Shown here: in pieces, positions 1 through 64,000 of the stretch
How positions within the stretch are numbered: the stretch's first letter is position 1
Layout: each line of letters starts with the position of its first letter
DNA from: Porphyra umbilicalis
Lineage: Eukaryota; Rhodophyta; Bangiophyceae; Bangiales; Bangiaceae
DNA length: 64,000 nucleotides
Assembly: GCA_002049455.2 (NCBI GenBank)
Contig: KV918776.1
Coordinates: 124,001 to 188,000 of the forward strand
Direction of reading: 5' to 3'
Translations under genes and position numbers: made by a program
The notes under the pieces: model-generated
What the model was told of the DNA's origin: nothing
The model's input: only the letters and a program-made list of their open reading frames with translations
Database searches by the model: none

Positions 1-71
1 TGGAAGGCTACTTGGCGGGACCTTCCCCTTGTGGAGAGTCGTCCAGGGGGGTGGTGGCCCGCGGGGCGGGG

Positions 72-123
72 CTACAAAAGCCCGTGAAGGGGCTTCAACA
101 CGCCTTCAGGGGCTCATAAAATG
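72..123 (+). promoter_or_regulatory. Candidate promoter for antisense frame aORF1
   Basis: Two A-rich TATA-like words, CTACAAAAG (72-80) and CATAAAATG (115-123), lie in otherwise very GC-rich DNA upstream of aORF1. A pyrimidine-rich stretch (about 205-250) follows. This is composition and position only, with no independent support. Nothing else is identifiable in 1-429. Confidence 0.2.
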
Positions 124-429
124 GGGGGTAGGCGGCGGACTAACGGGGCGGCCCTGTACTACCAGCCGCCACGGTTCACCCCGTCTCTTCTCGAGTTGAG
201 AGCCCCTCCCTCGTCTTTTTGTGCGTACTGCGCCCCCCCTCCCCTTTGTTATCCCCCTCGTCGCCCCGCCTACTAGGGCGCGGCGGCTATGGCTTCCTCG
301 CGATCGACGGGAGTGGCGCCGACTGAGGAGATGGCTTTTCCAGGTGCGGGGCGCGCCGCACAGGAGTGAAAGGAGACGCCGACGTAGGCGACGGCCACGT
401 CGGGCAGCCCTGCGGCGAATTCTTCGCGG

Positions 430-2649
430 ATGGGCGGGGCGCCGGGCAGGACGGGCGCCCCTAAGGCAAAGCGCTCGACGGCGGCCACCCCGCGGGCTGG
501 CGGGGCGGCGGCGTCTGCACCTGCGACGCCGGCCGGCGCCACCAAGTCAAGTGGCGCGGCCTCGGCGGCGGCGCGCAGGAATGCAGCCTGTCGGTCTGGC
601 CAGGCCAACGGCGCGCCCCCGAGGAGGGAGTCCTCAGCGGAGGGGAGTCAAGCGACGCCACCGCCTTCGCCCCCCCGCCGGTCCCAGTTGTCAGCGGGGT
701 CGGAGGCGGTCTCCCGCGCGTCGAGTGCGGCGACGAGGTCGGCGGACGAGGACGCGGCCGCACCCCGCACGGCGGCGGCGCGCGTGCCGCGGCCGCCCTG
801 CCGGCCGGGCACTTCCATGGCGGCGGCGGTTGCGGCCGTGGCGGCGCCGGCCGATGGGGGGGATGATGCCATGGAGCAGCAGTCTTTTCCGCCGGTGCCG
901 CGCCGGGGGCGCCTCCCGGTAGGGAAGAAGGCGGGGCCCGCGGGGCTGAGGGCGTTTTTTCAGTGGACGCCCCCCCGGGCCCCCAGTCAGGTGCGGGAGT
1001 GCCGCCTGCAGACGCTTTACTCCGCGATCCCGCTGCCCAAGCACGGCATGCCTTGGCATCGCTGGCTCACGCGTGACCCCATGCAGAACGAACTGCTTGC
1101 CAGGGTGGAAACGGACTTCCCTGCCCTACTCGAGGCGGGGGACGCGGCGTGAGTGGAGCGCGCCGCCGCGCGCCTGTGCAATGTCATCAACGGGATAACC
1201 GCCGACGATGTGCCGCCTGTCGTGGCGTGGAGGTGCACGTGCTGTTCCTTCCTGTACTTAGGGCAGGGGGATCCCCACTTCCACCACAAGGACGCCCGCA
1301 CCGAGCACCGTGTGCGGGAGGCGTCGGGCATCCTAGTGCGGGCCTCTCAAGTGGAGAGCACCCAGGCCCACGCCTTGGCGCGCCGGGCGTACTACGTCCC
1401 AACGCCGTCCTGGTGGTCGGCAATGGAGGTGCTCTTCGGGTTCCTGGCCCGGATGCCGCGCATAGTGGCCTACTTTGGCACTGCGCTCCGACGGAGGAAA
1501 TCCACCCCGGCGGCGGTCATCCTTGCTACCCAGTGGGTTCTTGAGGTGGCGGGGGTGTGGAACGCCTCCGCCCGCCTTGAGGCGATACTGTGCCATCTGC
1601 CCGCCGCAATGCTGGGGCACCTGGCGGGGCTCAGCCTCACCAACGTTGCAAAGGGGTCAGGCCCGGACGCGCATGCGTACCTCAGCGAGTAGCTGGACCT
1701 CCACCAGTCGTTGGACTGGGAGGCGGCCGGGCCCTACCTTGCCCGCCGAGTTGGCCGAGAGGAGGGCAAGGCGCCTCGGGCGTTTGTCCACTGTGACAAA
1801 CGCCTGGTAGGCGGGCGCATTGGCCTCCGTGAGGGCCTGGGTGTCCTGGCCCACCTCAATGCTGCGAGGGTAGCAGCGACGTCGTCCCTGCCCGACCCGG
1901 GTTGGGGTGCGCCCGGAGTAAGCTCCCCTCTTCAGCGTGAGCGCACCCGGGGTACTGCCAAGCGCCCCGTTGCTCGTGGGAGCGCTGTCCGGATGACCGC
2001 CCGGGAGGATGCGTCACCCGCTGGGCGGTCGGGCCTTCCGACAATCACCCCGCCGGGAATCCCGTCTTCTCCGGCCCTGGGGGCGCGGCAGAGCCTCAGC
2101 TGGGTATTCGTCACCCCGCGGCGTGCCCAAGCCTTGGCGGCCACCTCGCAAAGTGCGTCGGGGGCGCTTAGGGCGGCCCATGTGGAGGCGATAGTGGACT
2201 CCCTGGTGGACACCCTTGCATGGGCTGCCCGGGGGGCGGGGGCCGTACTGCGGGACTCCTCGTCCCCCCGAACAGCCCTGTCCGAGCAGATCTTGGTGGA
2301 TACCACCCCAGAGGCCATCGGGTACCAGATGACCTCCCAATTGGAGAGACACGGCCAGCGGGTGGCGTCTGGGCCTAAAGGGCCTTCGGCACGCGGGGGC
2401 TACAGTCGGGCCTTGTACGCCAGGGAGCTTGCTCGCTCGGCCGCGCCCTACCATGAGGGCAGCTACACCGCCTCCGCTGAGGGGTTTGCCGCGGCGGGGG
2501 CGGCGCCGAGTAGGGCACCGCCTTCGTCGTGGGGGCCGTGCCCCGAGGACCGGGGGTCGGCCCAGGAGTACCCGGTGGACCCCTCAGTTTACGACCACTA
2601 CGGGGGATACGCCCGCGACGACTGCCCACACTCGCCAGGTAGGGAGTAG
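430..2649 (+). pseudogene. aORF1: antisense ORF of G1, unknown protein
   Basis: One plus-strand frame of about 740 codons runs to the TAG at 2647-2649, broken only by TGA at 1150-1152 and TAG at 1690-1692. An ATG at 817 may be the true start; codons before it encode an Ala/Arg/Pro-rich stretch. Visible regions are a low-complexity N-terminus; a core with PTPSWWSAMEV (1399-1431) followed by ARMPRIV and a hydrophobic ILATQWVLEVAGVW helix; a helical segment near residues 510-570; and a Gly/Tyr/Asp-rich tail (YDHYGGYARDD). The core resembles aORF2 and aORF4. It converges on G1 pol, whose frame ends near 2788, leaving about 139 bp. I recognise no known domain, and the function is unknown. Confidence 0.7.
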
Positions 2650-2787
2650 TTACCCTGGCCCGGGTAGGGTACCGGGGCGTTGAGTTATGGTCCGCCCCGC
2701 CCCCTACCATGTTTGTCCCTAGTTGGGTTGGATATTTTGTCGGGGGTGTGTGTGAGGGGTACCCCGTACTGGGGGTTTTTAGCTGTA

Positions 2788-4190
2788 CTATACCCTTCTT
2801 CTAATCGTGAGCCGGTGCCGCGCACAGTGCTGGCGAACCTTCTCAGCCGGGAGGTCCTCCACACAGTGCCAGGAGTCCTCCCGGGGTCCTTACCCGAGCC
2901 ATCTGATTTTGAGCATGATTCGCTCCTGGTCGTCGTACCCCTGTCCGACAAAGCGGTTGAAGACAGCCTCAACTGGTTTACTTGCCGATGAGGGGAGGGA
3001 GGGGACCACCCACGCGGCCAGTGCCCGTGCCCACGCCGGGTCAACTGAGGGTGGTTCAGGGGCCCGGGTAGAGTGATTTTTTAAGATGGTACGGATCCCA
3101 TCGTCACTTTCGATGGTAAGCCGACGCCCGTCGGTCTTCAAGATTTGGTAGGGTCCCAGTGTCATGATGACCAGTTTAACCCCCTGGTTTTTGTGGGACT
3201 TCACGAATACCCAGTCTTCAACTTGTAGGGCTTCGCGGCGAGACCGCACGCGCTTGTCGAAGGCTCGTTTGTACCGGGCCTGCGCCTTTTCCATGGTATC
3301 CCGTACTAGAGGGATCAGGGAGTCGAGGCGCTGAAGGAAACTCTCATTGGCTCGCCCGAGGGTTACTATCTCCCCGGGGTCGGGGCCCACTGAAAGTCGC
3401 TCGATGGCCACGGGAGTAAGCCGTCGGCGGCTTACGAACGCAAAAGGGATCTGCCCGGTGCCACTATGCACTTGCGAATTGTAAGCCATTACTACCAATC
3501 TTAAGTACCGGGACCACGTAACTACGTGGTCACTTACGTAGTGTCGTAGTTGCTTAGCTAAGGTCTTCTTAAACCGATCGACTTGACCAATAATTTGGGG
3601 GTTGTAAGGTGTGGCATAGTTAGTGTCAATACCAGGGGCCTTCAGCACCCCTTGCCAGAGTACGACAGCGAATTGGGGCCCGCTATCTCATAGAATTGAA
3701 TCGGGGATCCCATAGCTAGCAACCCACGTGTCGAGGAAAGCGCTGAGAACATCCAGAGCCATGATGTCTCGATGCAGGACCGCCCGAGTGACCGTAGTGA
3801 ATCGGTCACAAATAACGAGGATATACTCTTATCGTTCGGGGGTCCTGGGCAGGTGGACAAGTAAGTCATTGGCCAGCGCTGCGAAGGGTTCCGTCGCGGT
3901 CAACAACCTCATGAGCTCTGTACTCTGCGTACCCATGACCCGGTTCTGTGCACAGGTGAGGCAAGCTGCCACCCACCCGAACACATCCATCGCCAGCGAG
4001 GGCCCGCAGTATTGGTCCCGCAGTGTCTGGCACCTACGCGTCCCACCTGGATGCGCAGCCAAAGGGAAGGAGTGCTCCACCCGTAATACGCCCTTGACTA
4101 GGGACTGGAAGACCAGTACCTGCTGGGTCCCCTCGCGGTGTCCGCGACGGAACAACAACCCGTCTGCGTTCTCGTTGAAGCGCGTGGGTG
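2788..4190 (-). pseudogene. G1 integrase and chromodomain (pol C-terminus)
   Basis: Integrase would insert the cDNA into the genome. The zinc-binding region is visible at about 4158-3980 (EH...AAHPGGTRRCQ...CLTCAQNR), followed by the catalytic core. An in-frame TAA just before DSGPQFA interrupts it. The expected NGQVER glutamate motif reads IIGQVDR, so the third catalytic acidic residue is Asp rather than Glu. The long open part (3648-2890) holds the core end and the GPY/F-type module (KLVIMTLGPYQILK). It then runs into a chromodomain (MLKIRWLG, TAA, GPREDSWHCVEDLPAEKVRQ), placing G1 among chromoviruses. At least two nonsense codons mean it is not functional as read. Confidence 0.8.
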
Positions 4191-4244
4191 GGGGGGTGTC
4201 AAGTAACTTCTTGACCTCCTGACAGAACTCGTCTGCCGACTGCT

Positions 4245-5747
4245 TCAGGACTTGTTTGCCCAGGGGTATGCGGGCGGTCTCCCTGTTCTCAGGGAGTCGG
4301 GGTCGAGTACCGCCCCCGATCGAGTGGTCTCCCCAACTGTGGGGATCTCCTGAGAGATGGGTCGCGTATCCAGCCCCTCAGTCGGGATGCGGGACAGTGC
4401 GTCGGCCACCGCATGTTGGGGGCCGGTCTTGTACTCCACATCATAGTCGAAATCCGAGAGGAGGATGCGCCAACGATTGAGTCGATTGTTGGTGCAGGCC
4501 GTCAAGGTCAGTACTCACTTCAGTGCCTTGTGGTCACACCGGATGAGGAACTTTGTGCCTTCGATGTATGGTCGTAGTAAACCGATTGGACACACCACAC
4601 CTAGTCCCTCAATCTCGGTGACAGTTTAGTTCGTCTCCGCCGGCAGTAAGCTCCTACGGACGTAGCCTACGGGCAGGTACATGCAATCGGGTTGTTGCTG
4701 TAGTAGGCAGCAGCCTAGCTGGTCGTGTTTCGCATCCACATCGATGATTTACTTCCCCTCCGTGCGCGATATCGCAAGGATGGGCGGGTGGCATAGCTGT
4801 TCGCGTAGTTTGTCGACCGCGTTCTGTTCCTCCGGGGTAGGGGGACTCAACCGCTTCGGAAGCATCACGCTGTTGACGTTGTTTAGCGGCTTCGTGGTCT
4901 GAGAGAAGTCTACCGTGAACCGACGGTAGACATTACACGTACCCAAGAAGCTCCGTAGTTGGGTTTGGGTCTGGGGAAAGCTGGCCTTCTTGATGGCCTT
5001 GAGGTTCTTGACGTTCACACTCACGCGTCCTGGCCTCACTCCATGGCCAAGGTACTCCACCTCGTTAGTGAAGAGGTGGCACTTCTGGGCATTGAGGGTG
5101 ACCCCGTGCTTTCCGAGTAGGGTGAGCACCGTGTCCAAATGGGACAGGTGCGACTCGGCATCGGCGGAGAAAATGATGAGGTCGTCTAAGTGGACGAGCG
5201 CATTCTGCCACTTGACTCCGGATAGGATCATGTCAATAGCCCGCTGGAAAGTGGCAGGGGCATTGCACAGGCCAAACAACAGACGCGTACACTGGTACGC
5301 CCCACAGTGGCAAGTGAATGCCGTCTTCAGCTTATCCTCGTCGGCTGGGGGGATCTGCCAGTACCCCGCGGTGCATTCCACCGTGTAGAAGAACTGGGCA
5401 TCCCCTAAGGAGTCGAGGCAGTCGTCCATCCGGGGTAATGGATAAGAGTCGCGTACTATGCGCTTGTTCAACTGCTGATAGTCAATGCAGAACCGGGGAC
5501 TCCCTTCGGGCATCAGGATGAGTACCACCGGGCTAGCCCATTCACTCTGGCTGGGCTCTTTAACTTCGAGCTTGAGCATTCGGTAGACTTCGGCCATGAT
5601 TAGTTCTCTAGTTCGGGGACCCATCCGGTAGGGGTTGAGCCGGTCGAGCTTGGAGCCCGGCTTCAACTCGATCCGGTGATCCGTGGCCTTGATGGAGCCC
5701 AAGTGCCCACTCCAGAGGGCTCGTTGCTTTTCCGGTAGGGCGAGCAC
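4245..5747 (-). pseudogene. G1 reverse transcriptase and RNase H
   Basis: The RT ORF 5747-4749 (332 aa) shows the chromoviral RT order: ASPVVLILMPEG, FCIDYQQLNKRIVRDSYPLPRMDDC, LFGLCNAPATFQRAIDMIL, then LVHLDDLIIFSADAESHL (the catalytic Asp pair is present as HLDD) and YLGHGVRPG. RNase H continues in 4748-4245 with several stops; its C-terminal part is clear (NNRLNRWRILLSDFDYDVEYKTGPQHAVADALSRIP). An in-frame TAA at 5748-5750 separates this from the protease-linker frame. Nearest relatives in the window are the G2 and G3 RTs. The RT core looks intact, but the polyprotein is broken. Confidence 0.88.
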
Positions 5748-6570
5748 TTAAGGCAGCAGCCCGTCGGGAACGATCGAAGTATGCACGTGGGGCTCCTCAA
5801 CGGGGTCCGTCGCGTCGGGCGCGGTGGTCGGACTGAGGCTGAGTGCAGCCCAGTCCTCTCGGGATATGGCGGCTACCGTACCGAAGTAGACAGACATATG
5901 CCCCATGACTATGCCCTTTGGGAATTGCTTACTCGTATTCCCCGTATGGGTTTCCTCCACCCACCACGTCTGGTTGGCGGTACAGTCCATGGTGCCAGTT
6001 GCAACATGCACGCGGTGGCGCTCATACACTCGATGGCGCTGGATAATGATCCCATTCTCTTGGAATGACGTCTGTTTGAGGACGTATTCCCGGGACCGCG
6101 GGGGTAGGACCACCTCGTGTGCCTGGCGCACCTTGGTGTCTACCTCACAAGCGGCCCCCAACTTGGGTTGGTCCGCCATTGCATGCGTCACCGTGTTACC
6201 CCGACGGAGGATGGGGACCCTGCATCCGTTTAGTAACCGGATGTACCCCTTGGGCCCGCAAATGTTGGGGACATGGACGTTAGTGAAGTCGGTTCGCAGG
6301 AGTAGAGGGACCGACATGCCACTATCCCACACGTGGCTGGGGTGGAGTAAGTGCCGACTCGCGTCGTAAAAGTCACAGTACCCGTGATGAGGAGGAGTCC
6401 CCCATTCACGTCAAGCAACTGGGCGGTCGCCGCGTCTTAGGGTGCCACCTCCATCGCCGGGGGGAGTAGCGCTTCCCGTACTAGGAAGACGCACGACCCC
6501 GTGTCGACTATGACGCGGAGGGCTAACTCACGCCCCGCGTCTAGCCAGACGCGGCCGTCCACCTGGTAGG
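5748..6570 (-). pseudogene. G1 protease and protease-RT linker
   Basis: The retropepsin active site is visible as ALRVIVDTGSCVFLVREALLPP, with the DTG codons at about 6497-6505. It is followed by a linker frame (6332-5748, 194 aa) running in frame to a TAA before RT. A stop also follows MEVAP near 6440. An aspartic protease of this kind would process the Gag-Pol polyprotein. The left LTR of copia-A1 begins at 6571, 22 codons upstream of the DTG; the missing upstream codons are at 12229 and above. Confidence 0.75.
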
Positions 6571-6991
6571 TGTGAAGCGGGAGGTAGATTGGTGCATGCG
6601 TTGGTTTACTTGGATGGCGGCTTTGGGCCCACTAGGACCGCCTGATATACCTCAGGCGACCCCTCTGCCAGTCCCAGAGACGACCCTCTGTCCGTGCTCC
6701 CCCAGGCACTTCCACTCTACGCGTGTGCAGGGCCTGCGGCGCATCTCCCAAAGCGGAGCATGCGCCTCCCCGGTGGTAAGCCGCCCACCGCCGCACAATC
6801 CAGTCACCACGCCACGCACAATCCCCCCCGAGCTCACCACGAGAAGGGGGGAGCCTACGAAGAGATACACAAATCAAGTACAAACAAGTACAAGTCATAC
6901 ACAATGGAATGCCAACAAATACACGAGCTTGAGTCACCAAAAGCCCGCGTGTAAGTATAGCTCCAATGGAATTCCCGAGCGAGGCTCAACA
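6571..6991 (-). repeat. Copia-A1 3' LTR
   Basis: Starts TGTGAAGCGG and ends GCTCAACA on the plus strand, and matches 11808-12228 at about 95% by eye. It is the 3' LTR for the minus-strand gag-pol. The plus-strand sequence CTCCCCCAA immediately right of it is the complement of a purine-rich tract, the expected polypurine tract. Confidence 0.9.
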
Positions 6992-7471
6992 CTCCCCCAA
7001 TTACATTGGTGTTCATGTAAGTCCACCGAAACGGCTGGTATCGATACCAGCAAGAGCACTCCGCGCGATTTTTGTTGTAGACGGTATCGTTACCGTCCAC
7101 CAAAAAAAATCGCCGTTAGTCCACAAAAACAAAAGGGGCTCAGTCGACTGCCCCCGACTCGGGCAGCATGATTACATACCCCAGCCGTACGTCCGGCCAC
7201 CAGAACCGGTCCAAACCGCCCCAAGCACTGCGCGATGTTTGTTTTGAACGGTATCGATACCGTACAACTCAAAAAATCGCCGTTAGTGCACAAAAAACAA
7301 AAGGGGCTCAGTCGACTGCCCCCGACTCGGGCAGCAAGATGACATACCCCAGCCGGCCGTCCGAGCACCACAACCGGCCCAAACCGCCGCAAATCCGATG
7401 CCAAACGCAAAAGGCACGCGGCCCGTCACCATGGTTGCTCCGCCAAGGACCTCCGCCGACCACGAAGGGGC
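6992..7471 (-). other. Copia-A1 pol-LTR interval with palindromes and nested stem-loops
   Basis: This noncoding interval holds an 18-bp perfect palindrome at 7034-7051 (core GGTATCGATACC), a near-palindrome at 7080-7097 (GACGGTA...TACCGTC) and a 16-bp perfect palindrome at 7248-7263. The second is enclosed by an outer stem GCGATTTTT (7065-7073) / AAAAATCGC (7105-7113), giving a nested stem-loop. The block is tandemly duplicated at about 167-bp spacing (CGCCGTTAGT at 7111 and 7278). No ORF is supported here. The same motifs recur in copia-A2 and A3, which argues for a conserved element feature; the role is unknown. Confidence 0.75.
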
Positions 7472-10400
7472 TCAGCATGTGGAAGCAGGACGTGGGGCGG
7501 GCGTAGCGCCCAGCCCCGCGTTGCCAAGATCGGCGCCAACGCCAATGACGCGCCGAAACAGGATGAACGCCGGGGCCGGCAGCGGCTTCGTCAGCCCATC
7601 TGCCGGCATGTCCACGCTAGGGAGGAAGTAGAACGTCACCTCCTTGCGCGCCACGTAGTCACGGACCATGTGGTACGCGCCATCCACGTGCTTGGTACGC
7701 CCGGTGGCTTCGGTGTTGTTGACCAAGGCGAGGCAAGCCTGGTTGTCTTCCCCCATCGGCACGGCCCCGCCATCGACCCCCAGCGCTGACAGCAGCTTGC
7801 GTAGCCACAGCGCCTCCTTGGTGGCCATCGCGGCGGCCACGTACTCCGCTTCGGCCGTCGAGGTTGCCACCGTCGACTGGCGCTTGCTTGCCCACGCGAT
7901 GGGCCCGCCATTGAGGGTGAAGACGAAGCCTGTCGTCGACCGACGGCCGTCAACGTCGCCCGCCCAGTCGGCGTCGACAAACCCCTGCAGCGGCTCGCTG
8001 CCGCCGTGGACCACCCCAAGGCGGGCTGTCCCGCGCAGGTAGCGCAATACCCCCTTTGCTGCGCGCATGTGGTCCTGCTCAGGGCACGACATGAAGCGCG
8101 ACAGCACCCCCACGGCAAAGGCGATGTCCGGCCTTGTCGTGGTGGACAGGTAGACGAGGGAGCCGACCAACTCGGCGTAACGGTTATTCTCCGGCAGCGG
8201 GTCCTCGCCCGTCTTGGCTAGCTTGACCCTTGACGCCATTGGCGCCTTGTTTGCGGTGGAGGTCTCCATCCCAAACGCCTCCAGCAGCGTCACCGTGTGC
8301 CCCGGGCTGCTCAGAGTGAGCGTCTTTGACTCACGGTCACGCATGACCTTCATGCCAATGAAGTCGTTTACCTCCCCCATGTCACGTACTTCGAACTTTG
8401 CCGATACAGAGCGCTTGACAGCAGCAACTCCAGACAGCTTCTCGCCCGCCACGATAAGGTCGTCGACGTACACGAGGATGAAGACGCGCCCGTGCACAGG
8501 GTGGCACCACTCGTAGAGGCACGGGTCTACCCTGGATCGCAGTGCACCGATCTCCTTGAGCTCCTTGTCGAGCTTGATGCCCCACAGCCGCCCAGCCTGC
8601 TTTGTCCCGTAGAGCGCCAGGTTAAGCCGACACATCTCCTCCACGCCCTCCGGCTCGATAACGTCGGGGAGTTTGATGTACATCTCCTTGTCCATCTTGG
8701 CGTTTACGAAGGATGTCTTGACGTCGACATGGTGAAGCTCCCAGCCCGAGGCTGCAGCCACAGCAAAGAGGGCCCGTGTGGTAGCCGCGCTGGGCACCGG
8801 CGCCCACGTCTCGTAAAAGTCCCGCCCCGGCACTTGATTGAAACCCTGGGCCACGAGGCGAGCCTTGTAGCGCGTCATCTTGCCCTCCGCGTCGTGTTTG
8901 ATGTCGAACACGAGACGCGTCTTGATGGCGTTGTGCTTCTTGTTGTTCACCTTAATCTTGGACCAGGTGCCATGCTTCTTGTGCGCTGCCACCTCCTCCT
9001 TGATGGCCTGCTTCCAACGCGGCCAATCAGACCGAGCACGTGCCTCTTTCTCGTTTGCCGGGGGCTTGTGTAGGTCGCAGCCCGACTCAGCCGCACTCTT
9101 GGTACCGCTTGCCAAGTACGCCTTGGGTTCCTTCTCCCACCATGTTACCTTGGGAGCTGGCTTTCGCTTTGAGCGACGAAGCCCAGGTGCGGCGCTGTCA
9201 CAGGTCGCAGGTCCTTGACCGCCCGCCGGTGTCGAGCCATCGGAGCAATCCTCGACGTCCTCCTCGCTATCTTTAGCAAGGGAGGGAGGACCTACTTCTT
9301 CGTCGCTGTCAAAGGTGTCCTCGGGGGCGTACTCGTCCTCTTGCCCGCGTTCAGCGTCGAGCATGTCCATTGCCCCTTCCGTGGCGTCATCCTTGCCGCC
9401 GTCATTTCCCGCCGTCAATCGGGGACCAGCGCTTGACCCGACTGCCGACGCCTTGACCTTAGCCGGGTTCTCTTCCATCAGCACGTCTCGACGCTCGAAG
9501 ACTTGGTTCGTCTCATCCTCGAGGATGCGGTAGGCCTTGCCACCGACCGTGTAGCCGACAAAGCGGCCTACGTCGGTCCTTAGCTCCAGCTTGCGTTGCT
9601 GCTTCTTGGGTTTGAGCGCCCACGCCCGACTCCCCCAAACGCGGAATTTCGCGACGTTGGGGCGTCGACCTGTTAGGGCCTCCAGCGGTGTTACGTCCAG
9701 CCCCGCCTTGGGGGATCGGTTGAGCACATGGACGACGGAGGCCAACGCCTCAGCCCACAGGTCTTCCTCCGCTCCGGCATCGAGCAGAGCAGCACGCACG
9801 CGCTCCATCAGCGTGCGGTTCACCCGCTCCGCTTTGCCGTTCTGCTGTGACTTGTACGGCGCTGTCATCTCCGACGTGACGCCCTTGTCCTCGTACCATG
9901 CCTTGAGGTCGTTGGTGACGTACTCCTTGGCACCGTCATGACGGACGCGCTTGACCTTGACTCCCGTCAGCGTCTCAAGCTGCTTGATACGCGTCTTGAG
10001 ACCCTGCGGTGCCATCGCTTTCGTCTTGATAGGCGTTGCCGTGATGAATCCCGTCGAGTCCTCCAGGGCCGTCATAAAGTAGATGGACCCACCCAGCGAC
10101 TCAGTTAGTGGGCCACCAATGTCGGTGTGCACCAGCTCGCACTTGCTCGTCGCTGTAGATGAGCGGGGGCTTGGCGCCTGCACCATATTGCCGTCCACAC
10201 ACGGCACACACACAGTGCCAATGACGCGCTTGGCGTCTGCCACTGACACCGGCATGCCGTCGACCATTGCGGCCGCCCGCTTGAGGTTCTCTAACCCCAA
10301 GTGGTTGAACCGACGGTGCCACAGCTCCGCCTCCCCAGCTATACGCGTGAATGCCGAGTTAGCCGACGCCTGGACAGGCCTCACCATCAGCACATACTGC

Positions 10401-10483
10401 TCCAGGTCGTTCACCTTGCCGACCACCGACGCCTTGTCGAGCACCCCGCTCAAGCGTACAGCATTCCCGTCGCTAAGGATGTA
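7472..10483 (-). CDS. Copia-A1 pol: integrase, RT, RNase H
   Basis: About 1,000 open codons continue in frame from gag-protease after one TGA at 10484-10486. By residue of the 993-aa open part (first codon 10453): integrase HHCC about 46-85 (LWHRRFNHLG, CVPCVDG); integrase core with Asp 111, Asp 173 and Glu 209 (NGKAERVNRTL); an acidic linker about 350-410; RT about 485-720 with YVDD at 662-665; then copia RNase H (GFVDADWAGDVDGRRSTTG, TAEAEYVAAA, EDNQACLALV). All catalytic motifs I can check are present. The frame stops at 7472-7474 before the palindrome region. This is the best-preserved pol in the window; only the upstream nonsense codon breaks the polyprotein. Confidence 0.9.
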   Translation of the reverse strand, partial: YILSDGNAVRLSGVLDKASVVGKVNDLEQYVLMVRPVQASANSAFTRIAGEAELWHRRFNHLGLENLKRAAAMVDGMPVSVADAKRVIGTVCVPCVDGNMVQAPSPRSSTATSKCELVHTDIGGPLTESLGGSIYFMTALEDSTGFITATPIKTKAMAPQGLKTRIKQLETLTGVKVKRVRHDGAKEYVTNDLKAWYEDKGVTSEMTAPYKSQQNGKAERVNRTLMERVRAALLDAGAEEDLWAEALASVVHVLNRSPKAGLDVTPLEALTGRRPNVAKFRVWGSRAWALKPKKQQRKLELRTDVGRFVGYTVGGKAYRILEDETNQVFERRDVLMEENPAKVKASAVGSSAGPRLTAGNDGGKDDATEGAMDMLDAERGQEDEYAPEDTFDSDEEVGPPSLAKDSEEDVEDCSDGSTPAGGQGPATCDSAAPGLRRSKRKPAPKVTWWEKEPKAYLASGTKSAAESGCDLHKPPANEKEARARSDWPRWKQAIKEEVAAHKKHGTWSKIKVNNKKHNAIKTRLVFDIKHDAEGKMTRYKARLVAQGFNQVPGRDFYETWAPVPSAATTRALFAVAAASGWELHHVDVKTSFVNAKMDKEMYIKLPDVIEPEGVEEMCRLNLALYGTKQAGRLWGIKLDKELKEIGALRSRVDPCLYEWCHPVHGRVFILVYVDDLIVAGEKLSGVAAVKRSVSAKFEVRDMGEVNDFIGMKVMRDRESKTLTLSSPGHTVTLLEAFGMETSTANKAPMASRVKLAKTGEDPLPENNRYAELVGSLVYLSTTTRPDIAFAVGVLSRFMSCPEQDHMRAAKGVLRYLRGTARLGVVHGGSEPLQGFVDADWAGDVDGRRSTTGFVFTLNGGPIAWASKRQSTVATSTAEAEYVAAAMATKEALWLRKLLSALGVDGGAVPMGEDNQACLALVNNTEATGRTKHVDGAYHMVRDYVARKEVTFYFLPSVDMPADGLTKPLPAPAFILFRRVIGVGADLGNAGLGATPAPRPASTC

Positions 10484-11650
10484 TCAGGCGTTGCCGACAA
10501 ACACCACCGCACCTCGATTGCGGTCGACCGCTCGAACCGACAGCAGGTTACAAGTCAGGTTCGGAACGAGAATAGCATCCCCGAATACCATGCGCGTCTT
10601 GGTGTTTCCTCTGCAAAAGTCCATTGAGACGTCGCCGTGCTCCTTAATGGGCACCTTGTCGCCGTTGGCCAAGGTGACCTCGGCCCCGCTTCCCGCCGTC
10701 CGGACGGTGAAGTCCTTATCCCCGGCGGCCATGTGGTTGGTTGTGCCAGAGTCAAGCACCCAGGTTGATAACCCGCGTGTGCTCCCGTGAGCCTTGCTGC
10801 TCCCGGCATTGCCGGGGGAAGCAGTGTAGGCCAGAGCGGCACCCGCGTGGGGCCCGCCGCCGTGGCCGCCTTCACGACCACCACCGCCGGGCTTGCCCTT
10901 GCCCTTGGCCTCGTCCGCCTTCTTCTTGTAGCAGTCACGCTGCATGTGCCCTTTCTTGTTGCAGTAGAAGCACACGACCGACTTCTTGTCAAACGACTTC
11001 TTGTACGCCGCTGCAGCAAAGGCTTGTGACTTGACACTGCCAGAAGGCTTCGACGCGGCGACGGTAATGCTCCGCTGCTCCACTTGCAGCAGCTTAGCCG
11101 TCACGTCCGACATGAAGAGCTTGGTGTCCTTGTTCTCCAAGACCGTCCTGAGCATCCCGTACTCTGACGGAAGCCCCGACAAGACACGCACTGCGAGCGT
11201 GTTGTCGTCCACCGGGTTTCCGAGCATGGCAAGCTCGTCCCAGATCATCTTGGCGCGCGACGCAAACTTGATGATATTTTCGTCGTCCCCCTTCTTCAGG
11301 CTTCTCAGCTCGTCCATGAGCCGCAGCAGCTGCGCGTTGTCACGTGCCTCGAACATGACCTTGAGCGCGTCCCACGCCTCCTTGGCCGTGTCAACCGACG
11401 TGACCGTGATGAGATGCACGGGCTTGACCGACATCTGGATGGTCGCCAGCGCCGTCTCGTTCATGGCGTCCCACGCTTCGACCACCGGGTCGGACTTCTT
11501 GTCGTCCGAACCAGAAGCAGGGCGGTCCGTCACGACGGCCGTCCACAGATTCTCTTTTTTGAGCTGCGCACGCTGGTACGCCGCCAACACCATGTAATCG
11601 TCGTCCAGCTGCGCCAACCGTGGGCCGCTAAGGCGGCCGTAGTCCGACAT
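10484..11650 (-). CDS. Copia-A1 gag and protease
   Basis: The open frame starts as far up as 11803, inside the PBS. The likely start is ATG at 11650 (MSDYGRLSGP), which begins a UBN2-type copia Gag. A CCHC zinc knuckle (CFYCNKKGHMQRDC) near 10985-10945 would bind RNA. It is followed by a Lys/Gly-rich linker and a retropepsin active site, VLDSGTTNHMA (DSG). The frame ends at TGA 10484-10486, where copia-A2 has TGC (Cys, GNA/CYILSDGN). The termination is therefore a single C-to-A nonsense change rather than a natural gag-pol boundary. Pol continues in the same frame. Confidence 0.88.
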   Translation of the reverse strand: MSDYGRLSGPRLAQLDDDYMVLAAYQRAQLKKENLWTAVVTDRPASGSDDKKSDPVVEAWDAMNETALATIQMSVKPVHLITVTSVDTAKEAWDALKVMFEARDNAQLLRLMDELRSLKKGDDENIIKFASRAKMIWDELAMLGNPVDDNTLAVRVLSGLPSEYGMLRTVLENKDTKLFMSDVTAKLLQVEQRSITVAASKPSGSVKSQAFAAAAYKKSFDKKSVVCFYCNKKGHMQRDCYKKKADEAKGKGKPGGGGREGGHGGGPHAGAALAYTASPGNAGSSKAHGSTRGLSTWVLDSGTTNHMAAGDKDFTVRTAGSGAEVTLANGDKVPIKEHGDVSMDFCRGNTKTRMVFGDAILVPNLTCNLLSVRAVDRNRGAVVFVGNA

Positions 11651-11793
11651 GTTGAAGACAGCGGCGCGACCAAGCACCGCACTGACGACGTCGACGGCGG
11701 TATCGGCCCGCGCGACGCAGGAACACACCGCAACCCGAGCAACGTCGTCCGACCAGCGACCGCAGGGAAGACGACGATGACCACCAGCGACAG

Positions 11794-11807
11794 CTGGGCC
11801 CATAACC
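11794..11807 (-). other. Copia-A1 primer-binding site (initiator tRNA-Met anticodon arm)
   Basis: The plus strand reads CTGGGCCCATAACC, identical to the anticodon stem-loop of eukaryotic initiator tRNA-Met (CAU anticodon). The minus-strand element RNA therefore carries its exact complement, directly abutting the 5' LTR. This matches internal half-tRNA priming known for Drosophila copia, as opposed to a 3'-end tRNA PBS starting TGG. Confidence 0.8.
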
Positions 11808-12228
11808 TGTGAAGCGGGAGGTAGATAGGTGGATGCGTTGGTTTACTTGGATGGCGGTCTTGGGCCCACTAGGACCGCCTGATATACCCCAGGCGACCCC
11901 TCTGCCAGTCGCAGGGAAGACCCCCTCTCAGTGCTCCCCCAGGCACCTCCACTCTCCGCGTGTGCAGGGCCTGCGGCGCACCTCCCAAAGTGGAGCATGC
12001 GCCTCCCCGGTGGTAAGCCGCCCACCGTCGCACAATCCAGTCACCACGCCACGCACAATCCCCCCCGAGCTCACCACGAGAAGGGGGGAGCTCACCAAGA
12101 GATACACAAATCAAGTACAAACAAGTACAAGTCATACACAATGAAATGCCAGCAAGTACACGAGCTTGAGTCACCAAGCGCCCCCGTGTAAGTATAGCTC
12201 CAATGGAATTCCCGAGCGGAGCTCAACA
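11808..12228 (-). repeat. Copia-A1 5' LTR
   Basis: The 421-bp partner of 6571-6991, TGTGAAGCGG to GCTCAACA. It is closer in sequence to the copia-A2 LTRs than its own left partner is. It is followed by the target-site copy GTAGC at 12229. Confidence 0.9.
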
Positions 12229-12235
12229 GTAGCTG

Positions 12236-14637
12236 GACCCCGTCAGGATGGCCACCACATTCTGGACGCCTACCCCCTTCTGGACGGGTGCGACCCGAGG
12301 GCGGATCCCCTTGGGTCGGGATAGGATACGTTATGGCATCCTATCCACGTCCCGGGTTGGTTCCACCGGCTGCCGCGGGGAGGGCCCAACACTGGTGGTT
12401 ATTCGTTTCTCTTCTCGGACTCAGAGGATGTGGCGGGTCCGCACTCATGCTCGGTCTGCGGTTACCCCCTTCCAAGCGGTGTCGACTCCTCGCCGCCTGA
12501 GCTGGTGTCCTCGTTGAGAGTGGCAACGGCCACTCTCCGGCCCGCTCGCGGGTTATCGCGGGAGCCCGTGGATGTCCCGAGAGAGGACCACCGACTGGCT
12601 ATGGCCAATCGGTCGCGTAGGCGTGCGTCCAAGTCGGGGCACACCTCGGCCCAATGACCCACCTTTCCACACTGCCAGAAAGGGTACTTTTCCGCCTGGG
12701 GTCCGGGTCGGGAAGGCTCATTCCTCGGTCGTGATCGGTAGCGCGGGTTGTCGCCGCCCCCGGGAGTCCAGCCAGCCGCGGCCTTGGGTTGGGACCCATC
12801 GTATCGGGGGTTCCGGAGTGGGGGCATTCACGGCCCCGACGGTCCGGACGGGGGCAACCCGCGGGTGGTAACCCCGCGCTTCCCCAGTGACCCGGGGAAG
12901 GGCGGCCGCACGAGCTTGCCGCCGGAGACGGGTTTCTTCCGCGAGCACTTCTTGCTCCTTGGTCCGCTTCTTGTGCTGCTCAAGTCGTAGCCAGCGGTGT
13001 TAGTCGCCGTTAGTCTGCGCGACGCGAGCCAGCTCCGCCATAGTCATGCCGGGGGTGTTTCGCTCGCGCACAGTGGCGCGCGCCGCGCGGTTGACACCTT
13101 CCACAAAGCGCCCTTTGAGGGCGCCCTCCCTGTACATGGACCCGCACACGGTGTTGAGGCGGCGAAGGCGTTGGGCGAATGACAACTCGTGCTCGTCGTC
13201 CCGTTGGACGGCGACGTTAAGAGTCTCGACTAGAGTACCCACATATGCCCCGTCGACGTGACACCGGATCATCCAGTTGATGAGCTCGAGGTCAGAAGTG
13301 ACCTCACTGGGGATACCCGCCCGGCAAGTTGGCAACACCATCATCAACTCTGACTCAAGAGGCTTCTTCGTGAAGTCTTAAAGGATGTAGAAGGCTTCGC
13401 CTTTGCTGATATCTTTGTCGTCACAGGCCTTCGTAAACTTGCGCAAGAACTGGAAGACCTTGTCCAAGGGGGAACCGTCCAACTCGCCTTGTACGCCAAA
13501 GCATTGCGCCACCTCTTTCTTGCGCAGGTTCAAGGCACGGGCCTGGCGCCGCGTGTAGACAACCGACTTAGTGTCTAGCGCGTAGGTCTCACTAACGAAC
13601 ATCTCCCGGTAGTACGGGTGGTTCACCACAATCTGAGGCGGCATCACCCGAGTTGCGGGTGACGCGGTGGCTTCAGTCGGCCACCCGTCGGCCTCCGGAC
13701 CGGTCGCGGAGGAGAGTTGCGTCGGGAACCCCGAATCAATACTCCAAGGTAACCCTCGCGCCGCTCCCCCGCCTTTTTCACCCTCCGCCGAGTCAGGAGT
13801 CGGTTGCATCCTCGGGACAATACCCCGAGTGCCCTCCGTCGACGGTGTGGGGGTAGCGCGGATTGCACAAAGTAGAGACGCAACAGCTGACTCGTCCCTT
13901 CAGCGGGAGACGACAGTGGTCGACGACGACGGCGAGTTTTCGCGTCGGCGCCGGCGAGTAGAGCGTCGGGCTCGGCCCCGCCGCTCAGCGGGCCTCGGCG
14001 TGGAGCCCCTCAACATCGTAACAATCGATCAGGTAACTTCAGACTGAACGACCTCGGCCACGGCGTCTCGCCATTCGAGACCCTGGCCATCCCCGGCTCC
14101 CCATGAGCCTGGGGGAGCACGACTAGAGCTCCCGCCTGCAGGCTCCCGTGCCGATCTTGGCATCGGCCCCCCCTCCCATGCACCGAGAGGGGATTCGCCA
14201 CCGGGCCCGAGGGCCGGGGGACCAATAACGTGGGCTTCAGCGCTGTGCTCAAGTGCCAGAGAACCCTTGGTATTGCGTGAACCTGGGGGAGCACGACTAA
14301 AGCTTTCACCCGCAGGTTCCCGTGCCATTGGTATCGCAGACCCACCGCCCCATGTGGTAACATCGGGCTTCTGTCCTTCGTCGAAATGAGTGCCAGCAAC
14401 CGACAGGACCGCCGGGTGGTGAGTACTACCCGAGGGGTCACCTGCCGGGGGGCGAGTCCCAGTCGGATCCCGGCCTGGGGGCATGGGACGGAACAAAGTA
14501 TGCTTCCCGAGGGCACCCGCATCCGTGGTGGCTGAACTGGTTTTCGCGATTGTCAACCGACGATCCGCCTCAGTCGGGGGAAGTCTCATCCGCCACGGCA
14601 CCAGGAACCTTGACACGAGGGGGGTCTCCATTTCCAT
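12236..14637 (-). pseudogene. G1 gag
   Basis: The likely start is ATG 14637 (MEMETPLVSR). The N-terminus is Pro/Gly/Ser-rich with an imperfect repeat of REPAGGSSSRAPPGS about 176 bp apart (14103 and 14279). The conserved gag core follows in 13809-13378 (PPQIVVNHPYYREMF ... FLRKFTKACDDKDISKGEAFYIL), clearly homologous to G2 gag, and in 13347-13000 (DLELINWMI ... SFAQRLRRL ... RERNTPGMTM). Near 12690-12650 is a zinc knuckle reading FWQCGKVGHWAEVC: the first Cys of CX2CX4HX4C has become Phe. Several stops and frame changes interrupt it. Its 3' end continues across copia-A1 into the protease. Confidence 0.78.
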
Positions 14638-14732
14638 TCCCGTCGGGCATCTCCCCGGCAGGACTCAGCCAGACCTGGCGTTGCGGGGCGCCGCCCACAG
14701 CGATAGGCACCGAATGGAGGAGGACCAACTAT

Positions 14733-15205
14733 TGTAGTACTACGCCACAGGCGTTGTACTCGTGGCTGTGGGCGCTGGTGCTCGGAAGCCGGGTGGTCGG
14801 TGGTGTGTCGCTTTTGTGGCGTGCCACTGCGGCGTGTGAGCGCCTGCGGCGCACGTGTCTGGGTGAGCTCTTCCGATTGTCCGGTGCTGACAGCGGGGCG
14901 TGTCAATCCAGATTGGGTAGTGTTATGCATTGGAGGGAATTATCTGCATCGAAGGTATTTGGCAGCGCGGGACCGGGCCAACTAGTGGCCCCGGTCCCCG
15001 CGCAGCGGTTTCCGCCATTTAAGGACGAAGGGCGACGACGGTGGGAGGCACCGTCGTCGCCGGCAAGTAAACCGTGCCTGTTTGTCTTGGCGTTTCGGTC
15101 GGCCTGACTTCCTGGACCTCGAGTCCCATAGCGGGTGACGCACGAGCGGCTAGGACGGCCGGTACTTCCCTCCTCTCCGAGGTGATCGCGATTCATTGTA
15201 CTACA
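14733..15205 (+). repeat. LARD-1 5' LTR
   Basis: TGTAGTACTACGCC to TTGTACTACA, about 98% identical by eye to 19639-20110. Contains a TTTAAGGA TATA-like word near 15018. Confidence 0.92.
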
Positions 15206-15207
15206 TT

Positions 15208-15223
15208 TGGCGCTCCGGGTGAG
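15208..15223 (+). other. LARD-1 primer-binding site
   Basis: TGGCGCTCCGGGTGAG starts two bases after the LTR end. The leading TGG pairs with a tRNA 3' CCA. It differs from the PBS of G1 and G3 (TGGTRGAGCAGCAGGGG), so LARD-1 probably uses another primer tRNA and a different helper family. Confidence 0.75.
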
Positions 15224-15397
15224 ACTCTGGCATTGCTAGCGCGGTGCCGGGGACGAACCATGCTGGTGCATCGATCGCGTGACCCTAGAGGGGTTGTCTT
15301 GGGTGCGGATTTGACGGTCGAGCGAGGACGTTCCGAGTGACCGTGCTTCCTGTTGTCTTTTTGGATTGCGGATCTTCCTCTCCTTCCCCGCTCAACG

Positions 15398-15787
15398 ATG
15401 TCGCGTGGTGGATCGACATGCCTGGCAAGCATCAAGAGCAACCACGCCATCGGCGGGAGACGACGGCACGGTGGCGCGGCCAACTCGGGACCCGGGTCTT
15501 CGGCAGAGAATCGGCCCCGGCCTGGCGGCGGTGGTACGGTGGTAGGTGAGTTGGACTCCCTACCCGAGGACCCCGGCCACACGCCGACCAACGGGACTCG
15601 TCCCCCCATCATCCGGAACGGGTGGCTGCGGGCACGGTGTGCCGCGATGGCCGCCAGGGGGCCTCCAACCAACCCCTGGAATCAAGGTTTGACGGGCTAT
15701 GGGACGTTGGCCACTTCCCATTGGGATCCGGGTGACGTCAAGCGGTGCTTGGCCGGTAAGCTGGGTCTGTTGTGGCGATGGATCTAA
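15398..15787 (+). other. Possible short ORF in LARD-1, unrecognised
   Basis: An ATG-started frame of about 130 codons (MSRGGSTCLASIKSN ... GLLWRWI) lies between PBS and the tandem array, where gag would sit in a full element. It is Gly/Arg/Pro-rich, with no zinc knuckle and no visible similarity to the gag frames of G1-G3. It may be a gag remnant or chance open frame in GC-rich DNA. From 15790 to about 16250 I see no supported gene. Confidence 0.25.
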
Positions 15788-16259
15788 CATGTTCATCCCG
15801 ACCGCGCTGCGGTACAATTGAGATGGCGTCCTCGGCGCTGGGCTACGATACTGTGCCGGATTGGCGACCCGGACGACGGCGGTGCTCAGCGTTGGAGCGC
15901 TCTCCCGGGAATTCCCGGCGGGGTAATCGACGGAGGAGCGTGAGGCGGATGAAGACCAAGATTATTGGCCGGGTCGTCACCATTGGTGTCTTCCCCCGCC
16001 GTCGCCGGAACTGTAGGTGGGGCTTTGCTCGTGGCAGCCCACCCCGGTGATGACGCCCTGTCGAGCATCTCGGAGAACATCCGGCCCCACGCGGGGTACT
16101 TCGGCAGACAGCGCTACTAAGTTGCGACAAGGACCGGGCAAGATAAGACGCGACTAGTATCGCGCAACGCGAGGTAGAGAGGAAGAAGATAATGGGGCGA
16201 GCGCAAGAAACAAGAGTGGCCGCTGCGATAACGACGACGAGCCGTCGGGAACCTCAAAA

Positions 16260-18960
16260 CCGACGGCGATGACGGCGCGTCGGCGGCATCGACGACTGAG
16301 TCGTTGACAGCGACCGATCAAGGGCGTCGTCGACGCGATCGCATTCGGCGGCGCGACGGGCGCACATCTGCGTCGCTGTCCTCTTGCCCCGACCCAAGAT
16401 CGAGCCGACGGATCCGGCACCGCCGGCACACGTAGCAACGAGCCGTACATCTGGGGCGGGCGCTGATTGGTGACCAGCGCCCCGCCCCGGAGGGGGAGGG
16501 CCGGCTCGCAGCGATGCATGCTCGCGGCGGCAAAGCCGCCACGGTCGGCTCCGTTGAGGAGGGGGAGGGGCGACGCCCATGCCGGGCGTCGGCGCACGCG
16601 GCCTCTCCGTCACCGTGTCGTCAGGGCGACAGCGATGGCAGGGGCCCAGCGGCGGGTGACGGCCCTGAGCGGGATGGACGCGCGTTGGCAGCGCGGGGCA
16701 TCCCCGGGGACGGACGGTCCTCGACGACGGCGGCGTTGCGGTTGCGGCGTCGACGACTGAGTCGCTGACGGCGACCGATCCAGGGCGTCGTCGACGCGAT
16801 CGGGCTTGGCGGCACGACGAGCGGACATCGGCTTCGCCGTCGCCTTCCCCCGACCCAAGATCGAGCCGACGGAACAGGCACCGCCGGCACGCGTGGCAAC
16901 GAGCCGTCCCTCTGTGGCGGGCGCTGATTGACGACCAGCGCCCCGCCCCGAAGGGCGCGATACGGCTCGCAGCGATGCGTGCTTGGGGCGGCGGAGCCTT
17001 CACGGTCGGCCCCGTTGAGGAGGGGGAAGGGCAACGCCCGTGCCGGGGTTCGGTGCACGCGGCCCGTTCGTCCTCTGGTCGTGGGGACGACGGCGCGGGC
17101 ACGGGCACGGCGACGGGTGACGCCCCTGAAAGGGATGGACGCGCGTTGGCAGCGCGGGGCATCCCCGGGGACGGACGGTCCTCGACGACGGCGGCGTTGC
17201 GGTTGCGGCGTCGACGACTGAGTCGCGGACGGCGACCGATCCTGGGCGTTTTCGACGCGATCGGATTTGGCGGCACGACGGGCGGACATCGCCGTCGCCG
17301 TCGCCTTCCCCCGACCCAAGATCGAGCCGACGGAACCGGCACAGCCGGCACGCGTGGCAACGAGCCGTCCCTCTGGGGCGGGCGCTGATTGGTGACCAGC
17401 GCCCCGCCCCGAGAGGCGCGATACGGCTCGCAGCGATGCGTGCTTGGGGCGGCGAAGCCACCACGGTCGGCCCCGTTGAGGAGGGGGAGGGGCGACGCCC
17501 GTGCCGGGCGTCGGCGCACGCGGCCCATTCGTCCCCTGGTCGTGGGGACGACGGCGCGGGCACGGGCACGGCGACGGGTGACGCCCCTGAAAGGGATGGA
17601 CGCGCGTTGGCAGCGCGGGGCATCCCTGGCGTCAGACGGTCCTCTACGACGGCGGCGTTGCAGTTGCGGCGTCGACGACTGAGTCGCTGACGGCGACCGA
17701 TCCAGGGCGTCTTCGACGCGATCGGATTTGGCGGCACGACGGGCGGACATCGCCGTCGCCGTCGCCTTCCCCCGACCCAAGATCGAGCCGACGGAACCGG
17801 CACAGCCGGCACGCGTGGCAACGAGCCGTCCCTCTGGGGCGGGTGCTGATTGGTGACCAGCGCCCCGCACCGAAAGGCGCGATACGGCTCGCAGCGATGC
17901 GTGCTTGGGGCGGCGGAGCCACCACGGTCGGCCCCATTGAGGAGGGGGAGGGGCGACGCCCGTGCCGGGCGTCGGCGCACGCGGCCCGTTCGTCCCCTGG
18001 TCGTGGGGACGACGGCGCGGGCACGGGCACGGCGACGGGTGACGCCCCTGAAAGGGATGGACGCGCGTTGGCAGCGCGGGGCATCCCTGGCGTCGGACGG
18101 TCCTCTACGACGGCGGCGTTGCAGTTGCGGCGTCGACGACTGAGTCGCTGACGGCGACCGATCCAGGGCGTCTTCGACGCGATCGCATTCGGCGGCGCGA
18201 CGGGCGCACATCTACGTCGCTGTCCTCTTGCCCCGACCCAAGATCGAGCCGACGGATCCGGCACCGCCGGCACGCGAAGCAACGAGCCGTCCCTCTGGGG
18301 CGGGCGCTGATTGGTGACCAGCGCCCCGCCCCGGAGGGGGAGGGCCGGCTCGCAGCGATGCATGCTCGCGGCGGCAAAGCCGCCACGGTCGGCTCCGTTG
18401 AGGAGGGGGAGGGGCGACGCCCATGCCGGGCGTCGGCGCACGCGGCCTGTCCGTCACCGTGTCGTCAAGGCGACAGCGATGGCAGAGGCCCAGCGGCGGG
18501 TGACGGCCCTGAGCGGGATTGCCGCTCGTTAGCAACGCTGGCCATCCCCGGGGACGCATGGTTGTCTACGGCGGCGGCAGCGCGTCGGCGGCATGGACGC
18601 CGGAGTCGCTGGCGGCGACCGATCACTGGCGTCGTCGACGCGATCGCGTTCGGCGGCGCGACGGGCGCACATCGGCGTCGCCGTCCTCTTCCCCCGACCC
18701 GACATCGAGCCGATGGATCCGGCACCGCCGCCACGCGTAGCAGCGAGCCGTCCCTCTGGGGCGGGCGCTGATGGGTGACCAGCGCTCCGCCCCGGAGGGG
18801 GAGGGCCAGCTCGGAGAATGCATGCTCGCGGCGGCAATGCCGCGACGGTTTGCTGCAATGCGAAGGGGACGGGGGGCGACGCCCATGACAGTCGTCGACA
18901 CACTCGATTGGTCCGCCCTGCGCCGTGGGACGGAGACTGAGTCGGGGCGGCGTCGACGCG
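16260..18960. repeat. ~461-bp tandem repeat array, about 5.9 copies
   Basis: The marker GGGCGCTGATTGGTGACC (or close variants) recurs near 16457, 16918, 17379, 17840, 18300 and 18761; a second marker, GTCGACGACTGAGTCGC (or close variants), recurs near 16290, 16751, 17211, 17672 and 18133. The period is about 461 bp. Since 461 is not a multiple of three, reading frames shift between copies, so long ORFs here on either strand are composition artefacts. The unit ends and edge copies are more diverged. From about 18960 to the purine tract at 19628 lies unique GC-rich DNA with a weak ~338-bp duplication (CGTCTTCGTCTGCCCCCGTCG at 19049 and 19387). Confidence 0.9.
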
Positions 18961-19627
18961 GCCAGATGAGGTGAAACCACGGTCGACCCAGCGGCGCAGG
19001 ACCGCGCCCTCAAGAGAGAAGCGACACCCTCGCGGCGGGTGCGCGCAGCGCGTCTTCGTCTGCCCCCGTCGTCGTCATCGGCGGGCGCGGTGACGCGGAC
19101 GGGGGGAGGTCTTTTCGTCGTCCGATTCGCGGTGCGACGACGGCGGCGCGGGCTCCGCGAGGCACGCTTCCCCCCTGGCGTAGGGGGAAGTCGGGGGCAG
19201 CAACGCCCTCGGCGTCGGTGCGTGCCGCCCCTGGCGGGCGGCGGCGGCGGCGGCAACGACGGGGTGCTTCCGCCGGCGCGGCGCTGGGGCGCGGCGGCGC
19301 CGTTGCAAGATTTTCGGTCCTCTGCGGTGGCGCAGCCGGATCAAGCGCGGCCCAATCAGCGGCCGTCTTGCCGACGGCGCGCGACGCGCGTCTTCGTCTG
19401 CCCCCGTCGCCGTGGGTGGGCGATGTTCACCTATCTCGCCGGGGGTCTTCCTGTTGTTGGTTTCGGATGCCGTTGGCCGGGTCGGGTGCGTGACGGCATG
19501 GCCTTCCCTTCTGGGCTAGGGGGATCTCGGAGGCCACCCCGAGTTCGGCGGTTCTCCTGTTCCCCTGTCTTGCGCGTCGATGCTCTGTCGACGGTCTCCG
19601 TCGTGCGGCGAGGACGCCGCAGTCTCA

Positions 19628-19638
19628 GATGGGAGAGA
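19628..19638 (+). other. LARD-1 polypurine tract
   Basis: GATGGGAGAGA directly abuts the right LTR (TGTAGTGC at 19639), as expected for the plus-strand primer of an LTR element in plus orientation. Confidence 0.7.
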
Positions 19639-20110
19639 TGTAGTGCTACGCCGAGGCGTTGTACTCGTGGCTGTGGGCGCTGGTGCTCGGAAGCCGGGTG
19701 GTCGGTGGTGTGTCGCCTTTGTGGCGTGCCACTGCGGCGTGCGAGCGCCTGCGGCGCACGTGTCTGGGTGAGCTCTTCCGATTGTCCGGTGCTGACAGCG
19801 GGGCGTGTCAATCCAGATTGGGTAGTGTTATGCATTGGAGGGAATTATCTGCATCGTAGGTATTTGGCAGCGCGGGACCGGGCCAACTAGTGGCCCCGGT
19901 CCCCGCGCAGCGGTTTCCGCCCTTTAAGGACGAAGGTCGACGACGGTGGGAGGCACCGTCGTCGTCGGCAAGTAAACCGTGCCTGCTTGTCTTGGCGTCT
20001 CGGTCGGCCTGACTTCCTGGACCTCGAGTCCCATAGCGGGTGACGCACGAGCGGCTAGGACGGCCGGTACTTCCCTCCTCTCCGAGGTGATCGCGATTCA
20101 TTGTACTACA
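19639..20110 (+). repeat. LARD-1 3' LTR
   Basis: The 472-bp partner of 14733-15205, followed by the target-site copy ACTAT at 20111-20115. Confidence 0.92.
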
Positions 20111-20173
20111 ACTATGTTCCCTCCGATGCGGGTTGGCGCACCGCTACCACCCCGAGGAAGCTTGAGTTGCCTT

Positions 20174-20193
20174 CCTCCCCTGCTGCTCTACCA
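20174..20193 (-). other. G1 primer-binding site
   Basis: On the minus strand TGGTAGAGCAGCAGGGG follows two bases after the putative LTR end (TGTCACA). G3 has TGGTGGAGCAGCAGGGG at the same place, so both chromoviruses probably use the same primer tRNA. I do not assign the tRNA. Confidence 0.6.
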
Positions 20194-20195
20194 AA

Positions 20196-20746
20196 TGTGA
20201 CAACACGCTCAGCCCATCCCACCCTGTTGGGGGGAGGGCGAGCCAAACCGTGTCGCCAGGTAGTCCTGTCGGGGAATACCTGCCCCGGAAGAAAACCCCG
20301 AAGAGCACACACGCACGGCGTCGTCCGGGGGAAGGCGCCCCGAGCGACAAACACGAGTTGTGTGACCGGAAGTTCACCTGCCCGCGTCGAAGAACTCGAG
20401 GCAACACTCACGCCTCGCCCTTTTATCCCGTCGGTTCCCCTCTCAGCCTCCCGAAAACCCTCCTCAGACACCCTCACAGGACCATCGGAACACCCTCCTC
20501 AGACACCCTCAAAGGACCCTCAGAAAGCCCCCCCCTCAGGGCTCACTGGGCACATAACCCGGAGGACAACCGAAGTTTCGAATATCGCCTTGAGTAGAGG
20601 CCGGGAAAGGGTGCTACGTGACACCCTCGCGGCGCCCCAGGGACAGGGGCGCGGAGTGACATAAGTCGAAAATCAGAGTTGGGTTTACACGAAATTAGGC
20701 CCTTGAGTAGGGGCCGGCTCGGGGGGGGTTACGAATCCCAGGGAAG
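20196..20746 (-). repeat. G1 5' LTR (outer boundary not resolved)
   Basis: The inner boundary is placed at TGTGACAACACG, just outside the PBS. The partner 3' LTR is outside the window, so the outer end cannot be fixed by comparison; it is set where the next repeat begins. It contains a CA-rich repeated word (CCCTCAGAAAG/CCCTCACAGG) near 20460-20540. No gene is visible. Confidence 0.5.
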
Positions 20747-21096
20747 TACTGGGATTGCGGTTGTGCGTGGTGAGCCACGAGGCGATCACAAGTGCGTCAC
20801 CAACAGAACAATTTGAAAGATGCGGTAGTGGGGCATATTTCCGGGAAATCTGGTTCCCTGGGTGTGGCCACCATGTGACGGACCGTCACATTGGTGCGAG
20901 GGCGTGGGTGTCGGTGTGGGCGCGAGAGGCGGAAGATCCTGGGCCGGTGGGGACTACTTGAAAGTGCTCTTCGTGGCATGAAGCGGGCGATCCTTAGGAA
21001 AACCAACAGAGAACGATCGCACAAGAAGACACAAGCTCAAGCCACTCAACAACTTCCCTGTGGTCCCCCAATCCCTATCACCTTTCCGTTTCAACA
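20747..21096 (+). repeat. Solo-LTR-like block, inverted copy of 21681-22098
   Basis: The reverse complement of about 20895-21096 matches about 21681-21890. Shared words include TTGGGGGACCAC, GGCTTGAGCTTGTG, CCTAAGGATCGCCCGC and CTCTCGCGCCCACACCGAC. The right end TTTCAACA at 21096 matches an LTR terminus. The left ~145 bp do not align well, so the left boundary (TACTGGG, 20747) is tentative. No target duplication is found. Confidence 0.5.
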
Positions 21097-21135
21097 GGCC
21101 ACGGGGCGCCGCAAGGCGGTAAACGCCCTGCGGGG

Positions 21136-21438
21136 TTGGCTTCGCCATCCATTTCAACCTCCCCTGTCCTCCCCAACTTCCCGGTTGCCCCGCGCTACGT
21201 GGCGTTTGCCTCCCCGGGGGTAACCACGACGTGGCCTGTCCCGACCCAATGTCTCTGCCGTCGTGCGCGATACCACCCGTGGTTCAAGCGGAAGCTGTTG
21301 CTGTTACACAAGAGTTTTTTTGAGATTCGCGCGTCAAACTATTTGGCGCCGAGGCAGACCCTGATCCCCACGAGGGCGGTAGTCTACACTGGCGCTGGAG
21401 CCAGCGAGATATGCGCGGATATGTTGCCCGAGGGATGG
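21136..21438 (+). pseudogene. G4 protease, N-terminal half
   Basis: The frame ends LIPTRAVVYTGAGASEICADMLPEGW and continues at 26295 after copia-B1 is removed. It aligns with the retropepsin DTG region of the other gypsy elements (for example G3 RPVLDTGAGVNIV). The catalytic Asp codon is TAC, giving YTG, so the protease is dead. The 21097-21300 stretch shows no recognisable domain; it may be the gag end. Confidence 0.7.
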
Positions 21439-21524
21439 TGCTGGGATTCGAAAATGGTACCACTCAGCTACAGCCACAATACCTGTGTGAATGGTCCTGA
21501 GGAGTTCAAACTCATAGTCCAACA
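21439..21524 (-). repeat. Copia-B1 left (3') LTR, 86 bp
   Basis: TGCTGGGATTCG to AGTCCAACA. On the element strand it contains TAGCTGAGTGG (exact Pol III A-box consensus TRGCNNAGTGG) and TTTTCGAATCC (close to the B-box GGTTCGANTCC), five bases apart. Confidence 0.88.
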
Positions 21525-21666
21525 CTCCTCCTAAGTTCACAGGACCTCAAGCGGCCAGATCTCACTCACGAAGCCAATCCCCAGACTCCTGCGATTTCAA
21601 ATCGCCCTCAGGTGAGATTTGATTCTGCGACCTCCTGCAGAGTCAACCAGCTTAAGCTGGAACTTT

Positions 21667-22098
21667 CTGGGCCCATAACCAGTTGAACCGCAATGGGGAT
21701 AGGGGTTGGGGGACCACGGTGAAGTGGTTTACTGGCTTGAGCTTGTGTGTGTGTGTGCGAACGTGCTTTGTTGGTGGTCCTAAGGATCGCCCGCCTCTCC
21801 CAACCGAGAGCACCTCACAATTAGTTCCCATCGGCCCAAGTGCTCCCCGCTCTCGCGCCCACACCGACGCCCACGCCCTCGCACTTAATCGAATCACTCA
21901 CCAAATTACAAGCCAATAGAGCAAAGCGAAGATCAAATCCAAAACATGCCAAAAGTAACGCCAAAAGATGACCCAACACAAATGTGTGCAACTTGACCAC
22001 GTCTTGCAAATGTACCATGTGGGGTACCATAAGAGTCACCGACCATCGTTCAACCGCTAACCGCCAGTGGAGTCGGCGACGAGCATCACAGTCCAACA
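21667..22098 (-). repeat. Embedded copia-type LTR with its own PBS
   Basis: CTGGGCCCATAACC (21667-21680), the initiator tRNA-Met anticodon-arm sequence, abuts a block starting AGTTGAACC (21681) and ending CAGTCCAACA (about 22098). The right end is followed by CCCCTCC, the complement of a purine tract next to the pol stop at 22134. The block thus has a PBS on its left and a polypurine tract on its right, as an LTR shared between two tandem copia units would. An inverted partial copy lies at 20747-21096. It includes a (TG)n run near 21745. Between 21525 and 21666 I see no gene. Confidence 0.6.
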
Positions 22099-22133
22099 CC
22101 CCTCCTTGCTTGTTGCCGCGGCGGTTCTTGTTT

Positions 22134-25100
22134 TCAGCAAAGCCCCATGGCCTCGACATGCTTGTCGCGCTTGGTATTGCCGAACTCCTTCGTCATCGAG
22201 TCCGCCACCATTTCGTCCGTTGCACAATGCTCCAGTGTCACCTTGTCCGTTGTGATGGCCTCGCGCACAAAGTGGTAGCGTATGTCAATGTGCTCAGTGC
22301 GCTTGTGCTCGACGGAGTTTTTGGAAAAGTCCATGCACCGGCTGTTGTCGACCTTGATGTTGATCGGCCCGCCCGAGCTCTCTGTCCGCAGCCCTTGAGT
22401 TGCCACGCTTTGCACGAGCTTGTTGAGCCAAACAGCTTCCTTTCTGGCCTCATTTAGAGCCATGTACTCGGCTTCCATCGTCGACAGCGCCACCATCTGC
22501 TGCAACTTAGAACCCCAGCTGACGGCTGCTCCGCCAAAGATGAAGCTGAAGCCCGTCGTAGAACGTCGCGTCTCGTGGTCACCCGCCCAGTCGGCATCAC
22601 TATAGCTTTGTAGAACACAGGAAGAGTTCTTGTTGAAAACCATCGAACCCTTGACGTACCGTAGAACGCGCTTGATCGCCGCCCAATGCTTCTTGCCGTA
22701 GCACGAAACGAACTGACTCAGCTTCCCGATAGCGAAGGCGAGGTCAGGACGTGTCCTGACCATCAGGTACATTAGATTGCCGACGGCTTCACGGTAGGGC
22801 AGCGCGTCGTCGCTCTCGTCGGCCTTGTCCAGCTGCAGGACCACCTCCAGCGGCGATCCGATCGGGTTGCACTTCGCCATCCCGAACTTCTCCAACACTT
22901 GCGCCGCGTACTTGCCCAGCGACAGCTTAAGGGTGCCCAACGCCTTGTCACGCCGAATCTCTAGCCCGAGAATGACCCTCGCCTCGCACAGGTCCTTCAT
23001 CTCAAAACGCTTGTGTAGAGCGTCCTCAATCTTGTAGATCGCCGCCAGGCTTAGTGCCACCAACAGGAGAACGTCGACGCACACCGGGACGATGATGATT
23101 TCGCCGTCATCCATGAGGAGGTAGAGGCATGCATCCGGGTCAATGTTGTCAAACTTCTTCGACTTGAGGAAGTCGTCTAGCTAGGCGTACCACATCTTGG
23201 GAGCTTGCTTCAGCCCATACAGCGCTTGGAGGAGACGACACACCTTGTCAGGATACGTCGGATCGACATAGCCGTCTGGCTGCTCCATGTAGACCTCCTC
23301 GTCAAGGGCGCGGTTGAGGAATGCCGTCTTGACGTCCATCTGATGTAGCTCCCACCCGTTCCCCGCCGTCATCACCAGGATGCAACGGATGGTAGTGATT
23401 TTGGCCACCGGCACGAACGTCTCGTCGAAGTCGGGCTCCTTGATTTGCCTGTTCCCCATGAAGCACAGGCGCGCCTTGTGCCGCGTTGTGATTTTCCCCT
23501 TCATGTCAACCTCGTTCTTGACCTTGTAATAAAACTTGCCCTTCAGCACGCGTCGACTGGCCGGGCGATCCGTCAAGCGCCAAGTCTTGAACTTGCGGAT
23601 GGCCTCCATCTCCTCGTCCATGGCAATCTCCAACGTAGCCGATTCCTGCCCTTGAACGGCTTGCACGTACGTCGTGGGTGCCTCGTGAGCAACCTGGCTC
23701 ACCACGCGCCAGTACTCGACAGGGGGTCGCCGCGCTCTGCCGCTCCGACGCAGCGTGTCTTGAGAGCCGCCACAACCTTGATTGTCGTCCGCGGACTTGT
23801 CAGATCCATCGTCTTGCTTGTCATCCTTGTCGTCATTGTCAGCATCCACCTCTTCGCCGTCGCTTGCAGAGCGCAAACCCGTCTCGACTCCGACGTTTTC
23901 GTCTCCGGGAAGCTCCTCTGCAACTTCTGTTACCTCGCTTACGTTCGTCTGGGCGAACACGACGCTTCGTGCCTTGACGACCTTGCCGTCGTCGAGGATG
24001 ACCTTGCACGCCTTGCTGCTGTCGGGACGGCCTAAGAAGACGCCCTTTGCCGCCTTGTCGCCAAACTTGCCGTCGATGTGTCTCTTGTGCAGCACCAACC
24101 AGCATGTCGACCCAAATACCCGCATGTGGCTTACGTCGGGCATATTTCTGGTCCACAGCTCAAAAGGCGTCTTGCCGACGGGAAGCGCCCGGCTGGTGAC
24201 ACGGTTTTTCACGTAGACCGCAGTCTTGATGGCATCCGCCCAAAGATCTTGATCGACGTCCTTCTGTCGCATCATGGTGCGAGCCATCTCCACGAGAACT
24301 CAGTTGAGCCGCTTAGTAACCCCGTTCTGCTGCGGCGTATCGGGCACCGTGGTCTGGTGCGTCGTGCCGTTCTCGTCGTGATGACCTTTGAATGCATTCG
24401 ACATAAACTCGCCGCCATTGTCGGAGCGTAGGACCGCGATCTTGGTTCCTGTGTGCAGCTGGGCCTTAGTCAGCCACTTCTTGTACTCCGAGAGCAGATC
24501 GCTCGTATTCTGCAGGAAGACCACGTCTTTCCAGCGGGAGAAGTCGTCGGTGAAGGTGCCGAAGTAGAGCGCACTGCCACGCGACGGCTCCGACATTGGC
24601 CCGCGCAGGTCCAAGTGCACAAGCTGCAGGCGCTTGCTGACTCGACCTCCTCCTGCACTAGGCATCGGTGTCATAGCCGCCTTCCCATACATGCACGGCT
24701 CGCAGACATCCTTGACCGCCATGGAAGAGCCTTTGAGTCCATCTATGTCCTTGTTATTGATCATGCGCTTGACGCCAGCCACTTTGAAGTGCCCAAGGCG
24801 CTCATTCCACAGCTGAAGAGAGGCCACCGCAGCCATATCCAACAGTGGGGCCATGTCCAGGTGATAGAGCCAACTCTTCCGCGTTCCGCACGCAGCGACC
24901 TTGTCGCTTTTCTAGATGAGCGCCTGACCGCTCTTGAATGACACTCTCGCACCACGCTCCTCCATCATGCCGACCGACATGAGGTTGAAGCCCATGGTAG
25001 GAACATGGAGTACCTTCTCCAATTTGATCTTGCGCGAGATGCGGTGAACGATGACATTGAGTTCGACGGTTCCGACGCCCGCCGTGGCTACGGACCTCTT

Positions 25101-26051
25101 GTCACCCATGGTGACGCTGCGTCCCGCGGTCGTCTGGTAGTCGTCGAAGCACCCGTGCATCCAGCACATGTGTGCAGACGCCGCAGAATCGACAAGCCAC
25201 GAATTGGAGATGTCATTGGTGTCGGCCGCATTGCCCACCAGACTGATGGCGTCGTCGCTGTCGGTAACGTCGTCAGCCGCAATCGCGGCCACCTTGTCCT
25301 GTCTCTACTTCTTGGCCATGAGCTCTGGGCAATCGTGAGAGATATGCCCAAACTTATGGCAGCAATGACACTCGATCTTGGTGAGGTCACTGCGGCGGCC
25401 TTGACCTCGAACGTTGGCGCCGACGAGTGCCATGTCGCCAATGCGCTTGGTCGACGGTGACTTGTCCGCCTGCCGCCGCACCTCCTGAAGCAAGCGGCTC
25501 TTGACAAAGTCGAGGCTCAGGTCGCCCTCGCCCATGGCGTCGAGAGCCACCAGCAGGTTCTCGTACTTCGACGTCAGAACGTTGAGGACGCTCATGGCAA
25601 CGTCCATCTCCGTCACCTCGCCGCGCATGGCCTTGAGGTTCTCGCCGAGGTTGCGCACGTGGTTGATGTAGCCCAGCATGCCCTCGCCGACGGTCATTTC
25701 GACGGTGTAGAACTCGCGTCGCGCCTTCATCTTGTTCATCAAACTCTTGCGCTGGATGACACCTTCCAGCGTCGATCACATTTCCGCCGTCGTCTTGCAG
25801 CCCGCCACGTGCTCGAGCTGCTCAGATCCAAGGGTGAGCCCGATGAGTGCGCTTGTCTTCGTGTCTCGACGCTTCCATACCGCCAACTCGCGGGCATCCG
25901 CGTCCGTCGGCTTGCCGTCTTCGTCGATCATCTCGTCCAGGTCGCGCAGCGCGAGGACCATCTTAATGCGCTGACGCCACTCGTGGAAAATCGTCTCCGT
26001 GAACTTGTCGAACATGATGCTGCCCATGCCGGCAGCGCCTCCGTCCATGAT
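22134..26051 (-). pseudogene. Copia-B1 gag-pol
   Basis: All pieces lie in one reading frame (26204-22134), broken by five in-frame stops at 25776, 25305, 24912, 24300 and 23181 with no frameshift. Likely start: ATG near 26051 (MDGGAAGMGSIMFDKF). Gag is UBN2-like (HEWRQRIKMVLALRDLDEMI; CHCCHKFGHISHDC zinc knuckle). The protease reads LVDSAASAHMCW. Integrase HHCC begins LQLWNERLGHFKV; its core has LVHLDLRGP, VLRSDNGGEFMS and PQQNGVTKRLN, where the usual GxxER glutamate is replaced (VTKR). RT has QMDVKTAFLN, but the YVDD box reads CVDV, losing one catalytic Asp. RNase H follows (SYSDADWAGDHETRRSTTG, TMEAEYMALN) to the end at 22134. Inactive copy of a family distinct from copia-A. Confidence 0.88.
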
Positions 26052-26208
26052 GTCTTCTTTTCGTAGCGCCCGACCTTGCCGAGCAGGGCGCCTTGACCGC
26101 CACGTCCTTGAACCACCTCGACCTCGTCTTCTCCGCACTTGCCGCGACCGCCGCGACGCCAGCTGGCACACCCTGCTCTTGTCACAGCCCCGGCTCTGGG
26201 CCAAAAAC

Positions 26209-26294
26209 TGTTGGGATTCGAAAGTTGTACCACTCAGCTACGGCCACAATACCGGTGTGAATGGTCCTGAGGAGCTCAAAATTATAGTCCAACA
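26209..26294 (-). repeat. Copia-B1 right (5') LTR, 86 bp
   Basis: TGTTGGGATTCG to AGTCCAACA, about 91% identical to 21439-21524. The A-box-like word is on the minus strand at 26230-26240 (plus CCACTCAGCTA); the B-box-like word is at about 26214-26224. Confidence 0.88.
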
Positions 26295-26735
26295 GATGGA
26301 CCGAGAACGCGTCGCGGGCGACGCCTCGGTTTAAAGTGCGCAACACCTCGGGGCAGCTGCTCAAGGTGAACTCGAAGGGGACTTGGACCATCCACGTCGG
26401 GAGGACGGCCATGAAGTCTGAGTTCCTCGTGGTCAAGGCGTTGTCGGTATCGCTTATCCTCTGGTGGGACTTCCAGCGGAACTACGTGGACACCATCTTC
26501 CGCAAGACGGAGGCGATTAAATAAATTGATGGAACATTCACAGTGGCGGTGCGAAGTTGGACAGGGAACACGCGACCCGCGCTTCTACCTCGAGGTAACA
26601 AGCCAACGGCCAATTGTGTGGTTGACTGGCTTTATAATGGGTTAGCCGTGGGACCGCAGTGTATCCAGGCAGTCCAAGTGTGCTGCAGCGTCAAATGGGT
26701 CCACCTCATGCGGGAACGTCCCGTCCGAATGAGCC
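26295..26735 (+). pseudogene. G4 protease C-terminal half and linker
   Basis: Read through the B1 junction the frame gives GWTENASRATPRFKVRN, then LLKVNSKGTWTIHVGR, EFLVVKALSVSLIL and DFQRNYVDTIFRKTEAIK, the usual C-terminal half of a Ty3/gypsy protease. The TAA at 26522 is followed in frame by IDGTFTVAVRSW and a linker that runs to the left end of copia-A2. Confidence 0.72.
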
Positions 26736-27159
26736 TGTGAAGCGGGAGGTAGATAGGTGGATGCGTTGGTTTACTTGGATGGCGGTCTTGGGCCCACTAG
26801 GACCGCCTGATATACCCCAGGCGACCCCTCTGCCAGTCGCAGGGAAGACCCCCTCTCAGTGCTCCCCCAGGCACTTCCACTCACCGCGTGTGCAGGGCCT
26901 GCGGCGCACCTCCCAAAGCGGAGCATGCGCCTCCCCTGTGCTAAGCCGCCCACCGCCGCACAATCCAGTCACCACGCCACGCAGAATCTCCCCGAGCTCA
27001 CCACCAGAAAGGGGGGGGGGCTCACCAAGAGATACACAAATCAAGTACAAACGAGTACAAGGCATACAACAATGAAATGCCAACAAGTACACGAGCTTGA
27101 GTCACCAAGCGCCCCCGTGTAAGTATGGCTCCAATGGAATTCCCGAGCAGAGCTCAACA
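26736..27159 (-). repeat. Copia-A2 3' LTR
   Basis: TGTGAAGCGG to GCTCAACA, nearly identical to 31812-32235. Includes a G10 run near 27008-27018. Confidence 0.92.
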
Positions 27160-27472
27160 CTCCGCCAACTACATTGGAGTTAATGTAAGTCCACCGGAAC
27201 GGAAGGTATCGATACCGTCCCAAGCACTCTGCGCGATTTTTGTTGTAGACGGTATCGTTACCGTCCACCAAAAAAAAATCGCCGTTAGTCCACATATACA
27301 AAAGAGGCTCAGTCGACTGCCTCCGACTCGGGCAGCAAGATGACATACCCCAGCCGAACGTCCGGCCATCAGAACCGGTCCAAACCGCCGCAAAGCTGAT
27401 GCCAAACGCAAAGGGTACGCGGCCTGTCGCCTTGGTCACTCCGCCACAGACCTACGCCGACCACGGAGGGGC
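27160..27472 (-). other. Copia-A2 pol-LTR interval with palindromes
   Basis: Contains GGTATCGATACC (27205-27216) and GACGGTATCGTTACCGTC (27248-27265) in the same order and context as copia-A1, including the outer GCGATTTTT / AAAAATCGC stem. It has one copy of the block, where A1 has two. No gene. Confidence 0.75.
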
Positions 27473-30400
27473 TCAGCACGTGGAAGCAGGACCTGGGGCC
27501 GGCGTTGCGCCAAGCCCCAAGGTGCCCAGATCCGAGCCAACGCCGATGACGCGCCGAAACAGGATGAACGCCGGGGCCGGCAGCGGCTTCGTCAGCCCAT
27601 CTGCCGGCATGTTCACGCTAGGGAGGAAGTAGAACGTCACCTCCCCGCGCGCCACGTAGTCACGCAACATGTGGTACGCGACGTCCACGTGCTTGGTACG
27701 CCCGGTGGCTTCGGGGTTGTTGACCAAGGCGAGGCCAGCCTGGTTGTCTTCCCCCATCGGCACGGCCCCGCCATCGACCCCCAGCGCTGACAGCAGCTTG
27801 CGTAGCCACAGCGCCTCCTTGGTGGCCATCGCGGCGGCCACGTACTCCGCTTCGGCCGTCGAGGTTGCCACCGTCGACTGGCGCTTGCTTGCCCACGCGA
27901 TGGGCCCGCCATTGAGGGTGAAGACGTAGCCTGTCGTCGACCGACGGCCGTCAACGTCGCCCGCCCAGTCGGCGTCGACAAACCCCTGCAGCGGCTCGCT
28001 GCCGCCGTAGACCACCCCAAGGCGGGTTGTCCCGCGCAGGTAGCGCAATACCCCTTTTGCCGCGCGCATGTGGTCCTGCTCAGGGCAAGACATCAACCGC
28101 GACAGCACCCCCACGGCAAAGGCGATGTCCGGCCTTGTCGTGGTGGACAGGTAGAGGAGGGAGCCGACCAACTCGGCGTACCGGTTACCCTCCGGCAGCA
28201 GGTCCTCGCCCGTCTTAGTCAGCTTGACCCCTGACGCCATTGGCGCCTTGTTCGGGGTGGAGGTCTCCATCCCAAACGCCTCCAGCAGCGTCGCCGTGTG
28301 CCCCGGGTTGCTCAGAGTGAGCGTCTTCGCCGAACGGTCACGCATGACCTTCATGCCAATAAAGTCTTTGACCTCCCCCATGTCGCGTACTTCAAACTTC
28401 GCCGACACGAAACGCTTGACGGCAGCAACCCCAGCCAGCTTCTCGCCCGCCACGATAAGGTCGTCGACGTACACGAGAATGAAGACGCGCCCGTGCACAG
28501 GGTGGCACCACTCGTAGAGGCACGGGTCCACCTTGGACCGCACTGCACTGATCTTCTTGAGCTCCTTGTCGAGCTTGATGCCCCACAGCCGCCCAGCCTG
28601 CTTTGTCCCGTAGAGCGCCAGGTTAAGCCGACACATCTCCTCCGCGCCCTCCGGCTGGATACCGTCAGGGAGTTTAATGTACATCTCCTTGTCCATTTTG
28701 GCGTTGAGGAAGGCTGTCTTGACGTCGACATGGTGAACCTCCCAGCCCGTTGCTGCAGCCACAGCAAAGAGGGCCCGTGTGGTAGCCGCGTTAGGCACCA
28801 GCGCCCACGTCTCGTCAAAGTCCCGCCCCGGCACTTGGTTGAAGCCTTGGGCCACGAGTCGGGCCTTGTAGCGCGTCATCTTGCCCTCCGAGTCGTGCTT
28901 GATGTCGAGCACGAACCGCGTCTTGATGGCCTTTTGCTTCTTGTTGTTCGCCTTAATCTTGGACCAGGTGCCGAGCTTCTTGTGAGCTGCCACTTCTTCC
29001 TTGATGGCCTGCTTCCACCGCGGCCAATCAGGACGAGCACGCGCCTCCTTCTCGCTCACAGGGGGCTTGTGCAGGTCGCAACCCGCTTCAGCCCAGGACT
29101 TGGTACCGCTTGCCAGGTACGCCTTGGGTTCCTTCTCCCACCATGTTACCTTGGGAGCTGGCTTTCGGTTCGAGCGACGAGGCCCAGGTGCGGCGCTGTG
29201 ACAGGTAGCAGGTCCTTGACCGACCGCCGGTATCGAGCCGTCGGGGCCGTCCTCGTCTTCCTCCTCGCTATCTTCAGAAAGGGAGGGAGCACTTCCTTCG
29301 TCATCGCTGTCGGAGATGTCGTCGGGGGCATACTCGTCCTCTCGCCCGCGTTCAGCGTCGAGCATGTCCATTGCCCCTTCCGTGGCGCCCTCCTTGTCGC
29401 CGTCATTTCCCGCCGTCAATCGGCGACCAGCGCTTGACCCGACTGATGACGCCTCGACCTTAGCCGGGTTCTCCTCCATCAGCACGTCTCGACGCTCAAA
29501 GACTTGGTTCGTCTCGTCCTCGAGGATGCGGTAGGCCTTGCCACCGACCGTGTAGCCGACAAAGCGGCCGACGTCGGTCCTTGGCTCCAGCTTGCGTTGC
29601 TGCTTCTTGGGCTTGAGCGCCCACGCCCGACTCCCCCAAATTTCGGAATCCCGCGACGTTGGGGCGTCGACCCGTTAGAGCCTCCAGCGGTGTCACGTCC
29701 AGCCCCGCTTTGGGGGACCGGTTGAGCACATGGACGACGGAGGCCAACGCCTCAGCCCGCAGGTCTTCCTCCGCTCCGGCATCGAGCAGAGCAGCACGCA
29801 CGCGCTCCATCAGCGTGCGGTTCACCCGCTCCGCTTTGCCGTTCTGCTGTGACTTGTACGGCGCTGTCATCTCCGACGTGACGCCCTTGTCCTCGTACCA
29901 TGCCTTGAGGTCGTTGGTGACGTACTCCTTGGCACCGTCATGACGGACGCGCTTGACCTTGACTCCCGTCAGCGTCTCAAGCTGCTTGAGATACGCGTCT
30001 TGAGACCCTGCGGTGCCATCGCTTTCGTCTTGATAGGCGTTGCCGTGATGAGTCCCGTCGAGTCCTCCAGGGCCGTCATAAAGTAGATGGACCCACCCAG
30101 CGACTCAGTGAGTGGGCCACCAATGTCGGTGTGCACCAGCTCGCACTTGGTCGTCGCTGTAGATGAGCGGGGGCTCGGCGCCTGAACCATCTTGCCGTCC
30201 ACACACGGCACACACACAGTGCCAATGACGCGCTTGGCGTCTGCCACTGACGACGGCATGCCGTCGACCATTGTGGCCGCCCGCTTGAGGTTCTCTAACC
30301 CCAAGTGGTTGAACCGACGGTGCCACAGCTCCGCCTCCCCGGCTATGCGCGTGAATGCCGCGTTAGCCGACGCCTGGACCGGCGTCACCTTGAGCACGTA

Positions 30401-31654
30401 CTGCTCCAGGTCGTTCACCTTGCCGACCACCGACGCCTTGTCGAGCACCCCGCTCAAGCGTACAGCATTCCCGTCGCTAAGGATGTAGCAGGCGTTGTCG
30501 ACAAACACCACCGCACCTCGATTGCGGTCGACCGCTCGAACCGACAGCAGGTTGCTAGTCAGGTCCGGAACGAGCATAGCATCCCCAAGAACCATGCGCG
30601 TCTTGGTGTTTCCTTTGCCAACGTCCATGGAGACGTGGCCGTGCCCCTTGATGGGCACCTTTTCGCCGTTGGCCAAGGTGACCTCGGCCCCGCTCCCCGC
30701 CGTCCGGACGGTGAAGCCTTTATCCCCGGCGGCTATGTCGTTGGTTGTGCCAGAGTCAAGCACCCAGGTTGATAACCCGCGTGTGCTCCCGTGAGCCTTG
30801 CTGCTCCCGGCATTGCCGGGGGAAGCAGTGTAGGCCAGAGCGGCACCCGCGTGGGGCCCGCCGCCGTGGCCGCCTTCACGACCACCACCGCCGGGCTTGC
30901 CCTTGCCCTTGGCCTCGTCCGCCTTCTTCTTGTAGCAGTCACGCTGCATGTGCCCTTTCTTGTTGCAGTAGAAGCACACGACCGACTTCTTGTCAAACGA
31001 CTTCTTGTGCGCCGCTGCAGCAAAGGCTTGTGACTTGACACCGCCAGAAGGCTTCGACGCGGCGACGGTAATGCTCCGCTGCTCCACTTGCAGCAGCTTA
31101 GCCGTCACGTCCGACATGAAGAGCTTGGTGTCCTTGTTCTCCAAGACCGTCCTGAGCATCCCGTACTCTGACGGAAGCCCCGACAAGACACGCAGTGCGA
31201 GCGTGTTGTCGTCCACCGGGTTTTCGAGCATGGCAAGCTCGTCCCGGATCATCTTGGCGCGCGACGCAAACTTGATGATGTTTTCGTCGTCCCCCTTCTT
31301 CAGGCTGCTCAGCTCGTCCATGAGCCGCAGCAGCTGCGCATTGTCACGTGCCTCGAACATGACCTTGAGCGCGTCCCACGCCTCCTTGGCCGTGTCAACC
31401 GACGTGACCGTGTTGAGATGCACGGGCTTGACCGACATCTGGATGGTCGCCAGCGCCGCCTCGTTCATGGCGTTCCACGCTTCGACCACCGGGTCGGACT
31501 TCTTGTCGTCCGAACCAGAAGCAGGGCGGTCCGTCACGACGGCCGTCCACAGCTTCTCTTTCTTGAGCTGCGCACGCTGGTACGCCGCCCACACCTTGTA
31601 ATTGTCGTCCAGCTGCGCGAACCGTGGGCCGCTAAGGCGGCCGTAGTCCGACAT
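27473..31654 (-). pseudogene. Copia-A2 gag-pol
   Basis: Start ATG 31654 (MSDYGRLSGP). The open part 31807-29969 covers Gag, the CCHC knuckle, the DSG protease and the integrase N-terminus. Relative to A1 there are two extra bases near 29990 (GCTTGAGATACG versus GCTTGATACG) and one extra near 29640, so the frame is shifted between them and returns downstream; 29485-27473 is open again. RT has intact YVDD (VYVDDLIVAGEKL) and RNase H has DADWAGDVDGRRSTTG. Integrase DDE lies across the shifted segment. This copy has Cys (TGC) where A1 has the TGA. Otherwise it is very similar to A1 along its length. Confidence 0.9.
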
Positions 31655-31797
31655 CTTGACGACAGCGGCGCGACCAAGCACCGCACTGACGACATCGACG
31701 GCGGTATCGGCCCGCGCGACGCCGGAACACACCGCAACCCGAGCAACGTCGTCCGACCAGCGACCGCAGGGAAGACGACGATGACCACCAGCGACAG

Positions 31798-31811
31798 CTG
31801 GGCCCATAACC
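31798..31811 (-). other. Copia-A2 primer-binding site
   Basis: CTGGGCCCATAACC on the plus strand abuts the right LTR. It is the same initiator tRNA-Met anticodon-arm sequence as in copia-A1. Confidence 0.8.
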
Positions 31812-32235
31812 TGTGAAGCGGGAGGTAGATAGGTGGATGCGTTGGTTTACTTGGATGGCGGTCTTGGGCCCACTAGGACCGCCTGATATACCCCAGGCGA
31901 CCCCTCTGCCAGTCGCAGGGAAGATCCCCTCTCAGTGCTCCCCCTGGCACTTCCACTCTCCGCGTGTGCAGGGCCTGCGGCGCACCTCCCAAAGCGGAGC
32001 ATGCGCCTCCCCTGTGCTAAGCCGCCCACCGCCGCACAATCCAGTCACCACGCCACGCAGAATCTCCCCGAGCTCACCACCAGAAAGGGGGGGGGGCTCA
32101 CCAAGAGATACACAAATCAAGTACAAACGAGTACAAGGCATACAACAATGAAATGCCAACAAGTACACGAGCTTGAGTCACCAAGCGCCCCCGTGTAAGT
32201 ATAGCTCCAATGGAATTCCCGAGCAGAGCTCAACA
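31812..32235 (-). repeat. Copia-A2 5' LTR
   Basis: The 424-bp partner of 26736-27159. Followed by the target-site copy GAGGC at 32236. Confidence 0.92.
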
Positions 32236-32784
32236 GAGGCGACGGAAGGTGCTGTTGCACAACGCCGTCCACGGCCGGCCTAACCCTACCGGGCGAGCCA
32301 TCTTTTGAGGGATATGATCGCCAAGGAGGTGCAACGTTCACGGGACCTCGGGCTCATCTAGCCCTCGAGTGTAGAGTAGGCCTTCCCTGTGGTCCTGGTC
32401 CGGAAGCTCGACGGGACGATACGGTTTTGCATGGATTTCCGCCAACACAACGAGGTAACGACACGGGACGTCTAACCATTGCCGTGTATGGACAATTGTA
32501 TTGACTTTTTCGGGGACGCTAAGGTGTTTTCGTTGCTCAACTGCAACTCAGAGTATTGGCAGATCCATAAAGACCGCGACAAGACGATATTTATTTATCA
32601 TGACGGAGCCCATCGCTACATTTGCCTTCCTTTCGGTCTTTCTAACGCCCCGGAGACCTTCCAAGGGGCCATCGACATGAGTCTTGGGGGACTCAAGTAG
32701 AAACGTTGCCTGGTGAACCTCATCGAAATCATCGTTTTCTCGCAGTCGGCGGGGGAACACTTGAAACACCTTCCGCTGCGTTGA
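32236..32784 (+). pseudogene. G4 reverse transcriptase fragment
   Basis: A plus-strand RT fragment in one frame with several stops: AFPVVLVRKLDGTIRFCMDFRQHNEV, PLPCMDNCIDFFGDAKVF, CLPFGLSNAPETFQGAIDM. The catalytic YLDD box is destroyed (CLVNLIEIIVFS). The fragment ends at the RT motif EHLKHLPLR and runs straight into the antisense frame aORF4. The rest of pol is deleted. Confidence 0.8.
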
Positions 32785-33544
32785 CGCAGATGATGGACGG
32801 CCCAATGGAGCGGATCCAATCGAGCAGTCCCGAAGGGAACCGCCACAAGAACCGACGGGTGCGGAAGATGTGGAAGAGAACGACGGCCGCCGCGATGACC
32901 AACTCGCTGCGGAAAAAGGCGCACGGGGTGCGCCGCCTCGCGTGACTGTCTTCCGTTGCGTATTCGTGTACCCACAAGAGCTCCACTATGCAACTGTACG
33001 GGACCTCGACCTCGGACCGCCACGCGGGAGTCGGAAGGTAGAAGCGGGAGCGGGTCGCCGTGGCGCAGCTGGAGTAATCCTCCTGGTGCCACGCAACGAG
33101 GTGACCGGTGAGGCTGCCCGGGTGATTGCGGGCCGTCGTCAACTGGACCGTCGTGGGGCCCTCCGGGTCCGACACGTCGATGAATGGCGGACACATCAGC
33201 ATGTAGTCAAAGGTCGGCATCAACAGTAAGTTCATTAGGGGGTCACCCATGAGGCCGACGTAGGAGCGACGGTACGCCACCTCGCGGCTTCGCCTCACCA
33301 CGGTGATCGACATGGCCCAGTCGACCGAGGACGGTACGAGGGCGTGCGGCATGATGGCAATCTGCTTGGCGAACATGTTGGCAGGGTGCATCGAGTCGAT
33401 GCGCCGGAGCGTCGCGCGCGCCAGCGTGTCCGCTACACCCATTTGGGCCTCCTTACGCTCCCACGCCGGCGCCCACGTCGACAGGTCGGACAACTCGGGC
33501 AGGGGGCTCACGGCGGCGGATTCGCTCATCTCCTCGTCGGCCAT
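32729..33544 (-). pseudogene. aORF4: antisense ORF of G4, 3' truncated
   Basis: The open frame runs from 33853; ATG 33544 (MADEEMSESA) is the better start, resembling the starts of aORF2 (MASADL) and aORF3 (MADSAA). It encodes LMGDPLMNLLLMPTFDYMLMCPPF, the core FYLPTPAWRSEVEV (about 33043-33002) and a hydrophobic FFRSELVIAAAVVLFHIF segment. It then runs into antisense RT sequence, so the C-terminal helical region and tail seen in aORF1 and aORF2 are missing. No stop interrupts the retained part. Like the other copies it converges on pol. Function unknown. Confidence 0.68.
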
Positions 33545-34805
33545 CTCGGAGGACCGCGCAGACGCGGAAACCTCGTCGTCGGGCGGCCGCCGGGTCTTTG
33601 GTTCAATGAGGGGGGTAAAGGTAACCGCGTGGTGGAAGAGAGCCGGAAGGGGTGCCCCGAGCGCCAACACAATCAAGAAGCGGCGGGCGCCACGAGGGGG
33701 GGGGGGACGGCACGTCGTGTGGTGGGAGGAGGAAAAATTCGGCAAACATTGTGTCGCGACCAGCGCGGATGAGTGACGTGGCGGGGTGGCGCGGAGGAGT
33801 TGCGGAGTCGCACGTGGTAAGGGTCTGAGACCGGGGTGCGCGTGCGGGCCCACAAGAAGAGGTGGGGCCAGCGTGTGTCACGGGGGGGGTAGAGACCAAG
33901 AGACACCGGCGTGGGCCGCGCGCCACGCCACGCAGGTGTAGCGTGAGCTCGATCCAGTCCGCGGACCGACCTCGATAACCCCTACGCGGCTAGGATCGGG
34001 GGATGGGGGGGTGGCGATTGTGGCCAGCACTCGGCCCTGGGGCCGGGCCGGACCTGCCTCCTCAGGGGTCGTCGCGGGACAAGCAGAAACGCCACGTCAC
34101 GCGATCAGGGGGCTGCGTGGCGGTCGGGCGTTCCGCAGTTGGAAGGAGCGTGGCCCCTTAGCTGTGTACAGCACACCCCGGGGGGCTGTCCCAAAACATC
34201 CTGATCCGGGCCAGGAAGGGAATGACGGGTCCAGATCTCGGGGAGATCGGATTCGGTCGAAGGCGAGGCTTTACCCCTGTTGTTTTCCCAGCCCCCCTGC
34301 TACTTGTTTGAGCTTTTTGATTTGGAGGAATTTGTCTGTTTGGTGCAGTTGGGGCGGCTACTGTGGCCGCCGGTGTTCGGGTTGCGGATGAGTTCATTGA
34401 CTGAGGGGACGCCGTCCCCGTCGCCGTTTGAACAAATTAACTGTGCTTTGGACTACGATGCCCCCCTGGGATTTGCGTGATCAGCTCCTCCCGCTGAGGG
34501 AAGGCTGCGCTGTGGGCCGGTTTCCGGGACAGTTCCATCGACGGACCGAGCTGATCAAGAGGTGACTTCGGCTAGCCAAAGAACTGCCGTGGAGCTTCCT
34601 AGAACCGCTGCAGTGCCCCATTGGCGGGCGTGTCTGCCGGGACGCCATCGGCGCTGACCCACGGCCGGGGGTCCGAGTGGCCAAAAGCCAGTTTTGGCGC
34701 GGCGACAGGCGTGGACGAAGAGACGGCCTCTGTAGCCACCGGCGTCGCCGGGATCCGGACGCGGGCCGGCACGTCCGCCGCGGCCCCACCGGCCGCACTG
34801 GGCCG
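33545..34805. other. Unassigned interval; possible start of G4 3' LTR
   Basis: A purine run (33992-34011) followed by TGGCGATTGTGG could be the polypurine tract and 3' LTR start of G4, but no LTR partner exists in the window. Short ORFs on both strands (for example 34397-34158 -) match no domain I recognise. The part 34600-34805 is Ala/Gly/Pro-rich in translation and not assignable. Confidence 0.3.
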
Positions 34806-35299
34806 CGCAATGAGCGTTCTCAGCGGGCTGCAGTCAAAGTATGAGAACATGCTGGTTTCCTTCGACGCCAAAGACAGGGAAGAGCTCAGCGTTGACGTTT
34901 TCAAGAGATGCTTGCTACAGGGAAAGTGGCGGCAGGTGGTCAACTCACGGTCGACCAAGCGCATTGGCGACATGGCACTTGTCGGCGCCAACTATCGAGG
35001 ACAAGGCCGCCGTAGTGACCTCTCCAAGATCGAGTTTGACTACTGTTACAAGTTCGGGCACATCTCTCAAGATTGCTCAGTGGTAAAGGCCAACAGGAAG
35101 ACCAAGGACAAGGTGACCGCGATTGCGGCTAAAGATGGTAGCGACATCAACGACGTCATCTGTCTGATAAGCAATGCGGCTGACAACTAAGACATCTCCA
35201 TCTCGTCGCTTTTGGACTCTGCAGCGTCTGCAAACATGTGCTGAATGTGCGCGTGCTTCGACGACTTTCAGAAGACCACAAAACGGAGCGTCACGATGG
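34806..35299 (+). pseudogene. Copia-B2 gag C-terminus and protease start
   Basis: AMSVLSGLQSKYENMLV, STKRIGDMALVGANYRGQGRRSD and the knuckle region YCYKFGHISQDC follow copia-B1 Gag closely. The knuckle starts DYCYK where B1 has CHCC, so the first Cys is lost. The protease motif reads LLDSAASANMC followed by TGA. The piece ends at SVTM, where G2 inserted. Confidence 0.78.
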
Positions 35300-36059
35300 A
35301 TTTGTGGATTCTGCCCGCAAAGCCGACCGCCCCGTCAGAAAACCCAGCACAGGATGCGGAGCGACAGAAAGGAGAAAGAACACAAGCGCCTGGATCACAG
35401 GGGCGAAGTGCACCAGATTGCCGGAACTCACGCAAACGCAACGCTGATTTATTCGAGTACGCACGATGACCTCAAAGCATACACTCATATTCCCTCAGAG
35501 ACAAGATGCAGGACGTGCACAATCCCGACCCAGGAAGAGACGGTCGTAGGGGGGCCGGTGCCCGGCGGGCCAAGGTCCCTGATGCGGGGTCCTGGTGGTC
35601 CCTGCCACGGATCAAGGGACCCCCTTCCACTGGAAGAGAGATATGGTCCCTGGATTCAAGCCAGCTTGGACTGAAATTGCCCAACACATCACTAGGGACA
35701 TATCCCCAGATTTTCAAGTCTCCGAACGAATTCCTCGTGGGAGTTCGACAGTGGCCGAGATCTTATCTCGGCCCCGGGCTTTTCCCCGGTCAAAGGAGCT
35801 TCCACAAGCTTCCAGGCCCCTCGAGGGGGGCAGGATCGATGGGTCGCGTTGCCCCTCATCCGCGTCAGGCCCTGCCCAACTCGGGCTCTCTGGGAGGTCG
35901 AGGTAAGCCTCGGAGACGGTCCCAAGCCCCACCTGGCGTGCGCCCCGAAGGTGCGCCGCACGCCGCTCCCTCTAGGGGCATTGCGTGTGTGCTCGCGGCC
36001 CCTCCCCCGGCTCAAACCGGGGGGATTGCGACATCAGAGGAGATGGGGTTTCGCCCACA
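35300..36059 (-). repeat. G2 3' LTR
   Basis: About 760 bp, aligning throughout with 44895-45663 (shared CTGCCCGCAAAGCCGAC, CCCTCAGAGACAAGATGCAG, CCGGGGGGATTGCG). Confidence 0.85.
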
Positions 36060-36428
36060 TATCCCCCACCTCAGGGCCCGCATCTCGTTGGACCGGGGCA
36101 GTGTCCAACGGCCCCACACTTTTCTGGGGGAGCTCCCGGCGACTTGTTCCGCCCTGCGACTCGAGGGGCCCTCTGGAGGGTACGCTTGCAGGCCGTGCCC
36201 CGGACTCCCCCGGCGCCCTGTGAGCCCCTCCCACCTGGGCGTACAAGATGGTTCCCTTTTTTTGGGGGACCTGACGACTCGGGCGTCCCGAGGGCATATT
36301 TTTCGTCATGAGGTGGGCCAGTGCCAAGAGCGCGGATCCGGGGTTCTTCCCCTTTCTTCGCCGACCTCGTGCCACGCCCGTGGGTGGGGCTTCTTGGACT
36401 TTCTTAAGTCCCGATCTCGCGGGGTACG
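36060..36428 (+). promoter_or_regulatory. G2 polypurine tract and candidate aORF2 promoter
   Basis: 36060-36072 is the complement of a purine-rich tract next to the 3' LTR. The only AT-rich word before the aORF2 ATG is GCATATTTTTCG near 36293-36304, about 130 bp upstream, followed by pyrimidine-rich CCCCTTTCTTCG. This is promoter-like by position only; no gene is visible. Confidence 0.25.
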
Positions 36429-38436
36429 ATGGCGTCGGCCGATTTGGGCAACGGTACGGCCGCCATGACGGTCGACAGTCGCGCCAGCGCTTCAGTTGAT
36501 GTCCTCGGGGAGGAGGAGGAGATTGACGGCACCTCGGCCTCCCTCCTGTCAGCTTCTTGGCCGACTTTCGCCGTAGTTGACGTCTCTTTTCGCCGGTTCC
36601 CCTGGGACCTCAGGGGGTCCCTGGTTAAAAAGCGGTATGCGGTCCTTGAGAACCGCCGCATGGTCAGTCTTTTGACGGCCATGCGGGCCAACTACGGCCC
36701 GTTGTTCGCCGTCCCCGAGGGGACGGCAACGGACTTCCCATTTCTCCGCCGTCAGGGGGACTGGCGGGTGTGCCGGGTGCCTCGCCATTTGGCGGAGCGA
36801 GATCTCCACCCGAAGGTGGGCGACAAGCCCTCATTCTCTTGAGACTATTACCCTGGCACTCCCCCCAAGATGAGGGAGGAGGACCGCGGGTACTGTGTAC
36901 CCGGCGCTCTTGGGGAGGGGACAATCCGCACCACCCTGGGCGTCCTGGTGCTCCATGAGCAGCGGGAGGTCCAGGAAGCTCCTTTGTCCCGGCGTAAGGC
37001 CCTGTATCCGATCGCCCCCTTTTGGTGGTCGTCCGTAGAGGCATCGCACGGCATGGCAGCGCGGATGCCATAGACGGTGGCGCTGCGTGGCAACAAGCTG
37101 ATGCGAGAGGTCCTCGGGGGACCCTACCATATTTTGTTGGCGACCTTGTGGGCCGTCAAGGTGACCGACGTCTTTGTCGGCAGCATCCGCCACCACGGCC
37201 ACTTGTGGCGTCTTCCGCCAGTCAGACGGACGGCTTCGGTTGAGCTCACGGCCGAGCGACTGTGCTCGGCCGACTCGTCAGCTCGGCCCCTCTCGGAGGC
37301 CGCGTTAGAGCTCCTCCGCCTTGTGGGTGGAGGAGCTGAAAAAGGAGTCGTGGATCGTTGATGATGGGAGCCCCCGAGGGATCTTCCGGTGCGCCAACGG
37401 GCTTGACAACGACGGGGTCTTGGACCTCATAAAGAGCCTTGGTGACTCCAGCCTCCCTAATGGGAGGGATGTCCCTCACGAGCTGCGTCTCCGTCCCCTA
37501 TATCGGGACCTGGCCTTGGCCGGGCCGAACCGTTACGGTCCGGCGGCCCTTTTGGCTCCTCCGGCGGCACTGCCGCCGTCGCCTGCCGCGAGCTCCGCGG
37601 TTTTGCCGCAACTGGCTCCGCCCCTTTGTTGGGCGGTCTCTCGTCCCTATACCCCGCGTTGGGGCGGGCTTTATGGTCGGTCGCGTCGTTCGCACCCCGA
37701 AGGTGGGTCGGTCCCCCTACTTTGGGGGCGTTCGGGTCCGCCGTTGGCGTCACTTCCCTTTTTCTCTTGAGACAGGGCCGCCCAACTGGGGACCCCTCGG
37801 CCTGTGCGGCGCGAGGTGTGGGATGGCTTGGCCCGCTCCGTAGGGGAGCCTCCCCAAAGTCTCACCAACGGGGTGGATCACACCCTGATGATGGCCCTAA
37901 GCCGCACCCTGGTGCGGCTTTGCAACGAGATGGCCGTTATTGTGTCAAGCCCTATGGGTGACCGAGAAGCGGACGTACTGTATTCTCTGAGTACATTCGA
38001 CTCGGTCCGCCGCCTCTTAACAGAGGAGTATGGCGCTGCCGTGGCGGAGACCAACACCGTTTTGGCATGATGGTCTATCCTCAACTTGGCGTTGCCCCCA
38101 GTTCCGGCCGGGGGCGGTATTTCGCCGGCGTCGCCGCAGCGTCCGCCGTCCTCGTTCCCACCCCAATACGGCGTGGGGTCTGGCTCTTCGGTTCCGCCCC
38201 ACTATGGGGCGGGCTCGGGTTCGGCTGCCCCGTCCCCTTCTGGGGCGGCCTCGGGATAGGCTACCCCGCCCTATTATGGAGCGGGCTTCGGTATTGCTAT
38301 TCTGGTCCCTTATGGGACGGCGACCGGTCCCTCGGCGACACCTCCGACCTTTTCGAGGCCGCGGTATTTCTCGCGCAATGAGGATGCCTGTCAGGGCTAT
38401 AACGCTGACTTTGGTTCCCGCTCCGGAGCTTGGTGA
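36429..38436 (+). pseudogene. aORF2: antisense ORF of G2, unknown protein
   Basis: ATG 36429 (MASADLGNGT). The frame runs with TGA at 36840 and TAG at 37071, shifts by one frame near 37330, then continues with TGA at 37768, TGA at 38068 and a TAG near 38260 to a final TGA at 38434-38436. Regions: acidic N-terminus; core YPIAPFWWSSVEA (37005-37043), then ARMP and LLATLWAVKVTDVF, matching aORF1 PTPSWWSAMEV, ARMP and ILATQWVLEVAGVW; a helical segment (LMMALSRTLVRLCNEMAVI); and a Pro-Tyr-Gly repeat tail (PPQYGVGSGSSVPPHYGAGS). It converges on G2 pol with roughly 200 bp between the stops. No recognised domain. Confidence 0.68.
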
Positions 38437-38639
38437 CTTGTTACCGGGGGTTCTTGGCACCCCTCTCCCTCGGTCATTGGTTGTGTCACCCTTCACCGTC
38501 TTCTTTACGGGTCGGTGCCGAACTGTGAGGGAAAGTGCGAGAGGGCCTCGTAGGGAATGAAGGGGCTTGGCCCCTCTTCTTTGTGACCCTTGTCTGCATG
38601 ACAGCCCGGGCGACTTGCAGGTCTTGTACCCTTTTATTG

Positions 38640-40461
38640 ACTTGGTCGGAGAAGTTTACCCCTTCCCGCGTCAGGGGGGGAGTTTACTTTTCTTCTGCAG
38701 AAAACATTTCCGGAGGGCTTCTCTCGGAAGAGAAGAGGCAAATTACCACGTGGCTTCCCTGTCGGGAAACCCAAACCATTTGACTAAGAGCTTCAATTGC
38801 CCGTAATCATTCCAAGCATGTTTGACAACATATTCAAACACGTATCTGGGACCATTCTAAAGGTGGGTCCCCTCCTTACAGAGGGCTTGTGCCTTCAGGG
38901 CACGGGTCCACTCGGCATCCCGCGCCGGGGGCGTGGGAGCTCCAGGGACATGGTCCCTGCTCACCGTCCTGAAGCCCCTGGGGCTCTCTATCAGTAATCG
39001 GTACCCATCTGTCTGTAGTCCCATGTAAGGCCCTTGGGTCATGAACCCCATCTTTTTTGGCGGGCGTTAGTGGGCATCCAGTCAGACTCAGTCCCCAGCT
39101 TTTGGCTGGTTTTTCTTTTCTCGAGCGCGCGCATCGAAGGCGCGCTTGTACGCTGCCTGGGCTTTCCCCATGTGCTCCCGGACCTTGAGAAGGAGGGCCT
39201 TCAGGTACTCAACATATTGTTCCGCCGCCGAGCTGGCGTCGACGGGTCGTTCCTAGGCTTGTCTCAGCCGAGGCATTCTCTCAATTCCAATGAGTTGGAG
39301 CCGCCTCGGGCTCACGAAAGCAAAGGGGGTCTCCCCAGTGCTAGAATGGACCTGCGTATTGTACGCAGTTTTCAAAAGGGACAGATGGCTGTCCCACTCG
39401 GCTTGGTGCTCCGCCACATGGCAACGTAGCTGTCGAACAAGGGTGCGGTTATACCGCTCCACCTGCCCATTCGTCTGCGAGTGATAAGACGAGGTATAGT
39501 TCGAAGCTATACCGAGTAAACCCAGGATGCCCTGGTAATATACCGAGGCAAACTGCGGTCCGTCGTCCGTAAGGACCGTGTCGGGGATGCCAAATGCGGC
39601 AACCCATGTATCCATAAAGGCCGATTCCTTGGTGAGCGCCGTACCTTGCCTCAGAGGGACGGCTCTTGTCAACTCAGTGAACCGGTCACAGATGACCAGA
39701 ACGTGCTTGTGCCCCCCTTGAGAGGTGGGCAGTGGGCCCAAAACGTCCATGGCGAGCCCCGAGAATGGCTTGTCGGCGGTGAAAAGCTTCATCACTGTCG
39801 TATGGTTTCTCTCTGAGAGACGGTTCTTGGCGCACGCGGGGAATTGCTCCACGTGCTTGTTCACGTCGACGACCATCGTAGGCCAGTACACATACGAACG
39901 AAGGGTGTTATACATCTTTGTCGAGCCGGGATGCCCGGCTAGCACCGACTGGTGTTGGTGAATTAGGAGGCGCTTCCTTAGCGCCTCTGGGATAACCACT
40001 TGGGTTTCCCGTCCGTACATCGAGCGACGGCAGAGTAGCCCGTTCTTATCTCGGAAGAAGAACGCTTGACGACTGCACGTGGGGTCGGGAGGCGAAAGAG
40101 AATCGAGCTCTTCAAGCATGGCCTGGCAAAAGGCGTCCTCAGCCTGGCCCAGGATAATCTCTCGGGCCGGCAGGGCCCCCATTGGGGCCTCCTCCGGTGA
40201 TGCTTCTTGTAAGACGTCACTGGCCCGGGTCTCGACCGCTAGGACGGGGATGTCCTCGTACAGGGACGAGGTGACCAAACCCTCGGTAGGGGGGCCGCGA
40301 TAGCGCGTCTGCCACCTTGTGATCCTTTCCCGGCTTATGCCGTATCTCATAATTGTGCTCTGATGGTCGGAGTCGCCATCGGTTGATCCGAGCATTCGGA
40401 CCCATTCTAGTGAGAGCCGATAGCAGGGCGCGGTGATCACACCGCACCATAATTTCCGCAC
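38640..40461 (-). pseudogene. G2 integrase and chromodomain
   Basis: ORF 40461-39253 carries the HHCC region (HQHQSVLAGHPG ... VEQFPACAKNR; the first Cys of the CxxC pair is Phe) and a complete integrase DDE: Asp in AMDVLGPLP, Asp in LTDDGPQFAS, Glu in NGQVERYNRTL. Downstream, after stops, a GPY/F-like module is visible at 39051-38857 (MTQGPYMGLQTDGYRLL). A chromodomain follows near 38850-38750 (YVFEYVVKHAWNDYGQLKL, VKWFGFPDREATW, then TAA). The chromodomain would target chromatin during integration. The ORF N-terminus is out of frame with RNase H. Confidence 0.82.
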
Positions 40462-41482
40462 CTTGTAGGTAGGACCGTAAAAAAGTCACGGCCCGGACGA
40501 CGCCTAGCGCCTCGATCTCCGTGGCGAAATAGTTCTTCTCCGCGTGGAAAAGTGCACGGCTAAAGAAGCCGATGGGGTGGTATTCCCCGTCGGACTGTTG
40601 TTTCTGTAAGCACTAACCCTGCTGTTCACAGCTGGCGTCGACGTCGACGATATAATGCCCGTGCGTCTTGCGCAGTGCTAGGATACAGGCGTCAACTAGA
40701 CGTCCTCGGAGTATATCAAAGGCGTCTGTCTCCTTCCCTGAGGGTGGAGGAAGCGTCATAGGAAGCTTGGTGCTTGTAAGCGCCGTGAGTGGCGTCGCTA
40801 TCTTTGCGAAGTGTGCTACGAAACGGCGGTACACACCGCACATACCCAGAAAGCTCTTCATTTGTGTCTGGTTTTCCGGATAACGGAGACCCCGAAGCGC
40901 CCGGACGTTCTTCTCCAGGACATGTACCCGTCCTGGTCGGATCACATGACCGAGGTATTCCACTTCCTCCGGGAAGAAGTGGCACTTAGACGCCTTAAGG
41001 GTGACCCCTGTGTTCCCGAGCAGGGTCAAAACCTCCTCAACGTGCTGTAAGTGTTCCTCGGGGGAACCCGAGAAAACAATCACATCATCCAGATATACCA
41101 AACATATCTGCCACTTCACACCGGCCAGGATCATATCCATGGCGCGTTGGAAAGTCGCACGGGCGTTGCACAACCCAAAGGGAAGGCGCACGCACTGCCA
41201 CGCGCCCAAGTGGCACGTAAAATCCGTGAGGTGTTTGTCCTCCTCAGCTACTGGTACATGCCAGTGACCCGCATTACAATCCAGGGTGGAGAACACCCTG
41301 GCGTCCCCTAGGGAGTCAATGCACTCATCTATCCGTGGGATGGGGTACGCTTTCTTGATAATCATGATGTTGAGATTTCTTGAATCGATACAGAAGCGCA
41401 CCGATCCATCAGGCTTTGGTACCAGTTCCACGGGGCTAGCCCATTCCCCGCTCGCGGGCTCAATAACATCCATCGAGCGCAT
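40217..41482 (-). pseudogene. G2 reverse transcriptase and RNase H
   Basis: RT ORF 41482-40613: ASPVELVPKPDGSVRFCID, AYPIPRIDECIDSLGD, RLPFGLCNARATFQRAMDM, then the intact catalytic LVYLDDVIVFSGSPEEHL and YLGHVIRPGRV. RNase H begins IVDVDASCEQQG, meets a stop, and resumes in the same frame at 40489-40217 (VRCDHRALLSALTRMG ... KVADALSRPP). The shift into the integrase frame occurs about 40250-40330. Confidence 0.87.
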
Positions 41483-41659
41483 GCGCTCGACTTCCGCATT
41501 CTCTCACTCCCGGGCCATTGGCCCTGCCTTGTACGGGGGCTGTCTCACGGGGACAGCCCCAGGCTTCAGTCGGATTCGGTGTTCCACACGTCGGACTCAG
41601 CCGAGCTTTCCCTTCCAAAGGGAGGAATGCGTTTGGAGGAAAGCCTTTACGGGCCCCGA

Positions 41660-42528
41660 TCACTCCGCCGGCACCGACAAAACATCCACCTTCGGCAGAG
41701 GTGAACCCTTTACCCCTTGAGGGGGCGTAGCGAGCTCCTTGAGCTCGCTCTCAGAGACCTCGTACGTCGGCCCCTCATGGGCGTCGATGTACCCGATGTT
41801 CATATTGGTTGTTAGCCGCAACGGCGTAACGCCGAGGTGCATCACCTGGATGGTTATGGCCTCGTTTGCCATCATCATGGCAGGGCCTTGTGCGACCTGT
41901 AGACCATGCTTGTGGTACAAGGGCGGTCGCCCTCTCATGAGGCCATGCCTTGTGTACGTACTTCTGACGGAAACATGTGCTATTGTCCCGGGTTGGACCC
42001 AGGTCTTCCGGGCTGGCTTCAGTTGAGCCGTTAGCCGCTCGTGGCAATCACAAACCGCCGAACTGGAGGAATCGGGGCGTCCCCTAGTGGCTCCTCTCCT
42101 CATGATCGGCACCTTGGTGCCGTCTAGGAGTTCCACATGTTGCTCCTGTGATGCAATGTTCTTCGTCGTAACTTCGATAAGAGAGGTGCCCAGAAAAGCT
42201 GGGACACTCAAATCGTTCACAACTCCAAAAGAGATGAAGGAGGTCTGACCCCCAAGGGTCGCACCAAATTAGACAGCTCCAACAATGGGGAGCCGGCCCG
42301 CATTGACCTTATGGAACATCTTCGCGAGATCACCCAGCGGTTGTAGCGGGATTTCGACCGGCAATAGCCGCCGGTCATGAGAGTTGGGCCACTACCCGTA
42401 TCCAATATAGCCCGGGTAGTGAGATCAAATCCTATCGTCAGGAATAACCGGACGGCTAGTTGGTATTTAGAGGAGGGCATGAACGCGCAAGGCGGTTCCT
42501 TTGGGGTTCTCCTTTGGGAGGCCCCCAC
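41660..42528 (-). pseudogene. G2 protease and linker
   Basis: The protease active site is intact in 42528-42217 (FDLTTRAILDTGSGPTLM). The protease end and linker lie in 42220-41660 (SVPAFLGTSLIEV ... VELLDGTKVPIMRRG), one frame over, so there is a frameshift near 42220-42300. The linker frame leads into RT with stops. Confidence 0.75.
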
Positions 42529-42621
42529 TACTCGACTAGGCCGATTTCTCCCGGCCCTCCGAGATGACTTGCGTCACCAGTCGGCCCCACTCGTCTCCCG
42601 GGCGGGTGAGAAAAACTCACC

Positions 42622-44117
42622 CGCTACTCGTTTGCCGAGGGGGAGCTGTCCTCCTCGTCCTGCTCGGCTGCGTCCCTCCCTGAGGAGGGTAAGTCGTCCG
42701 AAGACGACCACGGGGGACCATAATGTTCCCTCACCGCCGCGACCGGTTGTCCTTTACGGACTCCCTCCGCCGTCTTGCGGCGCTCCTCGCACCGCTTCAG
42801 AGAGGCTTTGGTCAATAGAGCCTTTGTCCCCGCGTCAAGGCGGGGACACTCTCTAGAGAAGTGCCCTTGCATGTTACATGTGAGACAGTTATTCGTCCGG
42901 GGTCGCCCGGGACGACCTGCTTCTTCCCGGGGAAGACCATGTGGCGCTTAATTTACATTGGTGAAGGTCCGCGGGGAAGGCCCTCGGGGCCCTTCCCCGA
43001 CCTTAGCGGAAGCCCATGAGGTCTGACCGTGTAGGCCCTCCTTCACCTGAGGGGGGCCCCATCGGGATGGACCTGCTTCAACAACTTTCGGGGGGTCCCT
43101 TCGGGAAGGATCCATCTCCCCGACCCTAGGTGCGCCCCATCGGGAAGGACCCGGAGGAACTTCCCCCACCTGAGGTGGGGCTGTTGCTGCCGCGGTGACG
43201 TATTATCGCGGCGCCGGCCGGGCAGCGCCACGTACCCGACGGGCCTCGGCCCATCGGTCCTCTTCATCCTTTCGTTCCTGGAGCCGTCTTCGACAGACGT
43301 CCCCCTTCCGCTGGGCATATTGCTCCAGCAGGTCCATTGGCATGTTGGGGGTATTATGTTCGCGCACATCGGCGCGAATCTCCCAACGAAGCCTCTGCAT
43401 ATAGCGACTTTTCAGTTGTCCTTCCAAGTGAATATAACCACACAGGCGACGTCACCCCCGTAGGCGTACGTAGTAATCATTCTCTGTTTCATCCGCCCCT
43501 TGGGCGGCCCCATGGAACAGTCCATCTTGGTCGCTTAGCGACTTCTCATCTGCGTATTCGCGGAGGAGCCAGTTGATCAGTTCTAAGAAGGATCTGACCT
43601 CTGCACTTTGTCCTCCTTGGAGGGACGGCATGATCGTATACAACTCACGCTTGAGGGGAACCTTGGTGAACTAGGGAAGGAGATACAGGGCCCGGCCCTC
43701 CGAGAAATCATTGTCGTCAACCGCTGTTACGAAGCGGCTGACAAATTCGAAGACGCCGAAGGCGGGCGTCCCATTCCACTCTGCGTCACGGCCAAAAGTG
43801 GCCGATTTATCCTGACGCAGACGCCCTGGGCTTTGCGCCATGGTCCGGTCGTACCGGATGTCGGTATTCGCCGAAGCATATGTTGCGCAATCTAAGACTG
43901 CTGCATAGCGATCGTCCGCGGGGACGATCTTCGGGGGAATTCGACGGTAGGTTTCCTCTCCCAGCTCGTGCCGTAGTTTACAGGTGACCGATCGACAAGG
44001 CACATGGCAGCCCCCATCTCTCCCGGAGTACTCTCCATCCGAGGAGGAGGAACGTATGCGCCGACGCCGGCGCCGGGACCGTCTGGTGGTCCCGAGGGCT
44101 GTCTCTATAAGAGACAT
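42622..44117 (-). pseudogene. G2 gag
   Basis: A single frame from ATG 44117 (MSLIETALGT) to about 42622, broken by in-frame stops only. The N-terminus is Arg/Ser-rich, then come core segments homologous to G1 gag (PPKIVPADDRYAAVL ... EFVSRFVTAVDDNDFSEGRALYLLP; RSFLELINWLLREY; REHNTPNMPMDLL). A repetitive PSRWG linker (43169-42948) leads to an intact CCHC zinc knuckle, CLTCNMQGHFSREC, near 42895-42850, and an acidic C-terminus (SSSDDLPSSGRDAAEQDEEDSS). Confidence 0.8.
42948..43169 (-). repeat. ~45-bp minisatellite coding a PSRWG repeat in G2 gag
   Basis: The translation shows about five ~15-residue units beginning V(G/K/V)E and containing PSRWG or a variant (VGEVPPGPSRWGAPR, VGEMDPSRRDPPK, VVEAGPSRWGPPQ, VKEGLHGQTSWASAK, VGEGPRGPSPRTF). 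It sits between the gag core and the zinc knuckle. Confidence 0.7.
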
Positions 44118-44319
44118 TCGATCGTCTAAGGGGCATATCGAAGCGTCCAGCGAATTCAGTAGGGCTGCCGATGTGGCAGCCGCGTTTTGGACCCCCGTTG
44201 GGGCCTGGTCACCACCTCCACGAGGACGTGTTCGGGGTGGGCCGGCGGCTTTCGCCCGCCCGTCTTATGGTCCCTATGGTGAACGGGGGACTGCTTGGTA
44301 CCGCCTACCCGGAGGTAGA

Positions 44320-44560
44320 GAAGGGGGAGGCGCGAACGCCCCTTTGGCTCCACCCTCCACACTTTGGAGGGGAGGAGGTGGGAATTCCCCTCCGCCTACG
44401 CCCCCCGCACCTTCGAGGGGAAGAGACGGGACTGAACCTCCGTCTACACCCCGCGCTCCTTGGTTGAAGGAGAGACGGGAATACCCTTCCGCCTGTGCCC
44501 CCCGCACCATGGCGGGTGAGAGACGGGAATACCCTTCCGTCTGCACCCGCGTCGTTCGGC
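44320..44560 (-). repeat. ~49-bp degenerate tandem repeat in G2 5' leader
   Basis: The word GACGGGAATACCCTTCC or variants recurs near 44375, 44425, 44474 and 44522, giving a 48-50-bp period. It lies between the G2 PBS and the gag start (44118-44873 otherwise shows no supported gene). Short open frames here are Pro-rich and simply reflect the repeat. Confidence 0.65.
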
Positions 44561-44894
44561 GCGCCGCGCTCTGGCGTGGTGGTGCCGGCGTGGCACTCCC
44601 GCCAAGAAGGGATCTCTCCGGGGTCCTGAGACCTCGAGCCCTCGTTGGCTCCGCCATGGTCACCCCGTGACGGGTTGCCGGCCCCCGGGGTGCCGGTCTC
44701 CGTCACTTCAATGGTGTCTATGGCAAGAAGGCTCCGTCCTCCTGCGGAAACGATAAATCCTCAAAGACAATCTCAACAGAATAGTCCCACCCAAGTGAGA
44801 CAAAGAACAGCAGAAAGACCACCGTTAGAACTGACAAAGGGTAGACCCGACTGATCAAGAAGCGCCAAACCCTGGTCCCCAGCTCATCCACCAA

Positions 44895-45663
44895 ATTTAG
44901 TGGTTCCTGCCCGCAAAGCCGACGGGGCACAACCCCGTCAGAAAACCCAGCACAGGATGTGGAGCGACACAAAGGATAAAGAACAAAAACGCCTGGGTCA
45001 CAGGGTGCGGAGCGCATCAGAATGCCGGAACTCACGCAAGCGCAACGCTGATTTACTCGAGTATGCACGATAACCCCAAAGCATACACTCATATACCCTC
45101 AGAGACAAGATGCAGGACAAGCTCAATCCCGACCCAGGAAGAGACGGTCGTAGGGGGGCCGGTGCCCGGCGGGCAAAGGTCCCTGATGCGGGAACCTGGT
45201 GGTCCCTGCCACGGATCAAGGGACCCCCTTCCACTGGAAGAGAGATATGGTCCCTGGATTCAAGCCAGCTTGGACTGAAATTGCCCAACACATCACTAGG
45301 GACATATCCCCAGATTTTCAAGTCTCCGAACGAATTCCTCGTGGGAGTTCGACAGTGGCCGAGATCTTATCTCGGCCCCGGGCTTTTCCCCGGTCAAAGG
45401 AGTTTTCACAAGCTTCCAGGCACCTCTAGTGGGCCCGGATCGATGGGTCGCCTTGCCCCTCATCCGCGTCACGCCCTGCCCAACTCGGCCTCTGTGGGAG
45501 GTCGGGGTAAGCCTCGGGGACGGCCCCAAGCCCCACCTGGCATGCGCCCCGAAGGGGCGCCGCACGCCGCTCCCTCTAGGGGCATTGCGTGTGTGCTCGC
45601 GGCCCCTCCCCCGGCTCAAACCGGGGGGATTGCGTCATCAAAGGATAGGGGGTTTCCCCTGCA
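44895..45663 (-). repeat. G2 5' LTR
   Basis: About 769 bp, partner of 35300-36059, ending CCCTGCA before the target copy GATGG. The PBS TGGTGGATGAGCTGGGG (minus strand, 44893-44874) lies just left of its start. Confidence 0.83.
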
Positions 45664-45925
45664 GATGGGTGACAAGGGGTCCGTAGACACGGCGGGCGTC
45701 GGAAATGCCGTCCTTGACGTCATCGTTCAGAGCTAGATGCGAAAGATCAAAAATGGAGGAGGTACTGCATGTTCTTACCATAAGCTTCAATCCCATGTCG
45801 GTCGGCATGATAGAAGAGCGCCGTGCGGAAGTTTCATTCAAGGGCGATAATACGATCATCAAGATTAGCGACAAAGCCGCTGCGTCCGGCGAGCGGTAGA
45901 GCGAGCTCGACCACCTGGACATGGC
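45664..45925 (+). pseudogene. Copia-B2 protease/integrase junction piece
   Basis: MGDKGSVDTAGVGNAVLDVIV, EEVLHVLTISFNPMSVGMIEER and AEVSFKGDNTII follow copia-B1 (MGDKRSVATAGVGTVELNVIV, EKVLHVPTMGFNLMSVGMMEER), with one frameshift and a stop. It ends SELDHLDMA, where G3 inserted. Confidence 0.78.
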
Positions 45926-46321
45926 TGTGGTAGTTATAACGCTAGTTCAATTACCAGTGTACTGAGACCAACCGTAGCCAAGCAATAAAGCGAGATTTAT
46001 AGCCGTCGCGGCGAGGAAGAAAGATCTTTTGTTGAAGGGCATCCGATGGGGAGCCGGGTGGCGCCCACGACGACGACCCCGGACCCACGGTGATCTAATA
46101 CAAACGAGGGCACCGGTCGATCGACCGTCCGACCACAAGCGATAGTAATGAGTGCCGGCAGACAGATAAGACAGGCAAGCAAAAAAACAATAAAAAATGA
46201 ACAATGCGAAAGAAACCCCCCAAAGGGCGTGCCACAGGCCAATTCCCACAAAACAAGGGCTTTCGTCAGTCAAGGAGGCATCTTGTGGCCAGTTGCCAAT
46301 TGGGAGCAGAGTTATGCTACA
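45926..46321 (-). repeat. G3 3' LTR
   Basis: 396 bp, partner of 55764-56159. The AT-rich middle (AAAAACAATAAAAAATG) contrasts with the GC-rich surroundings and may hold the element promoter. Confidence 0.92.
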
Positions 46322-46650
46322 TACCTCAAACGCGAGATTCGAACCGTCAGGGTGAGATCCGAGGATTGGGAGACCCGCTTTGGCGATTGCGGCCTCTTCC
46401 GGGCCCGCGCGGACGTAACCGGCCGGGCGGCGGGAGCCGTGGGGGGCGCCCCGCCCAATCCCGAGTTGGGGAAGGTGGCGGTTCGCCGTCGTCGGTCGCG
46501 ACCGTCCGGCCACGCACGAATGGGCGTGTGTGGCAAGCAGCTGGCGCTGCGGGTCCGATCAGCGCTTGCGCGTACGCGCGCTCGCGCTGGCGGGTTGGCG
46601 TCAGCGTGGGCGTGGGGGTCAGGCGGCCGGTTGCCGGGTGACGAGCGTCG

Positions 46651-46975
46651 GGGTTAAGACCCGTTGGTGTGCGGGTGCGTCGGGCAGCACGTGTTGGGGC
46701 GACCGTCGTCGGCGCCGAGTGGCGCCTAATTCGTCGGGGTTTTGACTACCCCGACGACACGGCGAAAGCAGGGACGCGGGTCCGTGTTGTCGAAAATGGG
46801 GGTGGGGCCGTACCCCGAGACCGGTTACCAACGGGTCGGGTGCGCGGTGCAGCACTTCCTGGGTGGTCATCGTCCTTGCCGGGTGGCGCCGACCTCGTCG
46901 GGGTTTTGACTACCCCGGCGACGAGGCGAAAGCCGGGGCGCGGGTCCGTGTTTTGTCAGCACGGAGTCATCCCGT
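46651..46975. repeat. ~164-bp tandem duplication upstream of aORF3
   Basis: TCGTCGGGGTTTTGACTACC occurs at 46731 and 46895 with matching surroundings (GGGCAGCAC, GGCGCC, GGCGAAAGC). It lies between the 3' LTR and aORF3, where an antisense promoter would be. The rest of 46322-47316 shows no supported gene apart from the upstream extension of aORF3. Confidence 0.6.
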
Positions 46976-47316
46976 GTATTCGTGCTCACGCACAGGTCGA
47001 GGCCTAACGGCAAGCTTGAGTGCGGGTGTGCTACCGCAAGGTGGCAAACCGCGAGGTTGTGGACCCGGTGAGTGTGGGTTTGCGCTGGGTGGGAGGGGGC
47101 GTCGCGCACGGCGGCAAGGACGGCAAGCCTGGCAGCGACGGCGGCAAGTGCGGCAAGCCCGGTGGCGACGGCGGCAAAGGCGGCAATCGCGGCATCGGCG
47201 GCAAGGGCGGCAAACGCGGCGTCGGCGGCGGCAAGGGCGGCAAGCGCGGCGTTGGCGGCAAGCGCGGCACCCGCGGCGTCGGCGGCCAGGGTCAACACCC
47301 CCGAACGGCCAAAGCT

Positions 47317-49277
47317 ATGGCGGACTCGGCCGCGATGGCGGTGGACGGCAGCGGTGCCGATGGCGGAGCGGTCGTCGACGGGGCGCATGCCGCCGCGGGG
47401 GGCCATCCGGAAGTGGATTGTTCCACGGAAACGGAGGTCTGGCGCCAGTTTCGGCCTCGCGGCTCGTTTGACGCACACGCGAAACCTGTGATGGTGGTTG
47501 ACGGGGTCCCGCGAGTCACCGACAACCGTCTCTACGATATGTGCGTGCGCAACCGCGCTCGTGCGCACACGCGTGGTGTAAACGCGCAGTGCGAGGCCTT
47601 GCCTGACTTCGTTGACGTGATGGCGCAAGCCTGCTTACCGGACTACGCGGGCAACCGCGTGGTCGAGGTCCATGGGGACCCGTTCTTTGGGAACCAGGGC
47701 CCCCAGCGTCGTGTGTACGAGGTGATGTCGCTTTGCAACGAGGTCGTGCGCTACCAAGTGCCTCTGCATCCGTTCCACCGTTTGGTTTACGCCAATGCGC
47801 TTCTGTTTCCTGTAAATGCGACGGAGACGGTCGAAGGGCGGCCAACCTCTTTTGCCGCTTGTTGCGCAACTGGCCGAGGGCCGTCTTCCTCATGTGGACT
47901 CTCGCCGAGGACCTTTCGGTCCCGTTCGGGCACGACTCCGGCCTGGAGCCGTACCTTGAACAGCTTGCGCTGGTGAAGCACGAAGAGAACGACGGCGTCG
48001 AGGACGACCGCAGTCCGCGTGTCACAGGGTTACCGAACCCCTTCCGGTTGCCGATATATTCATCCGACCACCGTCGGGCCGCCGACACGCGCTTCTTTCG
48101 CGGTCGCCAGTTGATGCCCACCGCGTGGGCGGCTGGTTTTCTCCGTGCGCCACGGACGTTCGACTTGTCCCGTTGGCTTCCGACTATCCCGGAATGGGAG
48201 CCACGCACGGGGCTGTGGGTGGCCACCGCCGTAGTGGTGTCGTACCTGGCGGATGCGTTGCGCAACGACTACAGCTTAGTCTGGCAGGAGCTGCACTCCG
48301 ATTACTACTGCAACTTAGTTGCTGAGTGGGTTCACACCCTTCAGGAGGACAAGCTCTTCGTCCTCTTGGACGATAGGACGTTTCTTCATTTCGACGTGTT
48401 GGACACGTCCAAGTTCAAGGACGCGCCCGACGGCGAGGCCAAGTATGTCTGTTACGGCAAGATTCGCCAGGCCAAGAAGGCATTTTCATGGCGGACGGTC
48501 CTTAAGGACGTTTTCTGGCGCGACCGCGACTCCGGGGAAGCCCGTCAATTGCGGATCAGGGTCGACGCGACCAAGGAGTACGGCTTTTACCTTCGTCACC
48601 CTTGTGTCGATTTCGACTGAGCGTTGGACCCACATGCGCCACTCCCGATGGTTCGAATCACTTCGAACCACCCCGGGGCGTGGCGTGGCGGTCGTCGGAA
48701 CTGGGCTCACGACGTTGGCGACACCCGAGAGGGCCGCTACCGCTCGCGTTCGCCGCGGCGCGATTGCTCGCCGTCTTCGCCCCGGGCGATGAATCTCACT
48801 TGGCCAACCCGCGCGTCTTCTTCCGCGGCGGTTGCCTTGTTTGTGTCGGCGCGCTCGCGCTATGTACGCGTTCGCGCACCCCGTGGGGTAGCCTTGTCGA
48901 CGGTGGCTCACGCCTAGGTCGAGCAGATCGCGGGCCTGCGGACCGCTGTTGAGCGCGTGGACAGACGGGGTGTCGAGTCGGCTTTGTCCATCATTGGACA
49001 GGCCGTGGCTCGCGCCGTTGACGGCGATGTCAGCTACGGGCGATTCACCCAGCACCTGGAGACTATCAAGCCAGAAGAGGAGGCCACGCCGGCGCGTTTT
49101 AACGCGCAGAGCATTCTTGGTCGTCGGACCCATGAGGGCGGGGGCCCGTCGACGGGGGCTGCGCCCTCGGCGCGCAACACGCGTGCGCGTAGTGTCTCTC
49201 AGGAGTCGGCGGCCAGTGCTGGCGCGAGCCGCGATTCCCGCCGGGACTCTCATCGTGGTGACGAGGAAAAGGAGTAG
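47317..49277 (+). pseudogene. aORF3: antisense ORF of G3, unknown protein
   Basis: ATG 47317 (MADSAAMAVD). The same frame is open upstream from 47020 and there encodes a Gly/Lys-rich stretch (GGKGGKRGVGG-type repeats, 47107-47290) that may belong to the protein if a non-ATG or upstream start is used. A frameshift near 47870 moves into the frame open to TGA 48618-48620; that frame continues past TAG 48915 to TAG 49275. The middle carries LWVATAVVVSYLADAL and KLFVLLDDRTFLHFDVLD, then an SR-rich stretch (GRYRSRSPRRDC) and a helical segment (VDRRGVESALSIIGQAVARAV) like those of aORF1 and aORF2. The stop is 142 bp from the pol end. Function unknown. Confidence 0.68.
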
Positions 49278-49418
49278 CGAGGTTCACTGTTCAGATACAT
49301 GCTCGGCTGACTCAGGCGGGAGGGGGGGGTTGCCAATGTCGGGGGATTACGCCTTTTAGGGTGTTGATGTTTCTTCGTCTTGTGGTTGTTTGTCGTTTGA
49401 CATGTTTGTATCCACTTC

Positions 49419-51340
49419 TCAGTTTTTCTGTTTATCCTCATAGCGATGAAGTAAGTGGCAGGCCATCATGGCCCATGTTGTGGGATTTGTATCCCTTGCA
49501 TCTGCTGATAAAAGCACTTCGTAATCAAAACATGCGCGTATGGCGGTAGCGTACCAAATGGTGTTGGTCCATTGTGGTATTACCACGGTTGCTTCCTCTG
49601 TGGTTGTCAGCAAGCGTCGAAGGACTGAGTCCAAGTGTTGTACCGGGGGTACAAGAAACCCGTTGCGGAGCACTGGTACAAAAGGATTGCTCCCGACCAG
49701 TGTCGCCTGCGCGGATTTCGGCCATACATGAGTGTACGGGCCGTAAACACGGTTCAGCCGAGGGAAAAGCCGCGAGGCAAGTCGGGGGTCATATGCAAAG
49801 TTGCGCGTCATGGACGGCAGAGTGGACTTGAGCCACGCGACAGGAATTACTTCCTTAATTGCGGCGGCTGTACTTGAGTCTGTCCACGAGACATCGGCAT
49901 GGATAACACCGTCCCCGGTAACATGGACATGTTGCAGAGTGGGTATCCACGTCGAGTCCGTGACGATGTTGGCCACTGTTGTGAAACCGGCCTGTCGGCG
50001 ACTTCGTCGCATTGGCGTGTGCCACTCGTACCCTGGTACATGCTTCTTCTTCTGTCGAAGGAAACGCACCACGAGGTTGCGGAGGAGGTTCTCCACGGGT
50101 TCCCAGGTGTCGTCCTTCGACCCGTTGTCAAACCAGCGCACCTTAGCGCTCTATCTGCCACCCGTCCGGCGTGAGCCTAAGAGTTTGTCGATCACATACT
50201 CATCGGCAGTAGCCGTGGGTGACTTGCGTTGGTCTAGACCATCTAGTAAGGGGTGCGACACAGTGTCCGCCGTCGGTGGACGAGAAGCTGGGGTGACATG
50301 GTCACTGCTGACGCGTTTCTCTTCCCCGTCAATGTCAATGACAAACGTGGAGGCGTCCGCATCGGTGTCAACGACCACGAAGGGGCCAATGGCTTTGCTT
50401 TGCAGCATATTTTTCCGATCGTGGTTGGTCGTGTATACGTAGTCGACGATCTTGACGTCCGCATCGCGGGTGGCGACCCGGTGATCGAAATTACATTTGT
50501 AACGTTGATGCGTCTTACGCAAGGCCTCAACGACAACAGGGATCTGCCGGCGAAGGCGTGCCATGAATTCGAGTTTGCGGGTTAGGGGTGACTCATCCTG
50601 AAGCGTTTCCTTATTGGACAGCGGCGTGCCCGTGGGCAGGTTGCGAACCGTGAGGTTGGGGATCCGCCTTGGGATTACGAGCTCAAATGGGGCGATGCCC
50701 GTCGACCGATGTGTTTGGCTATTATACGCCATGGTGATGACCGGGAGTAACTCGTCCCATCGTGATGGGTCATCAGCGACATAGTGCCGCAGCTGAGTTG
50801 CCATGGGACGGTTTTCCCGTTCAACTTGCCCATTAGTTTGGGGGTGATACGCCGTGGTGCGAACCGTGTCAGTGCCAAGCATTTTCATCACAGAGATGAA
50901 TAAGTTCGACATGAACTGGAGCCCTTGGACCGATAGGATCCGGTCCGGTGGCCCGTAGGCTGACACCCACGCATGGATGATGGCTGACGCCACGGACATG
51001 GCCGTGATTCGCCGCAAGGCGACGCACTTGGTAAGCTTAGCGAAGCGGTCGGTGATAACCAAGATGAAGCGATTGCTCTTCTTGGAGGCCGGGATGGGCC
51101 CAAAGATGTCAACGGACAGCTCCGTGAGAGGCTCGGTAGCCTGTAACAGGGTCTAAGGCGTGGTATGTCGCCGCAAGCCGAGGCGATTTTGCGCACACGT
51201 TGTGCATTTGGTGATGGTCGAGTTAATATCCGCCACCATTGAATGCCAGTAGTATGCCTTACGCATTGTGTAATACATCCGGTTCATACCAGGATGGGCG
51301 GCCACGGCTGCGTGGTGCTCGAGGGTCAACACGCGTTCAC
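49419..51340 (-). pseudogene. G3 integrase, chromodomain and C-terminal extension
   Basis: The zinc region sits near 51300-51180 (HHAAVAAHPGMNRMYYTM ... CTTCAQNR), then a TAA. The core follows in 51062-50151: LSVDIFGPIP supplies the first Asp (just upstream); the second Asp motif reads ILSVQGLQFMS, so Asp is replaced by Val; Glu is present in NGQVERENR. The GPY/F module (SKAIGPFVVVDTDADAS) leads to a chromodomain split by a stop (DEYVIDKLLGSRR; then RWFDNGSKDDTWEPVENL, LVVRFLRQ). A further ~200 residues to 49419 follow, with LFPRLNRVYGPYTHVWPKSA, GFLVPPVQHLDSVLRRLL and EATVVIPQWTNTIWY. This tail resembles the methyltransferase-like domain of some retroelements. Inactive as read. Confidence 0.82.
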
Positions 51341-51341
51341 G

Positions 51342-53341
51342 TTAAGACTTTGGAATAACCAAATGATTGCCGTAAGGCGCACGGCGGTACAGAGCGTGAA
51401 GCTCACCATGGAAGAAGGCCTTTGCCGTTCCGAGTTCGACACGTTTGGTCATTGCGACACAAAAGTCGTCCGTTTGATGAGCTTCGACAACGTCGTCGAA
51501 TTCCACCGGTTCGGGTGTGTCGGTACCCGTGTACCTCCCCTTCATCAAGCCGTTGGCCGTCTCGGCCAATGCCAGGCACGGTATGTCATCATGGATATCG
51601 TCTGGCGGCGCCACCGTAGAGGCGCGTGACAGGGAGTCCGGCAAGTGGTGCGATGCACCTGGTGTACAAACCATATCGAATGTGTATTCGGAAAGGCGAA
51701 GTCGCCACCGCATCAAGCGCCCGCTTGAGTCGGTCAGGCAGAAAATCCAGCTAACTGCTTGGTGATCCGTTCGAATGAGGAACCGTTGTCCGTCGAGGAA
51801 GTGCCTCAACTTGAGGCCAGCCCACACGACACCGAGGCATTCTCGCTCCGTGGTGGAGTACTTTTGCTCAGCACCAGTGCGTCCTCGGCTCCAATATCCG
51901 ACAGGATGAAGCAGTTCGCCCGGGTCCTCCTGGAGGAGGGTACAACAAACTTGGTCGGCGCATGCGTCAACGTCGACGACGAGCTTCCGATTGGCCTTTG
52001 GCAAGGCGAGTACCGGGGGGCACAATAGTGCGTTTTGAAGGTCTTCAAATGCGGCTATGGCAACGTCCGTCGGTGGTGGTAGATCCGGTGGGATCTCGGC
52101 CCTAGTCAGGGCGTTCAGGGACTTTGCTCGTTTGGCAAAGTCTTTGACAAACCGTCGATAGACGTTGCACATGCCCAAAAAGCTTTTCAGCTGGGTCTTT
52201 GTAGTTGGGAACTTGGCATGCTTCAGAGAATCCACGTTCTGGTTGTTCACGTGCAGTTCCCGGGGCGGACAATGTGTCCGAGAAACTCGACCTCATCGGA
52301 GAACTACGTGCACTTTTCCAAGATGAGGGTAGCCCCGGCTTCTTGGAGATGGTCAAGAACCGTGTCAAAGTCTTTGACGTGTTGTTCCGCGTTTGCGGAG
52401 AAGATGATGACATCGTCTAAGTAGACAAGGCATATCTGCCACTTAAAGCCCGAGAGGATAATATCCAACGCACGATGAAAGGTAGCCAGCGCGTTCTTCA
52501 AGTCGAAAGGCATGAATATCCAGTGATTTATACTACAGTGCGTCGTGAACGCCGTCTTCTTTTGGTCGTCCTTGCGTAAGGGTACTTTCCAGTACCCCGC
52601 GGTGCAGTCGAGAGACGTGAACACTTGGGCATCTCCCGAGGAGTCAAGGCAGTCCTCCATTCGAGGCAATGGATAAGCATCCTTCTTGGTGATGTTGTTT
52701 AACCGACGATAGTCGACACAGAATAGCGCTTTGCCGTTCTTCTTTGGTACAATTACCACGGGGCTTGCCCAAGCAGTACGGCTAGGGGCAATGACGTTGA
52801 GCTTCAACATCTTGTTGATCTGATCAGCGATGATCTGCCGTTTGGACGGCCCGGTACGGTAGGGTTGGGCCCGTATGGGCAGAGCGTCGGGAGGAGTGAC
52901 GATGGCGTGCTCCGTAGCACGGATGACGCCAAGGGCTCCATGCCACATAGACGAGTGCGTCTTAAGCATGTCACGAATCTGCTTGTGCAGGTACTCGGGT
53001 GCCTCACTGAAGTCGAGGTCCTCGGGTGGGTCACGACTCGCGTCGTCCGATGAGTGATCGGTTCCATCCTTTGGATTGTTGTCATCCAGGACAACGGAAA
53101 GCATCGGCCCTTGGTAGGGTTCTGCGAACTCCAAGGTTGAGTTCTTGCGAACAATGACTTGGTCCTTGCCGAAGTTGCATAACGTGACCAAGAATGGTTC
53201 GTCCGGTTTGACGATGGCGATGCCGCGGGCGACTGCCATGGACTTGTGTCGGCACAACCGAATGTTCGGTGTGATCGTCACCATGCCCGGGGTGTCGCAC
53301 GTGGCCATGATCCACTCCTCCTTGTGTCCGTTGCCACGCAC
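51342..53341 (-). pseudogene. G3 reverse transcriptase and RNase H
   Basis: ORF 53341-52304 (345 aa) holds the RT N-terminus and catalytic core: ASPVVIVPKKNGKALFCVDY, AYPLPRMEDCLDS, intact LVYLDDVIIFSANAEQH. A frameshift near 52255-52300 separates it from ORF 52250-51342, with the thumb region (KSFLGMCNVYRRFVKDFAK) and RNase H (VVDVDACADQVCCTLL, STTERECLGVVWA, RTDHQAVSWI, HHLPDSLSRA). RNase H acidic residues are present. The frame stops at 51342 before integrase. Confidence 0.88.
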
Positions 53342-53389
53342 CTGTGTGCAGGCTCGAACCCGAGCGGGTCTATCTTGCCAGTGGCCGTC

Positions 53390-53881
53390 TCACGCGCTAT
53401 CGTCAAGACAAGCTAAGATCGGCATTGGCCGAGGTAGTTCCTCCGTGCAGCGCACGTGCTCTTGCCAGACGACCTTGCGCAAGCGCGGCAAGATGCCCTG
53501 GATGTTTTGTTCAATGCGCTCGGTGCCAAGAATGCACGGGACTGACAAGTTGTCGGAAACGAGGAATCGGTCAAATATACGCACACCTCTGGTGTCTACA
53601 TACAGATGTATGGGATACTTCGTCACGAGACGATTGTTGTTTGCATCTCGGATGCGCGAAAGCGTGGTCAACTCTTCGGCGTAAGCCATCCAGTTCGCAG
53701 GGAGAACACGAGTAAGCACTATGTTCACCCCGGCGCCCGTGTCCAGGACAGGGCGGCAACTTCGCATTACGCGCAGGCATGGGCCTAGCGTGGCTGCGAT
53801 CTCGAGGTGCCGAAGGGCACGACGTAATATGCTTGTCACCGTACGCTTTTGCGATCCGCCGGGCAACCCAAAGTCAATCAC
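53390..53881 (-). pseudogene. G3 protease
   Basis: A retropepsin with an intact active site (RSCRPVLDTGAGVNIVLTRVLP) and the typical second half (LYVDTRGVRIFDRFLVSDNL, SVPCILGTERIEQN). It is separated from RT by stops near 53340-53390. It would cleave Gag-Pol. Confidence 0.78.
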
Positions 53882-53959
53882 CCGGCTGAGACGTTTTTCG
53901 AGACGTCCACGGCGTCGGCCGGATGCTCGATCTCGTCTTCTTCGACGTTACCGTCGGCA

Positions 53960-55543
53960 AGGGCATAAACGCCGATAGGTGGTTGCCGACGCTCGCGGGG
54001 GCAATTAGGTTCGGCAAACTGTGCGGCGAAGTGCCCCGGCTTGTTACTTTTGTAACAGATGTCAGCCCGATTGGCTTAAGGGACGGCCGCTCGAGCGGGC
54101 GGCGGGGTGCGAACCGGTGTGAACGGTCGCCCCGTCGTCTTTCGCTGGTCCTGCGTCGCGTAAGCGATTTTGAATGCCGTTGGGCGGGTCATTTCAAGCT
54201 GCAAGCGCAGCTTGTTGGTGCCGTCCCAGTACATCTGGGCGGTAGCAACAGTCTCGGAGAGAGTCCGATCAGGGAATTGGTCATTCAAGACCCGCACGTG
54301 CGCGTGCACAAAGTCCAAAAACCCAGTAATGAAGACGTACTTAACGTCTTAGATGTCGAGCAAACCGTTCAGAAGGTCGCATTGCGTTTCCACGCGGTGA
54401 CCAAAGGCCGTGGGCGCCTCGTTGTTTTGGTGCTTCATCGTAATGGTGTCTTGGTAGGCGTAAGCCATAGTTGCGCGTGTCGCGTACTTCAAAAAAACCC
54501 AGTTGACGGCATCTTCGTATGTACGGATGGTTTAATGCTTACGTCCAAGGGTGCCGTTAAGCGCGCCGTAGAAGGCCATCTTGGCGTTGCCGGCTAGTCG
54601 AAAGACCATAAGCGGAAGAGATTGACCATGCGTCAGCCCAGCTGCTTCGCAAGCGCGGCGAAAGGTCGTCAGGAATGTGAAGGTGCCCAAGGGCAGGGAT
54701 CCCGTGAATGGCTGTTGCCCATGGAATGCTCCGTGTAAACTTTTGATGAGACGATGAGATCTTTGTGCCTCTTTAGGCGTATACATCAGTTGACGGCGGA
54801 TCAGGAAATACGCCCTGCAGTCCAGGAGTGTCTTGAAGCGGCTATTTGCCGGGCCGATCACCTTGATCCTATCGGCTTTTTAAAGTCGCTCCTTCCGCTT
54901 GGCGGGGGTCGTGGGGCGCTTGCGCGCGGCCGCGTCCGACTCGCTCGAGCTATCGCTCGGCGAGGACCCACTTGGGGGCGACGGCGGGCCTAGCAGCCCG
55001 TGGCCATCGTCCGAAGAGGACGTGTCTGTCGCGTTGGGGTTGTCGTCGTCTGACGACGTCGGGCTTGACCCAGAGGCGGAATCATCGGAAGATAAGGAAG
55101 GCGCGGCGTTAGCCGGATCGTCCTTGCGGACGGACTTGTCTTTAGTCACCTTGCTCGTCTTCTTGACATTCTTGGTCTTGTCGCCCGACTGGCGGCGAGA
55201 CTTAGCCGCACGGCGTTCTTCCTCATGGGAGTCGACTTTGCGCAGGGCCTCGACGTCGTCGACCAACATGTCGTTGGCTCGCGCCAGAGATTCGTTAGTC
55301 TGTTATTGGGACGTTAGGCGTCGCTGAAGTGCTTCAACGGCCGCCTTCTGGCTCTCCACCACCTGCATCTGCCCGGAGGCGGCTTGATCCGCAGGGATGG
55401 GAGGAGCTGGAGCACCTTCCGTTGAGCGTCGGAGGCGGCAGGAGTGCCTTGTCCCCCGCCCGGCGGCCGGCAGGAAATTGGCGACTTGCCGTCTCTAGCT
55501 CGCCGAGAGCCGCGGGTACCACCAGTAGACATACTGGGACCTG
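53960..55543 (-). pseudogene. G3 gag
   Basis: From about 55543 (MSTGGTRGSR in one frame) the coding frame moves to one reading ASGQMQVVESQKAAVEALQRR and ESLARANDMLVDDVEALRKV, a probable coiled coil. An acidic Ser/Asp-rich stretch follows (SSDDSASGSSPTSSDDDNP, 55269-54880), then the gag core (54861-54532: NSRFKTLLDCRAYF ... TFTFLTTFRRACEAAG) and 54318-54076. The zinc knuckle near 54063-54020 reads CYKSNKPGHFAAQF, so two of the four ligands are lost (Cys2 to Ser, Cys4 to Phe). It is a different gag sublineage from G1 and G2. Confidence 0.72.
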
Positions 55544-55740
55544 AACAAAGTGTTCCGACTTGGCTAACGCCCCGCGCGCCAACGTCGAAGATCTCAACCG
55601 TAATGCCCCCGGCACCACGCCCACAAGTCGATGGCTTACGCCCCGCGCGCCAAGCGACCGTATCGACACCGTCACAATGCCAAAAGGCAGCGAGAAAGTT
55701 CTCGGGAACACCGTGCCGCGAGGCACGATGAAGGCGAAGG

Positions 55741-55761
55741 CGATCCCCTGCTGCTCCACCA
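55741..55761 (-). other. G3 primer-binding site
   Basis: On the minus strand TGGTGGAGCAGCAGGGG starts two bases after the 5' LTR end. It is almost identical to the G1 PBS. Confidence 0.7.
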
Positions 55762-55763
55762 AA

Positions 55764-56159
55764 TGTGGTATTAATAACGTTAGTTCGATTACGAGTGTAC
55801 TGAGACCGACCGTAGCCAAGCAATACAGCGAGTTCTATCGCCGTCGCGGCGAGGAAGAAAGATCTTTTGTTGAAGGGCATCCGATGGGGAGCCGGGTGGC
55901 GCCCACGACGACGACCCCGGACCCACGGTGATCTAATACAAACGAGGGCACCGGTCGATTGACCGTCCGACCACAAGCGATAGTAATGAGTGCCGGCAGA
56001 CAGAGAAGACAGGCAAGCAAACAAACAATAAAAAATGAGCAATGCGAAAGTAACCCCCCAAAGGGCGTGCCATAGGCCAATTCCCACAATACATGGGCCT
56101 TGGTAAGTCAAGGAGGCTGCTTGTGGCCAATTGCCAATTGGGAGCAGAGATATGCTACA
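55764..56159 (-). repeat. G3 5' LTR
   Basis: 396 bp, TGTGGTATTAATAACG to TATGCTACA, partner of 45926-46321, followed by target copy ATGGC. Confidence 0.92.
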
Positions 56160-56385
56160 ATGGCCCCACTGTCAATAGATTTGCTGAACCGGACTCACTG
56201 CAGCTGTGGCACGAGCGCCTTGGGCATGTCAATGTGGCTGGTGCCAAGTGGATGATCAAAAAGAAGGACATCGACTGACTTACGTGCTCTTTCATTGCGT
56301 TCTAGGACGTCTGGGAGCCGTGCGTGGGTTGGAAGGCAGATTTGACGCCTATTCGTAGTGCAGGAGGAGATCCAGTGACCAAGCG
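56160..56385 (+). pseudogene. Copia-B2 integrase N-terminus
   Basis: LQLWHERLGHVNVAGAKWMIKKKDID, then DVWEPCVGWKADLTPI and SAGGDPVTKR, match copia-B1 (LQLWNERLGHFKVAGVKRMINNKDID, DVCEPCMYGKAAMTPM, SAGGGRVSKR). A frameshift near 56180 and two stops interrupt it. Similarity ends about 56385. Confidence 0.75.
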
Positions 56386-58086
56386 CCGCCACCACCCGAC
56401 TTGGATGCTGGAGAAGTAGCCAATGTCGTGGTTGCTCTGTTTGCTGTTGTTCCCCCAGAACTATACGATGAGCCTTGAGGCGGGCATGACCGGCTTTTTC
56501 CTTTCACTTTTCTCTCTGCTTGCTGTCCCAGGCTACAGACCACCTCGGGCACCGAGTCCCGACCAGGGCTTTTCAGAATCCAGGTTTTTCAGCAGAATCT
56601 GGGATATGTCCAGAGATATCCGGATATATCCGTTAGAATGTTTTCGCCATCTAATGTGAGAGTGGAACGCAAGACACTGCTGGAAAGCTTACCTCATGCT
56701 CAGGCTCTCCGCTGAAAGACTGATGAAAATGAGATGTTGCTGTGGGCAGGACGTTGCTGCTTACAGAAACGTGCTTTATCCGAATCAATATTCCGAAGCC
56801 CCTGGTCCCGACTGGTCCGGCGACCCCCTCCCTCCATGAGCATCTTGCCCTCTGTTACCATATAGCTGTCCGCTCCTCCACTCCCAAAAAAGGTCAGAAA
56901 GGATATCTTCTGCCACACACGAGAGCATGAAGAGCGCAAACGGGGAAACGATAAGAGCGGCAGGGGGAGAGGTGGGGACAGCGCGGTGGATGCTACGAGT
57001 CGTGGGCGCGCAAGGTGAAGTAGATGTCGACGGACCAGGCGGACAACGACTCGGTCGCGCCGTAGTCGGGGCGAGAAACAGCTGGCTGCCAGGCAAACGA
57101 TTGGATCGCCCGGAAGCAAACACAGCCTTTTCGATTGGCCGGGCCATTTTCATTACACATGTAATGTCCGAGCACCAACGTGGGCCACACGTGTCTGGAT
57201 TCGGTCAAAGGCGACTGTCCGAGACGGCGCCTGTCCGCGTCTATTGTTTTTATCCTGTCCGATACGACAGCCCTAGCAAATATAGAAGAATGGTATCAGA
57301 TATGGGGCGGGCTGAGAAGGAACGAGAACCAGAATACAGTCGTCACGCCAAGTTACCACTGAGTGCTTGTCTCTTCTAGTTTTTCAAGGGCACTGATGCG
57401 CCTGGTTGGCTCGTCGTCCCAAGTACGATAGCGTATTGGTCACCTCTTATTTTTGTCAGCTCTTGGGGCCCTCCTTAGAATCTGGCGCCAGATTTCCATG
57501 GCGGAATGCAACGTGGCCAAGCCCACGCACTTTCATTGACGCATTGCGACCTGTCGGCCAGCGATTGTTTCGAGTTGATCCGACAAAAGGGAAGCGCGGC
57601 CCAGCCTCTTCAGGACATCCTGCAACACTGCGCAACGGATGGTACGACAGTTCCAATACCATGGCCACTGTCCCGTGCGAGCGACTTTCAGAGCCGCGGA
57701 CGTGCTCAGAACCACTTCTTCACGGCAGATTATGACTCAAAGTCCCCTCAGCACTCATGTACATCTACAAGGAACTTCTGCAACTGTGGCCTGTGTGGCC
57801 CATGCTGCACGGCACTCAGAATCTAACCTGGTGCAAGTGGTCACCGGGTGAGAAATGCGATTATCTCTGGCTGTGGTTACCCGATGGAGGGTTTCTTTAG
57901 CTCGTCTGACAGGTTTCATCCAGAGGAACGCTGATGTGCGCACAAATGAAAATGAAATTGTCTCAGAAAAAAGATAGTCCGTCGTTTTCTTGTCACTGCC
58001 ACTTCTCTTTGTTAGCGACTCTCAGAGCCGCAGACGTACTCAAATACACTTTTGGCAAACCGATGGTGGTGTATTTGCCCTGACCG
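56386..58086. other. Lower-GC interval, no gene supported
   Basis: The composition differs from the GC-rich elements. The only structure found is a short diverged repeat: CTTTCAGAGCCGCGGACGTGCTCA (about 57685) and CTCTCAGAGCCGCAGACGTACTCA (about 58019), giving STSAALKVA and STSAALRVA on the minus strand. Short ORFs match no family I recognise. It may be diverged transposon DNA downstream of the transposase-like pseudogene. Confidence 0.5.
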
Positions 58087-59766
58087 TCAGATGACGCGCT
58101 GCATGTGCGTGAAACCTGTTGTAGCCGCCTCCTTCGTCGTCCCTGCCGCCCACATCTTGCGCTTCTTCGCGGCTTTTCGGCACACTGCCCCACAAATTGG
58201 TAGCTGCGGCTTGATCTTCGGCCGCCACTCGTCAGCGACCTTACGTGCCATGTGGTCCCGCGGTAGAGCAGGCTTTTTTCTCGGCGCGTAGCGCACAAGT
58301 ACGTCAGCCCCTGCCTCTCGTGCGAGTGCCATAGCCCTCAAAAATGCCGCCGCACGGTCCAGCTCCGTGGCATCGGGGTACTCAACAACATTCTGGCCGT
58401 GGCGGCCGTGTCACGCCTCTGAACCCTGCTGCCCATACAGCCCGATACTGCCAAAGGACTCGAGAAAATCCTGACCATGGCACACCAGGATGTGCAATTT
58501 TGGTGAAATGGAGACCCAAGGAAAGCTTCCCTTCAGCAAGCGCTCCATGGCAGCAGTGTTCGCCGTAAAGAGCGCGGCATCAGCGCGGGGTATGATCGAC
58601 ACACGATTGAGGGTTTTTCGCACCCGATTCCACAGCGACCACTCTTGTTCGTAGGAATCACGGTGGCTCTGTGAGACCTTTCTCTTGAGCGCGTTACACA
58701 CAAGCGCACTGCTGTCCTCAATAGTATGACAGTTGCGGCCAATGAAGAGCCCGCCATGGTACGGCGTAGGCCGCACGCGCACCTTCTGGTGCAGCAGGCC
58801 AACCAGCTCGAGGGCAAAGCTGGCGCCTGCCTGTCACCCAGCAGCAGCGCCGTCAGCTGAGGTCCGAAAGACCATCACCAACCCAACAGCAAGGCGCAGA
58901 TACCAATGGTTGTTTTCTTCCGTGCAATGCAGTGGATTGGTACAAATACCCGCGGGTTGATGGCAAGTAGTGGGCTTCGCTGCAACTAGCAGTGGTGCTC
59001 GGCTGTGCCGGGCTCGACCACCACCGCTGCAGCGCCTTCAGCAACCATCCGATCGGCAAAGTGCGCTTCCTCTGGCAGGTGCCTGCAGGCGTCAACGTCT
59101 CTGAGGATGCCGTAGGCATCGTAAAACACGGCCTGCGCCACACTCGAAAACCGCGTACTCTTGCATCCCAGACAGGTCTGCGTCGCACACGCACCCTTGT
59201 GGCCCAGGAAGTTGCACTGCGCAATGTAGTCGCTGCCGAGAAGCAGCCGCTCCGGTCAGTGCACACCGCGCACCAACACCCCGTCCCAAAGCAGAGCGTC
59301 GACCTGCGGGAGGCGCGTCTCGAGCATTGCCGCCAGCAATTCGTACTTGTCGTCCTGGCAGGGGCAAATGGCCACTAGTATTGTGTTGAATGGACTGTTG
59401 CGGTGGGCTTGGTTAATGATTGTTGCCACAATTTTCACCGTCCCCGGGTCGCCTCCTTTGTCGAGGCCGAGTGTGATCTGCATGTCGACTGGTGCCGTAG
59501 AGGGAGACCCGGGAAGGGCCGCGACCGCCGAGGCTCCGGTGGAGCCACTGGGTTCCCGTTGGTTGTCAGCCAGAGGTATCCCGACGAAGGCGTCCGCGTC
59601 GCACAGAGCTGAGACTCTCTCCTGGATGGCCGCAGTGAGGGATGCCAGATGAGCGCCCGAGCCAGTAACGATGACCTGCTTCCTCGGTAAAGTAAAGAGG
59701 TGCCGCCGTCCGGTTTGGAGCCAAGACAAACCGGCTAAGCCTCTGCGGCGCCCTCCCAGAGCCAAG
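58087..59766 (-). pseudogene. Transposase-like protein, degenerate, N-terminus cut by copia-A3
   Basis: Read from 59765: QITLGLDKGGDPGTVKIV, NSPFNTILVAI, WDGVLVRGVH, TGA, then LLLGSDYIAQCNFLGHKGA and CATQTCLGCKS. After a frameshift: NNHWYLRLAVGLVMV, a stop, PTPYHGGLFIGRNCHTIED, and SPKLHILVCHGQDFLESF with GSIGLYGQQGSEA, TGA, HGRHG. It ends in a basic tail (stop at 58087-58089). The order DKGG-TK ... NSP-N ... GDY-G-G-CxxC ... YHGG-F-GN-C ... PKLH-H ... GEQ-EA-H is one I associate with an unnamed, widespread eukaryotic transposon-derived family. Here the GEQ Glu is Gln, and a Trp codon has become TGA. DNA-transposase role is inferred. Copia-A3 starts four bases beyond its 5' end. Confidence 0.6.
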
Positions 59767-59769
59767 CGC

Positions 59770-60191
59770 TGTGAAGCAGAAGGAAGATAGGTGGATGCGG
59801 TGGTTTAGTTCGATGGCGGTCTTAGGCCAACTAGGACCGCCTCATATACCCCAGGCGACCCCTTTGCCAGTCGCGGGGAAGACCCCCTCTCAGTGCTTCC
59901 CCAGGCTCTTCCACTCTCCGCGTGTGCAAGGCTTGCGGCGCACCTCCCAAAGCGGGGCATGCGCCTTTCCTGTGCCAAGCCGCCCACCGCCGCATAATCC
60001 AGGCGCCACGCCACGCAGAATCTCCCCGAGCGTACCCCAAGAAGGGGGGGGGCTCACCAAAAGATACACGAATCAAGTACAAACAAATGCAAATCATACA
60101 ACAATGGAATGCAAACAAATCCACGAGCTTAAATCACCAGCAGCCCCCGTGTCAGTATAGTTCCAATGAACTTCCCGACCAGAGCTGAACA
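59770..60191 (-). repeat. Copia-A3 3' LTR
   Basis: 422 bp, TGTGAAGCAGAAGG to GAGCTGAACA, clearly alignable with the copia-A1 and A2 LTRs but more diverged. Confidence 0.9.
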
Positions 60192-60502
60192 CTCCGCCAC
60201 TTATATTGGATTTAATGTAAGTCCACCGGAACGGACGGTATCGATACCGTCCCGAGCACTCTGCGCGATTTTTCTTGTTGACGGAAACGATACCGTCCTC
60301 TTCAAAAAAAGCGGCGTTAGTGCGAAAAACAAAAGGGGCTCAGTCGACCGCCGCCGACTCGAACAGCAACATGACTTTCCCCAGCCGACTGTGCGGCCAC
60401 CACAACCGGCCGAAACCGCCGCAACGCCGATTTCAAACGCAAACGGCACGCGGCCACCGCCTTGGTCGCTCCGCTACAGACATTCGCCGACCACGGAGGG
60501 GC
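60192..60502 (-). other. Copia-A3 pol-LTR interval with 20-bp palindrome
   Basis: 60233-60252 is a perfect 20-bp palindrome, GGACGGTATCGATACCGTCC. A decayed second element (GACGGAAACGATACCGTC) lies near 60279-60296. Same position as in A1 and A2. Confidence 0.75.
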
Positions 60503-62336
60503 TCAGCACGTGGAAGCAGGACGTGGGGCCGGCGTAGCGCCAAGCCCCGCGGTGCTCAGATCCGCGCCAACGCCAATGACACGCCGAAACAAGATGAACG
60601 CCGGGGCCGGTAGCGGCCTCGTGAGTGGTACGTGACGTCCACGTGTTTGATACTCCCGGTGGCTTCGGGGTTGTTCACCAAGGCGAGGCAAGCCTGGTTG
60701 TCTTCCCCCGTCGGCACGGCCTCGCCATCGACGCCTGGAGCTGACAGCAGCTTGCGTAGCCACCGTGCCTCCTCTCTTTCCATCGCGGAGGCCACGTACT
60801 CCGCTTCGGCCGTCGAGGTTGCCACCGTCGACTGGCGCTTGCTTGCCCACGCGATGGGCCCGCCATTGAGGGTGAAGACGAAGCCTGTCGTCGACCGACT
60901 GCCGTCAACGTCGCGTTCCCAGTCGGCGTCGACAAACCCCTGCAGAGGCTCGCTGCCGCCGTAGAGTACCCCAAGGCGGGTTGTCCCGCGCAGGTAGCGC
61001 AATACTCCCTTTGCTGTGCGCATGTGGTCCTGCTCTGAGCACGACATGAACCGCGACAGCACCCCCACGGCAAAAGAGATGTCCGGCCTTGTCGTTGTGC
61101 ACAGGTAGAGAAGGGAGCCGACAAAATCGGCGTACCGGGTACCCTCCGGCAGCAGGTCCTTGCCCGTCTTTGGCAGCTGGACCCCTGAGGCCATTGGCGC
61201 CTTGTTCCAGGTGAAAGTTTCATTCCCGAACGCCTCCAGCAGCGTCGCCGTGTGCCCCGGGTTTCTCAGAGTGAGCTTTCTCGCCGCAGGGTCACGCATG
61301 ACCTTCATGCCAATGAAGTTGTTGACCTCCCCGATGTCGCGTAAATCACAATTCGCCGACCCGGAGCGCTTGACGGCAGCAATCCCAGCCAGTGTCTCGC
61401 CCGCCCCGATAATGTCTTCGACGTACACGAGAATGAGACGCGCCCGTGCACAGGGTGGCACCACTCGTAGAGGCACGGGTCCACCTTGGACCGCACTGCA
61501 CCGCTCTCCTTGAGCTCATTGTCGAGCTTGATGCCCTACAGCCGCCCAGTCTGCTTTGTCCCGTAGAGCGCCATGTCAAGCCGACACATCTCCTCCACGC
61601 CATCCGGCTTGATACCGTCGAGGAGTTTGATGTACATCTCCTTGTCCATCTTGGCGTTGAGGAAGGCTGTCTTGAAGTGAACATCGTGAACCTCCCAGCC
61701 CGTGACTGCAGCCACAGCAAAGAGCTCCCATGTAGTAGCCGCGCTGGGCACCGGCGTTCACGTCTGGTAAAAGTCCCGCTTCGGCACTTGGTTGAAACCT
61801 TGTGTCACGAGGCGGGCCGTGTAGCGCGTCATCTTGCCCTCCGTGTCGTGCTTGATGTCGAGCAAGAAACGCGTCTTGATGGACTTGAGCTTCTTCTCGT
61901 TCACCTTAATCTTGGACAAGGTGCCAAGATTCTTGTAAGGTGCCACCTCCTCCTCGATGACCTGCTTCCACCGCGTCCAACCAGAACAGCACGCGCCTCC
62001 TTCTTGTTAGCCGGGGGCTTGCATAGGTCGCAGCTCGACTCAGCCGCACACTTGGTACCGCTTGCCACGTTCGCCTTGGGCTCCTTCTCCCATGATATTA
62101 CCTTGGGAGCTAGCTTTCAATTTGAGCGACGAGGCCCAAGTGCGGCGCTGTCACAGGTTGCACGCCCTGAACGGCCCGCCGGTGTCAAGCCATCGGGGCA
62201 ATCCTCGACATCCTCTTCACTATCTTCAGCAAGGGAGGGTGGACCGACTTCGTCGTCGCTGTCAGACGTGTCGTCGGGGGCGTACTCGTCCTCTCGCCCG
62301 CGTTATGCGTCGAGCACGTCCATTGCCCCTTCGTCG
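60503..62336 (-). pseudogene. Copia-A3 partial pol (RT and RNase H)
   Basis: Pieces 61946-61758, 61751-61536 and 61476-60556 align in order with copia-A1 RT and RNase H. The RT box reads LVYVEDIIGAG: YVDD has become YVED. RNase H retains GFVDADWERDVDGSRSTTG and TAEAEYVASA. A deletion of about 75 bp near 60625-60640 removes the stretch between KHVDVTYH and the C-terminal LPAPAFILFRRVIGVGADL. Several frameshifts. Confidence 0.85.
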
Positions 62337-62640
62337 ACAGTCGTGCCCAAGGTGACTTTTGGGTTCCTCATGGGCGACACAATGGCGACACAATACGACA
62401 AAGTGTCGCCAGAGAGTTGCGCAGGGAGGATGAATGTGTCGCAGACAGTAGCACCACGGGAGCATTTCAGCGGTGGATACGCATCCGGCTGTGCCGGTTT
62501 CTGGCACAAACTGCGCGAATTGTTTCCTACTGATTTTGGGCATATGTTTCAGTACTATTTGGCGGATGCTGATTTGTTAATCCAATTTAGTGCCAATCGA
62601 CGACTGACACGTGACGAACCACATCAGTCGAATGACATTG
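62337..62640. other. Unassigned interval with a perfect 9-bp inverted repeat
   Basis: TGGCGACAC ... GTGTCGCCA at about 62383-62411 forms a hairpin with an 11-base loop; GGCGACACAAT is also tandemly repeated just before it. Related words occur near 63872-63950 in opposite orientation. No gene is supported. Confidence 0.4.
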
Positions 62641-63310
62641 TCGATCACGCAACGCCGCTGCCGCCGCGGTCGCAGTGGCGGCCGCCCCCCCCCCGGCGGT
62701 CTTGGGCGGCCCGTGCCATCTGCACGCCGCCGCGGGCGGCGAGATGGGCGCCTTCTCTCGCACCGGCCGCCGCCGCCGGCCGTCACAGGTCGGCTCGACC
62801 GCCGGCGGTGCCGTTGCCGCCCCCGCGGTGGACGTGAGCACGGGGACGCTGCGAAAGCTGCCTTCGGCGCCGCCGCCGGCGAAGCGGCACGCCGCAACAG
62901 ACGGCCGCGGCGGCGGCGGCGGCGACGGCGACGGCGACGGGCGCGGCAGGGGTGGGGGGGGCGACATCGGCGCCGTGGTCAGCCTCGAAAGGCAGCGGCT
63001 TGCCAAGTTGGAGAGCAACGCGGAGAGCGCGTCGGGGGCGCCCGCCGGGGGGGGTACGTCGCAGGACAGGGGCCGCACGTTGGGAGCGCCGAGGCGGCCG
63101 GCGGAGGGCGACTGCCGGGCGCCGCCGCCGCTCCGGTCGGTGCCCGTCCGCCATCGCTTCGCCGCCCCCTGCCGTGACAGCGGCCGACAGCGGCCGCCAC
63201 TGCTTTGGCCCCGCCGCCCCCGCCCCCCCACCCTTCCCCCGGCACCCGCTGCCCCCACCGAAGCCACAGTCACCACCAACACAGCCGCCACCGCCACGGC
63301 CACTTCCTAG
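62641..63310. repeat. GC-rich low-complexity block
   Basis: Runs of CGG/GCC and GGCGAC triplets (for example 62905-62945). Long ORFs on both strands encode Arg, Gly, Pro or Ala runs and are composition artefacts. It could be a CpG-rich upstream region, but no downstream gene can be named. Confidence 0.55.
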
Positions 63311-64000
63311 AGTTGGGGCCAGCGTGCGGGCGGCGGTGGCGGGAAATGAGCGCCAGCCGCCTTTTGTGCCTTTCGCGGCCGGCGGCGGTGGTGATTGAAG
63401 CCTCTGTTGCACCCCCCCCAAGAGAGCTCGGGGGATTCCTGTGGGATGAGGCCACCAACAACCATTAATACTGCTGGAAAAACACAGCTGCACAAGCAAA
63501 ACAATATGGACACGGCTCTCATTCAATAAAAATCGTTAAAGAACACATCGTCCCAGGGCAACAACATTGTCCGCGTCAGGGTCTCTAGTACTGTCACCGC
63601 AGGGCGGCACCCGCCAATCAGAGGACGAGTTCACAGGCAAAACTGCTGGCGATGCGCACAAAGCCATGCATCTAGATCGAAGACGGCCACGAAGACTTGG
63701 CAGATGTCTGCCTTAGGATCTCTTGCTGACAGTGATGTCGTCTGAGTAGCTTCTGAGCGTGGCCGTTCCTACAGCTGTCAATAAATTGTCTTTCAGTGCA
63801 CTCTTTGCCTGAAACTTGGCCGCATGCACATCATTCTCATTGTCTTGGTCGTGTTCCGGGCCAGCCCCCAGAAGGTTATTGTGTCGCCAGATCGCCGACC
63901 TGCCGCTCCGAGCTGTAGGCCGCGAATCAGCTGAGTCGCCACAAAGTGTCGCCCTCGAATCGCCGCGAAGCAACCAAGCAAGCGCTAGGGAAGGACCGCC
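63311..64000. other. Terminal interval, no gene supported
   Basis: Moderate GC. A minus-strand open frame (63973-63713, ending DNLLTAVGTATLRSYSDDITV) has ordinary amino-acid composition but no recognised motif; it may be part of a gene running past the window edge. Nothing else is identified. Confidence 0.3.

Follow-up and report, generated by a model that had tools for sequence, protein, structure and literature searches.

Several deeply diverged Ty3/gypsy lineages of the red alga Porphyra umbilicalis keep an antisense accessory gene (aORF) under purifying selection. The window, that is, the whole stretch of 64,000 nucleotides analysed here, holds four such frames (Table 1), which are real, mostly decayed members of multicopy protein families. 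An earlier note on this DNA had presented all four as long frames. Its coordinates hold, but a long open frame is found only for aORF4 (a single open minus frame, 33679-32780), while stops or a frameshift break the other three. aORF1 is one plus-strand frame (388-2646) that two in-frame stops interrupt, the first after 1149 and the second after 1689. aORF2 runs in frame 3 over 36237-37289 and then in frame 1 over 37342-38433, its halves being 78% and 75% identical to an open fam5 copy (L069), and aORF3 runs in frame 1 over 47287-47853 and then in frame 3 over 47838-49274, with 80% and 82% identity of its halves to an open copy.

Table 1. Antisense frames and parts of their host elements in the window (feature, position, strand, remarks)
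aORF1 (fam1), antisense to G1 pol	388..2649	+	open copies ~72-77% identical elsewhere in the genome
G1 pol pieces, degenerate	2788..6410	-	Copia element starts at 6571
aORF4 (fam4), remnant adjoining Copia LTR	32729..33679	-	open frame, without C-terminal part
G2 3' LTR	35301..36055	-	92.8% identical to 5' LTR; ends approximate; candidate TSD GATGG
aORF2 (fam5)	36237..38436	+	one frameshift between 37289 and 37342
G2 pol pieces (RT, IN H2C2, rve) and gag CCHC at ~42887	39256..42887	-	
G2 5' LTR	44897..45659	-	LTR pair comparison
G3 3' LTR	45926..46321	-	TSD ATGGC
aORF3 (fam3)	47287..49277	+	one frameshift near 47838-47853
G3 gag-pol pieces	49419..55302	-	chromodomain match below cut-off
G3 5' LTR	55764..56159	-	TSD ATGGC

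The host elements

That aORF2 and aORF3 lie inside their elements, as the earlier note held, is borne out by the LTR pairs of G2 and G3 (92.8% and 93.7% identical), by ATGGC on both flanks of G3 and by a candidate target site duplication of G2, whose flanks both read GATGG once the BLAST ends are shifted outward by 1 and 4 bases. The Ty3/gypsy order of gag and PR-RT-RH-IN is present, PR and RT having been recognised by eye, and the integrase H2C2 and rve domains score over the cut-off in fam5 and G2. Matches to the Chromo profile in fam5 (E 2.7e-4, 21.2 bits) and G3 (E 1.4e-3, 18.9 bits) both fall below the cut-off of 25.1. The integrase tree has nine rows, all of them internal sequences. The sense direction includes a gag whose knuckle is CCHC or of a related type. 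The spacing between the stops of aORF and pol given previously was recovered for G3 (142 bp) and for G1 (139 bp), the latter measured to the end of pol homology because the G1 pol is itself broken; the pol C-terminus of fam1 at positions 3139-3537 of locus L009 corresponds to 2791-3189 of the window. Stop-to-stop distances are 130-142 bp, and 428 bp in fam4. A young fam4 element (C173) has LTRs of 496 bp that are 99.6% identical, the target site duplication GTACC, and gag, pol and aORF frames.

A convergent gene in many copies

Across the genome (84 Mb), whose plastid phycobiliproteins are those of a red alga, the fam1 query has at least 150 matches, fam4 at least 114, fam3 at least 120 and fam6 at least 50, in lists that partly overlap between families, the fam1 query also picking up fam5 and some fam4. 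Many of the listed matches of the aORF1, aORF4 and aORF3 pieces are open over at least 700 codons. The frames lie between pol and the 3' LTR, opposite gag-pol, in many copies, which is the positional trait of the aORF-3R class. Among the listed matches, a convergent aORF occurs within 5 kb of 80 of the 150 scored integrases, and no listed pair within that distance shows any other arrangement, in agreement with the earlier expectation of homologues at the same position in other elements. The fam1/5, fam3 and fam4 lists account for 56 of these integrases, against a mean of 4.8 and a maximum of 10 in 200 random placements; this count used 141 of 150 fam1, 120 of 120 fam3 and 108 of 114 fam4 matches, omitting second pieces of a copy. 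The fam6 list adds 24 further integrases, judged distinct from the 56 by eye on coordinate lists. Fam6 represents another lineage with an aORF at the same position, with no detectable similarity to the other families. A classical chromovirus lineage has no aORF match near the one copy looked at.

Kinship of the aORF families

Judged by their profiles, aORF1, aORF2 and aORF4 are clearly homologous, with hhalign E-values of 4e-16 (fam1-fam4), 5e-12 (fam4-fam5, the aORF2-like family) and 1e-20 (fam1-fam5), and the common core previously noticed in these three frames is confirmed. The grouping of all four as one family holds well for these three, but aORF3 appears only weakly homologous to them (E 1.7e-5 against fam4, 0.58 against fam5). 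Alignment A1 comprised 13 of 17 database proteins and one window piece, A2 19 of 27 database proteins and A3 26 of 56; A5 comprised 66 of 73 fam4 and fam5 proteins with two window pieces, and A6 all 27 fam3 proteins with one. It is conceivable, but improbable, that fam1, fam3, fam4, fam5 and perhaps fam6 descend from one ancestral gene of a whole red-algal gypsy clade with their similarity nearly gone, and that even the Transposase_28 aORFs of plants share an ancestor with them, in which case gypsy elements of the Archaeplastida would have had an antisense regulator since ancient times.

Selection on the antisense frame

Values of pN/pS and dN/dS lie below 1 and differ between families. Five young fam5 copies, read from the Met, gave a pooled pN/pS of 0.37, with three of the ten pairs at 0.70-0.80 on few changes, and fam4 gave 0.31 in the core, 0.24 at the C-terminus and 0.87 just upstream of the Met (13 loci). 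These values speak for selection, as a genuine accessory gene would have it, and not for dN/dS near 1. Median dN/dS is 0.37 in fam4 (77 pairs) and 0.67 in fam1 (120 pairs); these pairwise values and the six-frame test rest on 13 of 30 fam4 and 16 of 30 fam1 loci, picked for long open frames. Constraint on fam1 is weak, with 0.89 in the N-terminal part and 0.62 in the C-terminal domain (12 of 16 loci). Where aORF and pol of fam1 were compared at the same loci (11 of 30), pN/pS is 0.46 for the aORF segment and 0.48 for the pol C-terminus.

Could the antisense frames simply result from high GC content, or from coding on the gag-pol strand? GC content is 61%, long gag-pol-strand frames overlap some aORFs, and pN/pS of the mirror frame is also below 1 (0.76 in fam1, 0.53 in fam4). 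However, of the six frames it is the aORF frame in which pN/pS is lowest (0.40 in fam4; 0.74 in fam1, a small margin), and protein similarity persists between families. Stops can be counted fairly only in the five remaining frames, as copies were selected for an open aORF; in the mirror frame there are 21.5-22.3 of them per 1000 codons. It is the antisense frame that codes; that base composition or sense-strand coding explains the frames, against the reading of the earlier note, is extremely unlikely.

A product that is an antisense RNA rather than a protein, acting as dsRNA or by transcriptional interference where the two 3' ends converge, would suit a layout in which the stops face each other across only 130-428 bp, and RNA roles have been proposed for plant antisense aORFs (PMC7264820). 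Yet codon-level purifying selection, which on the aORF is comparable to that on pol, would not be expected if the RNA alone mattered. We consider such a role quite improbable, while RNA and protein roles may coexist.

In the divergence profile (21 of 30 fam4 loci), most of the leader from LTR to ATG is conserved nearly like the LTR. Divergence at the very end of pol (0.15-0.18) comes close to that of the spacer, so that part of the gradient may reflect recombination and not constraint.

The predicted protein

Open copies encode about 540-940 aa. The N-terminus varies and is followed by a core rich in Trp, a linker of low complexity, whose pI is 11-12 in fam5 and fam3, and a C-terminal domain. 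Four database clusters are each exactly 544 aa long with a common start Met. The fam5 model is confident only for residues ~448-557, as helices, and not for the core, and the fam3 model is not confident over its whole length. A PDB search gave no convincing match, and apart from short runs of basic residues the aORF proteins show no classical NLS. ORF3p of the element REM1 has a PHD finger; Pfam scans of six aORF pieces, seven aORF frames and the fam6 frame matched no family, PHD and chromodomain included.

The lack of any Pfam match in these scans also weighs against the aORF having been captured from the host or belonging to a second, nested element. Transduction can yield accessory frames (PMC7264820), but the aORF recurs at one position across several diverged pol lineages and is always convergent among the listed pairs, and such an origin is very unlikely, although an ancient capture is conceivable, the homologues sought being those in element copies. 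That the protein is structural or envelope-like and does not regulate has somewhat more to recommend it: the product is large and partly helical, its basic linker lets it loosely resemble a capsid with a nucleic-acid-binding tail, and fam5 has one borderline hydrophobic stretch (mean 1.65 over 19 residues, the highest of the maxima of 0.92, 1.38, 1.41 and 1.65 in four proteins). However, the four proteins scanned have no clear transmembrane segment, the sense direction already supplies a gag with its knuckle, and antisense expression would uncouple the aORF protein from gag, which leaves a structural role unlikely.

Discussion

The explanation that we favour, and hold to be fairly likely, is that diverged chromodomain Ty3/gypsy lineages carry a selected, convergent antisense accessory gene for a regulator. 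The gene would have an antisense promoter of its own, either within the 3' LTR or in the conserved leader that separates this LTR from the start codon, and would yield a separate mRNA. The encoded protein would act in the nucleus in association with nucleic acid, regulating expression of the element or helping the integration complex. We infer a nuclear regulatory role from the one suggested for the aORF-3R proteins of plants and from the analogy to HBZ of HTLV-1, an antisense retroviral gene with its promoter in the 3' LTR, whose resemblance to the aORF is one of layout only (PMC11963269, PMC7264820).

Antisense accessory genes of plant LTR retrotransposons have long been known without a function. 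In the accounts consulted, the aORF-3R of Tat/Retand elements (Grande gene23, RIRE2, Retand ORF4) sits between pol and the 3' LTR, with function not known; as here, it has the same place and opposite orientation and is carried by most copies (PMC11963269, PMC7264820). Unlike the probably chromodomain-bearing elements of the red alga, Retand is described there as non-chromoviral, with antisense ORFs carrying Transposase_28 (PF04195). The earlier note had recognised no likeness to these plant proteins, and indeed a PF04195 search of the genome gave nothing at E <= 10, nor did scans of seven aORF proteins find the domain. Outside plants, an antisense aORF-3R is described for the LTR element Boty of Botrytis cinerea and Sclerotinia, which resembles the red-algal elements in this respect (PMC7264820). 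The proposal of an undescribed accessory gene of algal chromoviruses is supported: the gene is accessory and its protein family, without a convincing match in Pfam, PDB or Transposase_28, looks new. Two points need correcting: the positional class (Grande, RIRE2, Retand, Boty) has been described before, in plants and in a fungus, and the elements are red-algal. In the literature searched, no antisense aORF is described from red-algal elements. Our findings extend the phenomenon to red algae with evidence of codon-level selection, and suggest that antisense accessory genes arose, or were kept, beyond flowering plants. One genome offers four or five diverged aORF lineages, hundreds of whole and broken matches and at least one young complete element; together with the integrase lineage that has no nearby match, these lineages form a natural comparison for testing function.

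Among algal elements, REM1 of Chlamydomonas reinhardtii is, as here, a Ty3/gypsy element with a reverse-oriented coding region; it is described as having a reverse-frame truncated integrase that keeps the GPY/F module and chromodomain, whereas the chromodomain-like part stays in the sense-strand pol in our elements (PMC2774666). Sola1 of Ectocarpus is a DNA transposon whose opposite-strand protein is of ParB/DNA-methyltransferase type, neither domain being matched by the aORFs; it likewise places an accessory gene opposite a core gene of an algal mobile element, and similar proteins are described from green and red algae (PMC12477816).

Coding capacity and selection

The frames antisense to pol (aORFs) of the Ty3/gypsy elements are coding frames, and they are almost certainly real accessory genes under selection. 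In copies chosen for open frames, the aORF frame had the lowest pN/pS of all six frames, both in the aORF4-like family (fam4; 0.40, next frame 0.53; 13 copies) and, by a small margin, in the aORF1-like family (fam1; 0.74, next 0.76; 16 copies), and the mirror frame, second-lowest in pN/pS, carries 21.5-22.3 stops per 1000 codons. Median pairwise dN/dS for these copies was 0.37 in fam4 and 0.67 in fam1. By region, pN/pS in fam4 was 0.87 ahead of the start Met, then 0.31 (core), 0.46 (linker), 0.24 (C-terminal domain) and 0.37 (tail); the fam1 values were 0.89 for the N-terminal low-complexity part, then 0.48, 0.76, 0.62 and 0.61 from core to tail. Across 11 fam1 loci, the pol C-terminus (pN/pS 0.48) can be set against a 187-codon aORF segment (0.46), the three frames of the spacer giving 2.08, 0.90 and 0.63. 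Five young copies of the aORF2-like family (fam5), pooled from the Met, yielded 0.37, with individual pairs ranging from 0.17 to 0.80 on few changes.

Position relative to integrase

The position of the aORF is fixed. Scoring the best 150 of 679 candidate matches to the integrase zinc finger, we found an aORF of fam1, fam5 or the aORF3-like family (fam3), among the matches listed, within 5 kb of 56 integrases, in every case downstream and on the opposite strand; 200 trials of random placement averaged 4.8 pairings and never exceeded 10. A further lineage, fam6, pairs among the matches listed with 24 more integrases, every one convergent. At least 80 of the 150 thus have a convergent aORF when all families are counted (overlap between fam6 and the others being checked by eye); the remaining 70 are mostly untyped with respect to the aORF matches listed. 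None of the 108 fam4 matches supplied pairs with a scored integrase, yet the fam4 element on contig C173 contains both.

A possible natural control is the classical chromovirus lineage of contigs C40 (L001/L083) and C94 (L004), which splits with full support from all aORF-bearing lineages in a small, midpoint-rooted integrase tree with two long rows, one occupying just 35% of columns. By eye, the C40 element carries a chromodomain in the sense direction. Over 3.4 kb beyond its pol, a reading of one copy whose 3' LTR was not located, none of the listed aORF matches falls, and the longest opposite-strand open stretch is 296 codons of low complexity.

The four elements and their relatives

The earlier note placed a long antisense frame in each of G1, G2, G3 and the remnant G4. 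With open copies as queries the four positions hold, but three of the frames are broken: aORF1 is a single frame interrupted by two stops, and aORF2 and aORF3 carry one frameshift each. aORF4 alone stays open throughout. That the frame lies inside G2 and G3 is confirmed by LTR pairs enclosing gag-pol plus the aORF, flanked in G3 by the target-site duplication (TSD) ATGGC and in G2 by GATGG, provided the BLAST-derived ends are shifted 1 and 4 bases. The spacing between aORF and pol stops is likewise as described, 142 bp in G3 and, measured from where pol homology stops, 139 bp in G1.

Pieces of aORF1, aORF4 and aORF3 have at least 150, 114 and 120 genome matches, lower bounds given that the best candidates only were scored, and the aORF1 list includes more distant families, fam4 copies among them. 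Many matches hold open frames of 700-900 codons. The aORF1 query also recovered fam5, to which aORF2 belongs; this lineage shares about 32-33% identity with the aORF1 piece and recurs as the same 746-codon frame in several contigs. At least 50 matches belong to fam6, with frames of up to 1129 codons.

Features of aORF-bearing elements and of the window
Feature	Location	Details
fam4 element	C173:119831-129318	LTRs 496 bp, 99.6% identity; TSD GTACC; 542-codon gag frame with knuckle-like motif (by eye); RT and integrase recognisable; pol stop 122927, aORF stop 122498
fam5 pol and aORF	C137	convergent; stops 40066 (pol) and 40197 (aORF), 130 bp between
fam6 frame	C63:154001-156826 (L082 2-2827)	942 codons, convergent, aORF position
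5' LTR-adjacent sequence, G3	window 55739-55763	TGGTGGAGCAGCAGGGGAT (element strand)
5' LTR-adjacent sequence, fam4 C173 element	L081 ~5699-5723	as in G3
5' LTR-adjacent sequence, G2	window 44872-44896	starts TGGTGGA
LTR-bounded element	window 14733-20110	LTRs 473 bp, 97.7%
Head-to-tail units within it	window 16283-18906	461 bp, not divisible by three
Copia	window 6571-12229	between pol of G1 and its gag-like frames
Copia	window 26734-32236	adjoins aORF4 remnant; 94% identical to preceding Copia over 5 kb
Copia, partial copy	window 59769-62332	

The sequence beside the 5' LTR in G3, the fam4 element and G2 is a candidate shared primer-binding site.

Among 21 fam4 copies, pairs differ on average by 0.04-0.10 across the LTR, by about 0.06-0.13 over the aORF, by 0.11-0.25 in the spacer and by 0.15-0.18 at the end of pol; the leader mostly stays at 0.04-0.09 and reaches 0.10-0.14 in its final 120 bp. 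A promoter or some other cis element would be expected to keep the leader conserved in this way, but homogenised LTRs and recombination could also have shaped the gradient.

The encoded protein

The proposed kinship of aORF1, aORF2 and aORF4 is borne out by profile comparison (hhalign E 4e-16 for fam1-fam4, 5e-12 for fam4-fam5, 1e-20 for fam1-fam5), which shows the three families to be homologous. Fam3 aligns with fam4 at E 1.7e-5 (probability 78.6%) and with fam5 at E 0.58; core-only profiles give it weak support, above reversed controls. The single fam6 sequence showed no significant similarity to the other aORF families, and fam6 may represent an independent origin or extreme divergence. 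Database homologues (JGI/ENA sequence) number 17 for fam4, 27 for fam3 and 56 for fam5, and four fam4 clusters have a length of exactly 544 aa and a common start Met.

A Pfam scan of the aORF proteins matched no family, a PDB sequence search found nothing, and hydropathy gave no convincing transmembrane segment, although fam5 has one stretch that is borderline. AlphaFold2 was confident solely for the all-helical C-terminal domain of fam5 (residues ~448-557). Linkers in fam5 and fam3 have a pI of 11-12. From the layout, these basic linkers and analogy, we tentatively suggest that the protein could act in the nucleus, associated with nucleic acid, to regulate the element, a reading we hold at somewhat less than even confidence.

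In the portions available of PMC7264820 and PMC11963269, antisense ORFs located between the end of pol and the 3' LTR form a recognised class, aORF-3R, with examples in Grande, RIRE2, Retand, PvRetro13 and fungal Boty; in Grande a separate promoter drives transcription of the antisense gene and the protein is nuclear, and Transposase_28, present in 97% of Retand clusters, is said to be confined to flowering plants. Transposase_28 had no match in this genome. In contrast to these aORFs, the reverse-frame region of REM1 from Chlamydomonas contains a chromodomain, according to the accessible text of PMC2774666. The visible part of PMC3350952 reports no retrotransposon chromodomains in its red-algal data, and that of PMC12477816 describes DNA transposons of algae with accessory genes on the opposite strand. 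In the literature searched, with several listings covering a part of the matching papers, we found no prior description of these aORFs.

Genomic setting

The assembly comprises 83.8 Mb in 665 contigs, and the window spans C16:124001-188000. Contig C665 is read as the red-algal plastid, since 10 of 11 phycobilisome-family matches lie there. The window has a GC content of 61% and is crowded with LTR elements, Copia among them; the one enclosing the head-to-tail units is possibly a non-autonomous element with a satellite array.
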